A DNA stretch of 64,000 nucleotides from Spirosoma telluris. Lineage in GTDB: Bacteria > Bacteroidota > Bacteroidia > Cytophagales > Spirosomataceae. The notes under the pieces were generated by a model. It ran no database searches. It had not been told where the DNA came from and worked only from the letters and a program-made list of their open reading frames with translations. Positions 1-64,000 of the stretch are shown in pieces (the first letter of the stretch is position 1; each line of letters opens with the position of its first letter). The translations under genes were made by a program, and so were the position numbers. Location of the stretch: contig QLII01000001.1 of NCBI GenBank assembly GCA_003259005.1, positions 1,488,001-1,552,000 of the forward strand, given 5' to 3'.

Positions 1-1
1 T

Positions 2-91
2 TACAATCAGGCAGCGGATTATGGTTTTCAAGAGGTTCATGCAGTGAATTTTTGTTACGAAGCAGGCTATCTACTTATAGAATCTGTTTAG
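2..91 (+). CDS. C-terminal end of an unidentified protein (partial)
   Basis: An open frame enters from the left edge and gives 29 residues ending in EAGYLLIESV before a TAG. It is followed 13 bases later by a strong hairpin, as expected of a gene end. The fragment is too short to assign a family. Its frame is the only one of the three forward frames that ends just before the hairpin. Confidence 0.5.
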   Translation, partial: YNQAADYGFQEVHAVNFCYEAGYLLIESV

Positions 92-104
92 GATTATTAT
101 TTCT

Positions 105-156
105 AGCCTGTTTTACCCCTAAATCCCCTTCAGGGGATTTAGGGGTAAAACAGGCT
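105..156. terminator. Long perfect hairpin, probable bidirectional terminator
   Basis: A 24-bp perfect stem (105-128 with 133-156) closes a TTCA loop. It lies between two converging genes, the partial gene on the left and aroK on the right. The core CCCCTAAATCCCC faces its own reverse complement. There is no long T tract, so termination would rest on the stem itself. Confidence 0.65.
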
Positions 157-202
157 CATAAAATCAAACACTTCTCCATTAAAAAGTAAATCCTAAACAA
201 CT

Positions 203-708
203 TCATAACCACTCCCCAATCCTTCTTAATAGCTCATCCTCTGTTGTTTCACCCGAAACCGTAATTGTTGCCTGAGTGTAAATGGGCAGACGGGTCTCGT
301 ACCGTTTCTGTAACGTAACCAGCAAGTCAGGATCATTGGGGTTATTGAGTGGTCTATCCTCATGGGCATGCGCCAGAATACGCCGAACCAGAACCTCTAC
401 GGGTACATCCAAAAATACAGATACGCCCGTGGCTTTGATGTAGTCCATATTATCATGGAAACAAGGCATCCCCCACCTGTCGAAACGACCAGACTATCCC
501 CAGATCGAATTGTGCGCAAAACCCGGCGTTCCGCTTCCCGAAAATAAGCCTCTCCTGACTCGGCAAAAATTTCAGCAATGGACCGGCCCTCCTCCCGAAC
601 AATGAGCTTGTCTGTATCGACAAAACGATAATGCAACACATCAGCGATGCGTTTACCCAACGTGCTTTTACCCGATGAGGGCATGCCAATAAGGAAAATA
701 TTTTTCAT
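203..708 (-). CDS. aroK: Shikimate kinase (one frame break)
   Basis: Phosphorylates shikimate to shikimate 3-phosphate with ATP in the cytoplasmic chorismate pathway. About 168 residues after repair, the usual length for the family. Visible motifs are the P-loop GMPSSGKST near residue 8, DTDK in the shikimate-binding part, REAERRVL, and STGGG before the break. The downstream frame carries VFLDVP, ILAHAHEDRPL (lid region) and the C-terminal helix. The frames join exactly if one C is added to the C run at 470-474 (plus strand), giving STGGGMPC. The ATG at 708 directly precedes the P-loop region, as is normal. A repeat hairpin separates it from the DoxX-like gene upstream. Confidence 0.9.
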
Positions 709-712
709 GATT

Positions 713-790
713 AAAGAGTGAAAGAGTGAAAGAGTGAAAGAGCGGCCAGTAGAATAGCCTCACTCTTTCACTCTTTCACTCTTTCACTCA
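713..790. repeat. Octamer-repeat inverted repeat between genes
   Basis: The left arm (713-742) is almost four tandem copies of AAAGAGTG. The right arm (761-790) is the same array inverted (CACTCTTT). Together they can form a stem of about 30 bp. The right arm reaches the stop codon of the DoxX-like gene, and the left arm lies just upstream of the aroK start. Confidence 0.75.
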
Positions 791-1936
791 TTTACTCTTT
801 ACCAAATTAACTACTTCAGTTGCATCCGGAGTTGAATTGTAATGCCATTTACCCCGTACCACGCCATTACTCATCAGCCAGGTTCCGGGGTTCGAACGCA
901 TGATGGTTTTCAGAACGGTCGCATCGCCTTTATAATACGGCACGTTCTCTAACTGGTACTCTTTGCGAAACGCGTTGATCTCCTCGTCGCTGGTGGAGGT
1001 GAGAATGTAGGGAGCTATGTTGGTTCCCTGCAAACCTTCGACCAGAGCACGAATTGCAGGCAGACTTCCGGCATCAATATCTTTTGTATTCTTGACAATA
1101 ATGAAGAGCTTGTTGCCTTCAAAGGTTTGCTGGGTGAAATCGCCCTCGTCATTCCAGATACGATAGTCCGTAATTTTTGGCTTGGCTTTTTCATTGATCA
1201 GCACCATCTCTTTGAACTTATAGCTCTGATCAGTTGGATACGTTTCAAACTCCGTTGTCTTACCCTCTTTTTCCATCACGTATTTATATCGTAAGGGTTC
1301 CGAAGACTTCATCTCTGCCGGAATACTTTTGCCAACAGCATACGGAAGCATATCAATTGGTGGCAGAAACTGAACGGCATACACGCCAAGGGCAAGCGTC
1401 AGCGCAACCGTTATCCCAACTAACCAGCCCGTTTTACGGGACCGAAGCCGGTTCCTGTGGCCAATGATAAACAGGATTAATACAGTAAGTACAACATCTT
1501 TGGTGAATGACGTCCAGGGCTTAAGTTTAATGGCATCGCCAAAGCAACCACAGTCCGTCACCCGGTCGAAATAAGCCGAATAGAACGTTAGGAACGTAAA
1601 AAAGGTAATCAGGAAAAACAGTAGCCAGACTGTAATTTTAGGTTTGTAGGAGGCAAGCAGGGCAACCCCCAGAATCACCTCAGCCGCGCAAAAGAGTACG
1701 GACATGATCAGCGTGAACGGGACTAAGGCCATGAAGAAATCATGCAGAAATGGCACGTCCTGCGCAAAAACCTCAAAATACTCCTCAAACTTGATCTGAG
1801 TACCAACGGGGTCATTGAGCTTAATCAGGCCCGAAAAAATAAACACAATCCCGACCAAAATGCGGGCAATACGGGCGGCAATCAGCATGGGTGGCGTGCC
1901 GGTTTTGACTTTAGCTGGAGTGGCAGTTGGGTTCAT
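788..1936 (-). CDS. DoxX-like membrane protein with thioredoxin-like C-terminal part (BT_3928 type)
   Basis: A 382-residue membrane protein. The N-terminal ~190 residues contain about five hydrophobic segments (around 18-40, 66-95, 100-122, 145-162 and 172-192). A DCGCFGD cysteine motif sits near residue 130, as in DoxX/MauE-like proteins. The C-terminal ~120 residues (IIVKNTKDI, APYILTSTSDEEI, PGTWLMSNGVV) look like a thioredoxin fold without a CxxC pair. Bacteroidota usually place this family beside DUF1599 and folP genes, as here. Its role is not established; a redox or quinone-linked function would fit the cysteines. Start chosen at the ATG at 1936, the only one that keeps the full first membrane segment. 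Confidence 0.8.
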   Translation of the reverse strand: MNPTATPAKVKTGTPPMLIAARIARILVGIVFIFSGLIKLNDPVGTQIKFEEYFEVFAQDVPFLHDFFMALVPFTLIMSVLFCAAEVILGVALLASYKPKITVWLLFFLITFFTFLTFYSAYFDRVTDCGCFGDAIKLKPWTSFTKDVVLTVLILFIIGHRNRLRSRKTGWLVGITVALTLALGVYAVQFLPPIDMLPYAVGKSIPAEMKSSEPLRYKYVMEKEGKTTEFETYPTDQSYKFKEMVLINEKAKPKITDYRIWNDEGDFTQQTFEGNKLFIIVKNTKDIDAGSLPAIRALVEGLQGTNIAPYILTSTSDEEINAFRKEYQLENVPYYKGDATVLKTIMRSNPGTWLMSNGVVRGKWHYNSTPDATEVVNLVKSK

Positions 1937-1946
1937 ATTTTAAAAA

Positions 1947-2032
1947 TGAAGAATGAATAGTTAAGAATGAAGAATAGTAGGCCATCAGTCAGCTTTATCT
2001 ATTATTTTTCATTCTTAACTATTCATTCTTCA
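1947..2032. repeat. Long hairpin between DUF1599 and DoxX-like genes
   Basis: Arms 1947-1971 and 2008-2032 are perfect reverse complements over 25 bp. They extend inward with A-T and G-T pairs to about 1978 and 2001. The arms are built from the short unit GAATGAA/GAAGAAT. The right arm overlaps the end of the DUF1599 gene. Confidence 0.75.
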
Positions 2033-2569
2033 CTTATTAGTAAGTTTTATCAAACAAAAAACGGCGTAGTTAATCATATCCATATAATTGGCCTCTACAC
2101 CTTCTGAGACCAGAGTAGCCCCCCGATTATCCTCAATTTGTTTCGTCCGCAGCAGTTTCATTAAAATAATATCGGTCATTGAACTAACCCGCATGTCACG
2201 CCAGGCTTCTCCATAGTCGTGGTTCTTGGCGAACAGTAACTCAATAACCTGGCCAATTTGTGCATCATAGAGTTGTTCGAGTTCATCAGTCGGAATATCG
2301 GTGCGTTTGTCATTGGCTAACGCCAATTGAATCAGAGCCATTACACAGTAATTGATGATACCAACAAATTCTGGCTCTATGCCCTCCCCTACGCGACTTA
2401 CACCCGTTTCCTGCAACGTCCGGATGCGTTGTGCCTTAATAAAAATCTGATCGGTGATGCTGGAAAGGCGCAGAATACGCCAGGCGGTACCGTAATCTTT
2501 ATTCTTTTTCAGGAACAGGTCTTTGCAGCGTTGAATAACCTGCCGATATTCGGATTCTGTATTGTTCAT
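2030..2569 (-). CDS. DUF1599 protein with two tandem domain copies
   Basis: A 179-residue soluble protein made of two similar halves. KNKDYGTAWR...RLSSITDQIFIKAQRI (about residues 22-48) is echoed by KNHDYGEAWR...RVSSMTDIILMKLLRT (about 114-141). Each half ends in a GIINY or DMINY helix. This is the DUF1599 family, which sequence studies have linked to nucleotide modification; the reaction is unproven. The gene lies between folP (divergent) and the DoxX-like gene (same strand), a typical Bacteroidota arrangement. ATG at 2569. Confidence 0.85.
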   Translation of the reverse strand: MNNTESEYRQVIQRCKDLFLKKNKDYGTAWRILRLSSITDQIFIKAQRIRTLQETGVSRVGEGIEPEFVGIINYCVMALIQLALANDKRTDIPTDELEQLYDAQIGQVIELLFAKNHDYGEAWRDMRVSSMTDIILMKLLRTKQIEDNRGATLVSEGVEANYMDMINYAVFCLIKLTNK

Positions 2570-2576
2570 AGTCGAT

Positions 2577-2636
2577 AGTCAATAGTCATTAGTCGATAGC
2601 AAACTACTGGCAACTATCGACTAATGACTATTGACT
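2577..2636. repeat. 23-bp hairpin in the folP/DUF1599 divergent gap
   Basis: Arms 2577-2599 and 2614-2636 are perfect reverse complements with a 14-base loop. They are made of the repeating unit AGTCNATAGTC. The hairpin sits between two divergent starts, so it is not an ordinary terminator. It also argues against the upstream folP start at 2631. Confidence 0.75.
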
Positions 2637-2642
2637 CTTTTT

Positions 2643-3499
2643 ATGCCGAAAGTTACGAAAAAAAGCCTAAACTGTCGGGGACGACTGGTTGATTTGACCC
2701 AGCCTGTGGTGATGGGTATCCTGAATGCAACGCCCGATTCGTTTTTTCCGATAGCCGAATTTCCTTCGACAAAAGCGCTTCTTCAGTTGCACTTGACAAG
2801 GCTCAGCAAATGCTCGATGAGGGTGCCACGTTTTTAGATATTGGGGGCTACTCCACCCGGCCCGGCGCAGCGGCAGTTAGTCCCGATGAAGAAGCGGATC
2901 GAGTGTTACCAATTATCGAAGCCATTCTGAGCACTTTTCCAGATGCCCTGATTTCAATTGATACCTTTCGGGCGTCCGTAGCGCGACAGGCGGTTGCGTC
3001 AGGTGCCTCCGTCATCAATGATGTAGCCGGTGGTACCCTCGACCCAGCCATGTTCGAAACAGCTGCTGTGCTGGGCGTTCCGTACATATTAATGCACATG
3101 CGCGGCACTCCTCAAACGATGCAGTCAAAAGCGACCTATACCGATGTAGTTACCGAAGTAATCGACGAATTAGCCATTCGACTGGCCGAATTACGAGCTT
3201 TAGGAGCAAAAAATGTCATTCTAGACCCTGGATTTGGCTTTGCAAAAACGCCCGCGCAAAATTTTCAGTTACTGAGTAAACTCGATGCTTTCCAACTATT
3301 CGATGAACCAATTCTCGTCGGTCTCTCCCGAAAAACAACAATCTGGAAAACACTGAATATCACGGCAGATAAAGCCCTGAATGGAACCACCGTTTTAAAC
3401 ACCGCAGCCCTCTTAAAAGGTGCTTCAATCCTCCGTGTTCATGATGTTCGGGAAGCGGTAGAAGCCATAAAACTTACCCAGCAATTAACTTTTTTTTAG
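2643..3499 (+). CDS. folP: Dihydropteroate synthase (one frame break)
   Basis: Joins p-aminobenzoate to the pterin pyrophosphate in folate synthesis. About 285 residues after repair. Family motifs appear in order: GILNATPDSF, LDIGGYSTRPGA, SIDTF, INDVAGG, ILMHMRG, DPGFGFAKT (substrate-binding) and VGLSRKT. The break lies in the T run at 2742-2747: one extra T gives PDSFFSDSRISFDK and joins both frames. The ATG at 2643 is preferred because 2631 lies inside a hairpin. The next gene is tRNA-Lys. Confidence 0.93.
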
Positions 3500-3506
3500 G
3501 TTAGTC

Positions 3507-3537
3507 TTGCGTTTATAAAAACAAACCTCTACTTTTG
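3507..3537 (+). promoter_or_regulatory. Bacteroidota-type promoter of tRNA-Lys
   Basis: TACTTTTG at 3530-3537 matches the -7 consensus TAnnTTTG of the Bacteroidota primary sigma factor. TTGC at 3507-3510 lies 19 bases upstream, in the -33 position. The mature tRNA begins 41 bases after the -7 box. Confidence 0.65.
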
Positions 3538-3578
3538 CATTCCCAAACGACGAACAACCCGTTTGCTGAATGGGAAAC

Positions 3579-3651
3579 GATTTGGTAGCTCAGCTGGTAG
3601 AGCAATACACTTTTAATGTATGGGTCCTGGGTTCGAATCCCAGCCGAATCA
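3579..3651 (+). tRNA. tRNA-Lys (anticodon TTT)
   Basis: Folds as a full cloverleaf. The acceptor stem GATTTGG pairs with CCGAATC, with one G-T pair. The D arm is GCTC...GAGC, the anticodon loop CTTTTAA gives anticodon TTT, and the T arm is CTGGG-TTCGAAT-CCCAG. The discriminator base is A and CCA is not encoded. A terminator follows 10 bases later. Confidence 0.97.
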
Positions 3652-3661
3652 CAAAAACCGC

Positions 3662-3689
3662 AAAGCCGCTCAATTGAGCGGCTTTTTTT
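3662..3689 (+). terminator. Intrinsic terminator after tRNA-Lys
   Basis: A perfect palindrome (AAAGCCGCTCAA followed by its reverse complement) is followed by a run of seven T. This is a classical rho-independent terminator. Confidence 0.85.
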
Positions 3690-3787
3690 ATGCACCTTGA
3701 GGTAGGTTCACTACCTAATTTTAGCTAGTTTTGACAAACGGCCTTTACTCAACAACCCTAAAAATCGAACCTTTTTGCGACCTGCTA

Positions 3788-5073
3788 ATGCGATTTAAAA
3801 ACTACTGGGTAGGGTTTATGATAGTGAGTTTAGTTAGCACGGGAGCATTCGCGCAAAAAACCGCTCTCGTCTGTAAACGATTAATTGACGGCACGGGAAA
3901 CGTTCTGACAAACGCAGCCATCGTTATCGAAGCGGATCGAATTGTTGCCGTAGGAACCAGGGACATTATCCCGAAAGGTGTTCCTATCACCGACCTGGGT
4001 GACTTTACGGTGCTACCGGGGCTTATTGATGCCCACGTCCATCCGTTTATTGATAAGGACGATTATCAAGTCGATCATTTACGCCGTTCATCTGCCCAGA
4101 AAGCGCTGGAAGGGCTGAAAATTGTGCAGGACTTACTCCAGGCCGGTTGGACAACCCTTCGTATTGCTGGCGACGCCGATGTGGCCTATGCGCAATTCGA
4201 CATCCGCAATGCTATTAATAAAGGACTCTTTGTTGGTCCTCATATATTTGGAGCGGGCCATTATATATCGGTAACGGGCGGAGGGGGCGACATTAATTTT
4301 CTGTCCTACGAACAACCGATCATTGCCGACGGTCTGGTTGCCAACGGCCCGGACGAAATGCGGAAAGCCGTCCGGGAGGAAATCAAACACGGAAGCGACT
4401 GGATTAAAGTACTCGTGACCGGGGCCTTTATGACCGTTGGTGATAATCCACAGGATGTCCATTTCAGTGCTGAAGAATTAAAAGCAGTCATGGAGGAAGC
4501 AGGGCGTCGTCACCGACCTGTGATGGCCCACGCCCATGCCACCGAAGGCATAAAAATGGCGATTAAGGCTGGAGTCCGCTCCATAGAGCATGGGTCTTAT
4601 CTCGATGAGGAAGGTATTGACCTCTTATTGCAACATGGAACTTACCTTGTGCCTACCCTGTCTGTCGGTCTATTCTTCCAGGAAAAATATTTTAATAGCA
4701 AAGCACTAGCCAAAGCCATTCAGCTAGGGAAGCACGAGAAAGAAGAAAACACCAGGAGTAAAATGCTCTCGCTGGCCATCCGAAAAGGGTTAAAGTAGTG
4801 GTAGGCACCGATAATGTGGGTTTCCCTCCCACATTCCCCGCCCGGGAATTTGCCGAACTGGTTAAGCTAGGCATGACGCCCATGCAAGCCATTCAGGCAG
4901 GCACAAAAGTTAATGCCGAACTGTTAGGTAAAGAAAAGGACCTGGGAACGCTGGAAACCGGGAAACTGGCCGACCTGATCGCGGTAAAAGGGAACCCATT
5001 GACAGACATTACAGAATTACAGCGAGTGACCTTCGTGATGATCGGCGGAAAAGTAGTTAAGCACGAAAAGTAA
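3788..5073 (+). CDS. Secreted metal-dependent amidohydrolase (imidazolonepropionase/prolidase-like; one frame break)
   Basis: About 428 residues after repair. An N-terminal signal peptide ends in STGAFAQ. The amidohydrolase motifs follow in order: DAHVHP (metal ligands), IKVLVTGAF (probable carbamylated lysine), MAHAHATEG, SIEHGS, and VVGTDN carrying the last metal-binding aspartate. The end ADLIAVKGNPLTDI...VTFVMIGGKVVK is the usual small beta domain. The break is at the GGG at 4787-4789: one more G yields IRKGVKVVVGTDN. I chose the ATG at 3788 over the TTG at 3731 because it begins the signal peptide directly. The substrate (dipeptide or cyclic amide) cannot be told. Confidence 0.85.
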
Positions 5074-5502
5074 TCGTATGGCATTGGCCTAAAGCAGTGG
5101 TACTACTAAAAGGCAGGCGTAAACCGGGCAATTATTTCCGTAGGAATTAGGTAGAAAATGATCGATTTTTTAGAACAAATTAATCTCAGAAGCTACCTAT
5201 TCAACCATTTAATAGCCCTATCCAACACTAACAAATTGGCATTTTTCAAGAAGAACTATAATCAAATTCACAATTACTGCCGTTTACTAGTATATTCCGA
5301 TAAAGGCTGTTTTTGCCAAATTTTTTTAGTAGTATATTGCATGACTTTGTCACAAACGCCCGTCAGCCCGGCGAACATCTTCTGATTTGTTTATACGCCT
5401 GGCTATTTATTAATTTCGATTTTCCTAAAAATCGGCCTTATTTTTTGCAATTCTGTCAAATAGAACCGAAGAATAACGGCCTTATCCAACACTGTTACGA
5501 CC
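5074..5502 (+). other. Intergenic leader region of gltB
   Basis: AT-rich, without a convincing gene. Two overlapping small frames (5158-5385 and 5313-5510) have phenylalanine- and asparagine-rich translations with no domain character. A weak promoter-like TATTTTTTG lies at 5439-5447, one base longer than consensus, 56 bases before the gltB start. Confidence 0.4.
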
Positions 5503-8500
5503 ATGTCTGATCAGGTTGACCAATTGGCGGGACTCTACCGCCCAGAGTTTGAACACGACAATTGCGGTATCGGCTTTGTAGCCCATATTAAAGGTCGCAA
5601 GTCTCACCAGATTGTTTCGGATGCGCTCCAGATGCTTCGGCGTATGGAACACCGGGGTGCCGTTGGGTCTGAGCCTAACTCCGGCGATGGTGCTGGGTTA
5701 CTTATCCAGATTCCGCACGAATTTTTCGTCGATGAAACCCGCAAGCTTGGTGTCCATTTACCCCCAGCACTCGAATACGGCGTAGGCATGGTGTATTTTC
5801 CGAAAGATGTCTGGCTGCGTGAAGAATGCCGGGCGGTATTGAACCGGAAAATGAAACGGCTTGGTCTTGAGCTTCTGTGTTATCGGGTTGTGCCGGTTAA
5901 TAACAGTGATCTTGGTAACGGTTCCCGCTCAGCAGAGCCTCAAATGGAACAGGTGTTCATCAAACGTCCTGCCGACGTTACCAATGCAGACGATTTTGAA
6001 CGGAAACTGTATATTCTTCGGAACTATAGTACCCGCATCATTAACGAAACCATTGCGGGCGTTGATACTTTCTATTTTTCGTCGCTCTCCTGCCGTACCA
6101 TTACCTATAAAGGGCAACTGACGACGCTGCAATTGGAACCTTACTTCCCGGACCTTCAGAACGAGGAAGTTGTTTCGGCGCTTGGTGTTGTACACTCGCG
6201 TTTCTCTACGAACACATTCCCGTCCTGGAAACTGGCTCAGCCATTCCGGTATATCGCCCACAATGGCGAAATCAATACTGTTCGAGGAAATGTAAACTGG
6301 ATGAAAGCGGCTGAAGGACTACTTGAGTCGGCTAAGTTTACGAAAGACGAGATGGATATGCTGTTGCCTATTTGCGACCAACGTCAATCCGACTCGGCTA
6401 ACCTCGACAATGCCATTGAACTGCTCGTTATGAGCGGACGTTCATTGCCCCACGTGATGATGATGCTCGTTCCCGAAGCCTGGGATGGTAATCAGCACAT
6501 GGACCCCGTCCGGAAAGCATTCTACGAATTCCATGCAGCCCTGATTGAGCCCTGGGATGGCCCGGCGTCGATCTCCTTCACCGATGGCCGTATTGTAGGT
6601 GCCACCCTTGACCGGAATGGCCTTCGCCCATCGCGTTTTTGGGTCACCAATGAAGACGTAGTCATCATGGCTTCCGAAGTTGGGGTGCTAGACATTGATC
6701 CTGCTACAGTCGTATCGAAAGGCCGTTTGCAGCCGGGCAAGATGTTCCTGGTCGATATGGAACAGGGACGCATTGTCTCAGATGAAGAAATCAAGGCGGA
6801 AATCTGTTCACGTCAGCCCTATCAGGAATGGCTCGATGCCAATAAGATAAAGATTCAGGATTTAGAGGCCCCTATCCGAACCTATAGCCCTTACGAACCA
6901 TCGAAGTTGCTGCGCATGCAGCAGGCGTTTGGCCTCACCTCCGAAGACCTTCGGATGATTCTGGCTCCGATGGTAGAAACGGGGAAAGAAGCCCTTGGTT
7001 CAATGGGGATCGATATTCCACTGGCGATTCTCTCGGAGCAGAGCCAGCATATGAGCCACTACTTCAAGCAGTTGTTTGCGCAGGTAACCAACCCGCCAAT
7101 CGACTCCATTCGGGAGCGGTCGATCATGTCGCTCATTTCGTTTGTTGGCGCAACGTATAACCTGCTGAGTGAATCACCTGTACACTGCCGCCAGGTAGAA
7201 TTGGAGCAACCGGTACTGACAACGAAGGAGTTTGACAAACTTCGGTTTATCGATAGGCCGAACTTCCAGGCGAAAACCATCAACTGTCTCTTCACGGCGG
7301 ATGGCGAAGGTCGCTCGCTCGAACGGGCTCTCGACCGTATTTGCCGGTACGCCGAAGATGCCATTCAGGATGGTTACTCGATTCTGGTCTTATCGGACCG
7401 GGCTATTGATTCGAGCCACGCGCCCATTCCATCCCTTTTATCAACAGCAGCTATTCACCACTACCTGATTCGTCAGGGCTTGCGGGGCAAAGTTGGTCTG
7501 GTGGTCGAAGCGGGCGATGTGTGGGAAACACACCATGTAGCAACGCTTATCGGCTACGGTGCGTCGGGCGTGAACCCGTATATGGCGTTCGAGACGATTG
7601 CCAATATGAAGGAAAAAGGCTTGCTCGCAGTAGATTACGACCTCGACAAACTCTTTAAAAATTACGTAAAAGCCGTTAATGGCGAGTTACTCAAAATCTT
7701 CTCGAAGATGGGTATCTCAACCCTGCAATCGTATCAGGGTGCCATGATTTTCGAATGTCTGGGCTTGAACCAGGATGTGGTTAGCCGCTATTTCACGGGT
7801 ACGGTGTCGCGCATTGGCGGTATGGGACTCGATGAGATTGCCCGTGAAATTCTGGTCCGGCACTGCGTGGCGTTTCCCGATATGCCGGTATCGATTCCGC
7901 GTCTGGAAGTTGGCGGTATTTATCAATGGAAACAACGGGGCGAAAAGCACATTTTCAATCCCGATACGATTCACTTACTGCAACAGTCTACCAAGAAGAA
8001 CGATTATTCGATCTTTAAGAAATACTCAAAACTCATTGACGATCAGACACAAAAGGCGATTACGCTGCGTGGTCTGCTGAAGTTTAAGAAAGGCGCATCG
8101 GTACCTCTCGACGAAGTTGAACCTATTGAAAGCATTTTCAAACGCTTTGCTACGGGTGCCATGTCGTTCGGGTCGATCTCCTGGGAAGCCCATACCACGC
8201 TAGCTATTGCCATGAACCGTATTGGCGGTAAAAGCAATTCAGGTGAAGGTGGTGAGGATGAACTCCGCTATACTCCGCTGGCCAATGGCGACAGTATGAA
8301 CTCAGCCATCAAGCAAGTTGCTTCAGGACGGTTTGGAGTAACCAGTTACTACCTGACCAACGCTCAAGAACTGCAAATCAAGATGGCGCAGGGAGCCAAA
8401 CCCGGCGAAGGGGTCAGTTACCCGGCTTTAAAGTGGATGACTGGATTGGCAGGACGCGCCATTCAACCCCTGGCGTTGGTCTGATTTCTCCCCCTCCTCA

Positions 8501-10076
8501 CCACGACATCTACTCCATTGAGGATTTGGCGCAGCTAATTTCCGATCTTAAAAACGCTAACCGGGCTGCCAGGATTAGTGTTAAGCTGGTGTCGGAAGCG
8601 GGTGTCGGTACCATTGCGACTGGAGTTGCCAAAGCACACGCCGACCATATCCTGATTTCAGGGCACGATGGCGGAACGGGAGCTTCTCCCCTATCATCGA
8701 TTCGCCACGCCGGTTTGCCCTGGGAGTTGGGTCTGGCTGAAGCACACCAAACCCTGGTCAAAAACAAACTGCGCGGACGCGTAACGATACAGGCCGATGG
8801 TCAGATGCGTACGGGCCGTGACCTGGCTATTGCCGCATTGCTTGGCGCTGAAGAATTTGGCGTTGCTACGGCTGCGCTGGTCGCAACGGGTTGTATCATG
8901 ATGCGGAAGTGTCACCTGAATACCTGCCCGGTTGGGGTAGCTACGCAGAATAAAGAACTCCGCGCCCTCTTCACAGGTAAGCCCGATCATGTGGTAAACA
9001 TGTTCACCTTCCTGGCTATGGAGTTGCGGGAGATCATGGCCGAGCTTGGCTTCCGTACCATTAACGAAATGGTGGGACAGGCACAAATGCTCGAACTTCG
9101 CAATAATCTGGCCCATTGGAAGTATAAAAATGTTAACCTTGACGGTCTGCTTTACAAAGAGCCAACCAATCTGGATGTGGCACTGTATAAACAGGAAGAC
9201 CAGAATCATCACTTAGATGACGTGCTCGACCGAAAACTAATTGAGTTGGCACAGCCAGCACTGGCCTCATCCGAATCGGTTTATGGCGAGTTTACAGTGC
9301 AGAACATCGACCGTAGCATCGGCACGATGCTGTCCAACGAAATCTCGAAAATATACGGCGGCCCAGGTCTGCCCGACAGTACGATCCACGTCAAACTTCG
9401 GGGTACAGCGGGGCAAAGCTTTGGTGCGTTCAGCACGAGCGGTATCAAACTCGAACTCGAAGGCGACGCCAATGACTATTTTGGCAAAGGTCTATGTGGA
9501 GCGCAATTGATCGTCTACCCAGATCGGGCAGCCCAGTTTAAACCAGAAGAAAACAGTATCGTCGGCAACGTGTCGTTCTACGGCGCTACCTCAGGCGAGG
9601 CCTTTATTCGGGGCATGGCGGGCGAGCGCTTTTGTGTTCGAAACTCAGGTGCTAAAGTCGTAGTAGAGGGCGTGGGCGACCACGGACTCGAATACATGAC
9701 CGGTGGATTAGCCATCATTCTGGGACAAACGGGCCGCAACTTCGCAGCGGGTATGTCGGGTGGAGTTGCCTATGTCTATGATCAGGATGGCACATTTGCC
9801 TCAAAAGTAAACGGCGAAATGGTGAACCTGGAGAGCCTGACCGAAGAAGATCAGGGTATCATCCGGGAATATGTTGACAAGCACTTCCAGTACACAACCA
9901 GTAATGTGGCGCTAGCGCTGATTCAGGATTGGGAAAACCAGATTGGGCGGTTTGTGAAAGTTATGCCCGGCGATTTCCGGCAGGCACTGGCTGGACGAGG
10001 CATCTCACTGGCCGATCAGATTCGGGACAAGAACATTGTGTATCAGGACATAACGGTTGATGTGACGCAGGGGTAA
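5503..10076 (+). CDS. gltB: Glutamate synthase large subunit (one frame break)
   Basis: Makes two glutamates from glutamine and 2-oxoglutarate, with electrons passed on by the small subunit. About 1524 residues after repair, full length. Cys21 in HDNCGIGF is the glutaminase nucleophile, exposed after removal of a short propeptide. GEINTVRGN and the following amidotransferase motifs come next, then the FMN-binding synthase domain ([30 protein letters not shown]). The 3Fe-4S cysteines are in [12 protein letters not shown], and the GXGXG beta-helix domain is C-terminal. The break is in the G run at 8410-8413; one extra G gives [12 protein letters not shown] and joins the frames inside the conserved FMN domain. 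gltD starts 12 bases downstream, so the two form an operon. Confidence 0.95.
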
Positions 10077-10088
10077 GTAAAGAATACT

Positions 10089-11579
10089 ATGGGAAAACCT
10101 ACCGGATTTTTAGAATTTACGCGCGAGCTACCCAAAAAGCGCGACCCGCAACAGCGGATTCACGATTACAAGGAAATTGAAATGCCGCATTCGGAGCAGG
10201 ACTCCCAGAGGCAGGCCGCTCGTTGTATGGATTGCGGTACGCCGTTCTGCCACAGCGGTTGCCCTCTTGGCAACATTATTCCTGAATTCAATGATGCAGT
10301 TTATGAACAGAACTGGGCGTATGCCTACGAGATCCTGAGTTCGACCAATAACTTCCCGGAGTTTACAGGCCGTATCTGCCCTGCTCCCTGCGAAGCTTCG
10401 TGCGTACTCGGTATCAACAAACCGCCCGTTGCCATTGAGTTTATTGAAAAGTCGATTGCCGAAGTGGCCTTTGAGCATGGGTACATCACCCCAAAACCAC
10501 CGAAAGTACGGACAGGCAAACAGGTAGCTGTTGTCGGTTCTGGTCCGGCTGGACTGGCCGCAGCAGCGCAACTCAATAAAGCAGGTCATACGGTAACGCT
10601 TTTCGAACGGGCCGATCAGATTGGTGGCTTACTACGTTACGGTATTCCTGATTTCAAACTCGAAAAGTGGACCATCGACCGCCGTCTGGCTGTCATGGAA
10701 GCCGAGGGCGTTACATTCAAAACGGGCGTTAATGTAGGGGTTGACCTGAAAGCGAAGGATCTCTTAGCTGATTTCGATCTGGTTATGCTTACTGGTGGCT
10801 CAACCGTACCTCGTGATCTCCCCATTCCTGGACGCGATCTGAAAGGAATTTATCCAGCCATGGAATTCCTGAGCCAGCAAAACAAGCGCAACGCGAATAT
10901 TCCGGTAAAGGTTGACCATCGGGGTGAAGTCTATGGCGACGGTGAGTTGTTGGCAACTGGTAAAAACGTAGTTGTCATCGGCGGTGGTGATACGGGTTCT
11001 GACTGTGTGGGAACCTCCAACCGGCATGGCGCTACCAGCGTAACCCAGATTGAGCTGATGCCAATGCCCCCTAAAGACCGGGCCGAAAGCACTCCCTGGC
11101 CTAATTGGCCTATGATGCTCCGTACCAGCACCTCGCATGAAGAAGGCTGCGACCGGCATTGGTCTATCAATACCAAAGAATTTATTGGTGACGAGAATGG
11201 CAACCTAAAAGCGCTACGTATCGTAGACTTAACCTGGAAAAACGAAAATGGCCGTATGCAGATGGTCGAACTTCCGGGTTCGGAACGTGACGTTCCCTGC
11301 GAACTGGCGCTATTGGCTGCCGGCTTCTTACATCCGCAACACAACGGGCTGTTAGACGACCTCGGCCTGGAGTATGACGAGCGTGGAAACGTAAAAGCTA
11401 CCAATTATCAGACAACGACCAATCCTAAGGTATTCGCAGCTGGCGATATGCGCCGGGGTCAATCACTAGTCGTGTGGGCTATCTCGGAAGGCCGAGAAGC
11501 CGCCCGTGCCGCCGATCTTTACCTAATGGGCGAAAGCATGCTTGAAGCCAAAGCGGTTTCGATGATCGCAGTTGAGTAA
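10089..11579 (+). CDS. gltD: Glutamate synthase small subunit
   Basis: A 496-residue FAD and Fe-S protein that oxidises NAD(P)H and feeds electrons to GltB. N-terminal cysteine groups CMDCGTPFC, SGCPLGN and ICPAPCEASC bind two 4Fe-4S clusters. VVGSGPAGLAAA near residue 145 is the FAD dinucleotide fold. VIGGGDTGSDC near residue 298 is the nucleotide-binding site. VFAAGDMRRGQSLVVWAISEGR near the end is the conserved FAD-contact segment. The gene is intact. Confidence 0.96.
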   Translation: MGKPTGFLEFTRELPKKRDPQQRIHDYKEIEMPHSEQDSQRQAARCMDCGTPFCHSGCPLGNIIPEFNDAVYEQNWAYAYEILSSTNNFPEFTGRICPAPCEASCVLGINKPPVAIEFIEKSIAEVAFEHGYITPKPPKVRTGKQVAVVGSGPAGLAAAAQLNKAGHTVTLFERADQIGGLLRYGIPDFKLEKWTIDRRLAVMEAEGVTFKTGVNVGVDLKAKDLLADFDLVMLTGGSTVPRDLPIPGRDLKGIYPAMEFLSQQNKRNANIPVKVDHRGEVYGDGELLATGKNVVVIGGGDTGSDCVGTSNRHGATSVTQIELMPMPPKDRAESTPWPNWPMMLRTSTSHEEGCDRHWSINTKEFIGDENGNLKALRIVDLTWKNENGRMQMVELPGSERDVPCELALLAAGFLHPQHNGLLDDLGLEYDERGNVKATNYQTTTNPKVFAAGDMRRGQSLVVWAISEGREAARAADLYLMGESMLEAKAVSMIAVE

Positions 11580-11590
11580 AAACTGATTTT

Positions 11591-11640
11591 ATTACTAAAA
11601 AAGCCTACCCACTGCACAGTGGGTAGGCTTTTTTAGTAAT
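11591..11640. terminator. Long perfect terminator hairpin after gltD
   Basis: Two 24-base arms pair perfectly around a 2-base loop. The stem core is GCCTACCCACTG, flanked by A and T runs on both sides. It therefore has the form of a bidirectional rho-independent terminator between gltD and the converging lipoprotein gene. Confidence 0.9.
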
Positions 11641-11697
11641 CCATTGTGATCTGTATGAAGATAGGCACACCGCAAACATGGACAAACGTTTGAGCGT

Positions 11698-12237
11698 TTA
11701 CTTTACCTTCACAATCTCCCCAAAGTAGTTCATAAACAGCGTGTAATCCATCGTCTTTTTACTGTCTGGTTCCAGCAGGTGCATGGTCAGGGTAATGTAT
11801 CGTTGCCCGTTGAAGGTCGGCTTATAGATGACCTTTTGCAGGATGGATTTATTGATAGCGTCGTCAGTTTTGGTAAAGTACAGCAGATCGTCTTTGAGCA
11901 ACGTCCGTTTAAATAGCTGGCTTCCCGATTTTTTCGTTGCCATCACCGTAATGGTATTATTAAAGTAGCAACTGTTGGCAGATTGGGTTGAACTGCTGTC
12001 CTGGTTCAGGGTCAATGTAACCTTGATTGACTTCCCGGACTCCTGATACACATCTGCTTTGCCTAAATTCTTGGCGTCAACAACTGACTGGCAGTTGCTG
12101 GGTTTAGGGGCAGATGCTGACGTCGTTGAATCAGTGGTTGGGGTACTGGATTTAGCGGTGTTGTCGTGTGCCTTTTCAGTTTGACCACAACCGATTAGCA
12201 GAGCGAGAGAAACTAGAAGCAGAAAAGCGTTTTTCAT
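11698..12237 (-). CDS. Lipoprotein of unknown function
   Basis: A 179-residue lipoprotein. The signal sequence ends in the lipobox LLIGC (Cys17). A Ser/Thr/Pro-rich linker follows (about residues 25-47), then a compact domain with beta-strand character ending in MNYFGEIVKVK. That ending resembles Bacteroidota DUF4738-type lipoproteins, but I am not sure. Cysteines near residues 49 and 89 could form a disulfide. It is divergent from the ABC transporter. Confidence 0.75.
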   Translation of the reverse strand: MKNAFLLLVSLALLIGCGQTEKAHDNTAKSSTPTTDSTTSASAPKPSNCQSVVDAKNLGKADVYQESGKSIKVTLTLNQDSSSTQSANSCYFNNTITVMATKKSGSQLFKRTLLKDDLLYFTKTDDAINKSILQKVIYKPTFNGQRYITLTMHLLEPDSKKTMDYTLFMNYFGEIVKVK

Positions 12238-12262
12238 GAAGTAAAGAGCTTAATCGAACCGG

Positions 12263-12322
12263 CGCAAAGGTATCGCAAAGACCGCAAAGAAGTATTACCC
12301 GGCAAACTTTGCGCGCTTTGCG
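12263..12322. repeat. CGCAAAG repeat array with inverted copies
   Basis: Three CGCAAAG units on the left (12263, 12274 and 12283) face two CTTTGCG units on the right (12307 and 12316). The 9-base spacing is the same on both sides, so 12274-12289 can pair with 12307-12322 with two mismatches. It lies in the divergent gap between the lipoprotein and the ABC transporter. Confidence 0.6.
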
Positions 12323-12430
12323 GGTAACTTTATTGACCCAAAATGCTCCTTTTTGTGTTGTCTTAAGGAAGACAGGCCGCTAGTTAATACGGCTGATTCA
12401 TCAACATCTTTCTCTATCACCAACTCATTT

Positions 12431-14202
12431 ATGCAATTACTTTACAGCTATTTACGGCGTTATTGGGGCCTGTTGGCCCTTGCGCTGATACTCGCAGCTA
12501 TCAATCAGATTTTCTCGCTGCTTGATCCATATATTTTTCGAAAAATTATTGACCAGTACGTCGTTAAGCCTGGCGGTACCCTGCGCCCCTTAGGGTTCTG
12601 GGGCTTCCTGAAAAATGGCGCGGGTCTCCTGATTTTACAGGCGCTCGGTGTGGCCATGGTGAGCCGAATCGCCAAGAACTTTCAGGATTATTACGTTAAC
12701 GTGATTACCCAGCGACTGGGCGCAAAATTGTATACCGATGGTCTTCGCCATTCACTCGAACTACCCTATCAGGTCTTTGAAGATCAGCGGTCGGGTGAGA
12801 CACTGGGCAAGCTGCAAAAAGTGCGCTCTGATGTTGAAAAGCTCATCCAATCGTTTGTAAATGTGCTGTTTACATCGGTCGTAGGGATTGTCTTCGTGAT
12901 GTGGTATGCTGCTACGGTCTACTGGCCAATTGCTCCGGCTTATTTCCTGACTATTCCCTTACTGGGTTTTGTCAGCTCGCTTTTAAGCAAAAAAATCAAA
13001 ACCGTTCAGAAAACAATTGTCGCCGAAACAACTGCACTGGCCGGTTCAACGACCGAGAGTCTGCGTAATATTGAATTGGTAAAAAGCCTCGGCCTCGCCC
13101 AGCAGGAAACCGAACGCCTAAATGCCACGACCGAGAAAATACTAAAACTCGAACTTAAAAAAGTACGCTATATTCGGTCGTTATCCTTCATTCAGGGAAC
13201 GTTTGTGAATTTACTTCGCAATGCCATCATGCTGCTTATGCTGTTTCTGGTCGTGCAGGAACGCATCACAGTGGGTGAGTTTTTCTCTCTGTTCATCTAC
13301 TCCTTCGCCATTTTTGGCCCATTGCAGGAATTAGGAAATATCATCAATGTCTATCGCGAAACGGAAGCATCGCTGGCTAATTTTCAGCAGATTCTGGATA
13401 CACCCCGCGATGTACAACCAACTCATCCACAACCAGTTGAATCGCTCAAAACACTGGCTTTCGAGGATGTCCGTTTTAAACATCTAACCGCCGACAAACC
13501 GGCCCTCGATGGCATTTCATTCGACGCACAGGTTGGTGAGACAGTTGCGTTTGTGGGTCCAAGCGGCTCCGGAAAAACGACGCTTGTGAAGCTGCTGGTT
13601 GGGTTATATAAGCCACTCAATGGACAGATACTGTATAATGGCATTCCGGCTCGGAGGTAAACCTAGACGAGTTGCGGGAACAAATCGGCTTTGTAACGCA
13701 GGATACGCAGCTTTTTGCCGGAACCATCCGTGAGAACCTGCGCTTTGTGGCACCCAATGCGACCGATGCCGAATGCCTGACAGCACTCCATCAGGCAGCC
13801 GCCGATTCGCTGCTGGCCCGTGCTCCGCAGGGGCTCGACACGGTCATTGGCGAAGGGGGAGTGAAAGTATCCGGCGGTGAAAAACAACGACTGAGCATTG
13901 CCCGTGCATTACTCAGAAAACCAGCTCTATTGGTATTCGATGAAGCGACTTCGGCACTGGATTCGCTAACCGAAGAAGAAATTGGTCGGACGGTTCGAGA
14001 CTTATCCGGCTCACGGCGCCATATCACGATCCTGATTGCCCACCGACTGAGTACCATTCTCCATGCCGACCGGATTTTTGTTTTGGAGCAGGGGCATGTC
14101 GTTGAGCAGGGCCGCCATAGCGAATTGTTGGCCCAAAAGGGGCTATATTATGCCATGTGGCGACAACAAATTGGGGAGCGCAAAGAGCTGGTGGCCGTTT
14201 GA
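12431..14202 (+). CDS. ABC transporter with fused membrane and ATPase domains (one frame break)
   Basis: A type I exporter half-transporter, about 590 residues after repair. The six-helix membrane domain covers roughly residues 1-310. The ATPase domain follows with Walker A GPSGSGKTT, Q-loop VTQDTQLFAGT, signature VSGGEKQR, Walker B LLVFDEATSALD and H-loop IAHRLS. It probably works as a homodimer exporting lipid, peptide or drug; the substrate is not visible. The break is at 13653-13654, where one extra G gives ARE-VNLDELREQIG. I prefer the ATG at 12431, which begins the first membrane helix, over the TTG at 12353. Confidence 0.9.
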
Positions 14203-14254
14203 GCAGTAAAAATACCCCATCTTTCACGTCAATTTACAACCAACTTTCCTACCT

Positions 14255-15670
14255 ATGTTACGCTATACCCTTAGTGCAGCTTTCGTTTCGGTGTTTTTGC
14301 TCAGTAGCTTTTTCATTGAGAACGAACCTGCTCCAAATCCAGGCGCAGCAAAAACCGCCAGGGAAAACTACCAAACGTATTGCTCCTCCTGCCACGGCGA
14401 AAAAGTAGAAGCCTTTGTTGACCGCAAATGGAAACATGGTAATTCAAAAAGCGACCTGATAACTAGTATTTCAGGCGGTTATCCTGATTTGGGTATGCCG
14501 ACCTGGAAAGCGACCCTGAGCGCAACTGAAATCGATCAACTGGCTGACTTAATTCTAGAAAGCCTGAAAAATGTTGATCAGTATAAGTTTACCAGCAAGC
14601 CTACATCAAACGTTTTTTCGTCTGATGGACAGACGGTTAAACTAGATACGGTTGCTACTGGGCTTGGTTCGCCCTGGGGATTGGCCTTCCTACCTAACAA
14701 TGAACTGTTAATTACAGACCGCTCCGGCGATATCTACCGGGTAGATCAAAGCCGTCACAAAACCAAAGTTTCGGGTGGCCCAACGGTTCTGGCCGAAGGA
14801 CAGGGAGGATTACTGGACGTTGTTTTGCATCCTGATTTTGCGAAGAATCAATTCGTTTACTTATCGTATTCAGCCGTAAAGAACGAGGGCGATCAGAAAC
14901 TTTCGACAACAGCCATCATGCGGGCCAGGCTAGCAGGCAACGCACTGACCGATCAGAAGGTTATATTCGAAGCGCTTCCGTACGCTAAAACTCGCCACCA
15001 TTATGGCTCGCGGATGGCGTTCGATAAAAAGGGGTACTTGTTTGTCTCTGTCGGTGAGCGGGGAAATGAAAAAGAGAATCCGCAGTCGATTGCCAATGAT
15101 TTAGGGAAAATTCACCGGCTGTACGAGGATGGCCGGATTCCGGAAGATAATCCATTTGTGAACGATAAAAGTGCTCATGCATCTATTTATTCCTACGGCC
15201 ACCGTAATCCGCAGGGAATGCTACTAAATCAGGCAACGGGCGAAATCTGGACGACAGAACACGGTCCTCGTGGGGGCGACGAGCTGAACATCATCAAAAA
15301 AGGAGCGAACTATGGCTGGCCAGTCATTTGCTACGGCATCAATTATGACGGCAAGCCTATCACGAATCTATCGGCCAAAGAGGGTATGGAGCAGCCGCTT
15401 ACGTACTGGCTTCCTTCTATTGCGCCGTCGGGAATGACCTTCGTAGAGAGTGCAAAGTATCCCGGCTGGAAAGGGAATTTGCTTATTGGTTCCCTCCGAT
15501 TCCAATACCTCAACCGCTGCGTAATGAATGGCAATAAGGTGGTGAAACAGGAAAATCTGTTAAAAAATATTGGTCGCCTTCGTAATGTCAAACTAGGGCC
15601 CGACGGTTACCTGTATGTATCGGTAGAAGATCCAGGTTATGTATTCAAATTAATGCCGGTAAATCAGTAA
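14255..15670 (+). CDS. Cytochrome c domain fused to PQQ-type sugar dehydrogenase
   Basis: A 471-residue exported protein. After a signal segment comes a small cytochrome c domain with the heme site CSSCH near residue 46. From about residue 120 a six-bladed beta-propeller of the glucose/sorbosone dehydrogenase family follows (GLGSPWGLAFLP, GEGGLLDV-like GQGGLLDVVLHP, GHRNPQG, TEHGPRGGDELN, NYGWPV). It probably oxidises aldose sugars in the periplasm and passes electrons to its own heme domain. This resembles the soluble Asd/YliI type with an added N-terminal heme. The gene is intact and has its own terminator. Confidence 0.87.
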   Translation: MLRYTLSAAFVSVFLLSSFFIENEPAPNPGAAKTARENYQTYCSSCHGEKVEAFVDRKWKHGNSKSDLITSISGGYPDLGMPTWKATLSATEIDQLADLILESLKNVDQYKFTSKPTSNVFSSDGQTVKLDTVATGLGSPWGLAFLPNNELLITDRSGDIYRVDQSRHKTKVSGGPTVLAEGQGGLLDVVLHPDFAKNQFVYLSYSAVKNEGDQKLSTTAIMRARLAGNALTDQKVIFEALPYAKTRHHYGSRMAFDKKGYLFVSVGERGNEKENPQSIANDLGKIHRLYEDGRIPEDNPFVNDKSAHASIYSYGHRNPQGMLLNQATGEIWTTEHGPRGGDELNIIKKGANYGWPVICYGINYDGKPITNLSAKEGMEQPLTYWLPSIAPSGMTFVESAKYPGWKGNLLIGSLRFQYLNRCVMNGNKVVKQENLLKNIGRLRNVKLGPDGYLYVSVEDPGYVFKLMPVNQ

Positions 15671-15688
15671 TTTAGCTTTGTAAACGCC

Positions 15689-15725
15689 AAAGCCGTCGGG
15701 TAGAAATGCCCGGCGGCTTTTTTTA
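15689..15725 (+). terminator. Intrinsic terminator after the sugar dehydrogenase
   Basis: AAAGCCGTCGGG pairs with CCCGGCGGCTTT (one G-T pair) around an 8-base loop, followed by a T run. Confidence 0.8.
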
Positions 15726-15810
15726 TGTATGAAACTGAGCTTTGAAGAGATACCCGCCTAGGGGTTGCTCCTCAATGGCTGCACCTCCAAAAACGATAGC
15801 TGGCAAACCT

Positions 15811-15837
15811 TAAATTTGTACAATTAGTTAACTAATT
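15811..15837 (+). promoter_or_regulatory. Promoter and palindromic operator candidate for the histidine kinase
   Basis: TAAATTTG at 15811-15818 fits the -7 consensus TAnnTTTG; the -33 side is weak. The 16-base perfect palindrome AATTAGTTAACTAATT at 15822-15837 would cover the transcription start, a good place for a repressor. The regulator is unknown. Confidence 0.45.
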
Positions 15838-15862
15838 TGAAAAGTAATGTACAACTTATTTC

Positions 15863-17446
15863 ATGGATCAAGCAAATTCATCCAGCTATCTTAATACCGA
15901 ACGACTTCAGTCACCGGAAGCAATCCGGCTGGCCCTTGCTGCGTATGATGCATCGTTGAACAGTATTATTTCGATGGTTGCTATTCGGGATAACAACGGA
16001 AAAGTCATAGACTTTTTGATGCAAACGGCTAACCAGGCCGTTGAGCAAAGCCTGTCCATATCACCTGATCAACTAATTGGGCAGCGCATGGTTGATCTAT
16101 TTCCTGGCAATATCGAATCCGGCTTATTTGCGCTGTATGAGCGTGTAGTCGAAACCGGCCAGGCCGAACGAACTACGCTGCACTATTCAGATGCGAATGT
16201 ACCAGATGCCTGGTTTGATGTATCGGCAGTTCGATCAGAACCGGACCATTTGGTTGTGACATTCATGAATATCACCGCCAGCAAACAGGCAGAACTGGAA
16301 GTAAAACGCCAGGCAGACCTACTTCAAACCGTACTTGATCATACCCAAACTGCCATTTCGCAACATGAAGCCATACGCGACAGAGCTGGAAAAATCATTG
16401 ATTTTCGAACGTTACTGGCCAATCGGCAGGCGATTCGTATGTGGGGTGAGTTGGCCGAACCAATTCTGACAAAAACCTTTTTTGACATTGCAACACCCGA
16501 TCAGCAACTCAACGACTTCCCCAAATACGTTCGTGTTGTTGAAACCGGAGAGCCTGATCTGAGCGAATTTAATATTGGTGATCAATGGTGGCTTCGCCTA
16601 ACGGCCAAGTCGGGCGATGGGGTTGTTATTTCGAATATCGATATTTCGGAAAACCGACGGTACCGCCAACAGATCGAAGCCACTAATGTCGAGCTGAAAC
16701 GATCAAACGAAAACCTGCAATCGTTCGCCTACATTGCCAGCCACGACTTGCAGGAGCCACTCCGCAAAATCATGGCGTTTGGGGATATGCTTAACGAACG
16801 CTTCGCACCCGTGCTTGGCACCGAAGGTCTTGAGATGCTTGCTCGTATGCAATCGGCAGCCGAACGCATGTCGGTACTCATCCGGGATTTGCTCGACTAC
16901 TCAAAGATATGGTCACAACGCGATATGTTTCGGTCATTTTCACTGACTAAGCTGATTGAGGATATCTCTGAAGATCTCTGGCATCCCATTCAACAGACAA
17001 ATGCGCGTATCGAAATTGGTGTCGGAACACCTTTACCTGATCTAATTGGCGACCGGGCTCAGTTACGCCAATTATTTCAAAATCTTTTATCCAATGCGCT
17101 GAAGTTTCACCAAACCGATTCGGCAGGTAACCCGCTCCCGCCCTTGATCCAGGTAGCAGCCGCTCAGGTTTCGGACTTACATTTACCCGATACAATCAGG
17201 CAGGATTTACGGACTAATCAAACATACTGGGCAATTAGTATTTCTGACAATGGTATTGGCTTTGAGCAAAAGTATGCGGACCAGATATTTCAGGTTTTCC
17301 AGCGATTGCACAGCCGAAAAAAGTTTGGGGGAACAGGGATTGGCTTAGCCGTTGTCAAAAAAGTGATCGAACAACACGACGGTGCTATTCAGGTTGATAG
17401 TGAGGTCAATAAAGGCACAACGTTCACGGTTTATCTGCCTGCCTGA
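15863..17446 (+). CDS. Soluble PAS-domain sensor histidine kinase
   Basis: A 527-residue kinase without membrane segments. Two PAS-like domains lie at about 25-145 and 150-265. The HisKA helix has phospho-acceptor His294 in ASHDLQEPL. The ATPase domain shows the N box with Asn411 (NLLSNALKF), G1 DNGIGFE (Asp462) and G2 GGTGIGLAVV. This is the phytochrome-like HWE/PAS kinase style common in Cytophagales. No response regulator lies next to it, so its partner is elsewhere. The input signal is unknown. Confidence 0.9.
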   Translation: MDQANSSSYLNTERLQSPEAIRLALAAYDASLNSIISMVAIRDNNGKVIDFLMQTANQAVEQSLSISPDQLIGQRMVDLFPGNIESGLFALYERVVETGQAERTTLHYSDANVPDAWFDVSAVRSEPDHLVVTFMNITASKQAELEVKRQADLLQTVLDHTQTAISQHEAIRDRAGKIIDFRTLLANRQAIRMWGELAEPILTKTFFDIATPDQQLNDFPKYVRVVETGEPDLSEFNIGDQWWLRLTAKSGDGVVISNIDISENRRYRQQIEATNVELKRSNENLQSFAYIASHDLQEPLRKIMAFGDMLNERFAPVLGTEGLEMLARMQSAAERMSVLIRDLLDYSKIWSQRDMFRSFSLTKLIEDISEDLWHPIQQTNARIEIGVGTPLPDLIGDRAQLRQLFQNLLSNALKFHQTDSAGNPLPPLIQVAAAQVSDLHLPDTIRQDLRTNQTYWAISISDNGIGFEQKYADQIFQVFQRLHSRKKFGGTGIGLAVVKKVIEQHDGAIQVDSEVNKGTTFTVYLPA

Positions 17447-17582
17447 TTAGTCGAGAAAATGTATGGCTAATCGCGCACTAATGTATGGCTTAACAGATCG
17501 CTCCTTATTATTGGGATTCAGTTACTGCGACTTGGCAAGCCGAAAGCAAGCCTGACATTGGCGTAAAGGCAACGTTGTACAC

Positions 17583-17622
17583 AAAAAAAAGGCCACTGTA
17601 GATTTCCAGATCGGCCTTTTTT
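17583..17622 (+). terminator. Probable terminator after the histidine kinase
   Basis: AAAAAAGGCC at the left pairs with GGCCTTTTTT at the right across an 18-base loop, ending in a T run. The loop is long, so the call is moderate. Confidence 0.55.
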
Positions 17623-17676
17623 CGTTTACAACGTTTTTATCTTATTTAGGGTCATGACACAAAACGCCCTTATCTC

Positions 17677-18084
17677 ATGACTAAACTCTTCCTATTTTTC
17701 ACGCTCGGTGTGGTGTTATCAGGTTGTCAAAAAGAGACAGCTATTCCTGATGATGGAACATTAGCAGGCCGCTTTCGGCTGGAAATTGACCCCCTTCGCT
17801 GTTCCCTTCCGACCACCCAACGCCTATCCATTCAGGCCACAAGTGCAGATACATACCGCTTCGACTACGATCGCTTTGGTCTGGGAACCTATCAACTAAC
17901 CGGTATTAAAGCGGTTAAAAGCAGCGCAACGAAATACGATCTAACGCTGGATGATCAGCCAATTGGCCAGTATGCGTTTGAGGAATTGCGAACTCTGAAT
18001 GGCACACAGAAAAAATGGGTGTTACTGGTTAATCATGGAGCTGGTCAACCCGATGGCCTGGAGTTTATGGGAGTGAAAGAGTAG
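17677..18084 (+). CDS. Small lipoprotein of unknown function
   Basis: A 135-residue lipoprotein with lipobox VLSGC (Cys17). The mature part has alternating beta-strand-like segments (RFRLEIDP, YRFDYDRFG, YDLTLDD) and no known motif. It converges with creD; the two stop codons are only a few bases apart. No function can be assigned. Confidence 0.7.
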   Translation: MTKLFLFFTLGVVLSGCQKETAIPDDGTLAGRFRLEIDPLRCSLPTTQRLSIQATSADTYRFDYDRFGLGTYQLTGIKAVKSSATKYDLTLDDQPIGQYAFEELRTLNGTQKKWVLLVNHGAGQPDGLEFMGVKE

Positions 18085-18087
18085 CCT

Positions 18088-19467
18088 TCAGGCACTGATT
18101 TCCTCCGTTTCATACGCTCGGTACCAGTCTACATGGCGGGTCAGATACATGATACTCCCTAAAATGAGCAGAAGCCCAAAGCTTCCTAACAGGAGCGAAT
18201 AATCTTCCAGTTGAAGCAGTGAATAGAAAAACCCGTAGAGCAAAGCCAGCACGACACTAAACAGGATGGTCAGACGAAGGTTCCTGAAGACGTACCGAAC
18301 ATAGGCCGTTATCAGGGCCAGAATAATGACGCTCCCGATCAGGTACGCTAAATCAAACGAGATATGTTCGGAAAACGACAGCAGCAGTAAGTAAAACAGG
18401 CAGATGGCAAATCCTACCAATAAATATTGAATCGGGTGGATGCGCCGACGGTCGAGAATCTCAATAAAGAAAAACGCCACGAACGTCAGAATAACGAATA
18501 CAATGCCATACTTGGCCGAACGCATCGTTTTCTGGTATTCGTCAACCGGCAATAATAGCTTTACGCCGAAGGTTGGCAAGCTGGCATTTTTAGTATCTGC
18601 CAATCTATCTCTCAGAAAATCACCTACCCCCTGCTGAGGAAAATTACGATTGAACTGTAGTACTTTCCAGCTAGCCCGAAAACCAGCGGCATTCACCGTC
18701 CGCTGATCGGGCAGAAATGAGCCCGTAAAGCTTGGTGTTGCCCAGGGCGATTGCAGCTGCACCCGTGTTTCTTTGCCAAAGGGAAGAAAACTCAACTGGG
18801 TACTCCCATTCAAGTTAACGGTTGTTTCGATCTCGTAGGTTTCGGCATTGAGGACAACAGGAACACTCACCCCCGACGATAGGATATCACTGCTTGGAAT
18901 ACCCGGTTCAGCCGCGAGCACCTCCTTATTGACCCGAAACGTGATGGCATCCCGAATTCCTTTCATATCGCTGATTCCCAGCGACAGAAAGGCCTTGTCC
19001 CATTGCATCACCTCGGGCGACAGGCCCATCGACGCAACGGATGGCTTCTTAAAGCGGGCCCGAATTGAAAGCTTTGTATTATAAAGCATTACTACAAAAA
19101 TGCCCCGATTGCGCTGTTCAGGCCGGACGTTTCCGTCGACTAGTAGATCGTCGGGCAGAAAATGAGCAAATTCTGTATGCCTTTCGGTCTCACCTTTTTC
19201 GGTTTTGGTAACGACCACATACGGTACAGACAGCACGGGGCCTCCAATAAGCTGCTCATCGCCCCATTTTGCGCTAACTTCAGTAACTGCCTGATCTCGC
19301 GTAGATTCCCGTTCATTAATTAGTGATTGCAGCATACCCGTTGGAATCAGTAACACCAGCACCAGTATACCAATCACAGCCATTTTCAGCATCGTTGAGG
19401 TGCGCAGCCAACGATTGATCCGATCAAATAAGGAGACAGGTGACCCAGGAGTTAAATTGTGTTCCAT
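18088..19467 (-). CDS. creD: CreD-family inner-membrane protein
   Basis: A 459-residue member of the CreD (cell envelope integrity) family. One N-terminal membrane segment (VIGILVLVLLIPTGML) precedes a large periplasmic part of about 300 residues. About five more membrane segments follow at the C-terminus. Family hallmarks include RESTRDQAVTEVSAKWG, GPVLSVPY and LPDDLLVDG. In enterobacteria creD is induced by the CreBC system, but that system is not visible here. I chose the ATG at 19467, since the longer frame to 19596 runs through an operator-like inverted repeat. Confidence 0.88.
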   Translation of the reverse strand: MEHNLTPGSPVSLFDRINRWLRTSTMLKMAVIGILVLVLLIPTGMLQSLINERESTRDQAVTEVSAKWGDEQLIGGPVLSVPYVVVTKTEKGETERHTEFAHFLPDDLLVDGNVRPEQRNRGIFVVMLYNTKLSIRARFKKPSVASMGLSPEVMQWDKAFLSLGISDMKGIRDAITFRVNKEVLAAEPGIPSSDILSSGVSVPVVLNAETYEIETTVNLNGSTQLSFLPFGKETRVQLQSPWATPSFTGSFLPDQRTVNAAGFRASWKVLQFNRNFPQQGVGDFLRDRLADTKNASLPTFGVKLLLPVDEYQKTMRSAKYGIVFVILTFVAFFFIEILDRRRIHPIQYLLVGFAICLFYLLLLSFSEHISFDLAYLIGSVIILALITAYVRYVFRNLRLTILFSVVLALLYGFFYSLLQLEDYSLLLGSFGLLLILGSIMYLTRHVDWYRAYETEEISA

Positions 19468-19484
19468 GTTTATATAATTAAAAG

Positions 19485-19503
19485 TACTTTGTAAAACAAA
19501 GTA
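19485..19503 (-). promoter_or_regulatory. Operator-like inverted repeat upstream of creD
   Basis: TACTTTG and CAAAGTA are perfect inverted halves around TAAAA, 18 bases upstream of the creD start. The position and symmetry fit a winged-helix repressor site. No regulator gene is adjacent. Confidence 0.5.
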
Positions 19504-19577
19504 AGTTAAAAGCAACTTGATTTTACAACTTTTGGGGTAAGATTTTTTTGACGGCACTAAACACGAGCCGAATCGAC

Positions 19578-19585
19578 TACTTTTG
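19578..19585 (+). promoter_or_regulatory. Promoter -7 box of pgmB
   Basis: TACTTTTG is a perfect TAnnTTTG match, 22 bases before the pgmB ATG. A TTTG at 19547-19550 lies farther upstream than is usual for a -33 box. Confidence 0.5.
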
Positions 19586-19607
19586 CGGTTTGCCAACCTG
19601 AAGCATC

Positions 19608-20263
19608 ATGGCTATAAAAGCGTTTCTGTTTGACCTCGACGGGGTCATTGTCGACACAGCGATCTACCATTACCAAGCCTGGAAACGGCTTGCCAACGAA
19701 CTCGGTTTCGATATTTCGGAAGAGTTTAATGAAGGACTAAAAGGCGTTAGCCGCATGGAATCGCTGGATTTAATTCTGGCTCATGGCGGCTTAACGTTAT
19801 CGGAGGATAAAAAGACGGAACTGGCAGCCCAGAAGAATCAGTGGTATCTCGAACTCGTCAGCCGGATGACGTCTGAGGATATTTTGCCGGGCGTTCCCAC
19901 CTTTTTTGCGCAGGTTCGCAAGGCGGGACTGAAAACTGCACTCGGTTCGGTTAGTAAAAACGCGCCGATGATTCTGGAGCGAATTGGTATGTCCGATGCA
20001 TTTGATGCAATCATCGACGGCACCAAAATCAGTAAAGGTAAACCCGATCCGGAAGTCTTTACCAAAGGGCCGCTGAACTAGAGGTGAGTCCGGCAGAATG
20101 TGTTGTCTTTGAAGATGCGGTAGCGGGTGTAGAAGCCGGGAAGCGGGGCGGCATGTTTGTTGTTGGGCTGGGTTCTCCTGATGTACTCATCCAGGCCGAC
20201 CTGGTTGCGCCCTCTTTAGAAGCCTTAACTGTAGACGACGTACTGGCGAAGGCATCGATTTAA
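19608..20263 (+). CDS. pgmB: Beta-phosphoglucomutase, HAD superfamily (one frame break)
   Basis: Interconverts beta-glucose 1-phosphate and glucose 6-phosphate after maltose, trehalose or related disaccharide phosphorolysis. About 218 residues after repair. FDLDGVIVDT carries the nucleophile Asp9 and acid/base Asp11. LKGVSRMESL is the substrate-recognition segment of this subfamily. GSVSKNA and KGKPDPEVF are HAD motifs II and III, and VVFEDAVAG is motif IV. The break is in the GGG at 20067-20069: one more G gives TKGAAELEVSPAECVVFED. A CE1-GH9 gene follows, so a sugar-use context is plausible. Confidence 0.88.
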
Positions 20264-20596
20264 GCGTATCGTTTCCGAGGGCAATGGGTTTAATGCTAAA
20301 CCGGTTTGATTGTAGAGCTAGGAGATAACCATCAGATTGTCAACAGCCCGGTAGCTAGATACCTCCGTAATGAGGTTGACTTAGCTTTTTCGTGGCCATT
20401 CATGCTAATGGCTACGACAAAGCTAAGCAGGTACAACTCAGACTATCAACTAATAACTGCATAACTTAATAACCAATACTTAGAGAAACAACCGTTTACA
20501 AGGAAAATAGCCAGACAAGTTGACAAATTTGCTTATTTACATATTAATACGTGACCTATGTTTTTGAGTCTTATTTAATGTAAATAACTGGCTGAC
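20264..20596. other. Intergenic region with imperfect hairpin
   Basis: A gap of 333 bases. A 21-bp hairpin with two mismatches (arms 20380-20400 and 20407-20427) may end pgmB transcription. The rest is AT-rich leader for the next gene and shows no reading frame worth calling. Confidence 0.45.
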
Positions 20597-23485
20597 ATGC
20601 GTTCCATCAGGTTTATCGCTTTTGTTATCAGCTTTTTGGTTGCTTATCGATCCTGGTCGCAGAACCCGGTTAATGGTACCGGGAGCCTTAGTTCTGGTGG
20701 TCGCACGCGTACTTTTTCTTATCATTTACCGACCAATCTTCCCAAAGACAATTTGGCGCTGGTCATTGCCTACCACGGCGATGGCGGCACAGGCGCAGGG
20801 TTTCAGGCCTATGCTGGTCTGGATGCCGTTGCCAATACTCAGAATTTTATGGTCGTCTACCCAGATGCCGTGACGGTGGGTGGTAGTCTTCAATTCAACA
20901 AATATGCCGACACGGCACCCGGATTTGGTACGCCTGGCGATCCAAATGGGCCAAATCCCGCCGACCCAACTGCCCCCGACGACGTTCGGTTTACCTCTGA
21001 CCTTATCGATTATTTCGCCCAACTGTACCGCATCAACCGGAATCGGGTGTATGCAACGGGGCACTCAGGCGGAGGATTCATGTGCTATTTTCTGAGTATG
21101 GCTCTGCCGAACAAAATCGCGGCTTTTGCACCCGTCGCAGCCAGTTTGTGGGGGAACGACAATTATCTGAACACCTATTTTTCGGCCAACATCTATAAAC
21201 CCGTCCCGATTCTGCATATCCATAGCAAGGGTGACCCAACCGTCGATGCACCAATTATCCCCTATCCAAAAACACCTGCTTATGTCTGGCCGCTATCGAA
21301 CTACTCGGGCTTGACCTGTAACAACTGGAGTTCATATACAACAACGGCCTTCAACCCGAACGTCGATTCGCTGACCTTTTGCGGATCTGGCAAAAAGGTT
21401 GTTCTGCTCATGACAAAAGACGCTACGCATGGCTGGAGTTCGCAGTTCAATGTGGCCCAAACAATTTGGAATTTTGCTAAAGGGTATCAATTGACTACCT
21501 ATCCTGAAGTCGATAATCACCTGAAAGTTGACCAGTTTGGTTATCTCCCCCTGGCCAGGAAAATTGCCGTTATCAGCAGTCCACAAACAGGCTATAATGC
21601 CACCGAAACCTTTACGCCCTCCAACTATTACCAAATTCGGAAAGCCAGTAACGATGCCGTTGTATTGAGGGGAACACCCGTTGCGTGGAACGTAGGAACA
21701 ACCCATACGCAATCAGGCGATAAAGTCTGGTGGTTCGATTTCTCGGCCGTTCAGGAAGCGGGCCAGTATTATGTGTATGATTCGCTTCAGCGTAAACGTT
21801 CGTATACCTTTGAGATTGGCAATACAGTTTATCAGCCCGTGTTGAAGCAAGCAGCCCGTGTTTTTTTCTACCAGCGGAGCGGTCTCGCGAAACAAGCTCC
21901 TTACGCGCAAGCACCCTGGACGGATGGGGCCGCTTTTCTGGGCGCTCAACAGGATACTGATTGCCGATTGGTTAGCAACACGGCTGCGGCTACCTCGCAG
22001 GATTTACAGGGCGGCTGGTTCGATGCGGGCGACTACAATAAATATGTACCGTTTACCTACGGCCCGCTTGTCGATATGTTACTGGCCTATCAGGAAAACC
22101 CCGTCGTCTGGACCGATGACTTTGCCATTCCGGAGTCGGGAAATGGTATTCCCGATTTGCTGGATGAAGTGAAATGGGAGCTCGACTGGTTGCGACGCAT
22201 GCAGCAACCCAACGGTTCACTGCTCCATAAAGTGTCGGTAACCGATTTTAGTGCGACCTCCCCTCCTAGTGCTGATACTCATTTTAGGCGATATGGTGCC
22301 GCTAGTACCGATGCAACCGCGACGGGTGCCGCCGTCTTTGCGCTGGCTGCCATTCAGTTTAAATCGCTCAGTAGCCCCCAGATGCAGACCTATGGAAACA
22401 CCTTACAAACAGCAGCCATCAATGCCTATAACTGGGCGGCCAGTAATCCGGCGGTTCTGTTTAACAATACTGGGTTTCAGAGTGTAGCGGCCACCTATAC
22501 CGATCACGATCGACTAGCCCGGCGGGTAGCCGCAGCCGCTTTTCTTTTCGTATTAACTGGCGATAACAGTTACAGGACGTTTTTTGATGCGAATTATAGC
22601 CAGATTCACCTGATTCAGTGGGGGTTTGCCTATCCCTTTGAGGCAACCTACCAGGATGCACTGCTGTATTACGCTCGTGCACCGGGTGCTACGACCAGCG
22701 TGAAAAACGCAATTTTATCGGCCTATACAGCAAGTCTGAAAACCAGTAACAGCGATAACCTGCCTGCTTATCTGAATCAATCGGATGCCTACCGTGCTTA
22801 TCTGAAAAATGATAATTACACCTGGGGTAGTAATGAAACAAAAGCCCATCAGGGTGCTATGTTTTTCTCGATGAATATCTACAATCAGGATGTCGCCAAC
22901 AAAACGAATTACCGGGATGCAGGCATGGGATTTATCCATTACCTGCATGGAGTGAATCCCACAGCGTATTGTTACCTGACGAATATGGGTACGTACGGTG
23001 GCGAATTTTCGGTCCCAACCATGTACCACTCCTGGTTTGGCGACGGCACAATTTTCGACGTTAACCCGCCACCGGCTTACCTGATGGGCGGTGCCAATCC
23101 AACCTACGCACCCGACGCTGCTTACTCCGGTCCTGTAATCAGTCCACCCCAGAACCAGCCGGTTCAGAAATCCTACAAAGCCTGGAATACCAGCTATCCT
23201 GAAAACTCATGGCAGCTCAACGAACCTGCTATTTATTCGCAGGGTGCCTATCTTCGACTGCTAGCACAAACGATGTGTTATACGGATAATGCAACCAGTG
23301 TCAAATCAGGCAATTGGAACGACCCATTCACATGGGCTTGCGGACGAATCCCATCAAGTATAGATCGCGTTGTTATCCAGCAAAGTCACGTTGTTATGAT
23401 CGATGCGGCAGTTAACGCAAAAAAACTGGATGTAAAAGGAAAGCTAACCTTCCTGAACGGAGGAAAGCTTAACCTGGGAAACTGA
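20597..23485 (+). CDS. Secreted esterase-glucanase fusion (CE1-like plus GH9)
   Basis: A 962-residue exported enzyme. Residues 1-21 form a signal peptide. About 25-300 form an alpha/beta-hydrolase of the poly(3-hydroxybutyrate) depolymerase/feruloyl esterase (CE1) type, with YHGDGG (oxyanion side) and GHSGGG carrying Ser157. About 308-400 is the immunoglobulin-like domain that precedes GH9 enzymes (KVDQFGYLPLARKIAVI). About 405-900 is GH9, with FDAGDYNKY (Asp476-Asp479, catalytic base) and LNEPAI (Glu876, catalytic acid). The end (SGNWNDPFTWACGRIP) is a short beta domain common in Bacteroidota secreted proteins. It probably removes ester groups and cuts beta-glucan in the same substrate. The gene is intact. 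Confidence 0.9.
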   Translation: MRSIRFIAFVISFLVAYRSWSQNPVNGTGSLSSGGRTRTFSYHLPTNLPKDNLALVIAYHGDGGTGAGFQAYAGLDAVANTQNFMVVYPDAVTVGGSLQFNKYADTAPGFGTPGDPNGPNPADPTAPDDVRFTSDLIDYFAQLYRINRNRVYATGHSGGGFMCYFLSMALPNKIAAFAPVAASLWGNDNYLNTYFSANIYKPVPILHIHSKGDPTVDAPIIPYPKTPAYVWPLSNYSGLTCNNWSSYTTTAFNPNVDSLTFCGSGKKVVLLMTKDATHGWSSQFNVAQTIWNFAKGYQLTTYPEVDNHLKVDQFGYLPLARKIAVISSPQTGYNATETFTPSNYYQIRKASNDAVVLRGTPVAWNVGTTHTQSGDKVWWFDFSAVQEAGQYYVYDSLQRKRSYTFEIGNTVYQPVLKQAARVFFYQRSGLAKQAPYAQAPWTDGAAFLGAQQDTDCRLVSNTAAATSQDLQGGWFDAGDYNKYVPFTYGPLVDMLLAYQENPVVWTDDFAIPESGNGIPDLLDEVKWELDWLRRMQQPNGSLLHKVSVTDFSATSPPSADTHFRRYGAASTDATATGAAVFALAAIQFKSLSSPQMQTYGNTLQTAAINAYNWAASNPAVLFNNTGFQSVAATYTDHDRLARRVAAAAFLFVLTGDNSYRTFFDANYSQIHLIQWGFAYPFEATYQDALLYYARAPGATTSVKNAILSAYTASLKTSNSDNLPAYLNQSDAYRAYLKNDNYTWGSNETKAHQGAMFFSMNIYNQDVANKTNYRDAGMGFIHYLHGVNPTAYCYLTNMGTYGGEFSVPTMYHSWFGDGTIFDVNPPPAYLMGGANPTYAPDAAYSGPVISPPQNQPVQKSYKAWNTSYPENSWQLNEPAIYSQGAYLRLLAQTMCYTDNATSVKSGNWNDPFTWACGRIPSSIDRVVIQQSHVVMIDAAVNAKKLDVKGKLTFLNGGKLNLGN

Positions 23486-23499
23486 ATCAACGAATACGA

Positions 23500-23835
23500 T
23501 TACCCATGAGTTGCCACAATCGTTGGCTCTTCTGACACTTTATCGACAAGATCAATTTTCGAGATGGACACAACGAGCGTTGCCAGGGCATTTTTGGAAC
23601 GTTCATCAACCATTAACACCCAGTCCGTTTTATCAATCCGATGGGTTTTATGACCGATTGGATCGTGAACCGTTGCATTGGTGGCCTCTCTTCGAGCCAG
23701 TGTCATGTTAATGGTGTCCCCTTCTTTAAAGGTAGGTACAAAGCTGAAATAGCCATCAGCTACTACTTTTCCTGCTTTACTTTCAGTTGCAGACTCAAAA
23801 AAAATTACCTTCAGATTTTCGGATTGATTGGCCAT
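23500..23835 (-). CDS. Hypothetical small soluble protein
   Basis: 111 residues with no signal peptide or membrane segment, rich in lysine, valine and aspartate. It opens MANQSENLKVIFFES and seems to form a beta-rich domain (GYFSFVPTFKEGDTINMTL). No family recognised. It converges with the CE1-GH9 gene, whose stop is 14 bases away. ATG at 23835. Confidence 0.55.
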   Translation of the reverse strand: MANQSENLKVIFFESATESKAGKVVADGYFSFVPTFKEGDTINMTLARREATNATVHDPIGHKTHRIDKTDWVLMVDERSKNALATLVVSISKIDLVDKVSEEPTIVATHG

Positions 23836-23957
23836 GTGTGCATAATCGGGTTAAGGGGACTCCTGCTTTCCTAACTGCTTACTAGTAGGAAAAGTTATTA
23901 TTTTCCTGTTCATGCAACCAATTCGGAAGCGTCTAAAGCGAACAATAGAGCGTAGTT

Positions 23958-23989
23958 TTTGCAAAACAGGCTTAATCCGCGTACTTTTG
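23958..23989 (+). promoter_or_regulatory. Bacteroidota-type promoter of tRNA-Arg
   Basis: TACTTTTG at 23982-23989 (-7 box) and TTTG at 23958-23961 (-33 box) are 20 bases apart. The tRNA starts 14 bases after the -7 box. The same -7 octamer precedes tRNA-Lys. Confidence 0.65.
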
Positions 23990-24002
23990 CAGCTGATAAG
24001 AT

Positions 24003-24076
24003 GGTCCCGTAGCTCAGCTGGATAGAGCATCTTCCTTCTAAGAAGGCGGTCATTGGTTCGAATCCAATCGGGATCA
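24003..24076 (+). tRNA. tRNA-Arg (anticodon TCT)
   Basis: A full cloverleaf. The acceptor GGTCCCG pairs with CGGGATC, with one G-T pair. The anticodon stem TCTTC/GAAGG closes the loop CTTCTAA, giving anticodon TCT. The T arm is ATTGG-TTCGAAT-CCAAT. CCA is not encoded. Confidence 0.97.
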
Positions 24077-24083
24077 CACTACT

Positions 24084-24120
24084 AGTCAGTCAGTTGGCGT
24101 AAATGCTGGCTGACTTTTTT
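24084..24120 (+). terminator. Intrinsic terminator after tRNA-Arg
   Basis: AGTCAGTCAG pairs with CTGGCTGACT (one G-T pair) around a 12-base loop and is followed by six T. Confidence 0.75.
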
Positions 24121-24226
24121 ATTTAAAGTACAAAAAAATAGTAACTATTAGGACTAATCAATAGTAAGATCGTATAGCCTGTTTCGGCCAGCAATCAGGT
24201 TGTACGATACCCAGGAAGTGGATTGA

Positions 24227-26200
24227 TTATAACCCACTGATGATACGGACATACACATTATTAGACAGGTTACTATCATAACTCATCGTCGGGTCATCCT
24301 CAACGTTGACCGAGAGGTTGGCCGCACTGCCTGAGTTAGCCGTCGTCCTGTTAATACTAAAGCCTAAACTCGACTCACCACTAGCACGGATAAAGGCTCC
24401 TGAGTTCATTCTCAGAGTTAACTGCCGATCCACCAACGAATGGACTACTGTCCACTGTGAATTAGCCACCGCTACCGGGTTATGCACCCCGCCCGATACA
24501 TTGATACTGAGCAGACTGGGGGTAAAAGAGAGGCTGTAGCCAACGGGGCGGTGATGGTGATCTGCACATTGCCCGACGAGGTGGGCAGGCCCGCTACCTC
24601 AAAGACATTCACCACAAAATTACCCACACTGCCTGTAGTTGCGAAGTTAGCCTGCGGCAAGTCCAGATTGAGGGCTAAATCGGGGCCGCTGGCTGGGCCG
24701 ACTTTCTGGATAACAGGTTCATTGCCGATGAAGAGCGTATTGCGAAAATCGCGTAAGACCGTTTCGAGTTGATAACCTGGACCCGTATCTCCAACCCGGC
24801 GCACCGATAACCTATATCGTCCCGGCGATATACTGGATGGATAAAAACGTAAAGACGCAAAATCACTGAAGCCAGGGTTGTTATAGCTTGACGTTGCTGT
24901 GGGCGAAAGAGTCGCCCAGGATGTATCGGAGAAGTCACCACTATCCAGCCGTTCCATACGCCCTTCGACTGGCGCGGTTGTACCCACTAAGAGAAAAAAA
25001 CTGTGCGACGCCGACTCATATCGATAGCCTACCCGTTGGAGGCTGCTTGACGGTATGCCTGTCATAACAGGTTGCCAACCTCCGTCGGTCCGATTGATAT
25101 CGGCTGTAGGAGTAAACGGACTTGACTGACTAAAAAACTGGTCTGTCAGGCTCTGATTCCATAAATTAGCTACGCGAATAAGGCCCTGTCCACCAAAATG
25201 AATGTCATCAACGCGGTTATCGGGGCCAATAAGCCCATCGGTTGCCGGACCCACATACACATCGGATATCTCGCGACTTAACCGGTTCTGGGCATCAATA
25301 ACATGGCTATTTGTTGCACCCGATATATAACTAGCCCGTGATACCAGCCAGGCCAGGCGGTTATGCGTAAGTTGCTGACGACTTTTATTAATGATATAGC
25401 TGAGGTTGTTGAAGTAAGTTTGTTCAGCCACCCACCCGTCGCTTTCGCCCTGATGCCACAAAATCGCCCTTATTCCCAGCCGGTCAATATAGGATGATAG
25501 CGTAGCACTAATACGCTGATAGGGGAGCACATTTGGTGTTGCTGCTGCGCTGACATTCCACTCAGTACTATTACTTCCCCCTGGGCGGCTCCCAGAAACA
25601 GGATCGGCACATTGAGTCGTTTGGTCAGACTATCCCCCAAAATACCCCAGAGGTAGGGCGCGTTAGAAGGGCCAACACTGGCTCCAGCACTAACATGACT
25701 GAATATAAACGGGAACGACTGATTGTCAATCTGGTCACGCTGGAAAAAGTCGATGCACGATACCCGGTCGTCAACGGCCGCCGGGACATTTTTTTCAACA
25801 CCGCCCTGGGCATTCGATTGGCCTGCCACAACGAATACCTCACCTACACCTACTCGGTTGACAGCAGTATCTGCTAGAACCGCAGCTGCTGCTTTGGCGC
25901 GAATCTCGACCCGATACCAGCCACCGAGGGCCGCTAGTAAGCCTTTAAATGTTCGATCCCATTGACGGTTGCCACTTGCGTCCAGTTACTAGGCGTACCT
26001 TGCCCTACCACCATCGGTATCAGGCGCGCTTCGATGGTTAAGGCCGAGCTTGGAGCTGTACCAGCGATAATCAACTGGGCCCGATTGGCTACATCGCGTT
26101 GAAGGACAGATCGGGCCTTAGGTGAGTTAATGATAAACTGCGCATGGAGAAGAAAGGGCAGTATACACAAAAAAAATGTTCGGGAAATCGTATTAATCAT
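24227..26200 (-). CDS. Secreted SGNH/sialate O-acetylesterase-like protein (three frame breaks)
   Basis: About 658 residues after repair. A signal peptide (LCILPFLLHAQ) opens the protein. An SGNH esterase domain follows, with VVAGQSNAQG (nucleophile serine), a GAAQG oxyanion segment, ILWHQGES, and DDIHFGGQG bearing the catalytic Asp and His. The C-terminal half is beta-rich and probably a binding module. The domain is of the type that removes acetyl groups from sugars. Frames join if one base is added to each of three runs: 25942-25943 (gives HLKGLLAALGG), 25577-25581 (AAQGGSNSTEW) and 24545-24548 (APVGYSLSF). It neighbours the CE1-GH9 glucanase and may act on the same polysaccharide. Confidence 0.8.
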
Positions 26201-26650
26201 AATGTATTAATCAGAAGCGGTTTATCCTACGATTGATTTATCGTAGAAAAATGACTGAGCTTACGATAACATGTAAACTCATCCGCTCCCGCAGTCCAGC
26301 AGTTTTTACCGCACAATCGGCCCTGCGAAACTGTTTGAAAAAGTAACGTGTGTTTATCGATTATAAAAAGCCTAGAAATACCACTGTACAACTATATGTT
26401 ACAAAGGTAAGTATAAGATTTGATCATATATTAATTTCAAATTAAAAGAATTTAATGAGTCTATGACTCAACTCATCCAGCACAAAACTTCACCCGCCTG
26501 TTCTGGTTGGCATGCCTCACTTACCCCTACTCCAATCAGAGTCCTGATTACTACGTAGTTGCCCTTGGCACTGAGTAAGCCTGTTTTCATAACCATGTTG
26601 ATCAAAGTGAAAAGGATTTCTTTTCAATTGACTCAATAACATTCAACTTC
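26201..26650. other. AT-rich intergenic region with a possible leftward promoter
   Basis: No gene is visible on either strand. On the minus strand TACCTTTG (26409-26402) matches TAnnTTTG and could start the SGNH esterase transcript with a leader near 195 bases. The -33 side is weak. Confidence 0.35.
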
Positions 26651-26791
26651 ATGCAGGCAACCATTAATGCAGAATATAAACAGTTTAATGAATCGGTCAA
26701 AGATGACGAAAAAGAACAGATACTGATTCAGATCAAGCACAAGGCGGCCGAGGGAGCGGTTCCAGGGAGTAAGAAAAATAGGCCATGCTAA
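26651..26791 (+). CDS. Possible small protein of 46 residues
   Basis: A short frame of 46 residues rich in Lys, Glu and Gln, with helix-forming composition (EYKQFNESVKDDEKEQILIQ). It ends 78 bases before hemW on the same strand. No family recognised. Composition is protein-like, but the length makes the call uncertain. A truncated or frame-broken gene is also possible. Confidence 0.3.
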   Translation: MQATINAEYKQFNESVKDDEKEQILIQIKHKAAEGAVPGSKKNRPC

Positions 26792-26869
26792 AGCAGTCTC
26801 TCTATTATTTACCTCATTCCTTTGTGCAGTCATTAAACCTATCTCTCTATTTTGTTGTCAATAGGGCAA

Positions 26870-28006
26870 ATGCATCTCTATTTACACATACCGTTCTGTA
26901 AGCAGGCCTGTCATTACTGCGACTTTCACTTCAGTACCAGTCTGGGACAGAAGTCGGCTTTGGTCGATGCCTTATGCGCAGAAATTCGAATGCAAAAGTC
27001 GTATTTGCCGGTTGCCGGTTTAGAGACGGTTTATTTTGGTGGAGGGACACCATCGTTGTTAACCGAGTATGAACTGGCGCAGATTTTTGAAACGATTCAT
27101 ACGCATTTTACCGTCCCGCCAACCGCTGAAATTACGCTCGAAGCGAATCCGGATGACCTGAATGCGAATAAACTTGGGCTGTTGCGTCAGTATGTCAATC
27201 GACTGAGTATCGGTATTCAAACGTTCGACGAAGCAACCCTACGCTGGATGAATCGCGCTCATACGGCTTCCGAAGCCGAAACCTGCGTCTTATTGGCGCG
27301 GGAGGCTGGTTTCGAGAATATGAGTGTCGATTTGATTTATGGAATTCCGAATCGAGATCCATCGCTCTGGCAGCTCGATTTGCAGAAAGTGCTGGCACTT
27401 AAAGTTCCGCATCTCTCAGCCTACGCGCTCACCATTGAACCTGATACGGCTTTTGGGCGATGGCAGCAAAAAGGGAAATTACCTCCCGCCGATGAATCCC
27501 TGGCTGCCGAGCAGTTTGAGGAACTCGTTCTGGCAATGACTAAGGCCGGGTACGCGCATTATGAAATCTCGAATTTTGCCCATCGGGACAACGAGAATCT
27601 AACGCAGTATGCACGCCATAATACAGCCTATTGGCAACGAAAACCATACCTCGGGATAGGACCAAGTGCCCACTCCTACAATGGTCATTCGAGACAATAC
27701 AATATTGCAAATAATTCGCGTTATATCGCAGACATTCAGAAGGGTAAGGTCCCTGCTGAGGTGGAAGAACTGACGATTGCTGACCAGGTAAATGATTATT
27801 TGCTGACAGGATTACGAACACAATGGGGATGCTCGCTTACCGAATTGAGTGTGTTGATGGGCACGGATTTTGCCAGCCAGCAGGCTACGGATCTTAATGC
27901 AATGTATGCATCGGGTTGGCTTATTCACGAAGGCGACAGGCTGCGTTTAACGAACGCTGGTAAACTTTTCGCTGATCGGGTAGCTGCAAGGTTGTTTGTG
28001 GAGTAG
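26870..28006 (+). CDS. hemW: HemW heme chaperone (radical SAM, HemN-like)
   Basis: About 378 residues. CKQACHYC (Cys10, Cys14, Cys17) binds the radical-SAM 4Fe-4S cluster, and YFGGGTPS binds SAM. RHNTAYW is the heme-binding HNxxYW motif that marks HemW rather than true coproporphyrinogen oxidase HemN. HemW delivers heme to respiratory proteins in known cases. The ATG at 26870 fits the conserved start MHLYLHIPFC better than the TTG at 26852. The C-terminal winged-helix part is present and the gene is intact. Confidence 0.92.
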   Translation: MHLYLHIPFCKQACHYCDFHFSTSLGQKSALVDALCAEIRMQKSYLPVAGLETVYFGGGTPSLLTEYELAQIFETIHTHFTVPPTAEITLEANPDDLNANKLGLLRQYVNRLSIGIQTFDEATLRWMNRAHTASEAETCVLLAREAGFENMSVDLIYGIPNRDPSLWQLDLQKVLALKVPHLSAYALTIEPDTAFGRWQQKGKLPPADESLAAEQFEELVLAMTKAGYAHYEISNFAHRDNENLTQYARHNTAYWQRKPYLGIGPSAHSYNGHSRQYNIANNSRYIADIQKGKVPAEVEELTIADQVNDYLLTGLRTQWGCSLTELSVLMGTDFASQQATDLNAMYASGWLIHEGDRLRLTNAGKLFADRVAARLFVE

Positions 28007-28037
28007 AAGACTAAGACTAGTTCGTTCTGCCGTAGGG

Positions 28038-28058
28038 CCCCGCTTTTTTCGGGGATTT
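28038..28058 (+). terminator. Weak hairpin after hemW
   Basis: CCCCG and CGGGG pair around CTTTTTT and are followed by ATTTT. The stem has only five base pairs. Confidence 0.3.
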
Positions 28059-28118
28059 TGGTGAAAAAGCGGTTTTACATCAACCATCCTATTATTTTCG
28101 CGGAATGCCCCTACGCCT

Positions 28119-28982
28119 ATGAATCCGCAACGACCAGTCAATACATTCCGTACGGCCCCTCCTCAGCAACCACGTCCTAAATTAACTCAGGCTGCTCCCC
28201 AGCGGGAACGCAAGACAGAACGTAGTTCATTTGCCCGGCCTCGCTCAACGCGCTGGCAGAGAATCAGGCAGTTTATGCGCGAACAGCCCCTGCTGGAAAG
28301 CGTGTATGGCTTTTGTGTACGGGCTTTCCTGTGGCTGTTTTTTGGTTCACTAGGCTACGTGATCGTGCTGAAATACGTGCCGGTTCCACTCACTCCATTA
28401 GTTGTATCACGTTGGCTGGATACCTTCGGTACAGATGAGAGCGGCCATGTCTACAAAAAATGGATATCTTACGATGACGTTAGCAAAGAAGCTGCTTTAG
28501 CTGTAGTTTCCTCCGAAGATCAAAATTTTCCCACCCACTGGGGTTTTGATTTTGACGAAATTAAGGACGCTATTAAAGAAAATCAGACGGGTAAGCGGGC
28601 ACGCGGAGCCAGCACTATTTCGCAGCAGGTAGCCAAGAATGTATTTCTCTGGAATGGCCACAGTTACATTCGGAAGGGATTAGAGGCCTATTTCACCATG
28701 CTCATTGAATTGATCTGGGGGAAAAAGCGTATTTTAGAAGTCTACCTGAACGTAGCCGAAACAGGGCCGATGACGTTTGGCGTAGAGGCCGCATCCCAAC
28801 GCTATTACGGGCATTCGGCAGCTACACTTAGTCGTAGCGAAGCGGCTCGTATAGCTGCCGTACTGCCCAACCCGCGCCAGTTTTCCATCAAAAATCCGTC
28901 AAGTTATATTCAACGCCGAACTACCCAAATTTCCCGACAAATGAGGTATCTGGGCGGTCAGAAATACATACGGAATTTGTAA
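28119..28982 (+). CDS. mtgA: Monofunctional peptidoglycan glycosyltransferase
   Basis: A 287-residue GT51 enzyme that polymerises lipid II into glycan strands. A basic, proline-rich cytoplasmic tail (1-65) precedes one membrane segment (about 66-90). Then come the GT51 motifs SSEDQNFPTHWGFD (catalytic Glu), RGASTISQQVAKN, KRILEVYLNVAE and EAARIAAVLPNP. There is no transpeptidase domain, so it is MtgA-type rather than a bifunctional PBP. The gene is intact. Confidence 0.94.
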   Translation: MNPQRPVNTFRTAPPQQPRPKLTQAAPQRERKTERSSFARPRSTRWQRIRQFMREQPLLESVYGFCVRAFLWLFFGSLGYVIVLKYVPVPLTPLVVSRWLDTFGTDESGHVYKKWISYDDVSKEAALAVVSSEDQNFPTHWGFDFDEIKDAIKENQTGKRARGASTISQQVAKNVFLWNGHSYIRKGLEAYFTMLIELIWGKKRILEVYLNVAETGPMTFGVEAASQRYYGHSAATLSRSEAARIAAVLPNPRQFSIKNPSSYIQRRTTQISRQMRYLGGQKYIRNL

Positions 28983-29105
28983 AATGGGGGCGCTCGCAGC
29001 GTGCCTGCCAGAAATGTGCAAATAATGCGCTCTGGTCAGTAAGTTCAGGTCGAGGAATCGGCAAAATCAGTATCTTACCTGCTGTAAATCAACCTGAACA
29101 TTCCC

Positions 29106-30817
29106 ATGAAATATCGATTACTTGTACTACTCGGGCTATCTGCTATTGGTACCCAGGCCCAAACAACATTTTCCGTCTCCTTCACAACTACCCAAAGCCA
29201 GCAACCGCTCGACGGACGCGTACTACTTATTCTGGCCAAAACCAATCAATCTGAACCGCGAGCCCAGGTAAGCGATGGGGTCGAAACGGCGCAGCTATTT
29301 GGTATAGATGTGAATGGGTTGAAATCTGGCCAGTCTGCCGTGGTCGATGCCAGTGCATTCGGTTATCCCAAACGGAGTTTAAAAGAGCTGGCTCCAGGGG
29401 ATTATTATGTCCAGGCCGTTTTACATAAATACGAGACTTTCAAGCGTGGTGATGGGCATACGGTGAAACTACCGATGGATAGAGGAGAGGGGCAGAATTG
29501 GCGAACGGCTCCGGGCAATCTATTCAGCAAGCCGCAGAAAATCAGCATTAAATCGGCGGGGAAACAAGCATTCGCCGTGGTCATGGATCAGGCAAATCCG
29601 ACCATTCCAGAAGCGAAAGACACGAAGTTTATCAAGCACATTAAAATTCAGAGCAAACGACTGACTGAGTTCTGGGGCCGTCCCATGTATCTGGGGCCAA
29701 TATATTATTGCCCGCCGGATTCGATGAACACCCCGATGCCCGGTTTCCGCTCTGTTTGTTTCATGGTCATTTCCCTGCCGATTTTGATGGGTTTAGTGAG
29801 ACACCACCGCCTGCCAATATGGATACAACCGACTATATTGAGCGATTTCATATACACGGCTACAAGAAAATTGTGGCGCAGGAAGCGTATGATTTCTATA
29901 AAAAATGGACGAGTAAGGAGTTTCCACGTATGCTAATCGTTGAAATTCAGCATGCTAATCCGTACTACGATGACTCCTACGCTGTTAACTCGCAAAACCT
30001 CGGCCCCTATGGCGACGCTATTATGTATGAATTGCTACCTGAAATTGAAAAGCGATTCCGGGGAATAGGCCAGGGCTGGGCACGGTTTACCTATGGTGGC
30101 AGCACCGGCGGCTGGGAAGCCTTGGCAGCACAAGTGTTTTATCCTGATGAATTTAATGGGTGCTTTGCCGCCTGTCCGGACCCGATTGCCTTCGATGCCT
30201 ATACGGTATTTGATCTTTATAAAGACAAAAATGCCTATTTCGCTGAAGGTCCATTTCGGCGTACACCCCGGCCCAGCCAGCGCAACTACCTCGGGCAGGT
30301 GAAGGTAACCCTGGAAGAAACGAACCACCGCGAGCTGGCCATCGGTACGCATAATCGCTCGGGCGACCAGTTCGATATTTGGGAGGCTGTTTATTCTCCA
30401 GTTGGGGAAGATGGATACCCCAAGCGGGTCTGGAACAAACTGACTGGCGAAATCGACAAAAGTGTAGCTGAGTACTGGCGCGAGCATTATGATCTCCTGC
30501 ATATACTTCGGCGCGATTGGAAAACACTGGGACCAAAAGTGACAGGAAAAATTCATATCTACTGCGGTGATATGGATAATTATTACCTCAACAATGCGGT
30601 CTATTTAATGGAAAACTTTCTGAAGAGTGTTCAGAATCCATCGGCCAGTAGTGAAGTTGCCTATGGCGACCGTGCCGAACATTGCTGGAATGGCGACCCT
30701 ACTCAACCGAACTACATCAGCCGATTGCGGTATAATTCAATGTATGTGGACAAAATCCTGAAACGTATTGAAACATCGGCGCCAAAGGGGGCCGATCTGA
30801 AAAGCTGGCGGTACTGA
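29106..30817 (+). CDS. Secreted alpha/beta-hydrolase-fold esterase (one frame break)
   Basis: About 570 residues after repair. A signal peptide ends in IGTQAQ. A beta-rich N-terminal domain (about 20-190) precedes an esterase-D-like catalytic domain: LFHGHFPADF, YGGSTGGWEA (nucleophile serine) and RAEHCWNGD near the end with the probable catalytic histidine. The break is in the G run at 29693-29696: one more G gives MYLGANILLPAGFDEHPD. The gene stands alone, and the substrate cannot be told. The IPR-style name would be putative esterase. Confidence 0.82.
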
Positions 30818-30972
30818 TTGGCCATCAGGCCCATCCCCAAAACGCAGGGAGCTTTACCTGAAATTGTCAGTTAACTCCCTAGACAGTTGTCAGTTATTTG
30901 CCTGAAACAACCAATTGAGAGCTTAAAGCAGCTTACTAGAAGTTTTCGCTAACCGCTGCCGTAGCACTCAAT

Positions 30973-30980
30973 TACTTTTG
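30973..30980 (+). promoter_or_regulatory. Promoter -7 box of the YiaA/B gene
   Basis: TACTTTTG is a perfect TAnnTTTG match. It overlaps the upstream in-frame start at 30978, which supports the later ATG at 31080. Confidence 0.5.
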
Positions 30981-31079
30981 TATGAACAACTGGCAAGAGG
31001 CTCTCAAGGCATACCCACTTGCCATGATCACGCAATTGAGTCCCACTTTTCGCAACACGTTAAACAGGCAATAACGACA

Positions 31080-31478
31080 ATGAATCAAAAAACATCAGCC
31101 GCTTTTATCGGTGCTTCATGGGTTGCTCTTGGAGCAGGCATGTTCGGTTACTTAATCGGACTTTGGCGATCCGATATGCTTTTAAATGAAAAAGGTTTCT
31201 ATTTTACCGTCTTAATGTTCGGTCTTTTCTCGGTGGTATCTGTACAAAAAAGCGTTAGAGACCGGCTTGAAGGATTTCCAGTAACCGATATTTATTATGG
31301 AATCTGCTGGTTTTCGACCATCCTGTCCATTGCGCTTCTGACAATCGGGCTATGGAACGCAACACTGTTGCCCAGTGAAAAAGGGTTCTATGCGTTTGCG
31401 TTCTTACTCGGTTTATTCGGCGCTATCGCCGTCCAAAAAAATACGCGGGATAATCAGGATTTTTCGAAGAAAGATTGA
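31080..31478 (+). CDS. YiaA/YiaB-family inner-membrane protein
   Basis: 132 residues with two copies of a two-helix unit. Each half has two hydrophobic segments joined by a similar loop: [25 protein letters not shown] in the first and [25 protein letters not shown] in the second, written here in part. This is the YiaA/B two-helix domain, whose function is unknown. ATG 31080 is chosen because earlier codons overlap the promoter. A long palindrome follows downstream. Confidence 0.82.
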
Positions 31479-31567
31479 CTTGGCCAGTTTGATAAACTTC
31501 CGGGTCAGCCTTCGTCCTGATCTGTCGTTTGCCAAGCAGCACTAGTTTTAATCACTACACATTTTAC

Positions 31568-31621
31568 TTTCCATGAACCAAGAAAGCCCGACACGTGTCG
31601 GGCTTTCTTGGTTCATGGAAA
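31568..31621. terminator. 54-base perfect palindrome, probable terminator
   Basis: The sequence reads as its own reverse complement over 54 bases with no loop; the centre is GACACGTGTC. Flanking A/T runs on both sides give it a bidirectional terminator form between converging genes. The inner GCCCGACACGTGTCGGGC is the stable part. Confidence 0.75.
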
Positions 31622-31727
31622 ACTACCTGCTTCTAAGTAGATTGTCATTCGTTGTTGTACTTTGATAATTAGTAGGTTATCGATGAATGACTGCCCTGGC
31701 TATACCTGACAACTAATGACTACCAAC

Positions 31728-32102
31728 TTATTGCATGGCAATTGTGCGATTGACCTTCTGAACGGGAGCAGAAGACAGATTCAATTGCTTTACGATGCTG
31801 CCTTCACTTGATTTCACTTCCAACTCATAGTCACCATCTGCCAGTTGATCAACATTCAGCTTCACCGCATACTTCCCTTCTTTGGTGCCAATGCTGTGCT
31901 GATAGAGCACTTCATTGCTTTTGTTGCGAAGCAGAACAACAACGGGAACGTTGGTTGACTTCTGAACGGCAAGCCGAATTTCATGATTGATGGTCACATA
32001 CGCACTCGCATCGAAGGAAAGTGCTTTAGGAGTGGTAGGATTAAAAATTGCTGAAGTACTCAACAAAATAGAGGCAGCAACTTTGCTCATTAGTGGTAAC
32101 AT
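31728..32102 (-). CDS. Small exported protein of unknown function
   Basis: 124 residues. The N-terminus has a short hydrophobic signal-like segment. The rest predicts a single beta-sandwich domain (VPVVVLLRNKSNEVLYQH, GKYAVKLNVDQLADGDYELEV), similar in style to Bacteroidota extracellular Ig-like/DUF3244 domains. No catalytic motif. An inverted repeat lies just upstream. Confidence 0.65.
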   Translation of the reverse strand: MLPLMSKVAASILLSTSAIFNPTTPKALSFDASAYVTINHEIRLAVQKSTNVPVVVLLRNKSNEVLYQHSIGTKEGKYAVKLNVDQLADGDYELEVKSSEGSIVKQLNLSSAPVQKVNRTIAMQ

Positions 32103-32143
32103 GGTAGTCGAATGTTTAGTGTTTATGTTGTTTACTGAGTTGA

Positions 32144-32178
32144 TATATCTAATCCAAAGCCCGTGCCAATTAGATATA
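32144..32178. promoter_or_regulatory. Inverted repeat upstream of the small exported protein
   Basis: TATATCTAAT (32144-32153) and ATTAGATATA (32169-32178) are perfect inverted halves with a 15-base spacer. They lie 42 bases before the start of the leftward gene, a position fit for a regulator. Confidence 0.4.
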
Positions 32179-32291
32179 CCTGTTGATTATCAATGATTTG
32201 TGTGTTGTGCCAATTGGTGTGCTTGTCCGTAACTGGACAATTTGTGTACACTTGCGGACATAAGCAGGGAAGGCACTCGTCCTTTTCAGGT

Positions 32292-34733
32292 TTATCGACC
32301 ATCCTTATCATCATTGCTGATTTTCTTGCCTTTTTTACCACCACTGGCATTCATTTGACCAAATCGCCATTCGAATGTGAGCCGCACCGAACGACGGATA
32401 AAGTAATTATGCGCTTCTGACTCGAAGGTGGGCGCTGATTGCCGGTTCGTTTGGTTTACGCCCCGATTAAACGGATTGTTGAGGCCGAGGGTCAGGCTCG
32501 CCTGTTTGTTCATGAACTCGCGTTTGGCGGAGATACTGTGCCAGTAGAAGCCCGTGTTGGTTCCCTGCAAGCTAATCCAGCCGGAGCTAAAGTTGCCATT
32601 GGCTTGAAAGGTATAGTTGGTTGCCAGCTTGTAGCTGGTGTTTAGATTCACACTCCAGACCAGGCCACTGTTTCCCTGGTTCAGCGCCGGGCTAAACAGA
32701 TCTACATAACGAATATCGCCACCGCCATTCAGGTTCCAGTTCTTAACCGGCTGGCTGCTTAGATTTACGTTAAGTCCCATTGCTTTCCGTTGCGCAATGT
32801 TCTGAGGCTTAGTAGTAGAAATGCCCGCTGCATCGACTGTTGAGATATAATCAATTGCATTGTTAGTCAGCCGCCAGTACACAGCCGAATTCACCGATAG
32901 CCCTTTTTGGTACTCACATTGTAGGAAAGTTCGGTGGCGTGGCTGAGTTCCGGGCTTAGGTAAGGATTACCTGTCTGAATGTTTTTGGGATCGCTCTGAT
33001 TGAGCCAGGGTTCAATGACCAAATCATTGGTCGTTGAATCCGCTGGGTATAACTCAGCTTCAGCGTGTGTGTTTTTATACCTTTGGATAAGGTAATACTG
33101 GGAATCAGATTGGTGTACTGACTGGCCAGTTTGGTTTGGGTGGTTAAAAAATCACCCTGGATCGTGGTCTGCTCAAATCGGGCTCCGGCGTTCAGGCTCC
33201 ACTTCCGTTTTGTATCGACTCGTAAAGCAGTATAGCCCGAATAGATCCGTTGCGTATAGTTGAAATCGTTCGATTGGGTCGAATCGGCTACCAATGGACT
33301 TTGTCCGTCCAGTGATTGGGTAACCCGATATTCGCTCCCGATGTCGCGAAGAATACCTTTTAACCCTATCTCAAGCTTGATGGTAGTCGTGTCTTTGCGA
33401 CCGTTCAGGGTGAAGGGATGAGTGTAATCGGTCTGGAACGTGTATTCTTTATTCCGGCTATAATTGCTGCTATGCTGGCGATAGATCAGTGCCTCCGACG
33501 TAGAATACCGATCTGTATCATAGAAGTAGTTATCGGGCATCATGCTGAACTGCGTTAGCAGTGAAAATTCCTGCCCTGGCTTTTTAAATGACTTTGTATA
33601 GCCCAGATCAAGTTGACCATTGCCGTATGGATTCCGGAACTGAATATTGTTGCGGAAAGCCTGTAGCTCTTCGCCCGCCGGATTGGTCAGCCGGTTTACT
33701 ACGGTGTTGTTGTTCGGATAATGACCACCCCAGACATTGGCTGCAAAATTGATATGATTGGTCGAATCGGGGTCATAGTCTACGCTCATTTCACCATAGC
33801 CACCCGTGCCCGTATTATCGGAGGCACTAGTTTGTGTCAGGATACTTACAGGCTGGCTAGGGCCGTCACTACCAGGTATCAGGTTTGTTCGTACGGTTTG
33901 ATTTTCTCGCTGATTCCGAAACTGGTAGCCGTTCGCTGAAAGCGAAAGACCGAACTTCTTTTTCCTGAGGTTCAGCGTTGTGCCCACGCCACGGTTCATA
34001 TTACCCGCCGTAACTGAAGCCGAGCCATTGAAACCTTCCAGGGCTTTCTTGGTAATGATATTGATGATTCCGGCCGAACCTTCGGCATCGTATTTGGCGC
34101 CTGGACTCGTAATGACTTCGATTGATTTTATGACATTCGCGGGCATTTGACGCAGGGCATCGGCTAGATTACGGGCCATCATGGCCGAGGGTTTCCCATT
34201 GATTAGCACTTTAAGATTGCCATTGCCCCGCATTTGTACATTACCGTCCATGTCCACACTCAGCGTGGGTACTTTTCGGAGTACATCGGCAGCCGTACCC
34301 CCTGCATTGGAGATGTCTTTTTCGGCATTATAGACCAGGCGATCCCCTTTATCTTCGACCAGTGCTTTTTGGCCAGCTACGGTAACCTCACCCAGCGTTT
34401 TACCTTCCGAAGCGATCAAAATAGAGCCCAGTTGGATGGAAAGCCGCTCCGCTGTGAGTGATATGGGTAGACTTTTGGTGCTGTATCCAACAAATGACAG
34501 AACCAACCGATAGGTACCCAAGGGTAGGCCAGGTAATACGAACGCGCCAGCCCATCGGTAGTGGTGCCGGTAATAAGTTTAGGTCCGTCCATCAGCGCAA
34601 CCGTGGCAAAGGGAACAGGCTTCGTTGTTGTAGAGTCGGTCAGGGAGCCGGTTAACTTACCAGAGTTGACAGCTTGGGCCAAGGCACAAGTAGCCCCGAC
34701 GCCTAGCAGGAGCAGCGTGAAAAGATGTTTCAT
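32292..34733 (-). CDS. TonB-dependent outer-membrane receptor (three frame breaks)
   Basis: About 814 residues after repair. A signal peptide (LLLLGVGATCALAQ) leads into a carboxypeptidase-like regulatory domain (LTGSLTDSTTTKPVPFATV). A plug follows (GGTAADVLRKVPTLSVD, VITSPGAKYDAEGSAGIINI), then a beta-barrel of the outer-membrane beta-barrel family common in Bacteroidota. Three missing bases explain the breaks: 34547-34548 (gives DGLGAFVLPGLPLG), 33008-33010 (LNPWLNQSDPKNI) and 32901-32903 (TKKGLSVNSAVYW). No partner transporter is adjacent, so the ligand is unknown; this family often acts in peptide, sugar or metal uptake. ATG at 34733. Confidence 0.85.
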
Positions 34734-35191
34734 CGAAAAGTAAATCAGAAAGACGGACTTGTTAGAAGTGAGCAGCCAAGGCAGCAAGATTAAATTTGAG
34801 TAAGCAACGGGAGCACGAGCCGACTTTCGTACTTTTCCGTTAATTGAATGAAAGATGGAAGCGGGATCACATATGTTGCATCCATCGTTGAAATAGAACT
34901 CAGATTTTTAGGATGAATAAGATTTAAGTACGATTTCCCTGGCAACGTGATGTATTCGCTGGAACCTGAAAATCATAACCGAATTGGACGCACAGAATCA
35001 AAAAAACTGCCAGCCTTCCAGTGCGATTCCACTTCGTAGACGACTCTACCTGAGAAATATTACAGCTATGTGCTAAAAAAAAGTACAATGTGTAGCTGGT
35101 GGGCCTAATTCTGATAAATTCTCTAGTCAAACCGACTAGGAGAGTAGAATGCAGCAAAGATCTTTACCGAGCAAACAAACCTGTCTGATTT
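34734..35191. other. Divergent intergenic region, no gene seen
   Basis: 458 bases between the TonB-dependent receptor and the SnoaL-like gene. Only short antisense frames without protein character occur. It must hold both promoters, but no clear TAnnTTTG box is visible. Confidence 0.35.
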
Positions 35192-35548
35192 ATGGCTCAA
35201 TTTGATCATCGTATCCTGATAGTGACTGTCTATGCGGCTTTTAATGCACGGGCAATTGATGAAGTCCTGGCCAACATGCACCCCGATGTAGACTGGCCAA
35301 ATGGTTGGGAAGGCGGACGGGTAATTGGTCATGAAGCCGTGCGCGACTACTGGACACGTCAATGGGAAGTCCTGAATCCTCGGGTAGAGCCCCTTGGGTG
35401 TGAAACAGATGCCGCAGGGTTTATCGTCGTTGATGTCCATCAGGTAGTCAAAGATCTATCAGGGAATACTCTGAATGATGGAATGATCCAGCATATTTAC
35501 CAGTTAGAAGATGGTCTGATTAAACGAATGGTAATCAGGAACGGCTAA
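35192..35548 (+). CDS. SnoaL-like (NTF2-fold) protein
   Basis: 118 residues of the nuclear transport factor 2/SnoaL family: an N-terminal helix pair (VYAAFNARAIDEVLANMHPDVDWP), the GHEAVRDYWTRQWE segment, and beta strands ending in HIYQLEDGLIKRMVI. Members bind small molecules or act as isomerases. The pocket residues here do not single out a substrate. It stands alone. Confidence 0.8.
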   Translation: MAQFDHRILIVTVYAAFNARAIDEVLANMHPDVDWPNGWEGGRVIGHEAVRDYWTRQWEVLNPRVEPLGCETDAAGFIVVDVHQVVKDLSGNTLNDGMIQHIYQLEDGLIKRMVIRNG

Positions 35549-35892
35549 ATAAATAAGGTTAAATACTCATAGCCTACCCCCTACTCAATCCCATGTGCCC
35601 TGTAACTACAAGACGTCAAATGCCTAACTAACAGCGTTGCTGAATGCCATACAAACGTCTCAGGCGAGTTAAACTGAATCCTAAAATTTGCTATTTATAC
35701 CCACTGATCAAGCCAAAACGACTATTACTGGCTGGGCTTCGGAGATCAAATCCGGGCATTCGCACCGGAAAAATGGCTATTACGCTTACTTGATTTGGTC
35801 ATTGCGGGAAAAGCGCAGATGTTAGAGTTCATTATGTCTGCCTGCGAAGTGGACTGTTTTAGCAAGTGTATAGTTTAGCTAATCATAACGTT
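35549..35892 (+). other. Intergenic region with a possible gene remnant
   Basis: 344 bases without a start-bearing gene. One frame (35699-35878) is open and protein-like (LGFGDQIRAFAPEKWLLRLL) but has no good start. The segment recalls the end of WYL-domain regulators. It may be a decayed fragment, and I do not call a gene. Confidence 0.25.
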
Positions 35893-36159
35893 ATGGTTTA
35901 CAGTCGGGAAGTTTACTTTGAGGATTATCCTCCGTCTATCGAAAAAATAATTGAACGAGTAGGTCAGCGAACAGGTATTAGAGCCACTTACCTGGCCGAC
36001 AAGTGGCTCCTCACGAATCCTGTTAATATTGCCGACATCTTTTGCCTTTATCCGGATGAGGCCAATACAATTACCTTGATTAATGAAGGTGCAGAGACAG
36101 ATTTATTGAAAGCAACGCTGGATACGCTGTTTGAAATGGGCGGGCATTATTCGGACTAG
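35893..36159 (+). CDS. Hypothetical small protein
   Basis: 88 residues, acidic, no signal peptide. The pattern (YPPSIEKIIERVGQRTGI, IADIFCLYPDEANTITLI, LLKATLDTLFEMGG) suggests a mixed alpha/beta fold. No family recognised. The ATG at 35893 is preferred over GTG at 35866. Confidence 0.5.
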   Translation: MVYSREVYFEDYPPSIEKIIERVGQRTGIRATYLADKWLLTNPVNIADIFCLYPDEANTITLINEGAETDLLKATLDTLFEMGGHYSD

Positions 36160-36439
36160 ACCTAACTTACCTAGCCTCTCTTCTCATGATGCTATCGTTT
36201 CGATTTTGAAATGGGCATTCTACCAGGGAAAGTCAGGACTAAAAACCTGCCGACGAATCAATATGCCCTTCGTCCAGTCAATAAGCTCTATGTCAGGCAA
36301 CTAATCAGAAGCAATCAAGAGGCTATACATACAGATCCTATGGGTATTTTAGGGGTGCATTCTACTAAATAAAGTACTTTATTGCCAAACCGAACCCTCA
36401 TCCATTTTCGTACATACGGAGGAAAAATCCTCCTTCTCT

Positions 36440-36751
36440 ATGCGAAAACAACTACTGGATGTTGATCAGGTTATGTATGCACTCGGCAACGGGAATTACA
36501 GTAATCTATACTTTTCAAATGGCACAACTGAGCTAACGAGCCATACACTAAAATGGTACGAGACAGGCTATCCCACGCTAGTACGAATTAGTAAGAGTGC
36601 CATGATTAATCCCAGATATATAAAAGGTGGCATCAAAATCACGTCCGCCACCACGTATATTACCATGCACACTGGGGTTCAAATCGCTATTTCCCGACGC
36701 AGGGTTAAGCGCGTTTTCTTTGCATTACGACGCATCGGCGGGGTCATTTAA
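36440..36751 (+). CDS. Stand-alone LytTR DNA-binding protein
   Basis: 103 residues. The sequence has the LytTR beta-sheet pattern: VMYALGNGNYSNLYFSNG, HTLKWYE, LVRISKSAMINPRYI, and ISRRRVKRVFFALRR. It lacks a receiver domain, so it is not a normal two-component regulator. Such small LytTR proteins are common in Spirosoma-like genomes. Targets are unknown. Confidence 0.78.
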   Translation: MRKQLLDVDQVMYALGNGNYSNLYFSNGTTELTSHTLKWYETGYPTLVRISKSAMINPRYIKGGIKITSATTYITMHTGVQIAISRRRVKRVFFALRRIGGVI

Positions 36752-37030
36752 TGGTAGCTTCCTGCAATCGAGCTTAGTGATGGATCATCTGAGGAAAGTG
36801 ACGATGAATCAAAATCTATTACGCTGAATAGCAAGTCAATCACCTTTTAGAATTTCGATGGGGACCTGAGCGCCCCGGCTTCTAATCTTAGGGATAAGGT
36901 CAATGGCCTCAGAGCGCACTGGATGTGAAAATTACTTGCTCTCTGACAACTATTTGTGTAGCTTAGAAAGACAGATTTATTGAGTGTACTCATTACAATC
37001 TCTTTTTTTACCAGCTCTATACCTTTCACT

Positions 37031-37858
37031 ATGACTTGCCAGACCTGCGGCCATCATAACCAGGAAAAATTTTGCCCCAACTGTGGTGAAAAACGATTCG
37101 ATCCGCACAGTTTAACCCTCAGCCATGTCGCCGAAGAAGTAGTTGAAAGTTTTACTCATGCCGATCATACCCTGCTAAGAACCATCAAGACTTTGCTTTT
37201 TAAGCCCGGCAAGCTCACAGCCGAGTATGTGGCAGGCCGACGTGTGCACTATATGAAACCATTGGGCCTATTTTTGGTCGTTAACCTGGTGTTCTTTCTG
37301 GTGGTTGACTACAATGCCTTTAACCAGCCGCTAAGTACCTTTCTCAATTATGACAACTATACGGCATTCGGCACTAAAGAAGCAGTGTATCATGTGCTTA
37401 CTACCTCAGGCCAGACACTGGCTACTTACCAGCCAGTCTTCGATTCGTCGATGAAAGCCAGTTCAAAAGGTTACTTAATTGTTCTGATCCCACTTTTCGC
37501 GCTTCTATTTGGCTTGTTAATGTGGCCTGCTCATCGAACATTTATTGAGCACCTGGTCTTCTCGGCGCACTTCCTGAGTTTTGTTTTGATCTTCTTGTTA
37601 CTACAGCAGTTCCTCATCATATTGCCCTACGTCTTCTTGTTTGGCCAACAACAATGGATGACGCGGGGAGATCAGATCTGGAGTTTTTTGGGGCTGGCTC
37701 TTCTAGGCTTTTATCAAGCCCGCGCATTTAAACGATTTTACGGGACTAGTAAACTTTGGTCAGCCTCCGCTGCTTTGCTGGGCACCTTGTTGTTTGCTGG
37801 TATAATCATGGCCTACCGATTGATTCTATTTTACAAAATACTGTATCTGAGTCATTAG
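37031..37858 (+). CDS. DUF3667 membrane protein with zinc ribbon
   Basis: 275 residues. The N-terminal CQTCGHHN...FCPNCGEKRF is a zinc ribbon. It is followed by the DUF3667 segment (LRTIKTLLFKPGKLTAEYV, GRRVHYMKPLGLFLVVN) and about five membrane helices. Function unknown; the family is widespread in Bacteroidota. The ATG at 37031 immediately precedes the zinc ribbon and replaces the earlier start at 36980. Confidence 0.85.
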   Translation: MTCQTCGHHNQEKFCPNCGEKRFDPHSLTLSHVAEEVVESFTHADHTLLRTIKTLLFKPGKLTAEYVAGRRVHYMKPLGLFLVVNLVFFLVVDYNAFNQPLSTFLNYDNYTAFGTKEAVYHVLTTSGQTLATYQPVFDSSMKASSKGYLIVLIPLFALLFGLLMWPAHRTFIEHLVFSAHFLSFVLIFLLLQQFLIILPYVFLFGQQQWMTRGDQIWSFLGLALLGFYQARAFKRFYGTSKLWSASAALLGTLLFAGIIMAYRLILFYKILYLSH

Positions 37859-37987
37859 AAATTTCTTTTAGATACCGATAAGTAAATTTGCATCATGTTT
37901 TATAGCTTCATCAGTGACAATTGATTGGTGATTACGTCTAAAATGGTAACATATTAAGGATTAACTACTGTTACTATTAGTCAACCT

Positions 37988-38107
37988 ATGAATGCCATCA
38001 CTAAACCTACTATTCAGAACGTAATCGATCGGGCAAAGCAGTATCTTGAGCAGGGAATAAGCCGGGATGAAGCCATTCGTCGGGCAATAGCAGATAGCAA
38101 GGCTTAA
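37988..38107 (+). CDS. Possible small protein of 39 residues
   Basis: A 39-residue frame (NVIDRAKQYLEQGISRDEAI and an RRAIADSKA end) with strong amphipathic-helix character. It has an ATG start and no overlap with other genes. It is too short for family assignment; composition favours a real peptide. Confidence 0.4.
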   Translation: MNAITKPTIQNVIDRAKQYLEQGISRDEAIRRAIADSKA

Positions 38108-38399
38108 TCAATACACTTTGCTTACTTTATACTGTTACCCTGAGCGTCTTTAAAGGTATAATTCTGTCTTCCTATGAAGGTTGAGAGCAAATTGATCATG
38201 GACCAGGCAAAGAAAGATGACAAAGTGGTCAAAGAAAAATTGTAGAGGTCAATTAGCGCCAGTCATTTACAAGTCTGTTGTACGCCTGGACCCCAAAGTC
38301 AGGATTTTATATGTTACCAAATAGAAATGAACTTTTATGTAAATTTTGAGTATATTTACTTAATATAGATAAATAATAAGAAATAAGATTAGATCTATC

Positions 38400-38804
38400 A
38401 TGAAAAAAGGCTTCTACTGGTCAGTGGTGGGATTGATATTGTTAAGTTCGTGTCATCCTTCAATTGAAGTCTCGACAGCTTATAATGTAGCAGGTATTTA
38501 TCAGCTTACCGGGTATACCACATCAACTACTGGAGATGATAATCCCGATGGAACGATGAATGCTACACTAATTGATGAGCAACATATCAACCTTATCGTT
38601 AAAGGCACTTCTGGTAAGGTGAAGATCAATTATTCCTATGCTAATGTTCTCGTTGTTAGAGCAAATCAAACTACTGTAGGTCAGGATACCTACAACCTAT
38701 TGTATAAAGGTCGTCAAATTGGGATAGCAGGCAATGATGCTATTAGTCGCTATGTTGAGCTGTATCCCTCTGCGACTATTACTATAAAAGGAGTAGAATT
38801 CTAA
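38400..38804 (+). CDS. Small lipoprotein of unknown function
   Basis: 134 residues with lipobox LLSSC (Cys18). The mature domain has an early GIYQLTGY strand and further strands (ATLIDEQHINLIVKG, VKINYSYANVLVV). This resembles other small lipocalin-like Bacteroidota lipoproteins, including the one at 17677, in organisation only. No function assigned. Confidence 0.68.
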   Translation: MKKGFYWSVVGLILLSSCHPSIEVSTAYNVAGIYQLTGYTTSTTGDDNPDGTMNATLIDEQHINLIVKGTSGKVKINYSYANVLVVRANQTTVGQDTYNLLYKGRQIGIAGNDAISRYVELYPSATITIKGVEF

Positions 38805-39154
38805 TCGTCCATAGAATCCGTGTAGAGAAAGTAAGGAAGGCAGGCTGTTAAACACCTTTTTCTGCATCTTACCCTACCCTTTTATATGTTACAATAGCAG
38901 TTACTACAAGCTTGCCATTAACACCCAACCCAAATTCGGAGTTTATTTTTTGTAGAACCTTGGCTATTGGAATATACGCCTTTATAGGATGTATAAGTGT
39001 CTTTAGTGATTTTAGAAAGCTCTGAGCCACGGGCTTGAGACCACGCTCATCTATACCTAACCAATGGAAAAGTGCAAATTAATTGGTCAAGGCTTGTCTG
39101 TTGTTTGTAAAGTTGAATTTTCCAGGGATGATCGCCTAAACGATAGTAGGCCGG
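38805..39154. other. Intergenic region, nothing recognised
   Basis: 350 bases between converging genes. I see no reading frame with protein character, no clear hairpin and no RNA gene. Confidence 0.4.
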
Positions 39155-39513
39155 CTAATGCCAGCACCAACCTTGGTAAGGCTGCTTAGGACTATAAGTG
39201 GTTTGATAATTGTCCCCCAAACTAGGGTAGATTTTTAAAATGAAGACAACTTCACGCCAGTAGTCGTATAAAAACCAGTGTAAATCCAGCGACTTAAACT
39301 CTTCGATTTGCTCGAAGTCCGCAATCATTGCCCTATCCTGGAGCGGATGAGCCTTTCGAATGACAATGTTAAGTCCAGTGTAAATCGCGTTTAGCTCCAC
39401 ACGACTAAATTCTGCGCCCCACTGCCGGGGGGGATTCCGGGAAAGACTACCTCAGTTGCAATGAACGTTTTGATGTATTCTTTCAGTAAATGGATGTTTT
39501 TGGGAGAGGCCAT
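39155..39513 (-). CDS. Hypothetical protein (one frame break)
   Basis: About 119 residues after repair. The start at 39513 opens MASPKNIHLLKEYIKTF. Adding one base to the G run at 39427-39433 gives IPPRQWGAEFSRVELNAIYTG and joins the downstream frame (DLHWFLYDYWREVVFILKIYP). It is soluble and rich in aromatic residues, with no known domain. The long reconstructed frame supports it being real. Confidence 0.5.
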
Positions 39514-39776
39514 TTGGATTAGTTAATTTTTGCATGAAATGCAGCCAAAACCCTGCCAATTTGCCATTTTAGAACATGAATGAGTGAATTTTTATTGTGA
39601 ATTTTCGAGTCCCTAAAAACCTATAAACCTGTAGTTTACTCCACTCAATAAACGTTTTACTGATAGTTACCTTTTTTACATTATAGATCATAATGAATTT
39701 TATTAAATCACTATTTTTTTGTGTACGCTAAACCTGTTATTATATAAAAAAAGGTATCCCAGCCTAGTGTACAGCA

Positions 39777-42700
39777 CTACTGTTTCGGCGTTGAAACGGC
39801 TACATCAGGAACTGTAATTTTATCCAGTTGAGCCTGGCGGCATTGGTTGTTAAACCGACTAATATCATCCTGAATCAGCCTATCCATGTCCGTTTTCAAC
39901 GGTTGCCAAGTGGCGTTCAATTCGGATAGACGCTCTTGCTGTCCGGCCGTAACGGAGGGGATATTCACATCTAGTTCACCTTTCAGAAAGATGTAGTCAG
40001 CACTCAGTTTATTCTCAAAATTGATGACATCGTCATTCGATTTTGACTTTGGCTGGATGACTTTCTCCTCCCACAACTTGATCTTTTTAGCCACAGCCCG
40101 ACCTGAGTCGGCCACGGCTTTAAGATTAGGTTTGTCATCAATCAGGTCGACCAGATCATTGATTTGCTTCTGGGCTTTTCGCATCCGGTTGACGCCCTGA
40201 TGAATTTCCTTTACGCCTTCCTCAATGGCCATCAGCGTTTTTTGCTGTTGCTCATAATCGGCCGCCATTGCATTAATTCGAGGGTCTGCCAGAATGCTGA
40301 AGGTCACCGTTTTATCCTGTTTTCCCAGTTTTACTTTTGCCTGATAATTACCCGGAGGCAGCTTGCGACCACTATAGTTTCCCTCGATGAACACGTTTTC
40401 AATGGCGGGTAGGGTTTCAGCCCGCATGTCCCACACAAACCGATTCAGGCCTGGTCGCACCGTCAGCGTTGGCTCTGGCGATGGTCCCCCCGGAAACTGG
40501 ACAAACTTTTTGTCTTTCTTACTGCTGAACTTTCGAAGCACAACCCCCTGATTGGACTGAATTTCCATTGTCAATGTGGCACTAGTGTCAACTTTGGCGG
40601 GTAGTTGATAATACATGACTACGCCAGTAGATGGGTTTGTACCAGCAAATCCATTGCGGCCGGGGCTGCTGCCTGCGTCTTCATCGTCTTCCTCTTCAAG
40701 TACTTTATCCAATGTACTAGCACCCGATACGCGGTAGGCATCTTCGGGTTTATACACCAACAAGCTGTCTTTCGAGACTTTATCATTGAACTGACGAATA
40801 GGCCCCAGATCGTCCAGAATCCAGAAAGATCGTCCGGCGGTGGCTGCAATCAGGTCGCCTTGGTGAACTTTCAAATCAGTGATCGGGCTGACGGGCAAAT
40901 TGAGTTGCCAGGGTCGCCAGGTTAGCCCGTCGTTGTAGGAGATATAAAGCCCGGTTTCCGTTCCGGCATATAACAATCCTTTACGCTCTGGGTCCTCCCG
41001 AACCGTTCGGGTGAAGGCTCCGTATGGAATTCCTGTCACGATCTTCGTCCAGGTTTTGCCATAATCAGTTGTTTTATAAATAGCGGGGCAAAGTCGTTGA
41101 CTTTGTAGCGAGTCGTGGCAATGTAGGCGGTGGCTTTGTCGTGAGGAGATACCTCAATGCAATTGATCAGGGTTTCTTCCAGACCAGCGGGTGTAACGTT
41201 GGTCCAGGTTTTGCCGCCATCGCGAGTGAGTTGAACCAGACCGTCGTCGCTGCCTGTCCATAAGGTGCCTTTTTCAATAGGTGATTCGAGGACATAGGTA
41301 ATCGTCGCGTAGTTCTCACCACCCGCGCCTTCATTGGTATAAGGCGCACCACCCCAGCCTAGTTTGGTAGAATCATGACGGGTTAGATCGGGCGAAACGG
41401 TCGTCCAGCTTTTTCCCAGATCGGTCGTTTTAAATAGCTTATTTCCGGCATGATAAAACGCATTGGGTTCGTGCTTCGACCAGATGATCGGTGCGTTCCA
41501 GTTAAACCGGTATTTCATCGTTTTGGCCTGCAACGCCTGATACTGAATCGGCGACACCATGATGGGTTTGCCTTCGTGCGTTTGCTGATCGAGGACTTCG
41601 ATGGTGCCCTGATAACTACCGCCCATTACGTAACGCGGATCATCGGGATTGAAAGCCAGAAATGCACTTTCTCCACCCGCAGAGGAGACCCAATCTTTAT
41701 CGCTAATGCCACTGCCTGCGGTGGTTCGGCTAACAATCATTACCGATGTGTTATCCTGCTGACCACCATACACATAGTAGGGAAAGCGGTTATCGGCATT
41801 GACACGGTAAAACTGCGCGGTGGGTTGGTTATTCTCCGACGACCATGATTTTCCGCCATTAAAAGATATGGCTCCCCCACCATCGTTTTGTAAGAATAGA
41901 TTTTTGTTGTTTGGGGTTGATCCACAGGTTGTGGTGATCGCCATGCGAACCCGAAATTGTGCTGAATGTCTTGCCCCCATCAATGGATTTCAGAACGGAC
42001 GTATTGAGAACATATACCGTGTTTTCGTCGATCGGATCAGCAAAGATTTCGATGTAATACCAGGCTCGCTGGACTGTCCGATGGTCTTTACTGACCCGAT
42101 TCCAGCTTTTGCCTGCATCTTCGGATAGAAAAACCCCCTTTTTCGGCTTTGGTATCCGATTCGATAACGGCATAAACACGGCTTGGATTTGCCTTCGAAA
42201 CAGAAATACCCATTTTACCCAATTCTTTTGGCAGCCCTTTTTCAAGTTTTGTCCAGGTTTCGCCTGCGTCGGTCGATTTGTACAGACCGCTGCCTTTTCC
42301 ACCGCTCTGCACCTGCCAGGGTAACCGCCGGTAATCCCACATGGATGCATACAGGATACGTGGGTTCGTCATGTCCATACTCAGGTCATTGCAGCCCGTG
42401 TTTTCGTCAATAAACAACACTTTTTTCCAGGATTTGCCGCCATCTGTAGTTTTATAAATACCCCGTTCGGCGGAGGCACCGTGCAGGGCACCCTGAGCAG
42501 CAACAAACGCCACATCCGGGTTTTGCGGATGCACCCGTACCGCAGCAATATGGCGAGTGAGGTCAAGACCAAGGTGTTGCCATGTTTTTCCGGCATCGGT
42601 GGATTTATAAACGCCGTCCCCATAAGAGGTCATGACCCCACGCGGAGCATGTTCGCCCATACCAGCATACACCACAGCGGGGTCTGACTCACAAATGCCA

Positions 42701-43018
42701 ATCGCCCCACGGAAGAGGTTTTTAGCTGTCCATCGGATACGTTTTTCCACGTGATACCTGCGTCTTCGGTTTTCCAGATACCCCCGCCGACTGTACCCAT
42801 ATAGTAGAGTTGTGGGTCGCTGGTAACCCCGCCCCTGCCACTGATCTGCCTCCCCGAAATGGGCCAATGTTGCGCCATTTGACGGGTTTGAAATAGGGGT
42901 CAAGATTGACACCCCCTTCAACTATTGTCGTTGAGACAGCCTTTGCCGGTTTGGGCTTTTGGGCCAGAAGTGGGGAGGCAAGTACTACAGAAAACAGGAA
43001 AAATAGAATCTTTTGCAT
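39777..43018 (-). CDS. Sortilin/VPS10-like Asp-box propeller protein A (five frame breaks)
   Basis: About 1082 residues after repair, exported (signal [10 protein letters not shown]). It opens with the cluster motif [12 protein letters not shown]. Repeated Asp-boxes follow ([32 protein letters not shown]) forming beta-propellers of the sortilin N-terminal type. [11 protein letters not shown] and GGQQDNTS are shared with the paralogues. After the propellers comes [10 protein letters not shown], a beta domain ([11 protein letters not shown]) and a C-terminal helical hairpin. Breaks lie at 42827-42830, 42704-42707, 42134-42138 (two bases), 41910-41912 (two bases) and 41084-41087. It follows the uptake ATPase by 44 bases on the same strand. 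Such genes are often auto-named glycosyl hydrolase, which nothing here supports. Confidence 0.85.
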
Positions 43019-43062
43019 GACAACAGATTTACTGAGCTACCGTCTACCAAGATAGGGCGAAA

Positions 43063-43842
43063 TCAGCAAATCATAACCCGCCTGCCGGTTTCAGGATGCG
43101 TTATAAAGTAAGGCCTCAGCTTAAATACCGCTTCGATAGCCGTTTCTGTAAGTACCTCATTTGCACTTCCCATTCCATAAATGCGTCCCTTGTCAATTAG
43201 GATTACCTTTTGGGCATACTGGAGGGCTAGATTGATGTCATGGACGATAACGAAAACGATTATATTCTGCGATGCTAGTTCGCGAACCAGGCTCAATATC
43301 TGATGCTGGTAGTGAATATCCAGTGCCGAAATAGGCTCATCGAGGAAAAGATACTTGACGGATCGATCTTCCGCCTGGCGATATAGCTGAGCAAGCACGC
43401 GAGCCAAATGCACTTTTTGTTTTTCTCCGCCCGAAAGTGAAGCAAACGCGCGCGTTTTAAACGAAAACATACCTACCGTTTCCAGGCAATCGTCAGCAAT
43501 CTGCTTGTCCAGACTGGTCGGATTAAGATCGAAATAGGGGTAACGACCCATCATGACCACCTCCGCTACGCTCAAATCAAATGGTAACGATAGCAACTGG
43601 GAAAGTACGGCTTTTTGCCTGGCTAAAGTACTGAGCGGGATCGACCTGAGGAGTTGATCACCATACCAAACCTGGCCCTGCCGGGGCGTTTCGGTACCGG
43701 TCAATAACTTAAGCAGTGTGCTTTTCCCTGCTCCATTGGGGCCTAAGACCATCGTAAACTCACCGGGCAGCAGGGTCAGTGACACATTGTCAATCAGCAG
43801 ATTATCCCCAATTTGAAACGACAGATTTTCCGCTTTAAGCAT
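43063..43842 (-). CDS. Heme/siderophore ABC transporter ATPase (HmuV/FecE type)
   Basis: 259 residues. Walker A GPNGAGKST, Q-loop, signature LSGGEKQKV, Walker B YLFLDEPISALD and switch histidine VIVHDIN are all present, with the spacing of the metal-chelate/heme importers. It powers uptake through the FecCD permease encoded just before it, and its start overlaps that gene's end by 8 bases. A clear Shine-Dalgarno-like AGGAGGG precedes the ATG at 43842, which selects this start over 43872. Confidence 0.92.
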   Translation of the reverse strand: MLKAENLSFQIGDNLLIDNVSLTLLPGEFTMVLGPNGAGKSTLLKLLTGTETPRQGQVWYGDQLLRSIPLSTLARQKAVLSQLLSLPFDLSVAEVVMMGRYPYFDLNPTSLDKQIADDCLETVGMFSFKTRAFASLSGGEKQKVHLARVLAQLYRQAEDRSVKYLFLDEPISALDIHYQHQILSLVRELASQNIIVFVIVHDINLALQYAQKVILIDKGRIYGMGSANEVLTETAIEAVFKLRPYFITHPETGRRVMIC

Positions 43843-44902
43843 AGAACCCTCCTTTCTGAAACGACCGTGCATTCCGAATTAGCAGCCAGATAAATACGGG
43901 TGCGCCAACGAATGCGGTGATGACACCAATCGGGAATTCGGCAGGGGCAACCAGTCTTCGGGCGAGGGTGTCGGCCAGGGTGAGCAAGGAACCGCCCAGC
44001 AGGGCCGAAGCAATAACCAGAAATCGGTTGTCCGATGTTTTCAGTAATCGTAACAAGTGTGGCACCACCAGTCCAACGAACGAAATCACCCCCACCATCG
44101 CGGTACCGATGGCCACCAGCAGGGTGTTCAATAACAGTACCTGAATCTTGAGCCGGTCGATGTTGTAGCCCAAATGGCGCACCTCGTCTTCTCCCAAAAT
44201 TAAGATATTCAAGGCTTTGGTGAACCGTAGGGAAAGTAAAACACCAATTGACGTAACTGGAAAAACGATAGCGAACTGAGTCCAGTCAGCCCCAGAAAAA
44301 GTGCCTAGATTCCAAAACGTGATGGATCGCGCCTGTGGGTCACGAGCAATATAAGACAGAAAGCCGGTGCCCCCTGTCGCCAGCGCGTTGATGGCAATGC
44401 CCGCCAGGATCATCGTAGCCACATTCACCTTGCCACTTACCGATGCGATGCGATATACGAGTAAGGTGGCAAAAAAAGCAAAGGTGAAGGCTACGCAGGG
44501 TAATAGAAACAATCCCAGCGCGTCGGTGAAGGCCCAGTTGATGTTCTTGCCAAGTACAAATACCAGAGCCGCCCCCAATGCCGCGCCGGAACTGGTACCA
44601 ACCAGTCCCGGCTCAACAATAGGATTTCTAAATAGCGCCTGCATCAGTACGCCCGATACCGATAATCCAGCCCCAACCGTGGCGCAAAGCAAAACTCTGG
44701 GAAGCCGGATCTGCAAAAAAAGCCCCTGCGAAATCGGATCAATTGTGGTATTCGACAGACCCATGCCATTCAGTAGAATGTGATTAATATCATCGAACGT
44801 CAGGTCGACGGCACCAATTCGAAGCGCGGCCACGATTGACAGCAGCTGCAAAATGGCTAAAATACCATACCAGCTTCCTGGCGTTAGGGAAGATAATTTC
44901 AT
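43835..44902 (-). CDS. FecCD-family permease (HmuU type)
   Basis: 355 residues with nine to ten membrane helices. Family signatures are LPRVLLCATVGAGLSVSGVLMQALFRNPIVEPGLVG (in part), LGEDEVRHLGYN and GVISFVGLVVPHLLR. It forms the inner-membrane channel for heme or ferric siderophore. Its ATG shares one base with the stop of the binding-protein gene, a translationally coupled arrangement. The gene is intact. Confidence 0.93.
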   Translation of the reverse strand: MKLSSLTPGSWYGILAILQLLSIVAALRIGAVDLTFDDINHILLNGMGLSNTTIDPISQGLFLQIRLPRVLLCATVGAGLSVSGVLMQALFRNPIVEPGLVGTSSGAALGAALVFVLGKNINWAFTDALGLFLLPCVAFTFAFFATLLVYRIASVSGKVNVATMILAGIAINALATGGTGFLSYIARDPQARSITFWNLGTFSGADWTQFAIVFPVTSIGVLLSLRFTKALNILILGEDEVRHLGYNIDRLKIQVLLLNTLLVAIGTAMVGVISFVGLVVPHLLRLLKTSDNRFLVIASALLGGSLLTLADTLARRLVAPAEFPIGVITAFVGAPVFIWLLIRNARSFQKGGFYA

Positions 44903-45770
44903 TACTGGTGAATTAACTTCATGAGCATCAGGACATTTTCGCCCGTGCGGGGCCCCAGATAAATCAGATCGTGTTCTTCAATGCGGTAAATCTTTTTGTT
45001 TTTTCCGGCTGGTGTCAGGGCGATACCAGGCAGCGTGGCTAGCTTCTCGGCATTACCCAGCCGATCGTAGCCAAAATCAGTCACCAGAATAATATCGGGT
45101 TGGGCTTTGCTGATAATCTCCGGGCTGAGCGGTTTCATACCTTTCAGCGTGTCCATTACGTTTTTGCCCCGGCCATCTCCAGCATATATGACGCTGTGCC
45201 CGCTTTTCCAATAACCAGGTAGTTGTTAATAACCCGGCCGAAATGGATGATCGCAACGTTAGGTGTGGTTTTGTACTGCTTCACATCCTCAGCTGCTTTC
45301 GCCAGATCACTATCGAGCTTGGTTTTCAGGCTATCGGCTTGTTTCTGGGCACTAAATTGGGCGGCCAATGTATCGAACAGGGCTTTGACTTCGGGAATGG
45401 TGTGCGCATCGGGAAATACCTTCATGGGAACACCCACTTTTTCCAATTGCTGCATGACCGCTTCCGGGGCAACGTTCCCATCGTGGTAAACGACTGTTGG
45501 TTTAAGCGCGATAATCCCTTCCGCATTGAGCATACGGTGGTAACCCACTTTGGTCAGCTTCTGCGCGGCTGGTGGGTACGTACTTGACAGGTCGACACCA
45601 ACCAACTGATCCCCGGCACCGAGGGCGTAAATTAGTTCAGTCAACTGCTTGGCTACACAAACGATTCGCTGTTTGCCAGTGGCCTGCGTTTGATCCTTTT
45701 GAGTTGATGTACAGGCCGAGATAGCCAGAGTAACTAGTACTGATAAAAGGAATGTATTATAGAGTTTCAT
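44902..45770 (-). CDS. Heme-type ABC substrate-binding lipoprotein (HmuT-like; one frame break)
   Basis: About 289 residues after repair. Lipobox ISACT region near residue 20 anchors it. RIVCVAKQLTELIYALGAGDQLVGVD and VGYHRMLNAEGIIALKPTVV, shown in part, follow the fold of HmuT-type heme binders, where a tyrosine in this region ligates heme. The second lobe carries PDIILVTDFGYDRLG and LTPAGKNKKIYRI. The break is in the T run at 45161-45165 (plus strand); one more base gives AGAKNVMDTLKGM. Heme is the best guess, and a siderophore or corrinoid is possible. Confidence 0.85.
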
Positions 45771-45797
45771 TAAATTGTAGATGGTTAAATGTTGTCC

Positions 45798-45829
45798 TGT
45801 GCGGAGACGCAAGTCGGTGTCTCCGCACA
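45798..45829. repeat. Hairpin inside the uptake operon
   Basis: TGTGCGGAGAC and GTCTCCGCACA pair over 11 bp around a 10-base loop, between the TonB receptor and the binding-protein genes. There is no T tract, so it may damp or stabilise the mRNA rather than end it. Confidence 0.6.
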
Positions 45830-45833
45830 AGTT

Positions 45834-48176
45834 TCAAAATATATACTTCAGCATTGCTCCCGAATAGAAGGTAATCTTCGGGGATGGATTATAGGCCAAC
45901 GGACGGTTGTTTGCTGGATTGGCAAGGTTAAGGAATACCAGCGATGAATACGTACTGCTCAGCATGTTGTCCGAACCGACGTACACATCCAGGTTGAAGT
46001 GATTCCCTAGTCCACTACGGTAACCCAATTTCCCATTTACGAGCGTGTAGGCATCAGCAAAATGGTTGTTAGGCAGGTTAATGGGCATTTTATCGACGTA
46101 TATCATGGTTCCGTTCAGGTAAAAACCAGACCGAACTTCAATATCTACGCCTGCATTCAACAGGTTTGGCGCAATACCCGACTCTTTCTTGCCCGTGTAA
46201 TCGACCGTTTTAGCATCGCTATTATTGTCGCTTTTATAGTCCTTGTAATAAAAGTCGCTGTAGGTGTATGACACGAACGGACGGATCAGGGAAACCGCTC
46301 CCGCACCTGGGCGATAGGCATATTGAATAGCCAGTTCCAGTCCATTATGCTGCACTTTACCGGCGTTGGTCGTTATCGAATAGGCAGGTACGGTCGAGGT
46401 GGCTGCGAAGCCCTGCGGAACGAGTTTGTCTGCTACGGCCATGGTAAAGTAAGCAATTTCGTAGGTGAGCGATTTATTCAGAAAGCTCCCTTTGCTACCG
46501 ATCTCATAGTTAGTTCCTAACTCCGGCCGAAGATCGTAGTTCACAACACCCGTCTGTGCCACAATGACCTGATTCGTGCCCGGTGCCGAATACCCCTTGC
46601 TCACACTGGCATAAAGCGATACGTTATTGGTAAGCTGATAAGCTAGTGCGGCTCGGGGAGCTAGAATAGGCTTGAACCGTTTATACCCCGACACGTTGAC
46701 ATACAGTGGCGTTGTGGTAGCCGCCCGCATATCGGTAATGCCATACTCAACATAATTGAGTCCTGCCCCCGCCGACAAAGTTAGCTTTGGCGCTATTTGC
46801 AAAGCGGCCTGCGCGAACAAACTGTACTGCATGGCCTGTACTTCAAGATCAGAGCGGAGCGCGCCAAGAATATTGTTTGATAAGCCATACCCTTTGGCGA
46901 AGTTGAAGTTCTTTAAAAACTCGCCCCCCACACTAATCGTTGGACGTAACGGGCTGGCATCGTTGCTATACGTGAATACGCTACGACCGCCAAATTTGAA
47001 CTTGTTTGACTTATTGACCCCAGCCGCAAAGGGTTGATCAATGACCTGTCCACCCACAAATAGGGTTGTTTTGTTCGAAAACCGGTCTGTGAACTGGTAG
47101 TTGTGGCTTAGTCCGACCCGGGCACTCTCGGTTTTGATACTGGCATTGTTGGCAACGTACACAGGATCGGAGCTCTCCGGTTGTTCCAGAATAGCAACGC
47201 TATCTATTTCTCCGGCCAGTAAGTCATACGAATTGGTATACCCAACAAAGACCGACATCGACCGTTTGGCACTCATATAGGTGTCGCTGGTTATACTCAA
47301 AAAATCTTTTTGCGAACCGCCATGTGTCCGGAATCCGTCGTACTTCTGATGACCATAGTTAATATTCAGGCTGGTATTATCAGTGCCGATTTTTAGGGAT
47401 GTGTTCGTTCGGAATAGGCCATACGATCCGCCTAATACCTGCTGACTGATGCTCGTTTTACCGATCGGTGCCCGTTCGGTATAGAAATTAACAACGCCCC
47501 CAATGGCATTCCCATACGCGCTCGATCCGGGCCCTTTTAATACCTCAACGCGGCTCAGGGTTGTAAAGTCAATGTCATCCAGGAAGGTGGTTCCGTCGCC
47601 ATCGGTCAGGGGAATATCGTTCAGATAGGCCTTATAGCCAACCCCGTTGAAGTTGGTCTGGTTACCATAGCCACGAATAACGATCCGGTTTCCGGCAGCA
47701 ATTGTCCGCATCTCTACCTTCACACCGGGAATCAGGTTCACGTAGTTTTGGAGGTGAATCCCATTGGTTCGTTGAATATCCCGACTGGTAATCAACCCTA
47801 CTGCTCCGGCCGTACGCTGTATCGTTTGCGGAGTCGAGTAGCCTGCCACGATCACTTCATTCAGATCCGTGTTAGACGGGTCGAGTTCAATCGTCAGGCT
47901 TCGCGTAGTTGCTTTGACGCCTACTGTGAGCGTTTGATAACCAATGGCGGAGAATTGAAGTTGGTCACCTTCACTGGCAGATAGACTAAACTGCCCTTTG
48001 TCATCGGCGGTCGTACCCCGGTTTGTACCGCCAATCAGTACGGTTGCACCAATGATAGGCTGAGAATTAGTTGGGTCAACAATGCGACCGGTTATGGCTT
48101 GCTGGGCATACAGGCGGATACTCAGACAACTAAGCATGAGTACCGCAAGGATATATCGACTATAAATTGATTTCAT
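45834..48176 (-). CDS. TonB-dependent receptor of the uptake operon
   Basis: 780 residues, intact. A signal peptide is followed by a carboxypeptidase-like domain (ITGRIVDPTNSQPIIGATVL), a plug (GVKVEMRTIAAGNRIVIRG, RVEVLKGPGSSAYGNAIGG) and a barrel of classical siderophore/heme-receptor form. It ends in an aromatic residue (YIF), as outer-membrane barrels do. The binding lipoprotein, permease and ATPase follow on the same strand, so it brings heme or a ferric chelate through the outer membrane. The ligand is not proven. Confidence 0.9.
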   Translation of the reverse strand: MKSIYSRYILAVLMLSCLSIRLYAQQAITGRIVDPTNSQPIIGATVLIGGTNRGTTADDKGQFSLSASEGDQLQFSAIGYQTLTVGVKATTRSLTIELDPSNTDLNEVIVAGYSTPQTIQRTAGAVGLITSRDIQRTNGIHLQNYVNLIPGVKVEMRTIAAGNRIVIRGYGNQTNFNGVGYKAYLNDIPLTDGDGTTFLDDIDFTTLSRVEVLKGPGSSAYGNAIGGVVNFYTERAPIGKTSISQQVLGGSYGLFRTNTSLKIGTDNTSLNINYGHQKYDGFRTHGGSQKDFLSITSDTYMSAKRSMSVFVGYTNSYDLLAGEIDSVAILEQPESSDPVYVANNASIKTESARVGLSHNYQFTDRFSNKTTLFVGGQVIDQPFAAGVNKSNKFKFGGRSVFTYSNDASPLRPTISVGGEFLKNFNFAKGYGLSNNILGALRSDLEVQAMQYSLFAQAALQIAPKLTLSAGAGLNYVEYGITDMRAATTTPLYVNVSGYKRFKPILAPRAALAYQLTNNVSLYASVSKGYSAPGTNQVIVAQTGVVNYDLRPELGTNYEIGSKGSFLNKSLTYEIAYFTMAVADKLVPQGFAATSTVPAYSITTNAGKVQHNGLELAIQYAYRPGAGAVSLIRPFVSYTYSDFYYKDYKSDNNSDAKTVDYTGKKESGIAPNLLNAGVDIEVRSGFYLNGTMIYVDKMPINLPNNHFADAYTLVNGKLGYRSGLGNHFNLDVYVGSDNMLSSTYSSLVFLNLANPANNRPLAYNPSPKITFYSGAMLKYIF

Positions 48177-48320
48177 AAAGCAGGTTGTTGATTGGTAAAA
48201 GTAGGTTCTGCCGGACAGGATATACCGATCCGGAAATTTGCAGACGCGCGGCTACGCTTTTATCTGTTCAGATAAAGTTACTGACGTCTAAAGAGGCTAA
48301 AACCTCATCGCTAAACAAAG

Positions 48321-48869
48321 CTACAAGTTGGGTGGAGGAGCGAGTACCTCCAGGAAGGGAAGCCTGATGCGGGAGGGAGAATACGCAAAAAAAGACGTCG
48401 ATACGGGCAGGATAAACCCGGCTACCGGGGCGATTACCCCCGAACGGGGCAGTACAAACGGACTAAACCACTTGATTCGTTTCGTGTGGGAACGTGAGCT
48501 TACGGGCTGGTTGTCAGGATGTGCCGTGTCCTCATAAAGCCAGGCGGCTTCCTGTTTGAGTTTCGTTTCGGCTTTATCGCGAAAACCATAGATATACAAT
48601 GTGTCGGAACGAAACTCGCGGTGGAGCACATCAACCAGTTCGCCCTGCCACTCGAATTCACCTTCGTTAGCCAGATAATCGTTCTGTCGGGAAAGGTCTG
48701 TCTGGGGAATTGTAATTAAAATAAGCTCATCGGCCGCAAAGTAGGACTGGTGCGCAAACGCCCATTTGGCCATCCATTCGCAGGCCTGATAATAGCCATA
48801 GATGCTTGCCAGCGCCAGCGAAGCTGTCACCAGAAGGATGCGAACGATATGGATGCGCCCAGCGAGCAT
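48321..48869 (-). CDS. Membrane-anchored hypothetical protein
   Basis: 182 residues. An N-terminal hydrophobic segment (IVRILLVTASLALASIYGYY) and a second near residues 140-160 flank a soluble region of charged residues. No family recognised. It sits between propeller gene C (68 bases) and the TonB receptor (144 bases) on the same strand, so it may belong to the uptake operon. Its last residues are proline-rich. Confidence 0.6.
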   Translation of the reverse strand: MLAGRIHIVRILLVTASLALASIYGYYQACEWMAKWAFAHQSYFAADELILITIPQTDLSRQNDYLANEGEFEWQGELVDVLHREFRSDTLYIYGFRDKAETKLKQEAAWLYEDTAHPDNQPVSSRSHTKRIKWFSPFVLPRSGVIAPVAGFILPVSTSFFAYSPSRIRLPFLEVLAPPPNL

Positions 48870-48937
48870 TTTTTATACGTTACTGCGAATGTTGTAGAAA
48901 ATCAAATCATGGTTCTAAACAAAAGCGGGTAGGTACC

Positions 48938-51900
48938 CTACCCATTTGGTCTGAGCTTGTTCTGGATAGCTGGTTTTAGATTGTCCAGCGCCTTTAATTG
49001 ATCAGCCAGTTTTTTCGACAGACTGTTGTACTGATCACTTTGTTGTTGTGTTGGTTTCGAATCATCCGACTCAACGAAGCCCTCCAGTGCCGTAAATTTG
49101 GTATTTAATCGAACGGGGTGGTTGGTTAAATCCTGCGTGGCTTTGGCTCGATACTGGTACAATTCATCTTCGATCCGGAGCAGTTTGTCTTTCAACTCCT
49201 TTACCGCTGGATCATCAGGGGAATGATAGGTACTGTCCAGTTGCTGACGTAGCTGGCGAATCGTCAGGACACCATTACGCAGTTCATTGATTCGCTCCCG
49301 GATTTTGATGAGCATATCAAATTGCTGTTTGAACTCATCAGGAGTTGTTTCGATGCGGGGGTCTTTAATTATGTCGAACTCCTGCGTATACGTTTTGCCA
49401 TCCACTGTCAATTGCACCTTGTATTTGCCGGGCATTGCTAGTGGGCCTCTCGCACGTCCGTGCGTCACTGAATTCGGCAAGGCGATTGGGTCCGGGTAAC
49501 GCATGTCTTCCCAAACAAAGGAGTTACCACCGGCTTCTGCAGGCAAAGTAGGTTCCTTGCGGACAGGCGCTACCGGCTGGCGCATTTCAGATTTGCCCGC
49601 AGAATCTTTGGGGCAATAGCCGAGCTGGATAATGGAGCGGTCGTACTGGAACTGTTGCTTTTGTAGGATTTGATGAGTTGTCCACTAGCATCGAGGAAAT
49701 CCAGTGAGATCGGGGCTTTCGGCTTCTCGGATAAGAAATAAACGACTTTGACCCCATTCGGCGGATTTTTGCCCAATTCAGTAGCCCCATTCGGTACGGG
49801 CTTTATGGCTGGGTCCAGCCCCGCTTTAAACCGCACCGTTGGTCGTGGTTTAAACAAGTGAACTGCCGATTTCTGCACCTCATCGGTCAGTTGGTGCAGA
49901 ATGGTCAGGTCGTCCAGAATCCAGAACGAACGGCCGTGTGTGGCTGCTACCAAATCCGTGCCCTGAATGGCCAGGTCGTGAATGGGCACTACAGGGAGAT
50001 TCAATTGTATCGGTTGCCAAAGGGCACCATCATTGAACGAAACATAAATACCCTTTTCGGTACCGGCATACAGAAGGCCCCGTCGTTTGGGATCTTCCCG
50101 AATCACGCGGGTAAACTCATCGGCTGGGATACCCTGCGTAATTTTCGACCAGGTTTTGCCGTAATCGCTGGTTCTGTATAGGTACGGATGGAAGTCATCC
50201 TGCTTGTACTTCAATGCCGCGACGTAGGCCGTGGCCGGGTTGTGCGGAGAGGCATCAATGATACTGATCCGGGCAAATGCAGGCATATCCTTTGGGGTAA
50301 CGTTTTTCCAGGTTTTACCATTATCCGTCGACAATTGGACATAACCATCATCCGAACCCGACCATAAAACACCCGCTTTTACGGGAGACTCGGCCAACGC
50401 GAAAATTGTCCCGTACCATTCTACGCCCGTATTGTCCCGTTTAATGGGGCCCCAGTCTTTCCCAATCGACAGATCATCCATGGTCGGTGTTTTTTCGAGC
50501 GTTGCCGGATCGGATCGGGATAAATTAGGGCTGATTACCTGCCAACTCGCTCCCTGATCGGTTGACCGATGCACGTATTGAGAGGTAGCGTACAACACCT
50601 TCGGATTATGTGGCGACACCATGACTGGATACGTCCACTGGAACCGGTAAGCCAGATCAGCAGACCCGTAGCCATACATATCGTCCGGAATGACCGATAC
50701 GTCTTTAAGTTGATTCGTTTTCAGGTTCAGGCGGGTAAGCCAGTGGTGGTTGGCGGCAAAAATCAGTGATGGATCATTTTTATCGAAGGCGATATAGCCC
50801 GATTCACCACCGCCTACATCGTAATTCTCGTGAGGGTAAATGGCCCATAATCCGAACGACTGGGCACCGAAATCGTGGTATTATCCTGCTGGGCACCGTA
50901 CACCCGGTACGGAAATTTGTTGTCCGTAATTACGTGGTACATCTGGGCCGTCGGCTGATTATAAATGCTGGACCACGATTTCCCCCGTCGAAGGTTACGG
51001 TTCCTCCGCCATCATTGGCCTGCACCATCCGTTTGGTATCGTTGGGGTCAATCCAAAGCTGGTGGTTATCGCCGTGGGGCGGATCAACCTTTTGTAGGTT
51101 TTCCCCCATCGCTCGATTTCCACATGTCGATATTGAGCACCCAAATCGTTTCGCTGTCTTTGGGATCGGCTGCCAGGTGATGATAATACCAGGGCCGTTG
51201 GAACAAATCGGCAAACTGACTGACAACCTGCCAGGTAGCACCGGCATCATCGGTTCGATAGACCCCCGTCTGTTCGTTTTCGGCTTCGATAATAGCCCAG
51301 ATTCGATTGGGTTTCGAGGGAGACAAGGCTAGGCCGATACGGCCTCGGTTCGTGCCTGTTGGCAAGCCGGTGTTCCGGGTTATGTCGGTCCAGGTCGTTC
51401 CGCCATCCGTCGTTTTATAAATACCCGCTCCCGGTCCGGCACTACGTACTCCCCACGGAAACCGGCGGAATTCAAAGGTGGATGCATACAGGGTTTTGGG
51501 ATGAGCTGGGTCAATGGTCAGGTCAATGGCGCCTACATTTGGGTTGTTGTATAACACTTTTTGCCAGCTTTTACCCCCATCCTGCGTGCGAAAAATACCC
51601 CGTTCTTCATTGGGTCCGAAGGCATGACCAAGAGCCGCCACATAAACAATATCGGGATTCGTCGGGTCTATAATAACCTGGCCAATGTGGTATGTATCAG
51701 CCAGGCCAATGTGCGACCAGGTTTTACCCGCATCTGTCGATTTATAGACCCCATCTCCGTGGGACAGATTCCCCCGGAGGGTGTGTTCGCCCATCCCAAC
51801 GTAGATAATATTGGGATTTGAGGTCGATACTGAAATCGCTCCAACCGAGCCTGTTTTAAAAAAACCGTCGGAAATGTTCTGCCAGGTAATGCCACCGTTC

Positions 51901-52127
51901 TCCGTTTTCCAGACGCCCCCGCCGGTTGTTCCCATGTAAAACACCAGCCGTTCTGTGGGGTGGCCCGCCACACAAACCGAACGCCCACCCCGAAACGGTC
52001 CGATGTTTCGCCATAGCATGGCTTTCATTACGGAAGCCTGTGAAGAAGCCGGGGTTTGAGCAAAGGCAAAGAAACTGGTCAGGAAGATTAATAGACCAAG
52101 TAAGGCGTAGGATAGATGTCTTAACAT
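48938..52127 (-). CDS. Sortilin/VPS10-like Asp-box propeller protein C (five frame breaks)
   Basis: About 1064 residues after repair. The signal peptide ([13 protein letters not shown]) is followed by [12 protein letters not shown]. Asp-boxes include [32 protein letters not shown] and [19 protein letters not shown] and GAQQDNTT are the shared motifs. [11 protein letters not shown] leads into a beta domain ([12 protein letters not shown]) and coiled helices. Bases are missing near 51094-51102 (two sites, giving DGGKTYQKVDPP), 50982-50986, 50867-50868 and 49610-49613. The start at 52127 begins the signal peptide directly. It lies 55 bases after gene D on the same strand. Confidence 0.85.
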
Positions 52128-52147
52128 AGTTCGTGTGTTGATGAGGG

Positions 52148-52177
52148 GGCTGGCGCGGGTTTGAACCCGCCCCAGCC
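52148..52177. repeat. Hairpin between propeller genes D and C
   Basis: 14-base arms with one mismatch (core GCGGGTT/AACCCGC) around a 2-base loop, in the 55-base gap between two genes that run the same way. It may limit read-through from D into C. Confidence 0.6.
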
Positions 52178-52182
52178 TAAAA

Positions 52183-55100
52183 TCACATGCCAATACGCTG
52201 CACCGTTTTCGTTTTCAGAAGTACGTCCAGCTCCGCCATTTGCTTGTCCAGATCGGCTGATAATTCTTCGTATACTTTGTAAGAACCGTCGGTTGGTTTC
52301 GCATCACCACTTTCCACACTACGCCAGAGGGCAGCGAGTCGGTTGTTTAGTTTAATTGGAAAATTCAACGGGTCCTGACCGCTCTGGTTCCGAATCTGGT
52401 ACAGATTTTCTTCGATGATGCTTAGTTGTTCTTTCAGCTTTTTATTCGCTGGACTATCGGGTTGCCTGGATAGCTTTTCTTTCAGCGTCCGAATCTGAAT
52501 CACCGCATCGTTGGCTTTGCTGGTCTGATCCCGAAGCTTCATCGTCAGTTTAAACTGTTCCTGCACATCGGCGGTGGTAACACCTTTCAACCGTGGGTCA
52601 AGTCTGATCTCGAACGGCTGGGTGAACGATTGGTCGCCCACCGTTAGTCGAACCTGATACTGACCGGGTAAGGCGAGTGGACCCGACGTTGGACGAGCGC
52701 CCCACATAATCATGCCTTTGAAGTAGGTAGCCCCTGGATAGCGAAGATCCCATTCATAACGGTTCAAGCCAGCAGCCGTTGTGGGTAGCTTAACTTTAGG
52801 CTTACCTGGCTCATCATCGTCGTCATCGTCACCCGCTTTAGGATTCGTGGGTTTATTGCCGGTAAATGATTGAATAACCGTTCCGGCCGCATCCAGGATT
52901 TCAACTTTTACGCTATCCGCCTGCTTCGCCAGATAGTACTGAAACACAGCGGGCTGCACCCGTCGAACGGCATAGTAGGGTTTGAAAAGATGCACCGGTT
53001 TACTGACCAGATCAGCCGTAAATTCCCGAACAGGCGAAATGTCATCCAGCACGTAAATCGAACGACCATGCGTTCCGATTACAACATCTTTTTCAGTAAC
53101 CTGAATGTCGGCAATTTGCGTATCAGGCAGTTTTAGTTGCAGGGGTTGCCAGGATTCCCCATCCGTAAACGAGACCCAAATGCCGTGTTCCATGCCAGCA
53201 TAGAGCAGGCCGGGACGCGTAATATCCTCCCGTATCGAATGGGCGTAATCATCGGCTCGCAGACCACTAATGATCTTTTTCCAGGTTTTGCCGTAATCGT
53301 TTGTTTTGTAGAGGTAGGGCGTCCGATCATCCATCTGGTAGCGTTTGGCCGCTACGTAAGCCGTTCCGGGTTTATGCCGCGATGCTTCGATAATACTTAC
53401 TCGGGTGTGTTTGGGCAAGTCTGGTGGGGTTATGTTCTGCCAGGTTTTTCCGTGATCACGGGTGATGTGAATCAGTCCATCGTCGGAACCCGCCCAGATC
53501 GTGTTGACATCGTGGTAGGAAGGAGCCAGCGCAAACACGGTCGCGTAAATTTCGGGACCGTTCATATCCATCGTGATCACTCCCCCGCTTTTCCCAAGTG
53601 TTGTGGTATCCGCTAAGGTGAGATCAGGGCTGATTTTTTCCCAGCTCTGTCCTTCATTGGTCGACACCCAAACGTGCTGGGAACAAACGTAGAGCCGGTT
53701 TGGATCTTTGGGCGAAAACACGATTGGATAGGTCCACTGCCAGCGTTCGGGTAGTGCACTGGCGGGCTCACCGGAGAAAAAACGCGGATACACCTGCACA
53801 TCGCGGGTTTGACCCGTAGAACGGTCATAACGTGTCAGCAATGCCCCTTGGCTACCGGCATAGAAGATATCCGGATTTTGGGGGTCCTGCGCTATGTAGC
53901 CACTTTCGCCACCACCCACTTCGTATCCCCATTCTGATTTTTTGATGCTGTTGGTTTTCACCAATTGATTGGACCATCCCTCGCTCGCTACGGCTACGGT
54001 GGTGTTGTCCTGCTGGGCACCTGCAATATGATAGGGGAAATCGGTAGTGGTGGTAATGTGGTAGAGTTGGGCTGTCGGGAAGTTTTCGTCAGTCCAGGTT
54101 TTGCCCCCGTTGACCGATACCGCGGCACCGCCATCGTTCGATGTAATCATGCGAGTGGAATCGGCCGGATCGATCCACAGATCATGGTTGTCGCCGTGAG
54201 GAACGGTGATTGCTTTGTTAAACTTGACACCCCCATCCGTCGATTTGTAAAAGTTAACGTTCAGGCAGTAAACGCCGTTTTTGTCGAGTGGATCGGCATA
54301 AATGCGGGAGTAATAAAAGGCCCGCTGGCGCAGTTTTCGTTCGTCGTTAACGTGCTTCCAGGTCATGCCAGCATCGTCAGAGCGGTAAACGCCACCGTCT
54401 TCTGCTTCCACAATGGCCCAGACCCGGTTCGGGTCAACCGGCGAAACCGTTACGCCAATCTTCCCGACAGTGCCTTTGGGCATGCCGGGTTTGCGGGTTA
54501 ACTCAGTCCAGGTATCGCCCCCATCGGTGGACTTGAACAGGCCTGATGCACCGCCCCCACCCCACATTTTCCAGGGTTTTCGGTAAACTTCCCAGATCGA
54601 AGCATAGAGGACATTGGGGTTCGTGCGGTCAATGATTACATCTACGCCACCCGCTTTATCCCCTTTGTACAGAACTTTTTTCCAGGTTTTGCCGCCGTCG
54701 GTCGTTCGGAAAATGCCGCGTTCTTCGTTTGGGCCGTAGGGATGACCCAGCGCGGCTACGTACACGATATCGGGTTTGTTGGGTGGATACGGACGCGGGC
54801 AATGGCCTGGGTATTTTTCAGACCTATGTTTATCCAGGTTTTTCCAGCATTCGTTGTTTTATAGACACCATCGCCCTGCATGATTCCCCCGCAACTGGGT
54901 TTCGCCGGTACCGATGTAGACAATATCTGGGTTGGTTTCCGCTACGGCCACGGCCCCCACCGATGAACTGTTTAACTGGCCATCTGTAACGGGCGACCAG
55001 CTCTGTCCACCATCTGTGGTTTTCCATAAGCCGCCACCTACAGCGCCAAAGTAATACTCTTGTTTGCGACTTGGAGAGCCAGCCGATCCTAACGAACGCC

Positions 55101-55268
55101 CCCGCGGGTCGGCCCAATATTGCGCCAGGCCATTCCTTTAAACACTGGATTAATCGCCGTATCGGCTGGTGGCGTTAGTTGAGCATTTAGCGGATTGCTG
55201 ACCAGGGTGCAGCATAGGGCAGTAAAGAGTACAGTCTGGAATTGATGAAGGAGTCGTGTAAAGAGCAT
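52183..55268 (-). CDS. Sortilin/VPS10-like Asp-box propeller protein D (three frame breaks)
   Basis: About 1029 residues after repair. Signal peptide ([14 protein letters not shown]), then [17 protein letters not shown]. Asp-boxes such as [24 protein letters not shown] and TNDYGKTW build the propellers. Shared motifs [11 protein letters not shown] and GAQQDNTT are present. [11 protein letters not shown], a beta domain ([13 protein letters not shown]) and C-terminal helices complete the family plan. An acidic stretch (DDDDDD) lies before that motif, possibly calcium-binding. Breaks are at 55099-55103, 54886-54890 (two bases) and 54772-54774. The first gene on the left arm of the divergent locus. 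Confidence 0.86.
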
Positions 55269-55574
55269 ACAAGTAGAGTGGCAATGTCTGTCAGTACCTA
55301 AGTCAATGGAATTATACAAAGTAAATCATAAGAAATTGATTCTGCATTTTCTAATTTGGCAGCTGTTTTCAATTGCAAAAAGCTTAGTTAGCTAACATTT
55401 TGTTTCTTTTCTACTTTTGTGACCCGTATAAAGCCCTATCTCCATCTATATGTAGTAAGAATAGTTTTTAAATAGCATTTAATGTAATTATGGCTAGTTT
55501 CCACTAGCTGATAGCCGTCCAATCGATTGACAATAAATTTTGAACTGCCTGGTAAAAAAACTAACCTATTCTTC
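55269..55574. promoter_or_regulatory. Divergent control region of the propeller locus
   Basis: 306 AT-rich bases between the starts of leftward gene D and rightward gene E. Rightward, TACTTTTG at 55412-55419 fits the -7 box and would give a leader of about 150 bases. No clear palindromic operator is visible, and no equally good leftward box. Confidence 0.5.
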
Positions 55575-58500
55575 ATGACAAACCAATCCGTAACCCGTTC
55601 AATCGGCGTATTCGTCATCATTACCTTTCTGAGCACCTGTGCTGGATTTGCTCAACGGAAAACGAAACCAATTGTAAAGACCGCTACAACCCAGACTTCA
55701 GATAGTCTTTTCAACGCCTTACGCTGGCGCAACATCGGCCCTTTTCGTGCGGGGCGTGCCCTGGGCGTGGCCGGTCATCCGAGTCAGCCACTGACCTATT
55801 ATTTCGGAGCCACCGGCGGGGGCGTCTGGAAAACCACTGATGGGGGCGGTAACTGGATAATGGTGTCGGATTCTACCTTTAAATCCAGTTCAGTTGGTGC
55901 CATTGGTGTTGCACCCTCCGATCCCAATATTGTGTACGTTGGCATGGGGGAATCTGATATTCGAAGCAATATTGCCAATGGCGATGGCGTCTACAAATCA
56001 ACTGATGCGGGTAAAACCTGGAAACACGTTGGCCTGAAGATGGCCGACGCCATCGGTAATGTCGAAGTCCATCCCCACAATCCCGACATTGCCTATGTAG
56101 CGGCACTGGGAAATCCGTTCGCGCCCAATAAAGAACGGGGGTATTCCGTACGACCGATGGCGGCAAGACCTGGAAGGCGATTCTGACCAAAAATGATAGC
56201 ACTGGATCAGCCACTGTCAAGATAGACCCGAACAATCCGTCTATTATCTACGCATCGATGTGGCAGGCCTACCGCAACAGCTATAAGATGAGCAGTGGCG
56301 GCCCTGGTAGTGGCCTGTTCAAATCCACGGATGGCGGTGATACCTGGGTAAACCTGAGCAACAAGCCAGGTATGCCGAAGGGAATACTGGGAAAAATCGG
56401 TATTGTTGTCTCGCCCGCCAACTCGAATCGACTGTACGCAATGGTCGAAAATGCGAAGGGTGGTCTATACCGATCCGACGATGCCGGTGATTCGTGGCAA
56501 CTGATCAACGAAGACAAAAACCTGTGGCAACGCCCCTGGTACTATATGATGATGGGCGCTGACCCGCAGGATGAAAATGGATTGATTGTCCTGAATGTCA
56601 ATGCAATGAAATCGTACGATGGCGGCAAAACATTCAGTGTACTCGGCGTTCATCACGGCGATACGCACGATATCTGGTGGAACCCAAAAAATTCGCAGAA
56701 CTTTATCATTGCCGACGATGGCGGTGCCGAAGTAACCTACAATGGGGAGCTACCTTCTCAGACATCGACATGCCCACCTCCCAGTTTTACCACGTAGCTG
56801 TCGACAACGACTTTCCCTATAATCTGTACGGTGCTCAGCAAGATAACACGTCCATTCGGATTGCCAGCCGCACAACCGGCTATTCGATTGGCAAATCCGA
56901 TTGGTATCCTGTGTCGGGCGGAGAATCGGGATACATTACGCCAGAACCCAATAACCCGGACGTAACATATGGTGGCAGTTATGATGGCTTGATCACCCGT
57001 TACGATAAAAAGACGGATCAAAACCAGGTCATTAATGTGTATCCAGAATACTTTATGGGTTCCCCTTCTTCGGCCCGAAAATACCGGTTTCAGTGGACGT
57101 ATCCCATCGTTTTCTCACCACACGATAACAAAACGCTATACATCACCTCGCAATATCTGCACCGCAGTACCGACTATGGCCATTCGTGGGAGGACATCAG
57201 CCCCGACCTGACCCGAAACGACCCGAAAACGCAGGGCGATACAGGCGGCCCTATTACGAAAGACAACACCGGTGCCGAAACTTTTCCAACCATTTTCACT
57301 TTTGCGGAATCGCCTGTAGAGAAGAACGTATTCTGGGCAGGGTCCGACGATGGTCTGATGCACATCAGTCGCGACGGCTCAAAAACCTGGCAGAACATTA
57401 CCCCACCAGCGTCGATGCTCCCCGAACTGGCAATCATGAGTATCGTACATCCCTCTGATCATACACCTGGAAAAGCCTATCTGGCTGCCAAACGTTATAT
57501 GTCGGGCGACCGGAAACCGTATCTATTCAAAACAACTGATTACGGCAAAACCTGGACAAGCATCACGACGGGTATTCCGTCAGACGAACATTGCCATGTT
57601 ATTCGCGAAGATCCCAACAAACCGGGATTACTCTATGCGGGTACAGAACGTGGTGTTTACGTATCCTTCAACGATGGCGGTTCATGGGAGAAGCTGAGTT
57701 TGAACCTGCCCGTTACGCCTGTTCGTGATTTGCAGATTCATAAGCGCGAAAAGGATCTGGTTATTGCCACCCACGGACTGGCGTTCTGGATCATGGACGA
57801 CATTACGCCCCTCCACGAGCTGATGGACCTGAAACAAGCCGGTAAACTGGTAACTGCTGCCTATTTGTTCAAACCTCGCCACGCGTATCGGATGGACGGA
57901 GGTGCCGGAAGCACCCGGCGGGGTACACCTTCAGGTGAAGGCGAAAATGCACCAAATGGCGTGATTACTCGCTACTACCTGAAAAGCAAGCCCAAAAAAG
58001 AGCTACGTCTGGTGTACATGACAACCAGCAATGATACCATCATCACCTACTCCAATACTAAGGATAAAAAAGGACAGCCTTTTAAGGTACTGAACGAGTT
58101 TTATCAGGATGAAACAGCTCCAAAATCAGGCATGGCGACGGCTAATCCGGGCATGAACGTCTTTGTCTGGGACATGCGCTATCCAGATGCAACCGCCGTT
58201 GAGGGAACCAACGTCATGTGGTCGGGTCGCGGAACGGGGGCTAAAGTCGTACCGGGCAATTACAAAGTTCGACTTCTGCTTGGTGATTCGTTGATTGCCG
58301 AGCAACCGATTGAAATTCGGAAAGATCCACGGCTAACGACCACCATTGCTGAGTTACAGGAGCAGTTTGACTTACTGCAAAAAATAAACGGCAAGCTATC
58401 GGAGGCCCACAAGTCAATTAACCAGCTTCGTCAGATTCGGAACCAGATTAATACCTATACAAATGGGGTCAAAGAACCGAAAGTCGCCGAGAAATTTAAG

Positions 58501-58806
58501 AATGCGGCCAAACCCATTTTGGAGGAATTAGACAAAATTGAGTCCACCCTGATGCAGCCAAAGTCGAAAGCGGGTCAGGATGCGCTGGCGTATCCCATTC
58601 GCCTGAACGATAAGATGGCTGGGGTGGGTTCGGCCGTTTCATCTGCCGATGCGAAACCGACCAAATCGTCTCAGGCGGCATATGACGATCTGGCTAAGCA
58701 AATTGATACGGCGGTTAGTAAACTGAAAGAGGTTATCAATACGCAGGTACCAACGTTCAATAAAGTCGTAACAGAACAGCAGGTTCCGGCCATTATCATC
58801 AATTAA
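55575..58806 (+). CDS. Sortilin/VPS10-like Asp-box propeller protein E (two frame breaks)
   Basis: About 1077 residues after repair. Signal peptide (TFLSTCAGFAQ), then [17 protein letters not shown]. Asp-boxes include [32 protein letters not shown] and [19 protein letters not shown] and GAQQDNTS match the paralogues. NVFVWDMRYPDA, a beta domain (PGNYKVRLLLGDS) and C-terminal helices follow. Breaks at 56137-56141 (one G, gives [12 protein letters not shown]) and 56744-56747 (one G, gives YNGGATFSDIDMP). The ATG at 55575 begins the signal peptide. A strong hairpin separates it from the PepSY gene. Confidence 0.87.
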
Positions 58807-58807
58807 G

Positions 58808-58871
58808 TTTTTAACAGGGTTTGGGTGGTGTCGGGTTCTCAAACCCGACACCACCCAAACCCTGTTAAAAA
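58808..58871 (+). terminator. 30-bp perfect hairpin between gene E and the PepSY gene
   Basis: Arms 58808-58837 and 58842-58871 pair perfectly around CTCA, with A/T runs at both ends. It has terminator form, yet the next gene starts 22 bases later on the same strand, so it may be a partial terminator. Confidence 0.7.
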
Positions 58872-58893
58872 TTCCCTATCTCTACCAACACGT

Positions 58894-59951
58894 ATGATCT
58901 CCGATAAAACCGTTTACAGTCTGCACCGAATTTCAGGATTGGTTGGGGGCCTGTTTATTCTGATTATCACGATTACCGGCTCGATTCTGGTCGTTGATCG
59001 GCAAGTCGATAATTTACTAAATCCGAGTCAAACCCATATTAAGCCCGTTGGGCAGCGACAATCGTATGACAGGTTGCTTTCAGCCGTACACACTCAATAC
59101 CCGGCGGCTCAGATACGTAGTCTTCAATTGTCGGAAAGCCATACTGATGAAGCGGTTCGGGTTGATTTGATGGATAAGGGTGCCTGGAAATGGATTGAGA
59201 TGAACCCATATACCGGGGCTATCCTTAGCGCACGAAATGCCGATGCTACGCTTGTTCGACGAGCGCGGGAGCTGCATGAAAACCTACTACTGGAACCCGT
59301 AGGCGGGTTTATTATGAGCCTGGCGGGCATCTGTTTACTTGCATCTGTCCTAACGGGCACTTGGTACTACCGAAAGTCGCTGCTGAGTGTATTTAAAATT
59401 GGGGTTCGCTGGAATAAATCAGCCCGTATCGTGTACGCCGATATCCATAAATGGCTGGGGGTTATCGCCTTGTTGTTTATGCTGATGATGAGCGCGACGG
59501 GAATTTTCTTCCACTGGGAGCAAATCGAACGGAAATTTGGCGATGGACGAAAACCTGAACAAATGCAGATAGCACCAATGGCATTCGAACGCATTCCGGT
59601 CGATTCGTCGATTGCAATTGCCAAAGCATCCATCGCTGATTTTCAACCGGAGTTAATCGACTTCCCGAAACCGGGCGATAGTACGCTGGTTATTCGGGGA
59701 ATATGCCGCACAGCATTCGGATGCTTGGTAAGTATAATGTGGCAGCTACTTTGGATGCCCGAAACGGCCAGTATATCAGTGGGTTCGATGCCCGCACGGC
59801 TGGCCTGGAGTACATCGCCGAACATATTTTCGAGGAACTTCACTTTGGCCGTTATGGTGGCTGGATTTCTCAGGTCATTTATATCCTGTTTGCCCTGACA
59901 ACTGCCGTTGTAACAGTCACAGGGCTTCTTATCTGGTTCGTTAAGCGTTAA
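58894..59951 (+). CDS. PepSY-domain membrane protein (one frame break)
   Basis: About 352 residues after repair. Four membrane segments: one near residues 15-35, one near 130-155, one near 185-210, and the last at the end (FALTTAVVTVTGLLIWF). PepSY domains lie between them. Membrane histidines (SLHRISG, RELHENL, IHKWLG) match PepSY-TM proteins, which in other bacteria act near iron-siderophore receptors and may reduce iron with bound heme. The break is in the G run at 59696-59699; one more G gives VIRGNMPHSIRMLG. It precedes gene F by 15 bases, so the two are likely cotranscribed. Confidence 0.85.
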
Positions 59952-59966
59952 ACCTCAACTTTTCAT

Positions 59967-62960
59967 ATGGGTCTATTTTACGCCTTGAAACGGCGGCTTC
60001 TGCTGCTGCCGTTTATCTTCTCAACCGTTTTTGCACAGGCTCAAACCATCCCTCCTGCTTTCTTCAACGCCATGAAATGGCGGATGATTGGGCCACATCG
60101 GGGTGGTCGCACGGTGGGTGCAGCAGGCGTACCGCAACAACCAAACGTCTTTTACATCGGTGTCAACAATGGAGGTGTCTGGAAAACCACCGACTATGGG
60201 CGCACCTGGTTTCCCATTTTCGACGACCAGTCCACCGGCTCCATTGGCGATGTGGCTGTGGCACCGTCAAATCCCAATGTTATTTACGTAGCCAGTGGCG
60301 AAGGGCTTCACCGCCCGGATTTGTCGGTGGGCAACGGGATGTACAAATCGACCAATGCGGGAAAAACCTGGACCCACCTGGGTTTAAGTGATGGCCAGCA
60401 AATTGGGGGCATATCTATAGATCCCACCAATGAAAACCGGGTTTTTGCCGCTGTACTGGGGCATCCCTACGGCCCAAATGCCGAACGGGGTGTCTATCGT
60501 ACCACCGATGGGGGTAAAACCTGGGACAAAGTATTGTATAAAGACCAGGATACTGGAGCCATTCAGGTAACCCTCGACCCGAAAAACCCGGCCATTATTT
60601 ACGCTGACCTATGGACAGCGCAGGAAGGCCCCTGGGAAAACGGTGCCTGGCAGGGAAAAGAAAGCGGCCTCTATAAATCAACGGATGGCGGCACAACCTG
60701 GCAAAAACTTACAAAAGGGCTACCTACGGTGGAGCAGGGACTGGGTCGAATCGGCTTTTGCATAGCGCCAAGCAATTCCAATCGGCTCTACGCTACCGTC
60801 GATGCTCCCGAACTCGGTGGCGTATATCGTTCAGACGATGCAGGTGAAACCTGGACACGCTTTAATAAAGATCCGCGATTATGGGGTCGTGGCAGCGATT
60901 TCGCCGAAGTAAAAGCGCATCCTACCAATCCTGATATCCTTTTCATTGCCGATGTGTCTGCCTGGAAATCGGAAGATGGCGGCAAAACATGGAATGATTT
61001 TCGGGGTGCACCGGGTGGTGATGACTATCACCGGCTCTGGATCAATCCGAACGACCCCAATACGATGCTGCTGGCTGGCGACCAAGGGGGCATCATTACC
61101 GTAAATGGTGGACAAACCTTTAGCTCCTGGTACAACCAGGCTACCGCGCAGTTTTACCACGTCAGCACCGACAACAGTTTCCCGTATAACGTGCTCGGTG
61201 GCCAGCAGGAAAGTGGTTCGGTGGGCATTGCCAGTCGCGGCAACGATGGCCAGGTGACCTTTCGAGAATGGCATCCGGTGGGTGTGGAAGAATATGGGTA
61301 CGTAGCCGCCGATCCACTCGACCCCAACATTATTTACGGAGGAAAGGTTACCAAATTCGACAAACGAACCGGTCAGGTGCAGAACATCGCTCCCGAAGCT
61401 GTTCGTAGTGGCAAGTACCGATTTGTGCGGACGGCCCCGGTTTTGTTTTCTCCCATAGCCCCAAAAACGCTCTATTTTGCGGGTAACGTACTCTTCAAAA
61501 CGCAAAACGGCGGGAACTCCTGGCAGGTAATCAGTCCAGACCTCACCCGCGAAACTTATCCTGACATTCCGGAAAGTGTGGGCGTATATCGCACCGATGC
61601 CATGAAAACCATGCCCCGGCGCGGGGTGATTTATACCATTGCCCCTTCGTTCAAGGACGTAAATACAATTTGGATCGGTACCGACGACGGCTTTATTCAG
61701 GTCACGCGTGATGGGGGTAAAAACTGGAAGAATGTTACTCCTCATGGGGTAGGCTCCTGGAGTAAAGTATCGATCATGGACGCTGGCCACTTTGATGTCA
61801 ACACCGCCTATGCCGCCGTGAACCGCATCCGGTGTGATGACATGCATCCGCATATCTATCGCACACACGACGGGGGAAAAACCTGGAAGGAAATTGTAAC
61901 CGGTTTACCCAACGATCCAATCAATACCGTTCGCGAAGACCCAGTCCGAAAAGGCTTATTGTTTGCCGGTTCAGAAACAGCCGTCTACGTCTCGTTCGAT
62001 GACGGTGATCACTGGCAATCACTCCGGCTGAACATGCCCGCAACCTCAATTCGTGACCTGGTCATTAAAGACAATGATCTGGTGATTGGCACCCACGGTC
62101 GGTCGTTCTGGATTCTGGACGACATTAGCCCTTTGCGCCAGTTAACGCCCGAGCTAATAAAAGCAGCGAGCATTCTGTATAAACCACAACGAGCGTACCG
62201 CGTTCGGTGGAACATGAACACTGATACGCCCTTACCACAGGAAGAACCCGCTGGGCAGAATCCACCCGACGGGGCCATCATCAATTACTATCTCGCTACC
62301 GATGCGAACGCGGTTGTTACGCTGGATATTCTGGATGCAGGTGGAAAAGTCATTCGCCAATACCGTAGTGATGAAAAGCCCTACAATGTTCCTGATGTGA
62401 ACTTACCGGCCTATTGGATTCGGCCACAGCAACTATTATCGGGCAAAGCGGGTGCTCACCGCTTCCTCTGGGATATGCACTATACATCGCTACCTATTGC
62501 GCCTTCTTACCCCATTGCTGCCACCTATCATCAAACGGCTCCCGATCCTACATCACCCTGGGTACTTCCTGGAACCTATACGATTAAACTGACTGTCGAT
62601 GGGAAAGTATCTAGCCAATCCCTTACCATCACGATGGACCCGCGTGTGAAGGTGAGCCCATTAGTATTGAAACAGCAACATGACCTGTCAATAGCTGCTT
62701 ACGAAGGCAGGAAACAGGTAATTGGCCTATTAGGCGAAATGCAGACTCTTCAAGCACGGGCTACTTCTGACACGCAGAAAAAGAGTTTCGATGCACTAAA
62801 AACCAGCTTAACCAGTTTGAATCGGGCATTCAATTCAATTTTTGGCGTGCTTCAGGATACCGACATGCCGCCAACCACGCAAGCGATAGCGGCTGGCAAT
62901 GAAGCGCAGGCTAACTTGAAAAAAGTGTTGGCACAGTGGGCTCTCCTGAAAAATAACTAG
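59967..62960 (+). CDS. Sortilin/VPS10-like Asp-box propeller protein F (intact)
   Basis: 997 residues, the only paralogue without a frame break. Signal peptide (FIFSTVFAQAQ), then WRMIGPHRGGRTVGAAG. About ten Asp-boxes are visible ([64 protein letters not shown]). It is the most divergent member: HGD is replaced by GGDDYHRLWINP and the GxQQD motif by GGQQESGS. HRFLWDMHYTS and a beta domain (LPGTYTIKLTVDGK) precede the C-terminal helices. It follows the PepSY gene closely. Confidence 0.9.
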   Translation: MGLFYALKRRLLLLPFIFSTVFAQAQTIPPAFFNAMKWRMIGPHRGGRTVGAAGVPQQPNVFYIGVNNGGVWKTTDYGRTWFPIFDDQSTGSIGDVAVAPSNPNVIYVASGEGLHRPDLSVGNGMYKSTNAGKTWTHLGLSDGQQIGGISIDPTNENRVFAAVLGHPYGPNAERGVYRTTDGGKTWDKVLYKDQDTGAIQVTLDPKNPAIIYADLWTAQEGPWENGAWQGKESGLYKSTDGGTTWQKLTKGLPTVEQGLGRIGFCIAPSNSNRLYATVDAPELGGVYRSDDAGETWTRFNKDPRLWGRGSDFAEVKAHPTNPDILFIADVSAWKSEDGGKTWNDFRGAPGGDDYHRLWINPNDPNTMLLAGDQGGIITVNGGQTFSSWYNQATAQFYHVSTDNSFPYNVLGGQQESGSVGIASRGNDGQVTFREWHPVGVEEYGYVAADPLDPNIIYGGKVTKFDKRTGQVQNIAPEAVRSGKYRFVRTAPVLFSPIAPKTLYFAGNVLFKTQNGGNSWQVISPDLTRETYPDIPESVGVYRTDAMKTMPRRGVIYTIAPSFKDVNTIWIGTDDGFIQVTRDGGKNWKNVTPHGVGSWSKVSIMDAGHFDVNTAYAAVNRIRCDDMHPHIYRTHDGGKTWKEIVTGLPNDPINTVREDPVRKGLLFAGSETAVYVSFDDGDHWQSLRLNMPATSIRDLVIKDNDLVIGTHGRSFWILDDISPLRQLTPELIKAASILYKPQRAYRVRWNMNTDTPLPQEEPAGQNPPDGAIINYYLATDANAVVTLDILDAGGKVIRQYRSDEKPYNVPDVNLPAYWIRPQQLLSGKAGAHRFLWDMHYTSLPIAPSYPIAATYHQTAPDPTSPWVLPGTYTIKLTVDGKVSSQSLTITMDPRVKVSPLVLKQQHDLSIAAYEGRKQVIGLLGEMQTLQARATSDTQKKSFDALKTSLTSLNRAFNSIFGVLQDTDMPPTTQAIAAGNEAQANLKKVLAQWALLKNN

Positions 62961-62973
62961 TAGAATCAGTTTG

Positions 62974-63029
62974 CCAGAAAAAGCCATCCCGGTAGACAAT
63001 TATTCGTCTACCGGGATGGCTTTTTCTGG
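62974..63029 (+). terminator. Strong terminator after gene F
   Basis: 24-bp perfect stem (62974-62997 with 63006-63029) around an 8-base loop. The right arm contains GGCTTTTT and the left AAAAAGCC, as in a bidirectional terminator. Confidence 0.85.
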
Positions 63030-63503
63030 ATGGATTGGGTTTTATTTAGCAAGCATAAGAGCATACACTAATTTTACCCAGAATAATCTTTTATTATATT
63101 CAAAATATACTATTTACAATGTTTCGGATTCATCCGCCAGTAGCGCAATTGTAGCACGTAACAACTGACGATCGAATTCCGTACAACGTATACACTAACC
63201 GTCAGGATAGGCCATCTTCGCGATTAACCAGTCGCTACTATGGTACAGATTATCATTTAAACGGTATTCTACGGGGTAAATGTGGGCGGGGGAGAAAGTG
63301 GATTTGCTACCCCGATCCGGTCGATCCGAGTATCGTTTGTTGCTGTGCATCAGGCTTATGCGCGTGTGGCGGGGTTGTGGTTCGATTTAACGAGAAGACT
63401 GCAATTGGGTAGGCAGGCCCATGTATATGTTGCCAGCTCTCTATGTATATCCATGCAATAAAATTGAAAAAACCACTATTTTGCAGTCCAACTCTAGTGT
63501 AAC
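63030..63503 (+). other. Intergenic region upstream of the last gene
   Basis: 474 bases, AT-rich at first. I see no gene, tRNA or repeat. A near-consensus TATTTTG lies about 30 bases before the next start. Confidence 0.35.
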
Positions 63504-64000
63504 ATGGACCTGCCTGAACCATTTTTACCTGAAACGTCCCCCGCCGAGGAAGCAAACGAGCCCCATCAACTTAATGACTTAACCAGTCAAAGCTGGAATC
63601 TGGAGATGCTTATTTCGGGTGCAGCCCTATTCGCTACGTTGAGCCTGCCCGATATTCTGGATAGTCTGCTAGCCTACTATCGGTATGACCTTATGACCGA
63701 TACAGATTTCATTCATGAAATCATACCAGCGCAGGTGATTGGATTAATAAAAGGGGTATCCTATTTTTTGTTTGGCGCATTTCTTACCCATTTTGTCATG
63801 CGCGCTTTTTGGGTTGGGCTCGTGGGGCTGCTAGCGGTTTATCCGAGTGGTATTCGCTATGATCAGGTTTATAACCTAAGTCAGTATGCCAGAAAACGGT
63901 TTGCCCAGGAGATGGGTTCACTGCCGGATTATATCGTTCGACTCGACCGCCGGTGTAACATTATTTTCGCACTGGCCTTTAGCCTGGTACTTCTCTTACT
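63504..64000 (+). CDS. Integral membrane protein of unknown function (partial at right edge)
   Basis: The frame opens with ATG at 63504 (MDLPEPFLPETSPAEE) and stays open to the end of the window, 165 residues. An acidic cytoplasmic-like head is followed by hydrophobic segments near residues 35-52, 77-92, 97-113 and 152-165. No family recognised. Because it runs off the window the full size is unknown. Confidence 0.65.
   Translation, partial: MDLPEPFLPETSPAEEANEPHQLNDLTSQSWNLEMLISGAALFATLSLPDILDSLLAYYRYDLMTDTDFIHEIIPAQVIGLIKGVSYFLFGAFLTHFVMRAFWVGLVGLLAVYPSGIRYDQVYNLSQYARKRFAQEMGSLPDYIVRLDRRCNIIFALAFSLVLLL

Follow-up and report, generated by a model that had tools for sequence, protein, structure and literature searches.

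A locus resembling Hmu-type heme importers in Spirosoma telluris, with five paralogous propeller proteins and a PepSY membrane protein

Heme import systems of the Hmu/Shu type encode a TonB receptor, an HmuT-like carrier, a FecCD permease and an HmuV-type ATPase in one operon. In vitamin B12 uptake, BtuG has a propeller fold and BtuFCD is a FecCD-type ABC importer. BtuB-BtuG is described as a system for uptake of this vitamin (PMC10404256, PMC6143338). The XusABC xenosiderophore system of Bacteroides encodes a TonB transporter, a beta-propeller and a PepSY inner-membrane protein together: XusC is described as a membrane reductase, while XusB is a single seven-bladed DUF4374 surface lipoprotein (PMC13142918). 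Both hmu and Xus loci are reported to be iron-regulated in PMC10434189, in which the term 'BNR' does not occur.

The window analysed here is a stretch of 64,000 nucleotides from the 9.09-Mb genome of S. telluris (G000:C1:1488001-1552000; G000 denotes this genome, other G numbers the genomes compared and L numbers the loci compared). A locus of 23 kb and eleven genes was identified in it (39777-62960), consisting of two divergent gene groups. The leftward group has the order D, C, small hypothetical gene, TonB receptor, binding protein, FecCD permease, ATPase and A, and the rightward group the order E, PepSY_TM and F, where A, C, D, E and F are propellers (Table 1). Re-inspection of the locus showed the gene order, strands and short gaps to be as the earlier note had given them. 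A common regulatory motif was not made out when the D/E intergenic region was aligned with that of two relatives. The genome holds seventeen matches to the F protein, sixteen of them inside the 23-kb cluster. The one outside it (39.7 bits, at 6.76 Mb) is a 413-aa weak propeller relative with 28% identity to F, encoded by ORF 8374-9615 of L086 (G000:C1:6755000-6772000).

Table 1. Features of the locus, with positions in the window and the evidence for each.
Feature	Position	Strand	Evidence
Propeller A, frame-broken	39777..43018	-	tblastn of intact G018a_09: six pieces in differing frames, 43018 to 39780
HmuV-type ABC ATPase	43063..43872	-	NCBIfam PRK13548 heme ATPase, 278.8 bits (cut-off 261)
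FecCD-type permease	43835..44902	-	PF01032, 295.6 bits
HmuT-like binding protein, frame break near 45160	44902..45770	-	PF01497 in first piece; two tblastn pieces
TonB-dependent receptor; earlier start possible near 48236	45834..48176	-	PF00593, PF07715, PF13715
Small hypothetical protein, 182 aa, upstream of receptor	48321..48869	-	No Pfam or NCBIfam match
Propeller C, frame-broken	48938..52127	-	Three tblastn pieces of G006_09
Propeller D, broken near N-terminus	52183..55268	-	860-aa ORF and upstream coding; tblastn 92% to G030_06; one internal TAA; PF15902, 92.8 bits
Divergent D/E intergenic stretch, about 300 bases, presumably both promoters	55269..55574	.	Sequence
Propeller E, frame-broken	55575..58806	+	Three tblastn pieces of G030_07, 87-98%; PF15902, 43.5 bits in large piece
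PepSY_TM inner-membrane protein, frame break near 59700	58894..59951	+	PF03929, 125.4 bits; two tblastn pieces
Propeller F, 997 aa, intact	59967..62960	+	Signal-peptide-like leader, two propellers (about 36-725), beta-rich region, helical tail

The locus shares with Hmu/Shu systems the four import components in one operon. It differs in that neither HmuY nor HmuS was found among the nine locus proteins or pieces scanned, and in its propellers, small hypothetical protein and PepSY protein. With XusABC it has in common the combination of receptor, propeller and PepSY, and in seven relatives a second receptor, E and PepSY stand in a row; unlike that system, it has up to five tandem GH74-like propellers without a common lipobox and an HmuTUV-type ABC importer. 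DUF4374 was not matched in Pfam scans of window F, D, the E piece or the A, C and E orthologues. Judged by its sequences, the locus is not a Xus system, because its propellers are of another family and no lipid anchor was seen. BtuB-BtuG resembles it in pairing a propeller-type partner with the TonB receptor and a FecCD-type ABC importer, but BtuG is a surface lipoprotein, whereas this locus is without a B12 riboswitch and its carrier is heme-type.

The motifs that the earlier note had read as common to the five propellers are real. Window F was aligned with five proteins of relative G010 (F, E, D, C and A), and the six rows have the invariant columns W38-R39, I41-G42-P43, R45-G46-G47-R48, G411, Q413-Q414, W358, P361 and W835-D836; identity to window F is 37-42% for the E, D, C and A paralogues of a relative. 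Models of PF15902 (Sortilin-Vps10) and of Asp-box repeats match window F, window D and the intact A, C and E proteins of G010, and PF15902 also matches the window E piece. A and C were scored through their intact G010 orthologues (113.2 and 115 bits for PF15902), and a window propeller reached 118.1 bits against a cut-off of 33. Sortilin/Vps10 proteins, which have a single ten-bladed Vps10 propeller, thus share with this family scores over the cut-off for PF15902 and Asp-box repeats, but are a much poorer structural match than GH74. A shallow first model of F (six rows, pLDDT 70.5) was superseded by a deeper-alignment model. The F model gave a TM of about 0.43 (rmsd about 8) with GH74 tandem propellers versus about 0.15 (rmsd 20-29) with sortilin entries, and a sortilin fold for F was rejected because of this poor match. 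The earlier description as sortilin-like is therefore borne out in the Pfam name but not in the predicted fold, which is far closer to that of GH74 tandem propellers: F is predicted to be a GH74-like tandem double propeller.

This predicted fold is what F has in common with GH74 xyloglucanases. It differs from GH74 proteins in its low identity to them (16-19%), in an extra beta-rich region and helical C-terminus, and in the loss of one aspartate. The position of the latter was set as the site at which chains 2cn2 and 2cn3 differ (D versus A), which we take to be that of a catalytic residue of GH74. Window F has N67 there; the position is N, V, T or A in 66/66 rows of the genus alignment, and D in 4/58 rows of the propeller alignment A2. 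As the aspartate is missing, identity as a GH74 enzyme was not accepted. Family members are annotated as glycosyl hydrolase or sialidase, and the former name was found on a plasmid homologue; that it is unearned, as had been suspected, agrees with the absent aspartate. Several other polar residues are invariant: R48, D372, Y407, Q414, R485 and D718 are kept in all 58 A2 rows and all 66 genus rows, E442 in 58/58 and 63/66, and D353 in 56/58 and 66/66. F also exceeds the cut-off of the Ycf48 model PF14870 (39.7 bits, cut-off 27); with propeller profiles, Ycf48/HCF136 chains were matched weakly and GH74 chains more strongly.

A lipobox-like pattern was found by sequence test in only four of the 65 intact paralogues and is not common to their orthologues. 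No type IX sorting domain was reported in Pfam and NCBIfam scans of the window proteins or in Pfam scans of the A, C and E orthologues. For these two reasons a periplasmic site is the simpler prediction for the propellers, and the earlier idea that they capture an extracellular source and hand it over to the receptor is unsupported.

In this assembly the reading frame is interrupted in six of the eleven genes, namely those of four propellers (A, C, D and E), of the binding protein and of PepSY. Five propeller genes of about 1000-1080 codons had been described; the five paralogues are present, but only F has an uninterrupted frame. Full-length propellers of genus relatives are open frames of about 1000-1135 aa, with one exception that is cut by a contig end. 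Twelve break intervals were delimited. Three are too wide to judge, and eight of the nine narrow ones have a run of at least four equal bases within 12 bases, a count made without a chance control. Owing to these runs the breaks are treated as probable assembly indels; rpoB is intact in the same assembly, so real gene decay may also be their source.

The ATPase of the locus passes a curated heme cut-off (Table 1). An intact orthologue of the carrier, from G005, matches named heme or hemin carrier chains at 8.5e-33 (2r7a), 9e-33 (HmuT, 3md9), 3e-31 and 1e-30, whereas no vitamin B12 carrier scores better than 2e-12. This orthologue matches most strongly (7e-45) with 5gj3, a chain labelled only 'periplasmic binding protein' which we take to be a heme carrier, and its GYxRxLxxEG stretch, the Tyr of which is presumably a heme ligand, aligns with heme carriers. 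The nearest solved relative of the window receptor is PqqU, the pyrroloquinoline quinone transporter (9c4o, E 1e-30); with the heme-receptor model TIGR01785 it scores 113.5 bits (cut-off 316.85). A second receptor of 803-804 aa lies between D and E in seven of the 13 genomes with both importer and propellers. In G010 its top models are the heme receptors TIGR01785/TIGR01786 (217.5 bits, below their cut-offs) and its best solved relative is PhuR; G000 has no match to this heme-like receptor at E<=1e-120. The window permease, the sole match in G000 at E<=1e-20, is closest to BtuC models. The permease of an HmuS-linked heme operon also scores best with BtuC, and this score therefore does not discriminate the cargo. 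No cobalamin riboswitch was found at the gathering score in the window or in six related loci, and G000 has one elsewhere, at 5.9 Mb. B12 as first-choice cargo was rejected on the grounds that no riboswitch was found in these seven loci and that heme carriers are the closer homologues of the carrier. By kinship the importer is of the heme type and heme is its likely cargo, because carrier and ATPase are heme-type and the second receptor of relatives is heme-like. The heme-type uptake proposed by the earlier note is supported by these three components; the window receptor, nearest to PqqU, may take heme or another ligand.

The PepSY orthologue of G010 matches 7abw ('PepSY domain-containing protein', E 3e-9), which we take to be the ferrisiderophore reductase FoxB. 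Each of the 14 uptake-positive genomes has the small hypothetical gene ahead of the receptor. Small proteins (about 180-200 aa) that belong to no known family also stand before such a receptor in G529 (weak profile match; L169:10778-11377) and in Hydrotalea (by position only; L093:274-813).

Co-occurrence of these genes, a survey of which had been proposed, was followed through 36 genomes of the genus, G000 included, and the link was found to be conserved. Orthologues of the receptor (at least 78% identity) and of the permease (at least 89%) occur in the same 14 genomes. Full-length propellers occur in 15, and any match at E<=0.001 in 24, the other nine having weak matches only. Importer and full-length propellers are found together in 13 genomes, the importer alone in one, the propellers alone in two and neither in 20 (Fisher p 6e-7, uncorrected for kinship). 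The PepSY orthologue is present in exactly the 13 genomes with both. Among these, D and E occur in 13 each, A and F in 10 each and C in 8. Apart from A, C, F and the second receptor, which vary, the gene order changes little. Uptake operon and propellers are neighbours on a single contig in 12 of these genomes; in G031, a draft of 240 contigs, they are on separate ones. The genome with the importer alone, G005 (L167:9087-14859), has a complete uptake operon and the small hypothetical gene without full-length propellers or a PepSY orthologue; its close sister G004 has importer, propellers and PepSY. The two genomes with propellers alone, G009 and G021, hold an X-type propeller beside SusC/SusD, an E-type beside a heme-type receptor and solitary C- and S-type copies. 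In G021 (L072/L073, C27, about 12863-24149), SusC, SusD and the X-type propeller are followed by a PD40-repeat protein with an amidohydrolase domain.

An rpoB tree was built for 32 of the genomes, omitting four drafts (three without an rpoB match, one with a partial match). On this tree the importer changes state five times and the propellers seven times. Three well-supported independent pairs were identified, of which 2.7 on average went the expected way and none the opposite way, too few for significance. The tree groups G000 with G003, G008 and G023, from which the locus is absent; F is nearest to G004/G030, and nine locus genes are 76-98% identical between G000 and G030. Such placements would fit transfer of the whole locus between species or, the rpoB backbone being weakly resolved, its repeated loss.

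The genus also has an ordinary heme operon, at a separate locus (L172), consisting of receptor, HmuY, carrier, permease, ATPase and HmuS. Its permease and HmuS occur in the same 22 of the 36 genomes, not including G000, which has no HmuS match at E<=1e-20. HmuY (PF14064) and HmuS (PF05171) were identified in the G004 copy, and the permeases of the two loci are 45-48% identical. Six genomes have both this importer and the HmuS-linked operon, eight only the former, 16 only the latter and six neither (anti-occurrence p 0.09 for 36 genomes, 0.03 for 32 complete ones). Replacement of the HmuS-linked operon by the present locus is no more than suggestive, as independent pairs on the rpoB tree were not significant.

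Across the phylum, 174 of the 395 genomes sampled have a match to F at E<=1e-100, and relatives of it were found by record title in Acidobacteria, Verrucomicrobia, Gemmatimonadaceae and others. The neighbourhoods examined are those of the best 80 of 592 relatives, a sample that leans to F-type and in which only 42 of the 80 loci exceed 20 kb. Among these 80, a FecCD permease lies near one and PepSY near none, and at least two propellers were present in 15; a general heme role for the whole propeller family is on these counts not supported. The lone FecCD case, in Hydrotalea flava (L093), has the four import components (receptor, carrier, permease, ATPase) adjacent to propellers X, F and S. The receptor there is also nearest to PqqU, and the carrier has no NCBIfam match at E<=1e-20. 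In 88 loci the neighbours of F-type genes comprised other propellers (12), MacB-like permeases (7) and carboxypeptidase-regulatory, TonB-receptor-like proteins (6), the latter two classes being named by eye. The window-type receptor is rare: five of the 395 phylum genomes, two of which belong to the genus, have it at E<=1e-140, and it was found in nine of 150 family genomes, every one from the genus. A related heme receptor was present in 90 phylum genomes outside the genus, with a propeller within about 8 kb in three of them, twice directly behind the receptor; no enrichment is claimed, the chance expectation being one or two by rough estimate. The importer-propeller link is strong in one genus and sporadic elsewhere. 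Scattering of the paralogues without uptake genes, which the earlier note had said would make the link a coincidence, is thus largely what is seen outside the genus but not inside it, where the exceptions are solitary S-type and some A, C, F and X-type copies.

Two further arrangements were noted in the wider sample. Close to a urease cluster on Hymenobacter plasmids (L187 and L188, about 6377-13090), consecutive genes encode a heme-type receptor, an MFS transporter and an S-type propeller; the receptor belongs to the second-receptor family (611 bits), and the two plasmid stretches are 99.9% identical over 23 kb. On a contig of Flavobacterium sp. SUN052 (L087:3191-12940), C, D and F propellers adjoin and F is 84% identical to window F, against at most 75% in the remaining 79 of the best 80 of 592 loci. 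This case is either a recent transfer or a misassigned contig.

Tentatively, and clearly short of an even chance, we favour a variant Hmu-type heme importer whose double propellers would bind heme or a heme conjugate in the periplasm, replacing HmuY and HmuS. The TonB receptor would bring the heme or conjugate into the periplasm; the exported double propellers would hold or process it and then pass it to the HmuT-like carrier, from which the FecCD permease and HmuV-type ATPase would import it; PepSY would probably act alongside D/E as a membrane reductase. Heme as cargo, the periplasmic place of the propellers, binding rather than cutting and the reductase role are what we infer here. A wider version, that five GH74-fold double propellers and a PepSY reductase form a new envelope heme-handling class that replaces HmuY/HmuS and is mobile as one module, is doubtful. 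Several observations argue against a heme relay. The invariant residues are also present in members from other phyla, the loci of which are without such an importer, and this argues that the basic activity of the family would not be heme-specific. G005 has the importer but neither full-length propellers nor PepSY, and outside the genus propellers stand near only three of the 90 related heme receptors. The receptors of the window and of Hydrotalea are both closest to PqqU, and G000 is without the second receptor. Rather unlikely, if the most serious of the rivals, is that the propellers are envelope enzymes (e.g. hydrolases) that cut an imported heme conjugate, siderophore or protein fragment, the product of which the importer takes up: the predicted fold is that of GH74 enzymes, and polar residues invariant across paralogues and phyla would resemble an active site, but the GH74 aspartate position has been lost throughout the genus and is rarely kept in A2.

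Ycf48/HCF136 is an assembly factor for photosystem II, and the propellers could likewise act in the periplasm in the assembly or quality control of outer-membrane receptors or cytochromes, serving this receptor set. The score of F over the Ycf48 cut-off and the weak matches to Ycf48/HCF136 chains are consistent with this, as are the many copies that stand without other propellers or uptake genes and those beside SusC/SusD or other receptors; however, GH74 chains match more strongly, and in the genus the propellers are so closely co-inherited with PepSY and one rare importer that a function tied to the cargo is indicated, which makes an assembly role unlikely. To an equally small degree the cargo might be another cofactor or chelate (PQQ-like, corrinoid or ferric siderophore), with propellers that act like XusB or BtuG. 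The kinship of the window receptor to PqqU, of the permease to BtuC models and of PepSY to 7abw would fit such a cargo, as would the make-up of XusA-XusB-XusC from receptor, propeller and PepSY; against it stand the heme-type carrier and ATPase, the non-discriminating BtuC score and the lack of a B12 riboswitch in the loci scanned. Least probable is that propellers and importer hitch-hike by coincidence on an accessory genomic island with no functional link. The locus is possibly horizontally mobile and the link is weak outside the genus, but 13 of the 14 genomes with the importer retain D, E and PepSY, while importer and propellers change state several times on the rpoB tree, and the gene order is largely maintained.

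Among the matches listed for the open-licence literature, none was found on a function of this propeller family or on its tie to such uptake genes. We class the locus provisionally as a variant Hmu-type heme importer accompanied by accessory propellers of an unfamiliar family. That family is very common in the phylum and annotated as glycosyl hydrolase or sialidase; here several of its paralogues go together with a single identifiable importer and a single PepSY protein, and the locus offers a concrete, testable cargo class. The sister genomes G004 and G005, with and without propellers and both with the importer, provide a natural comparison.
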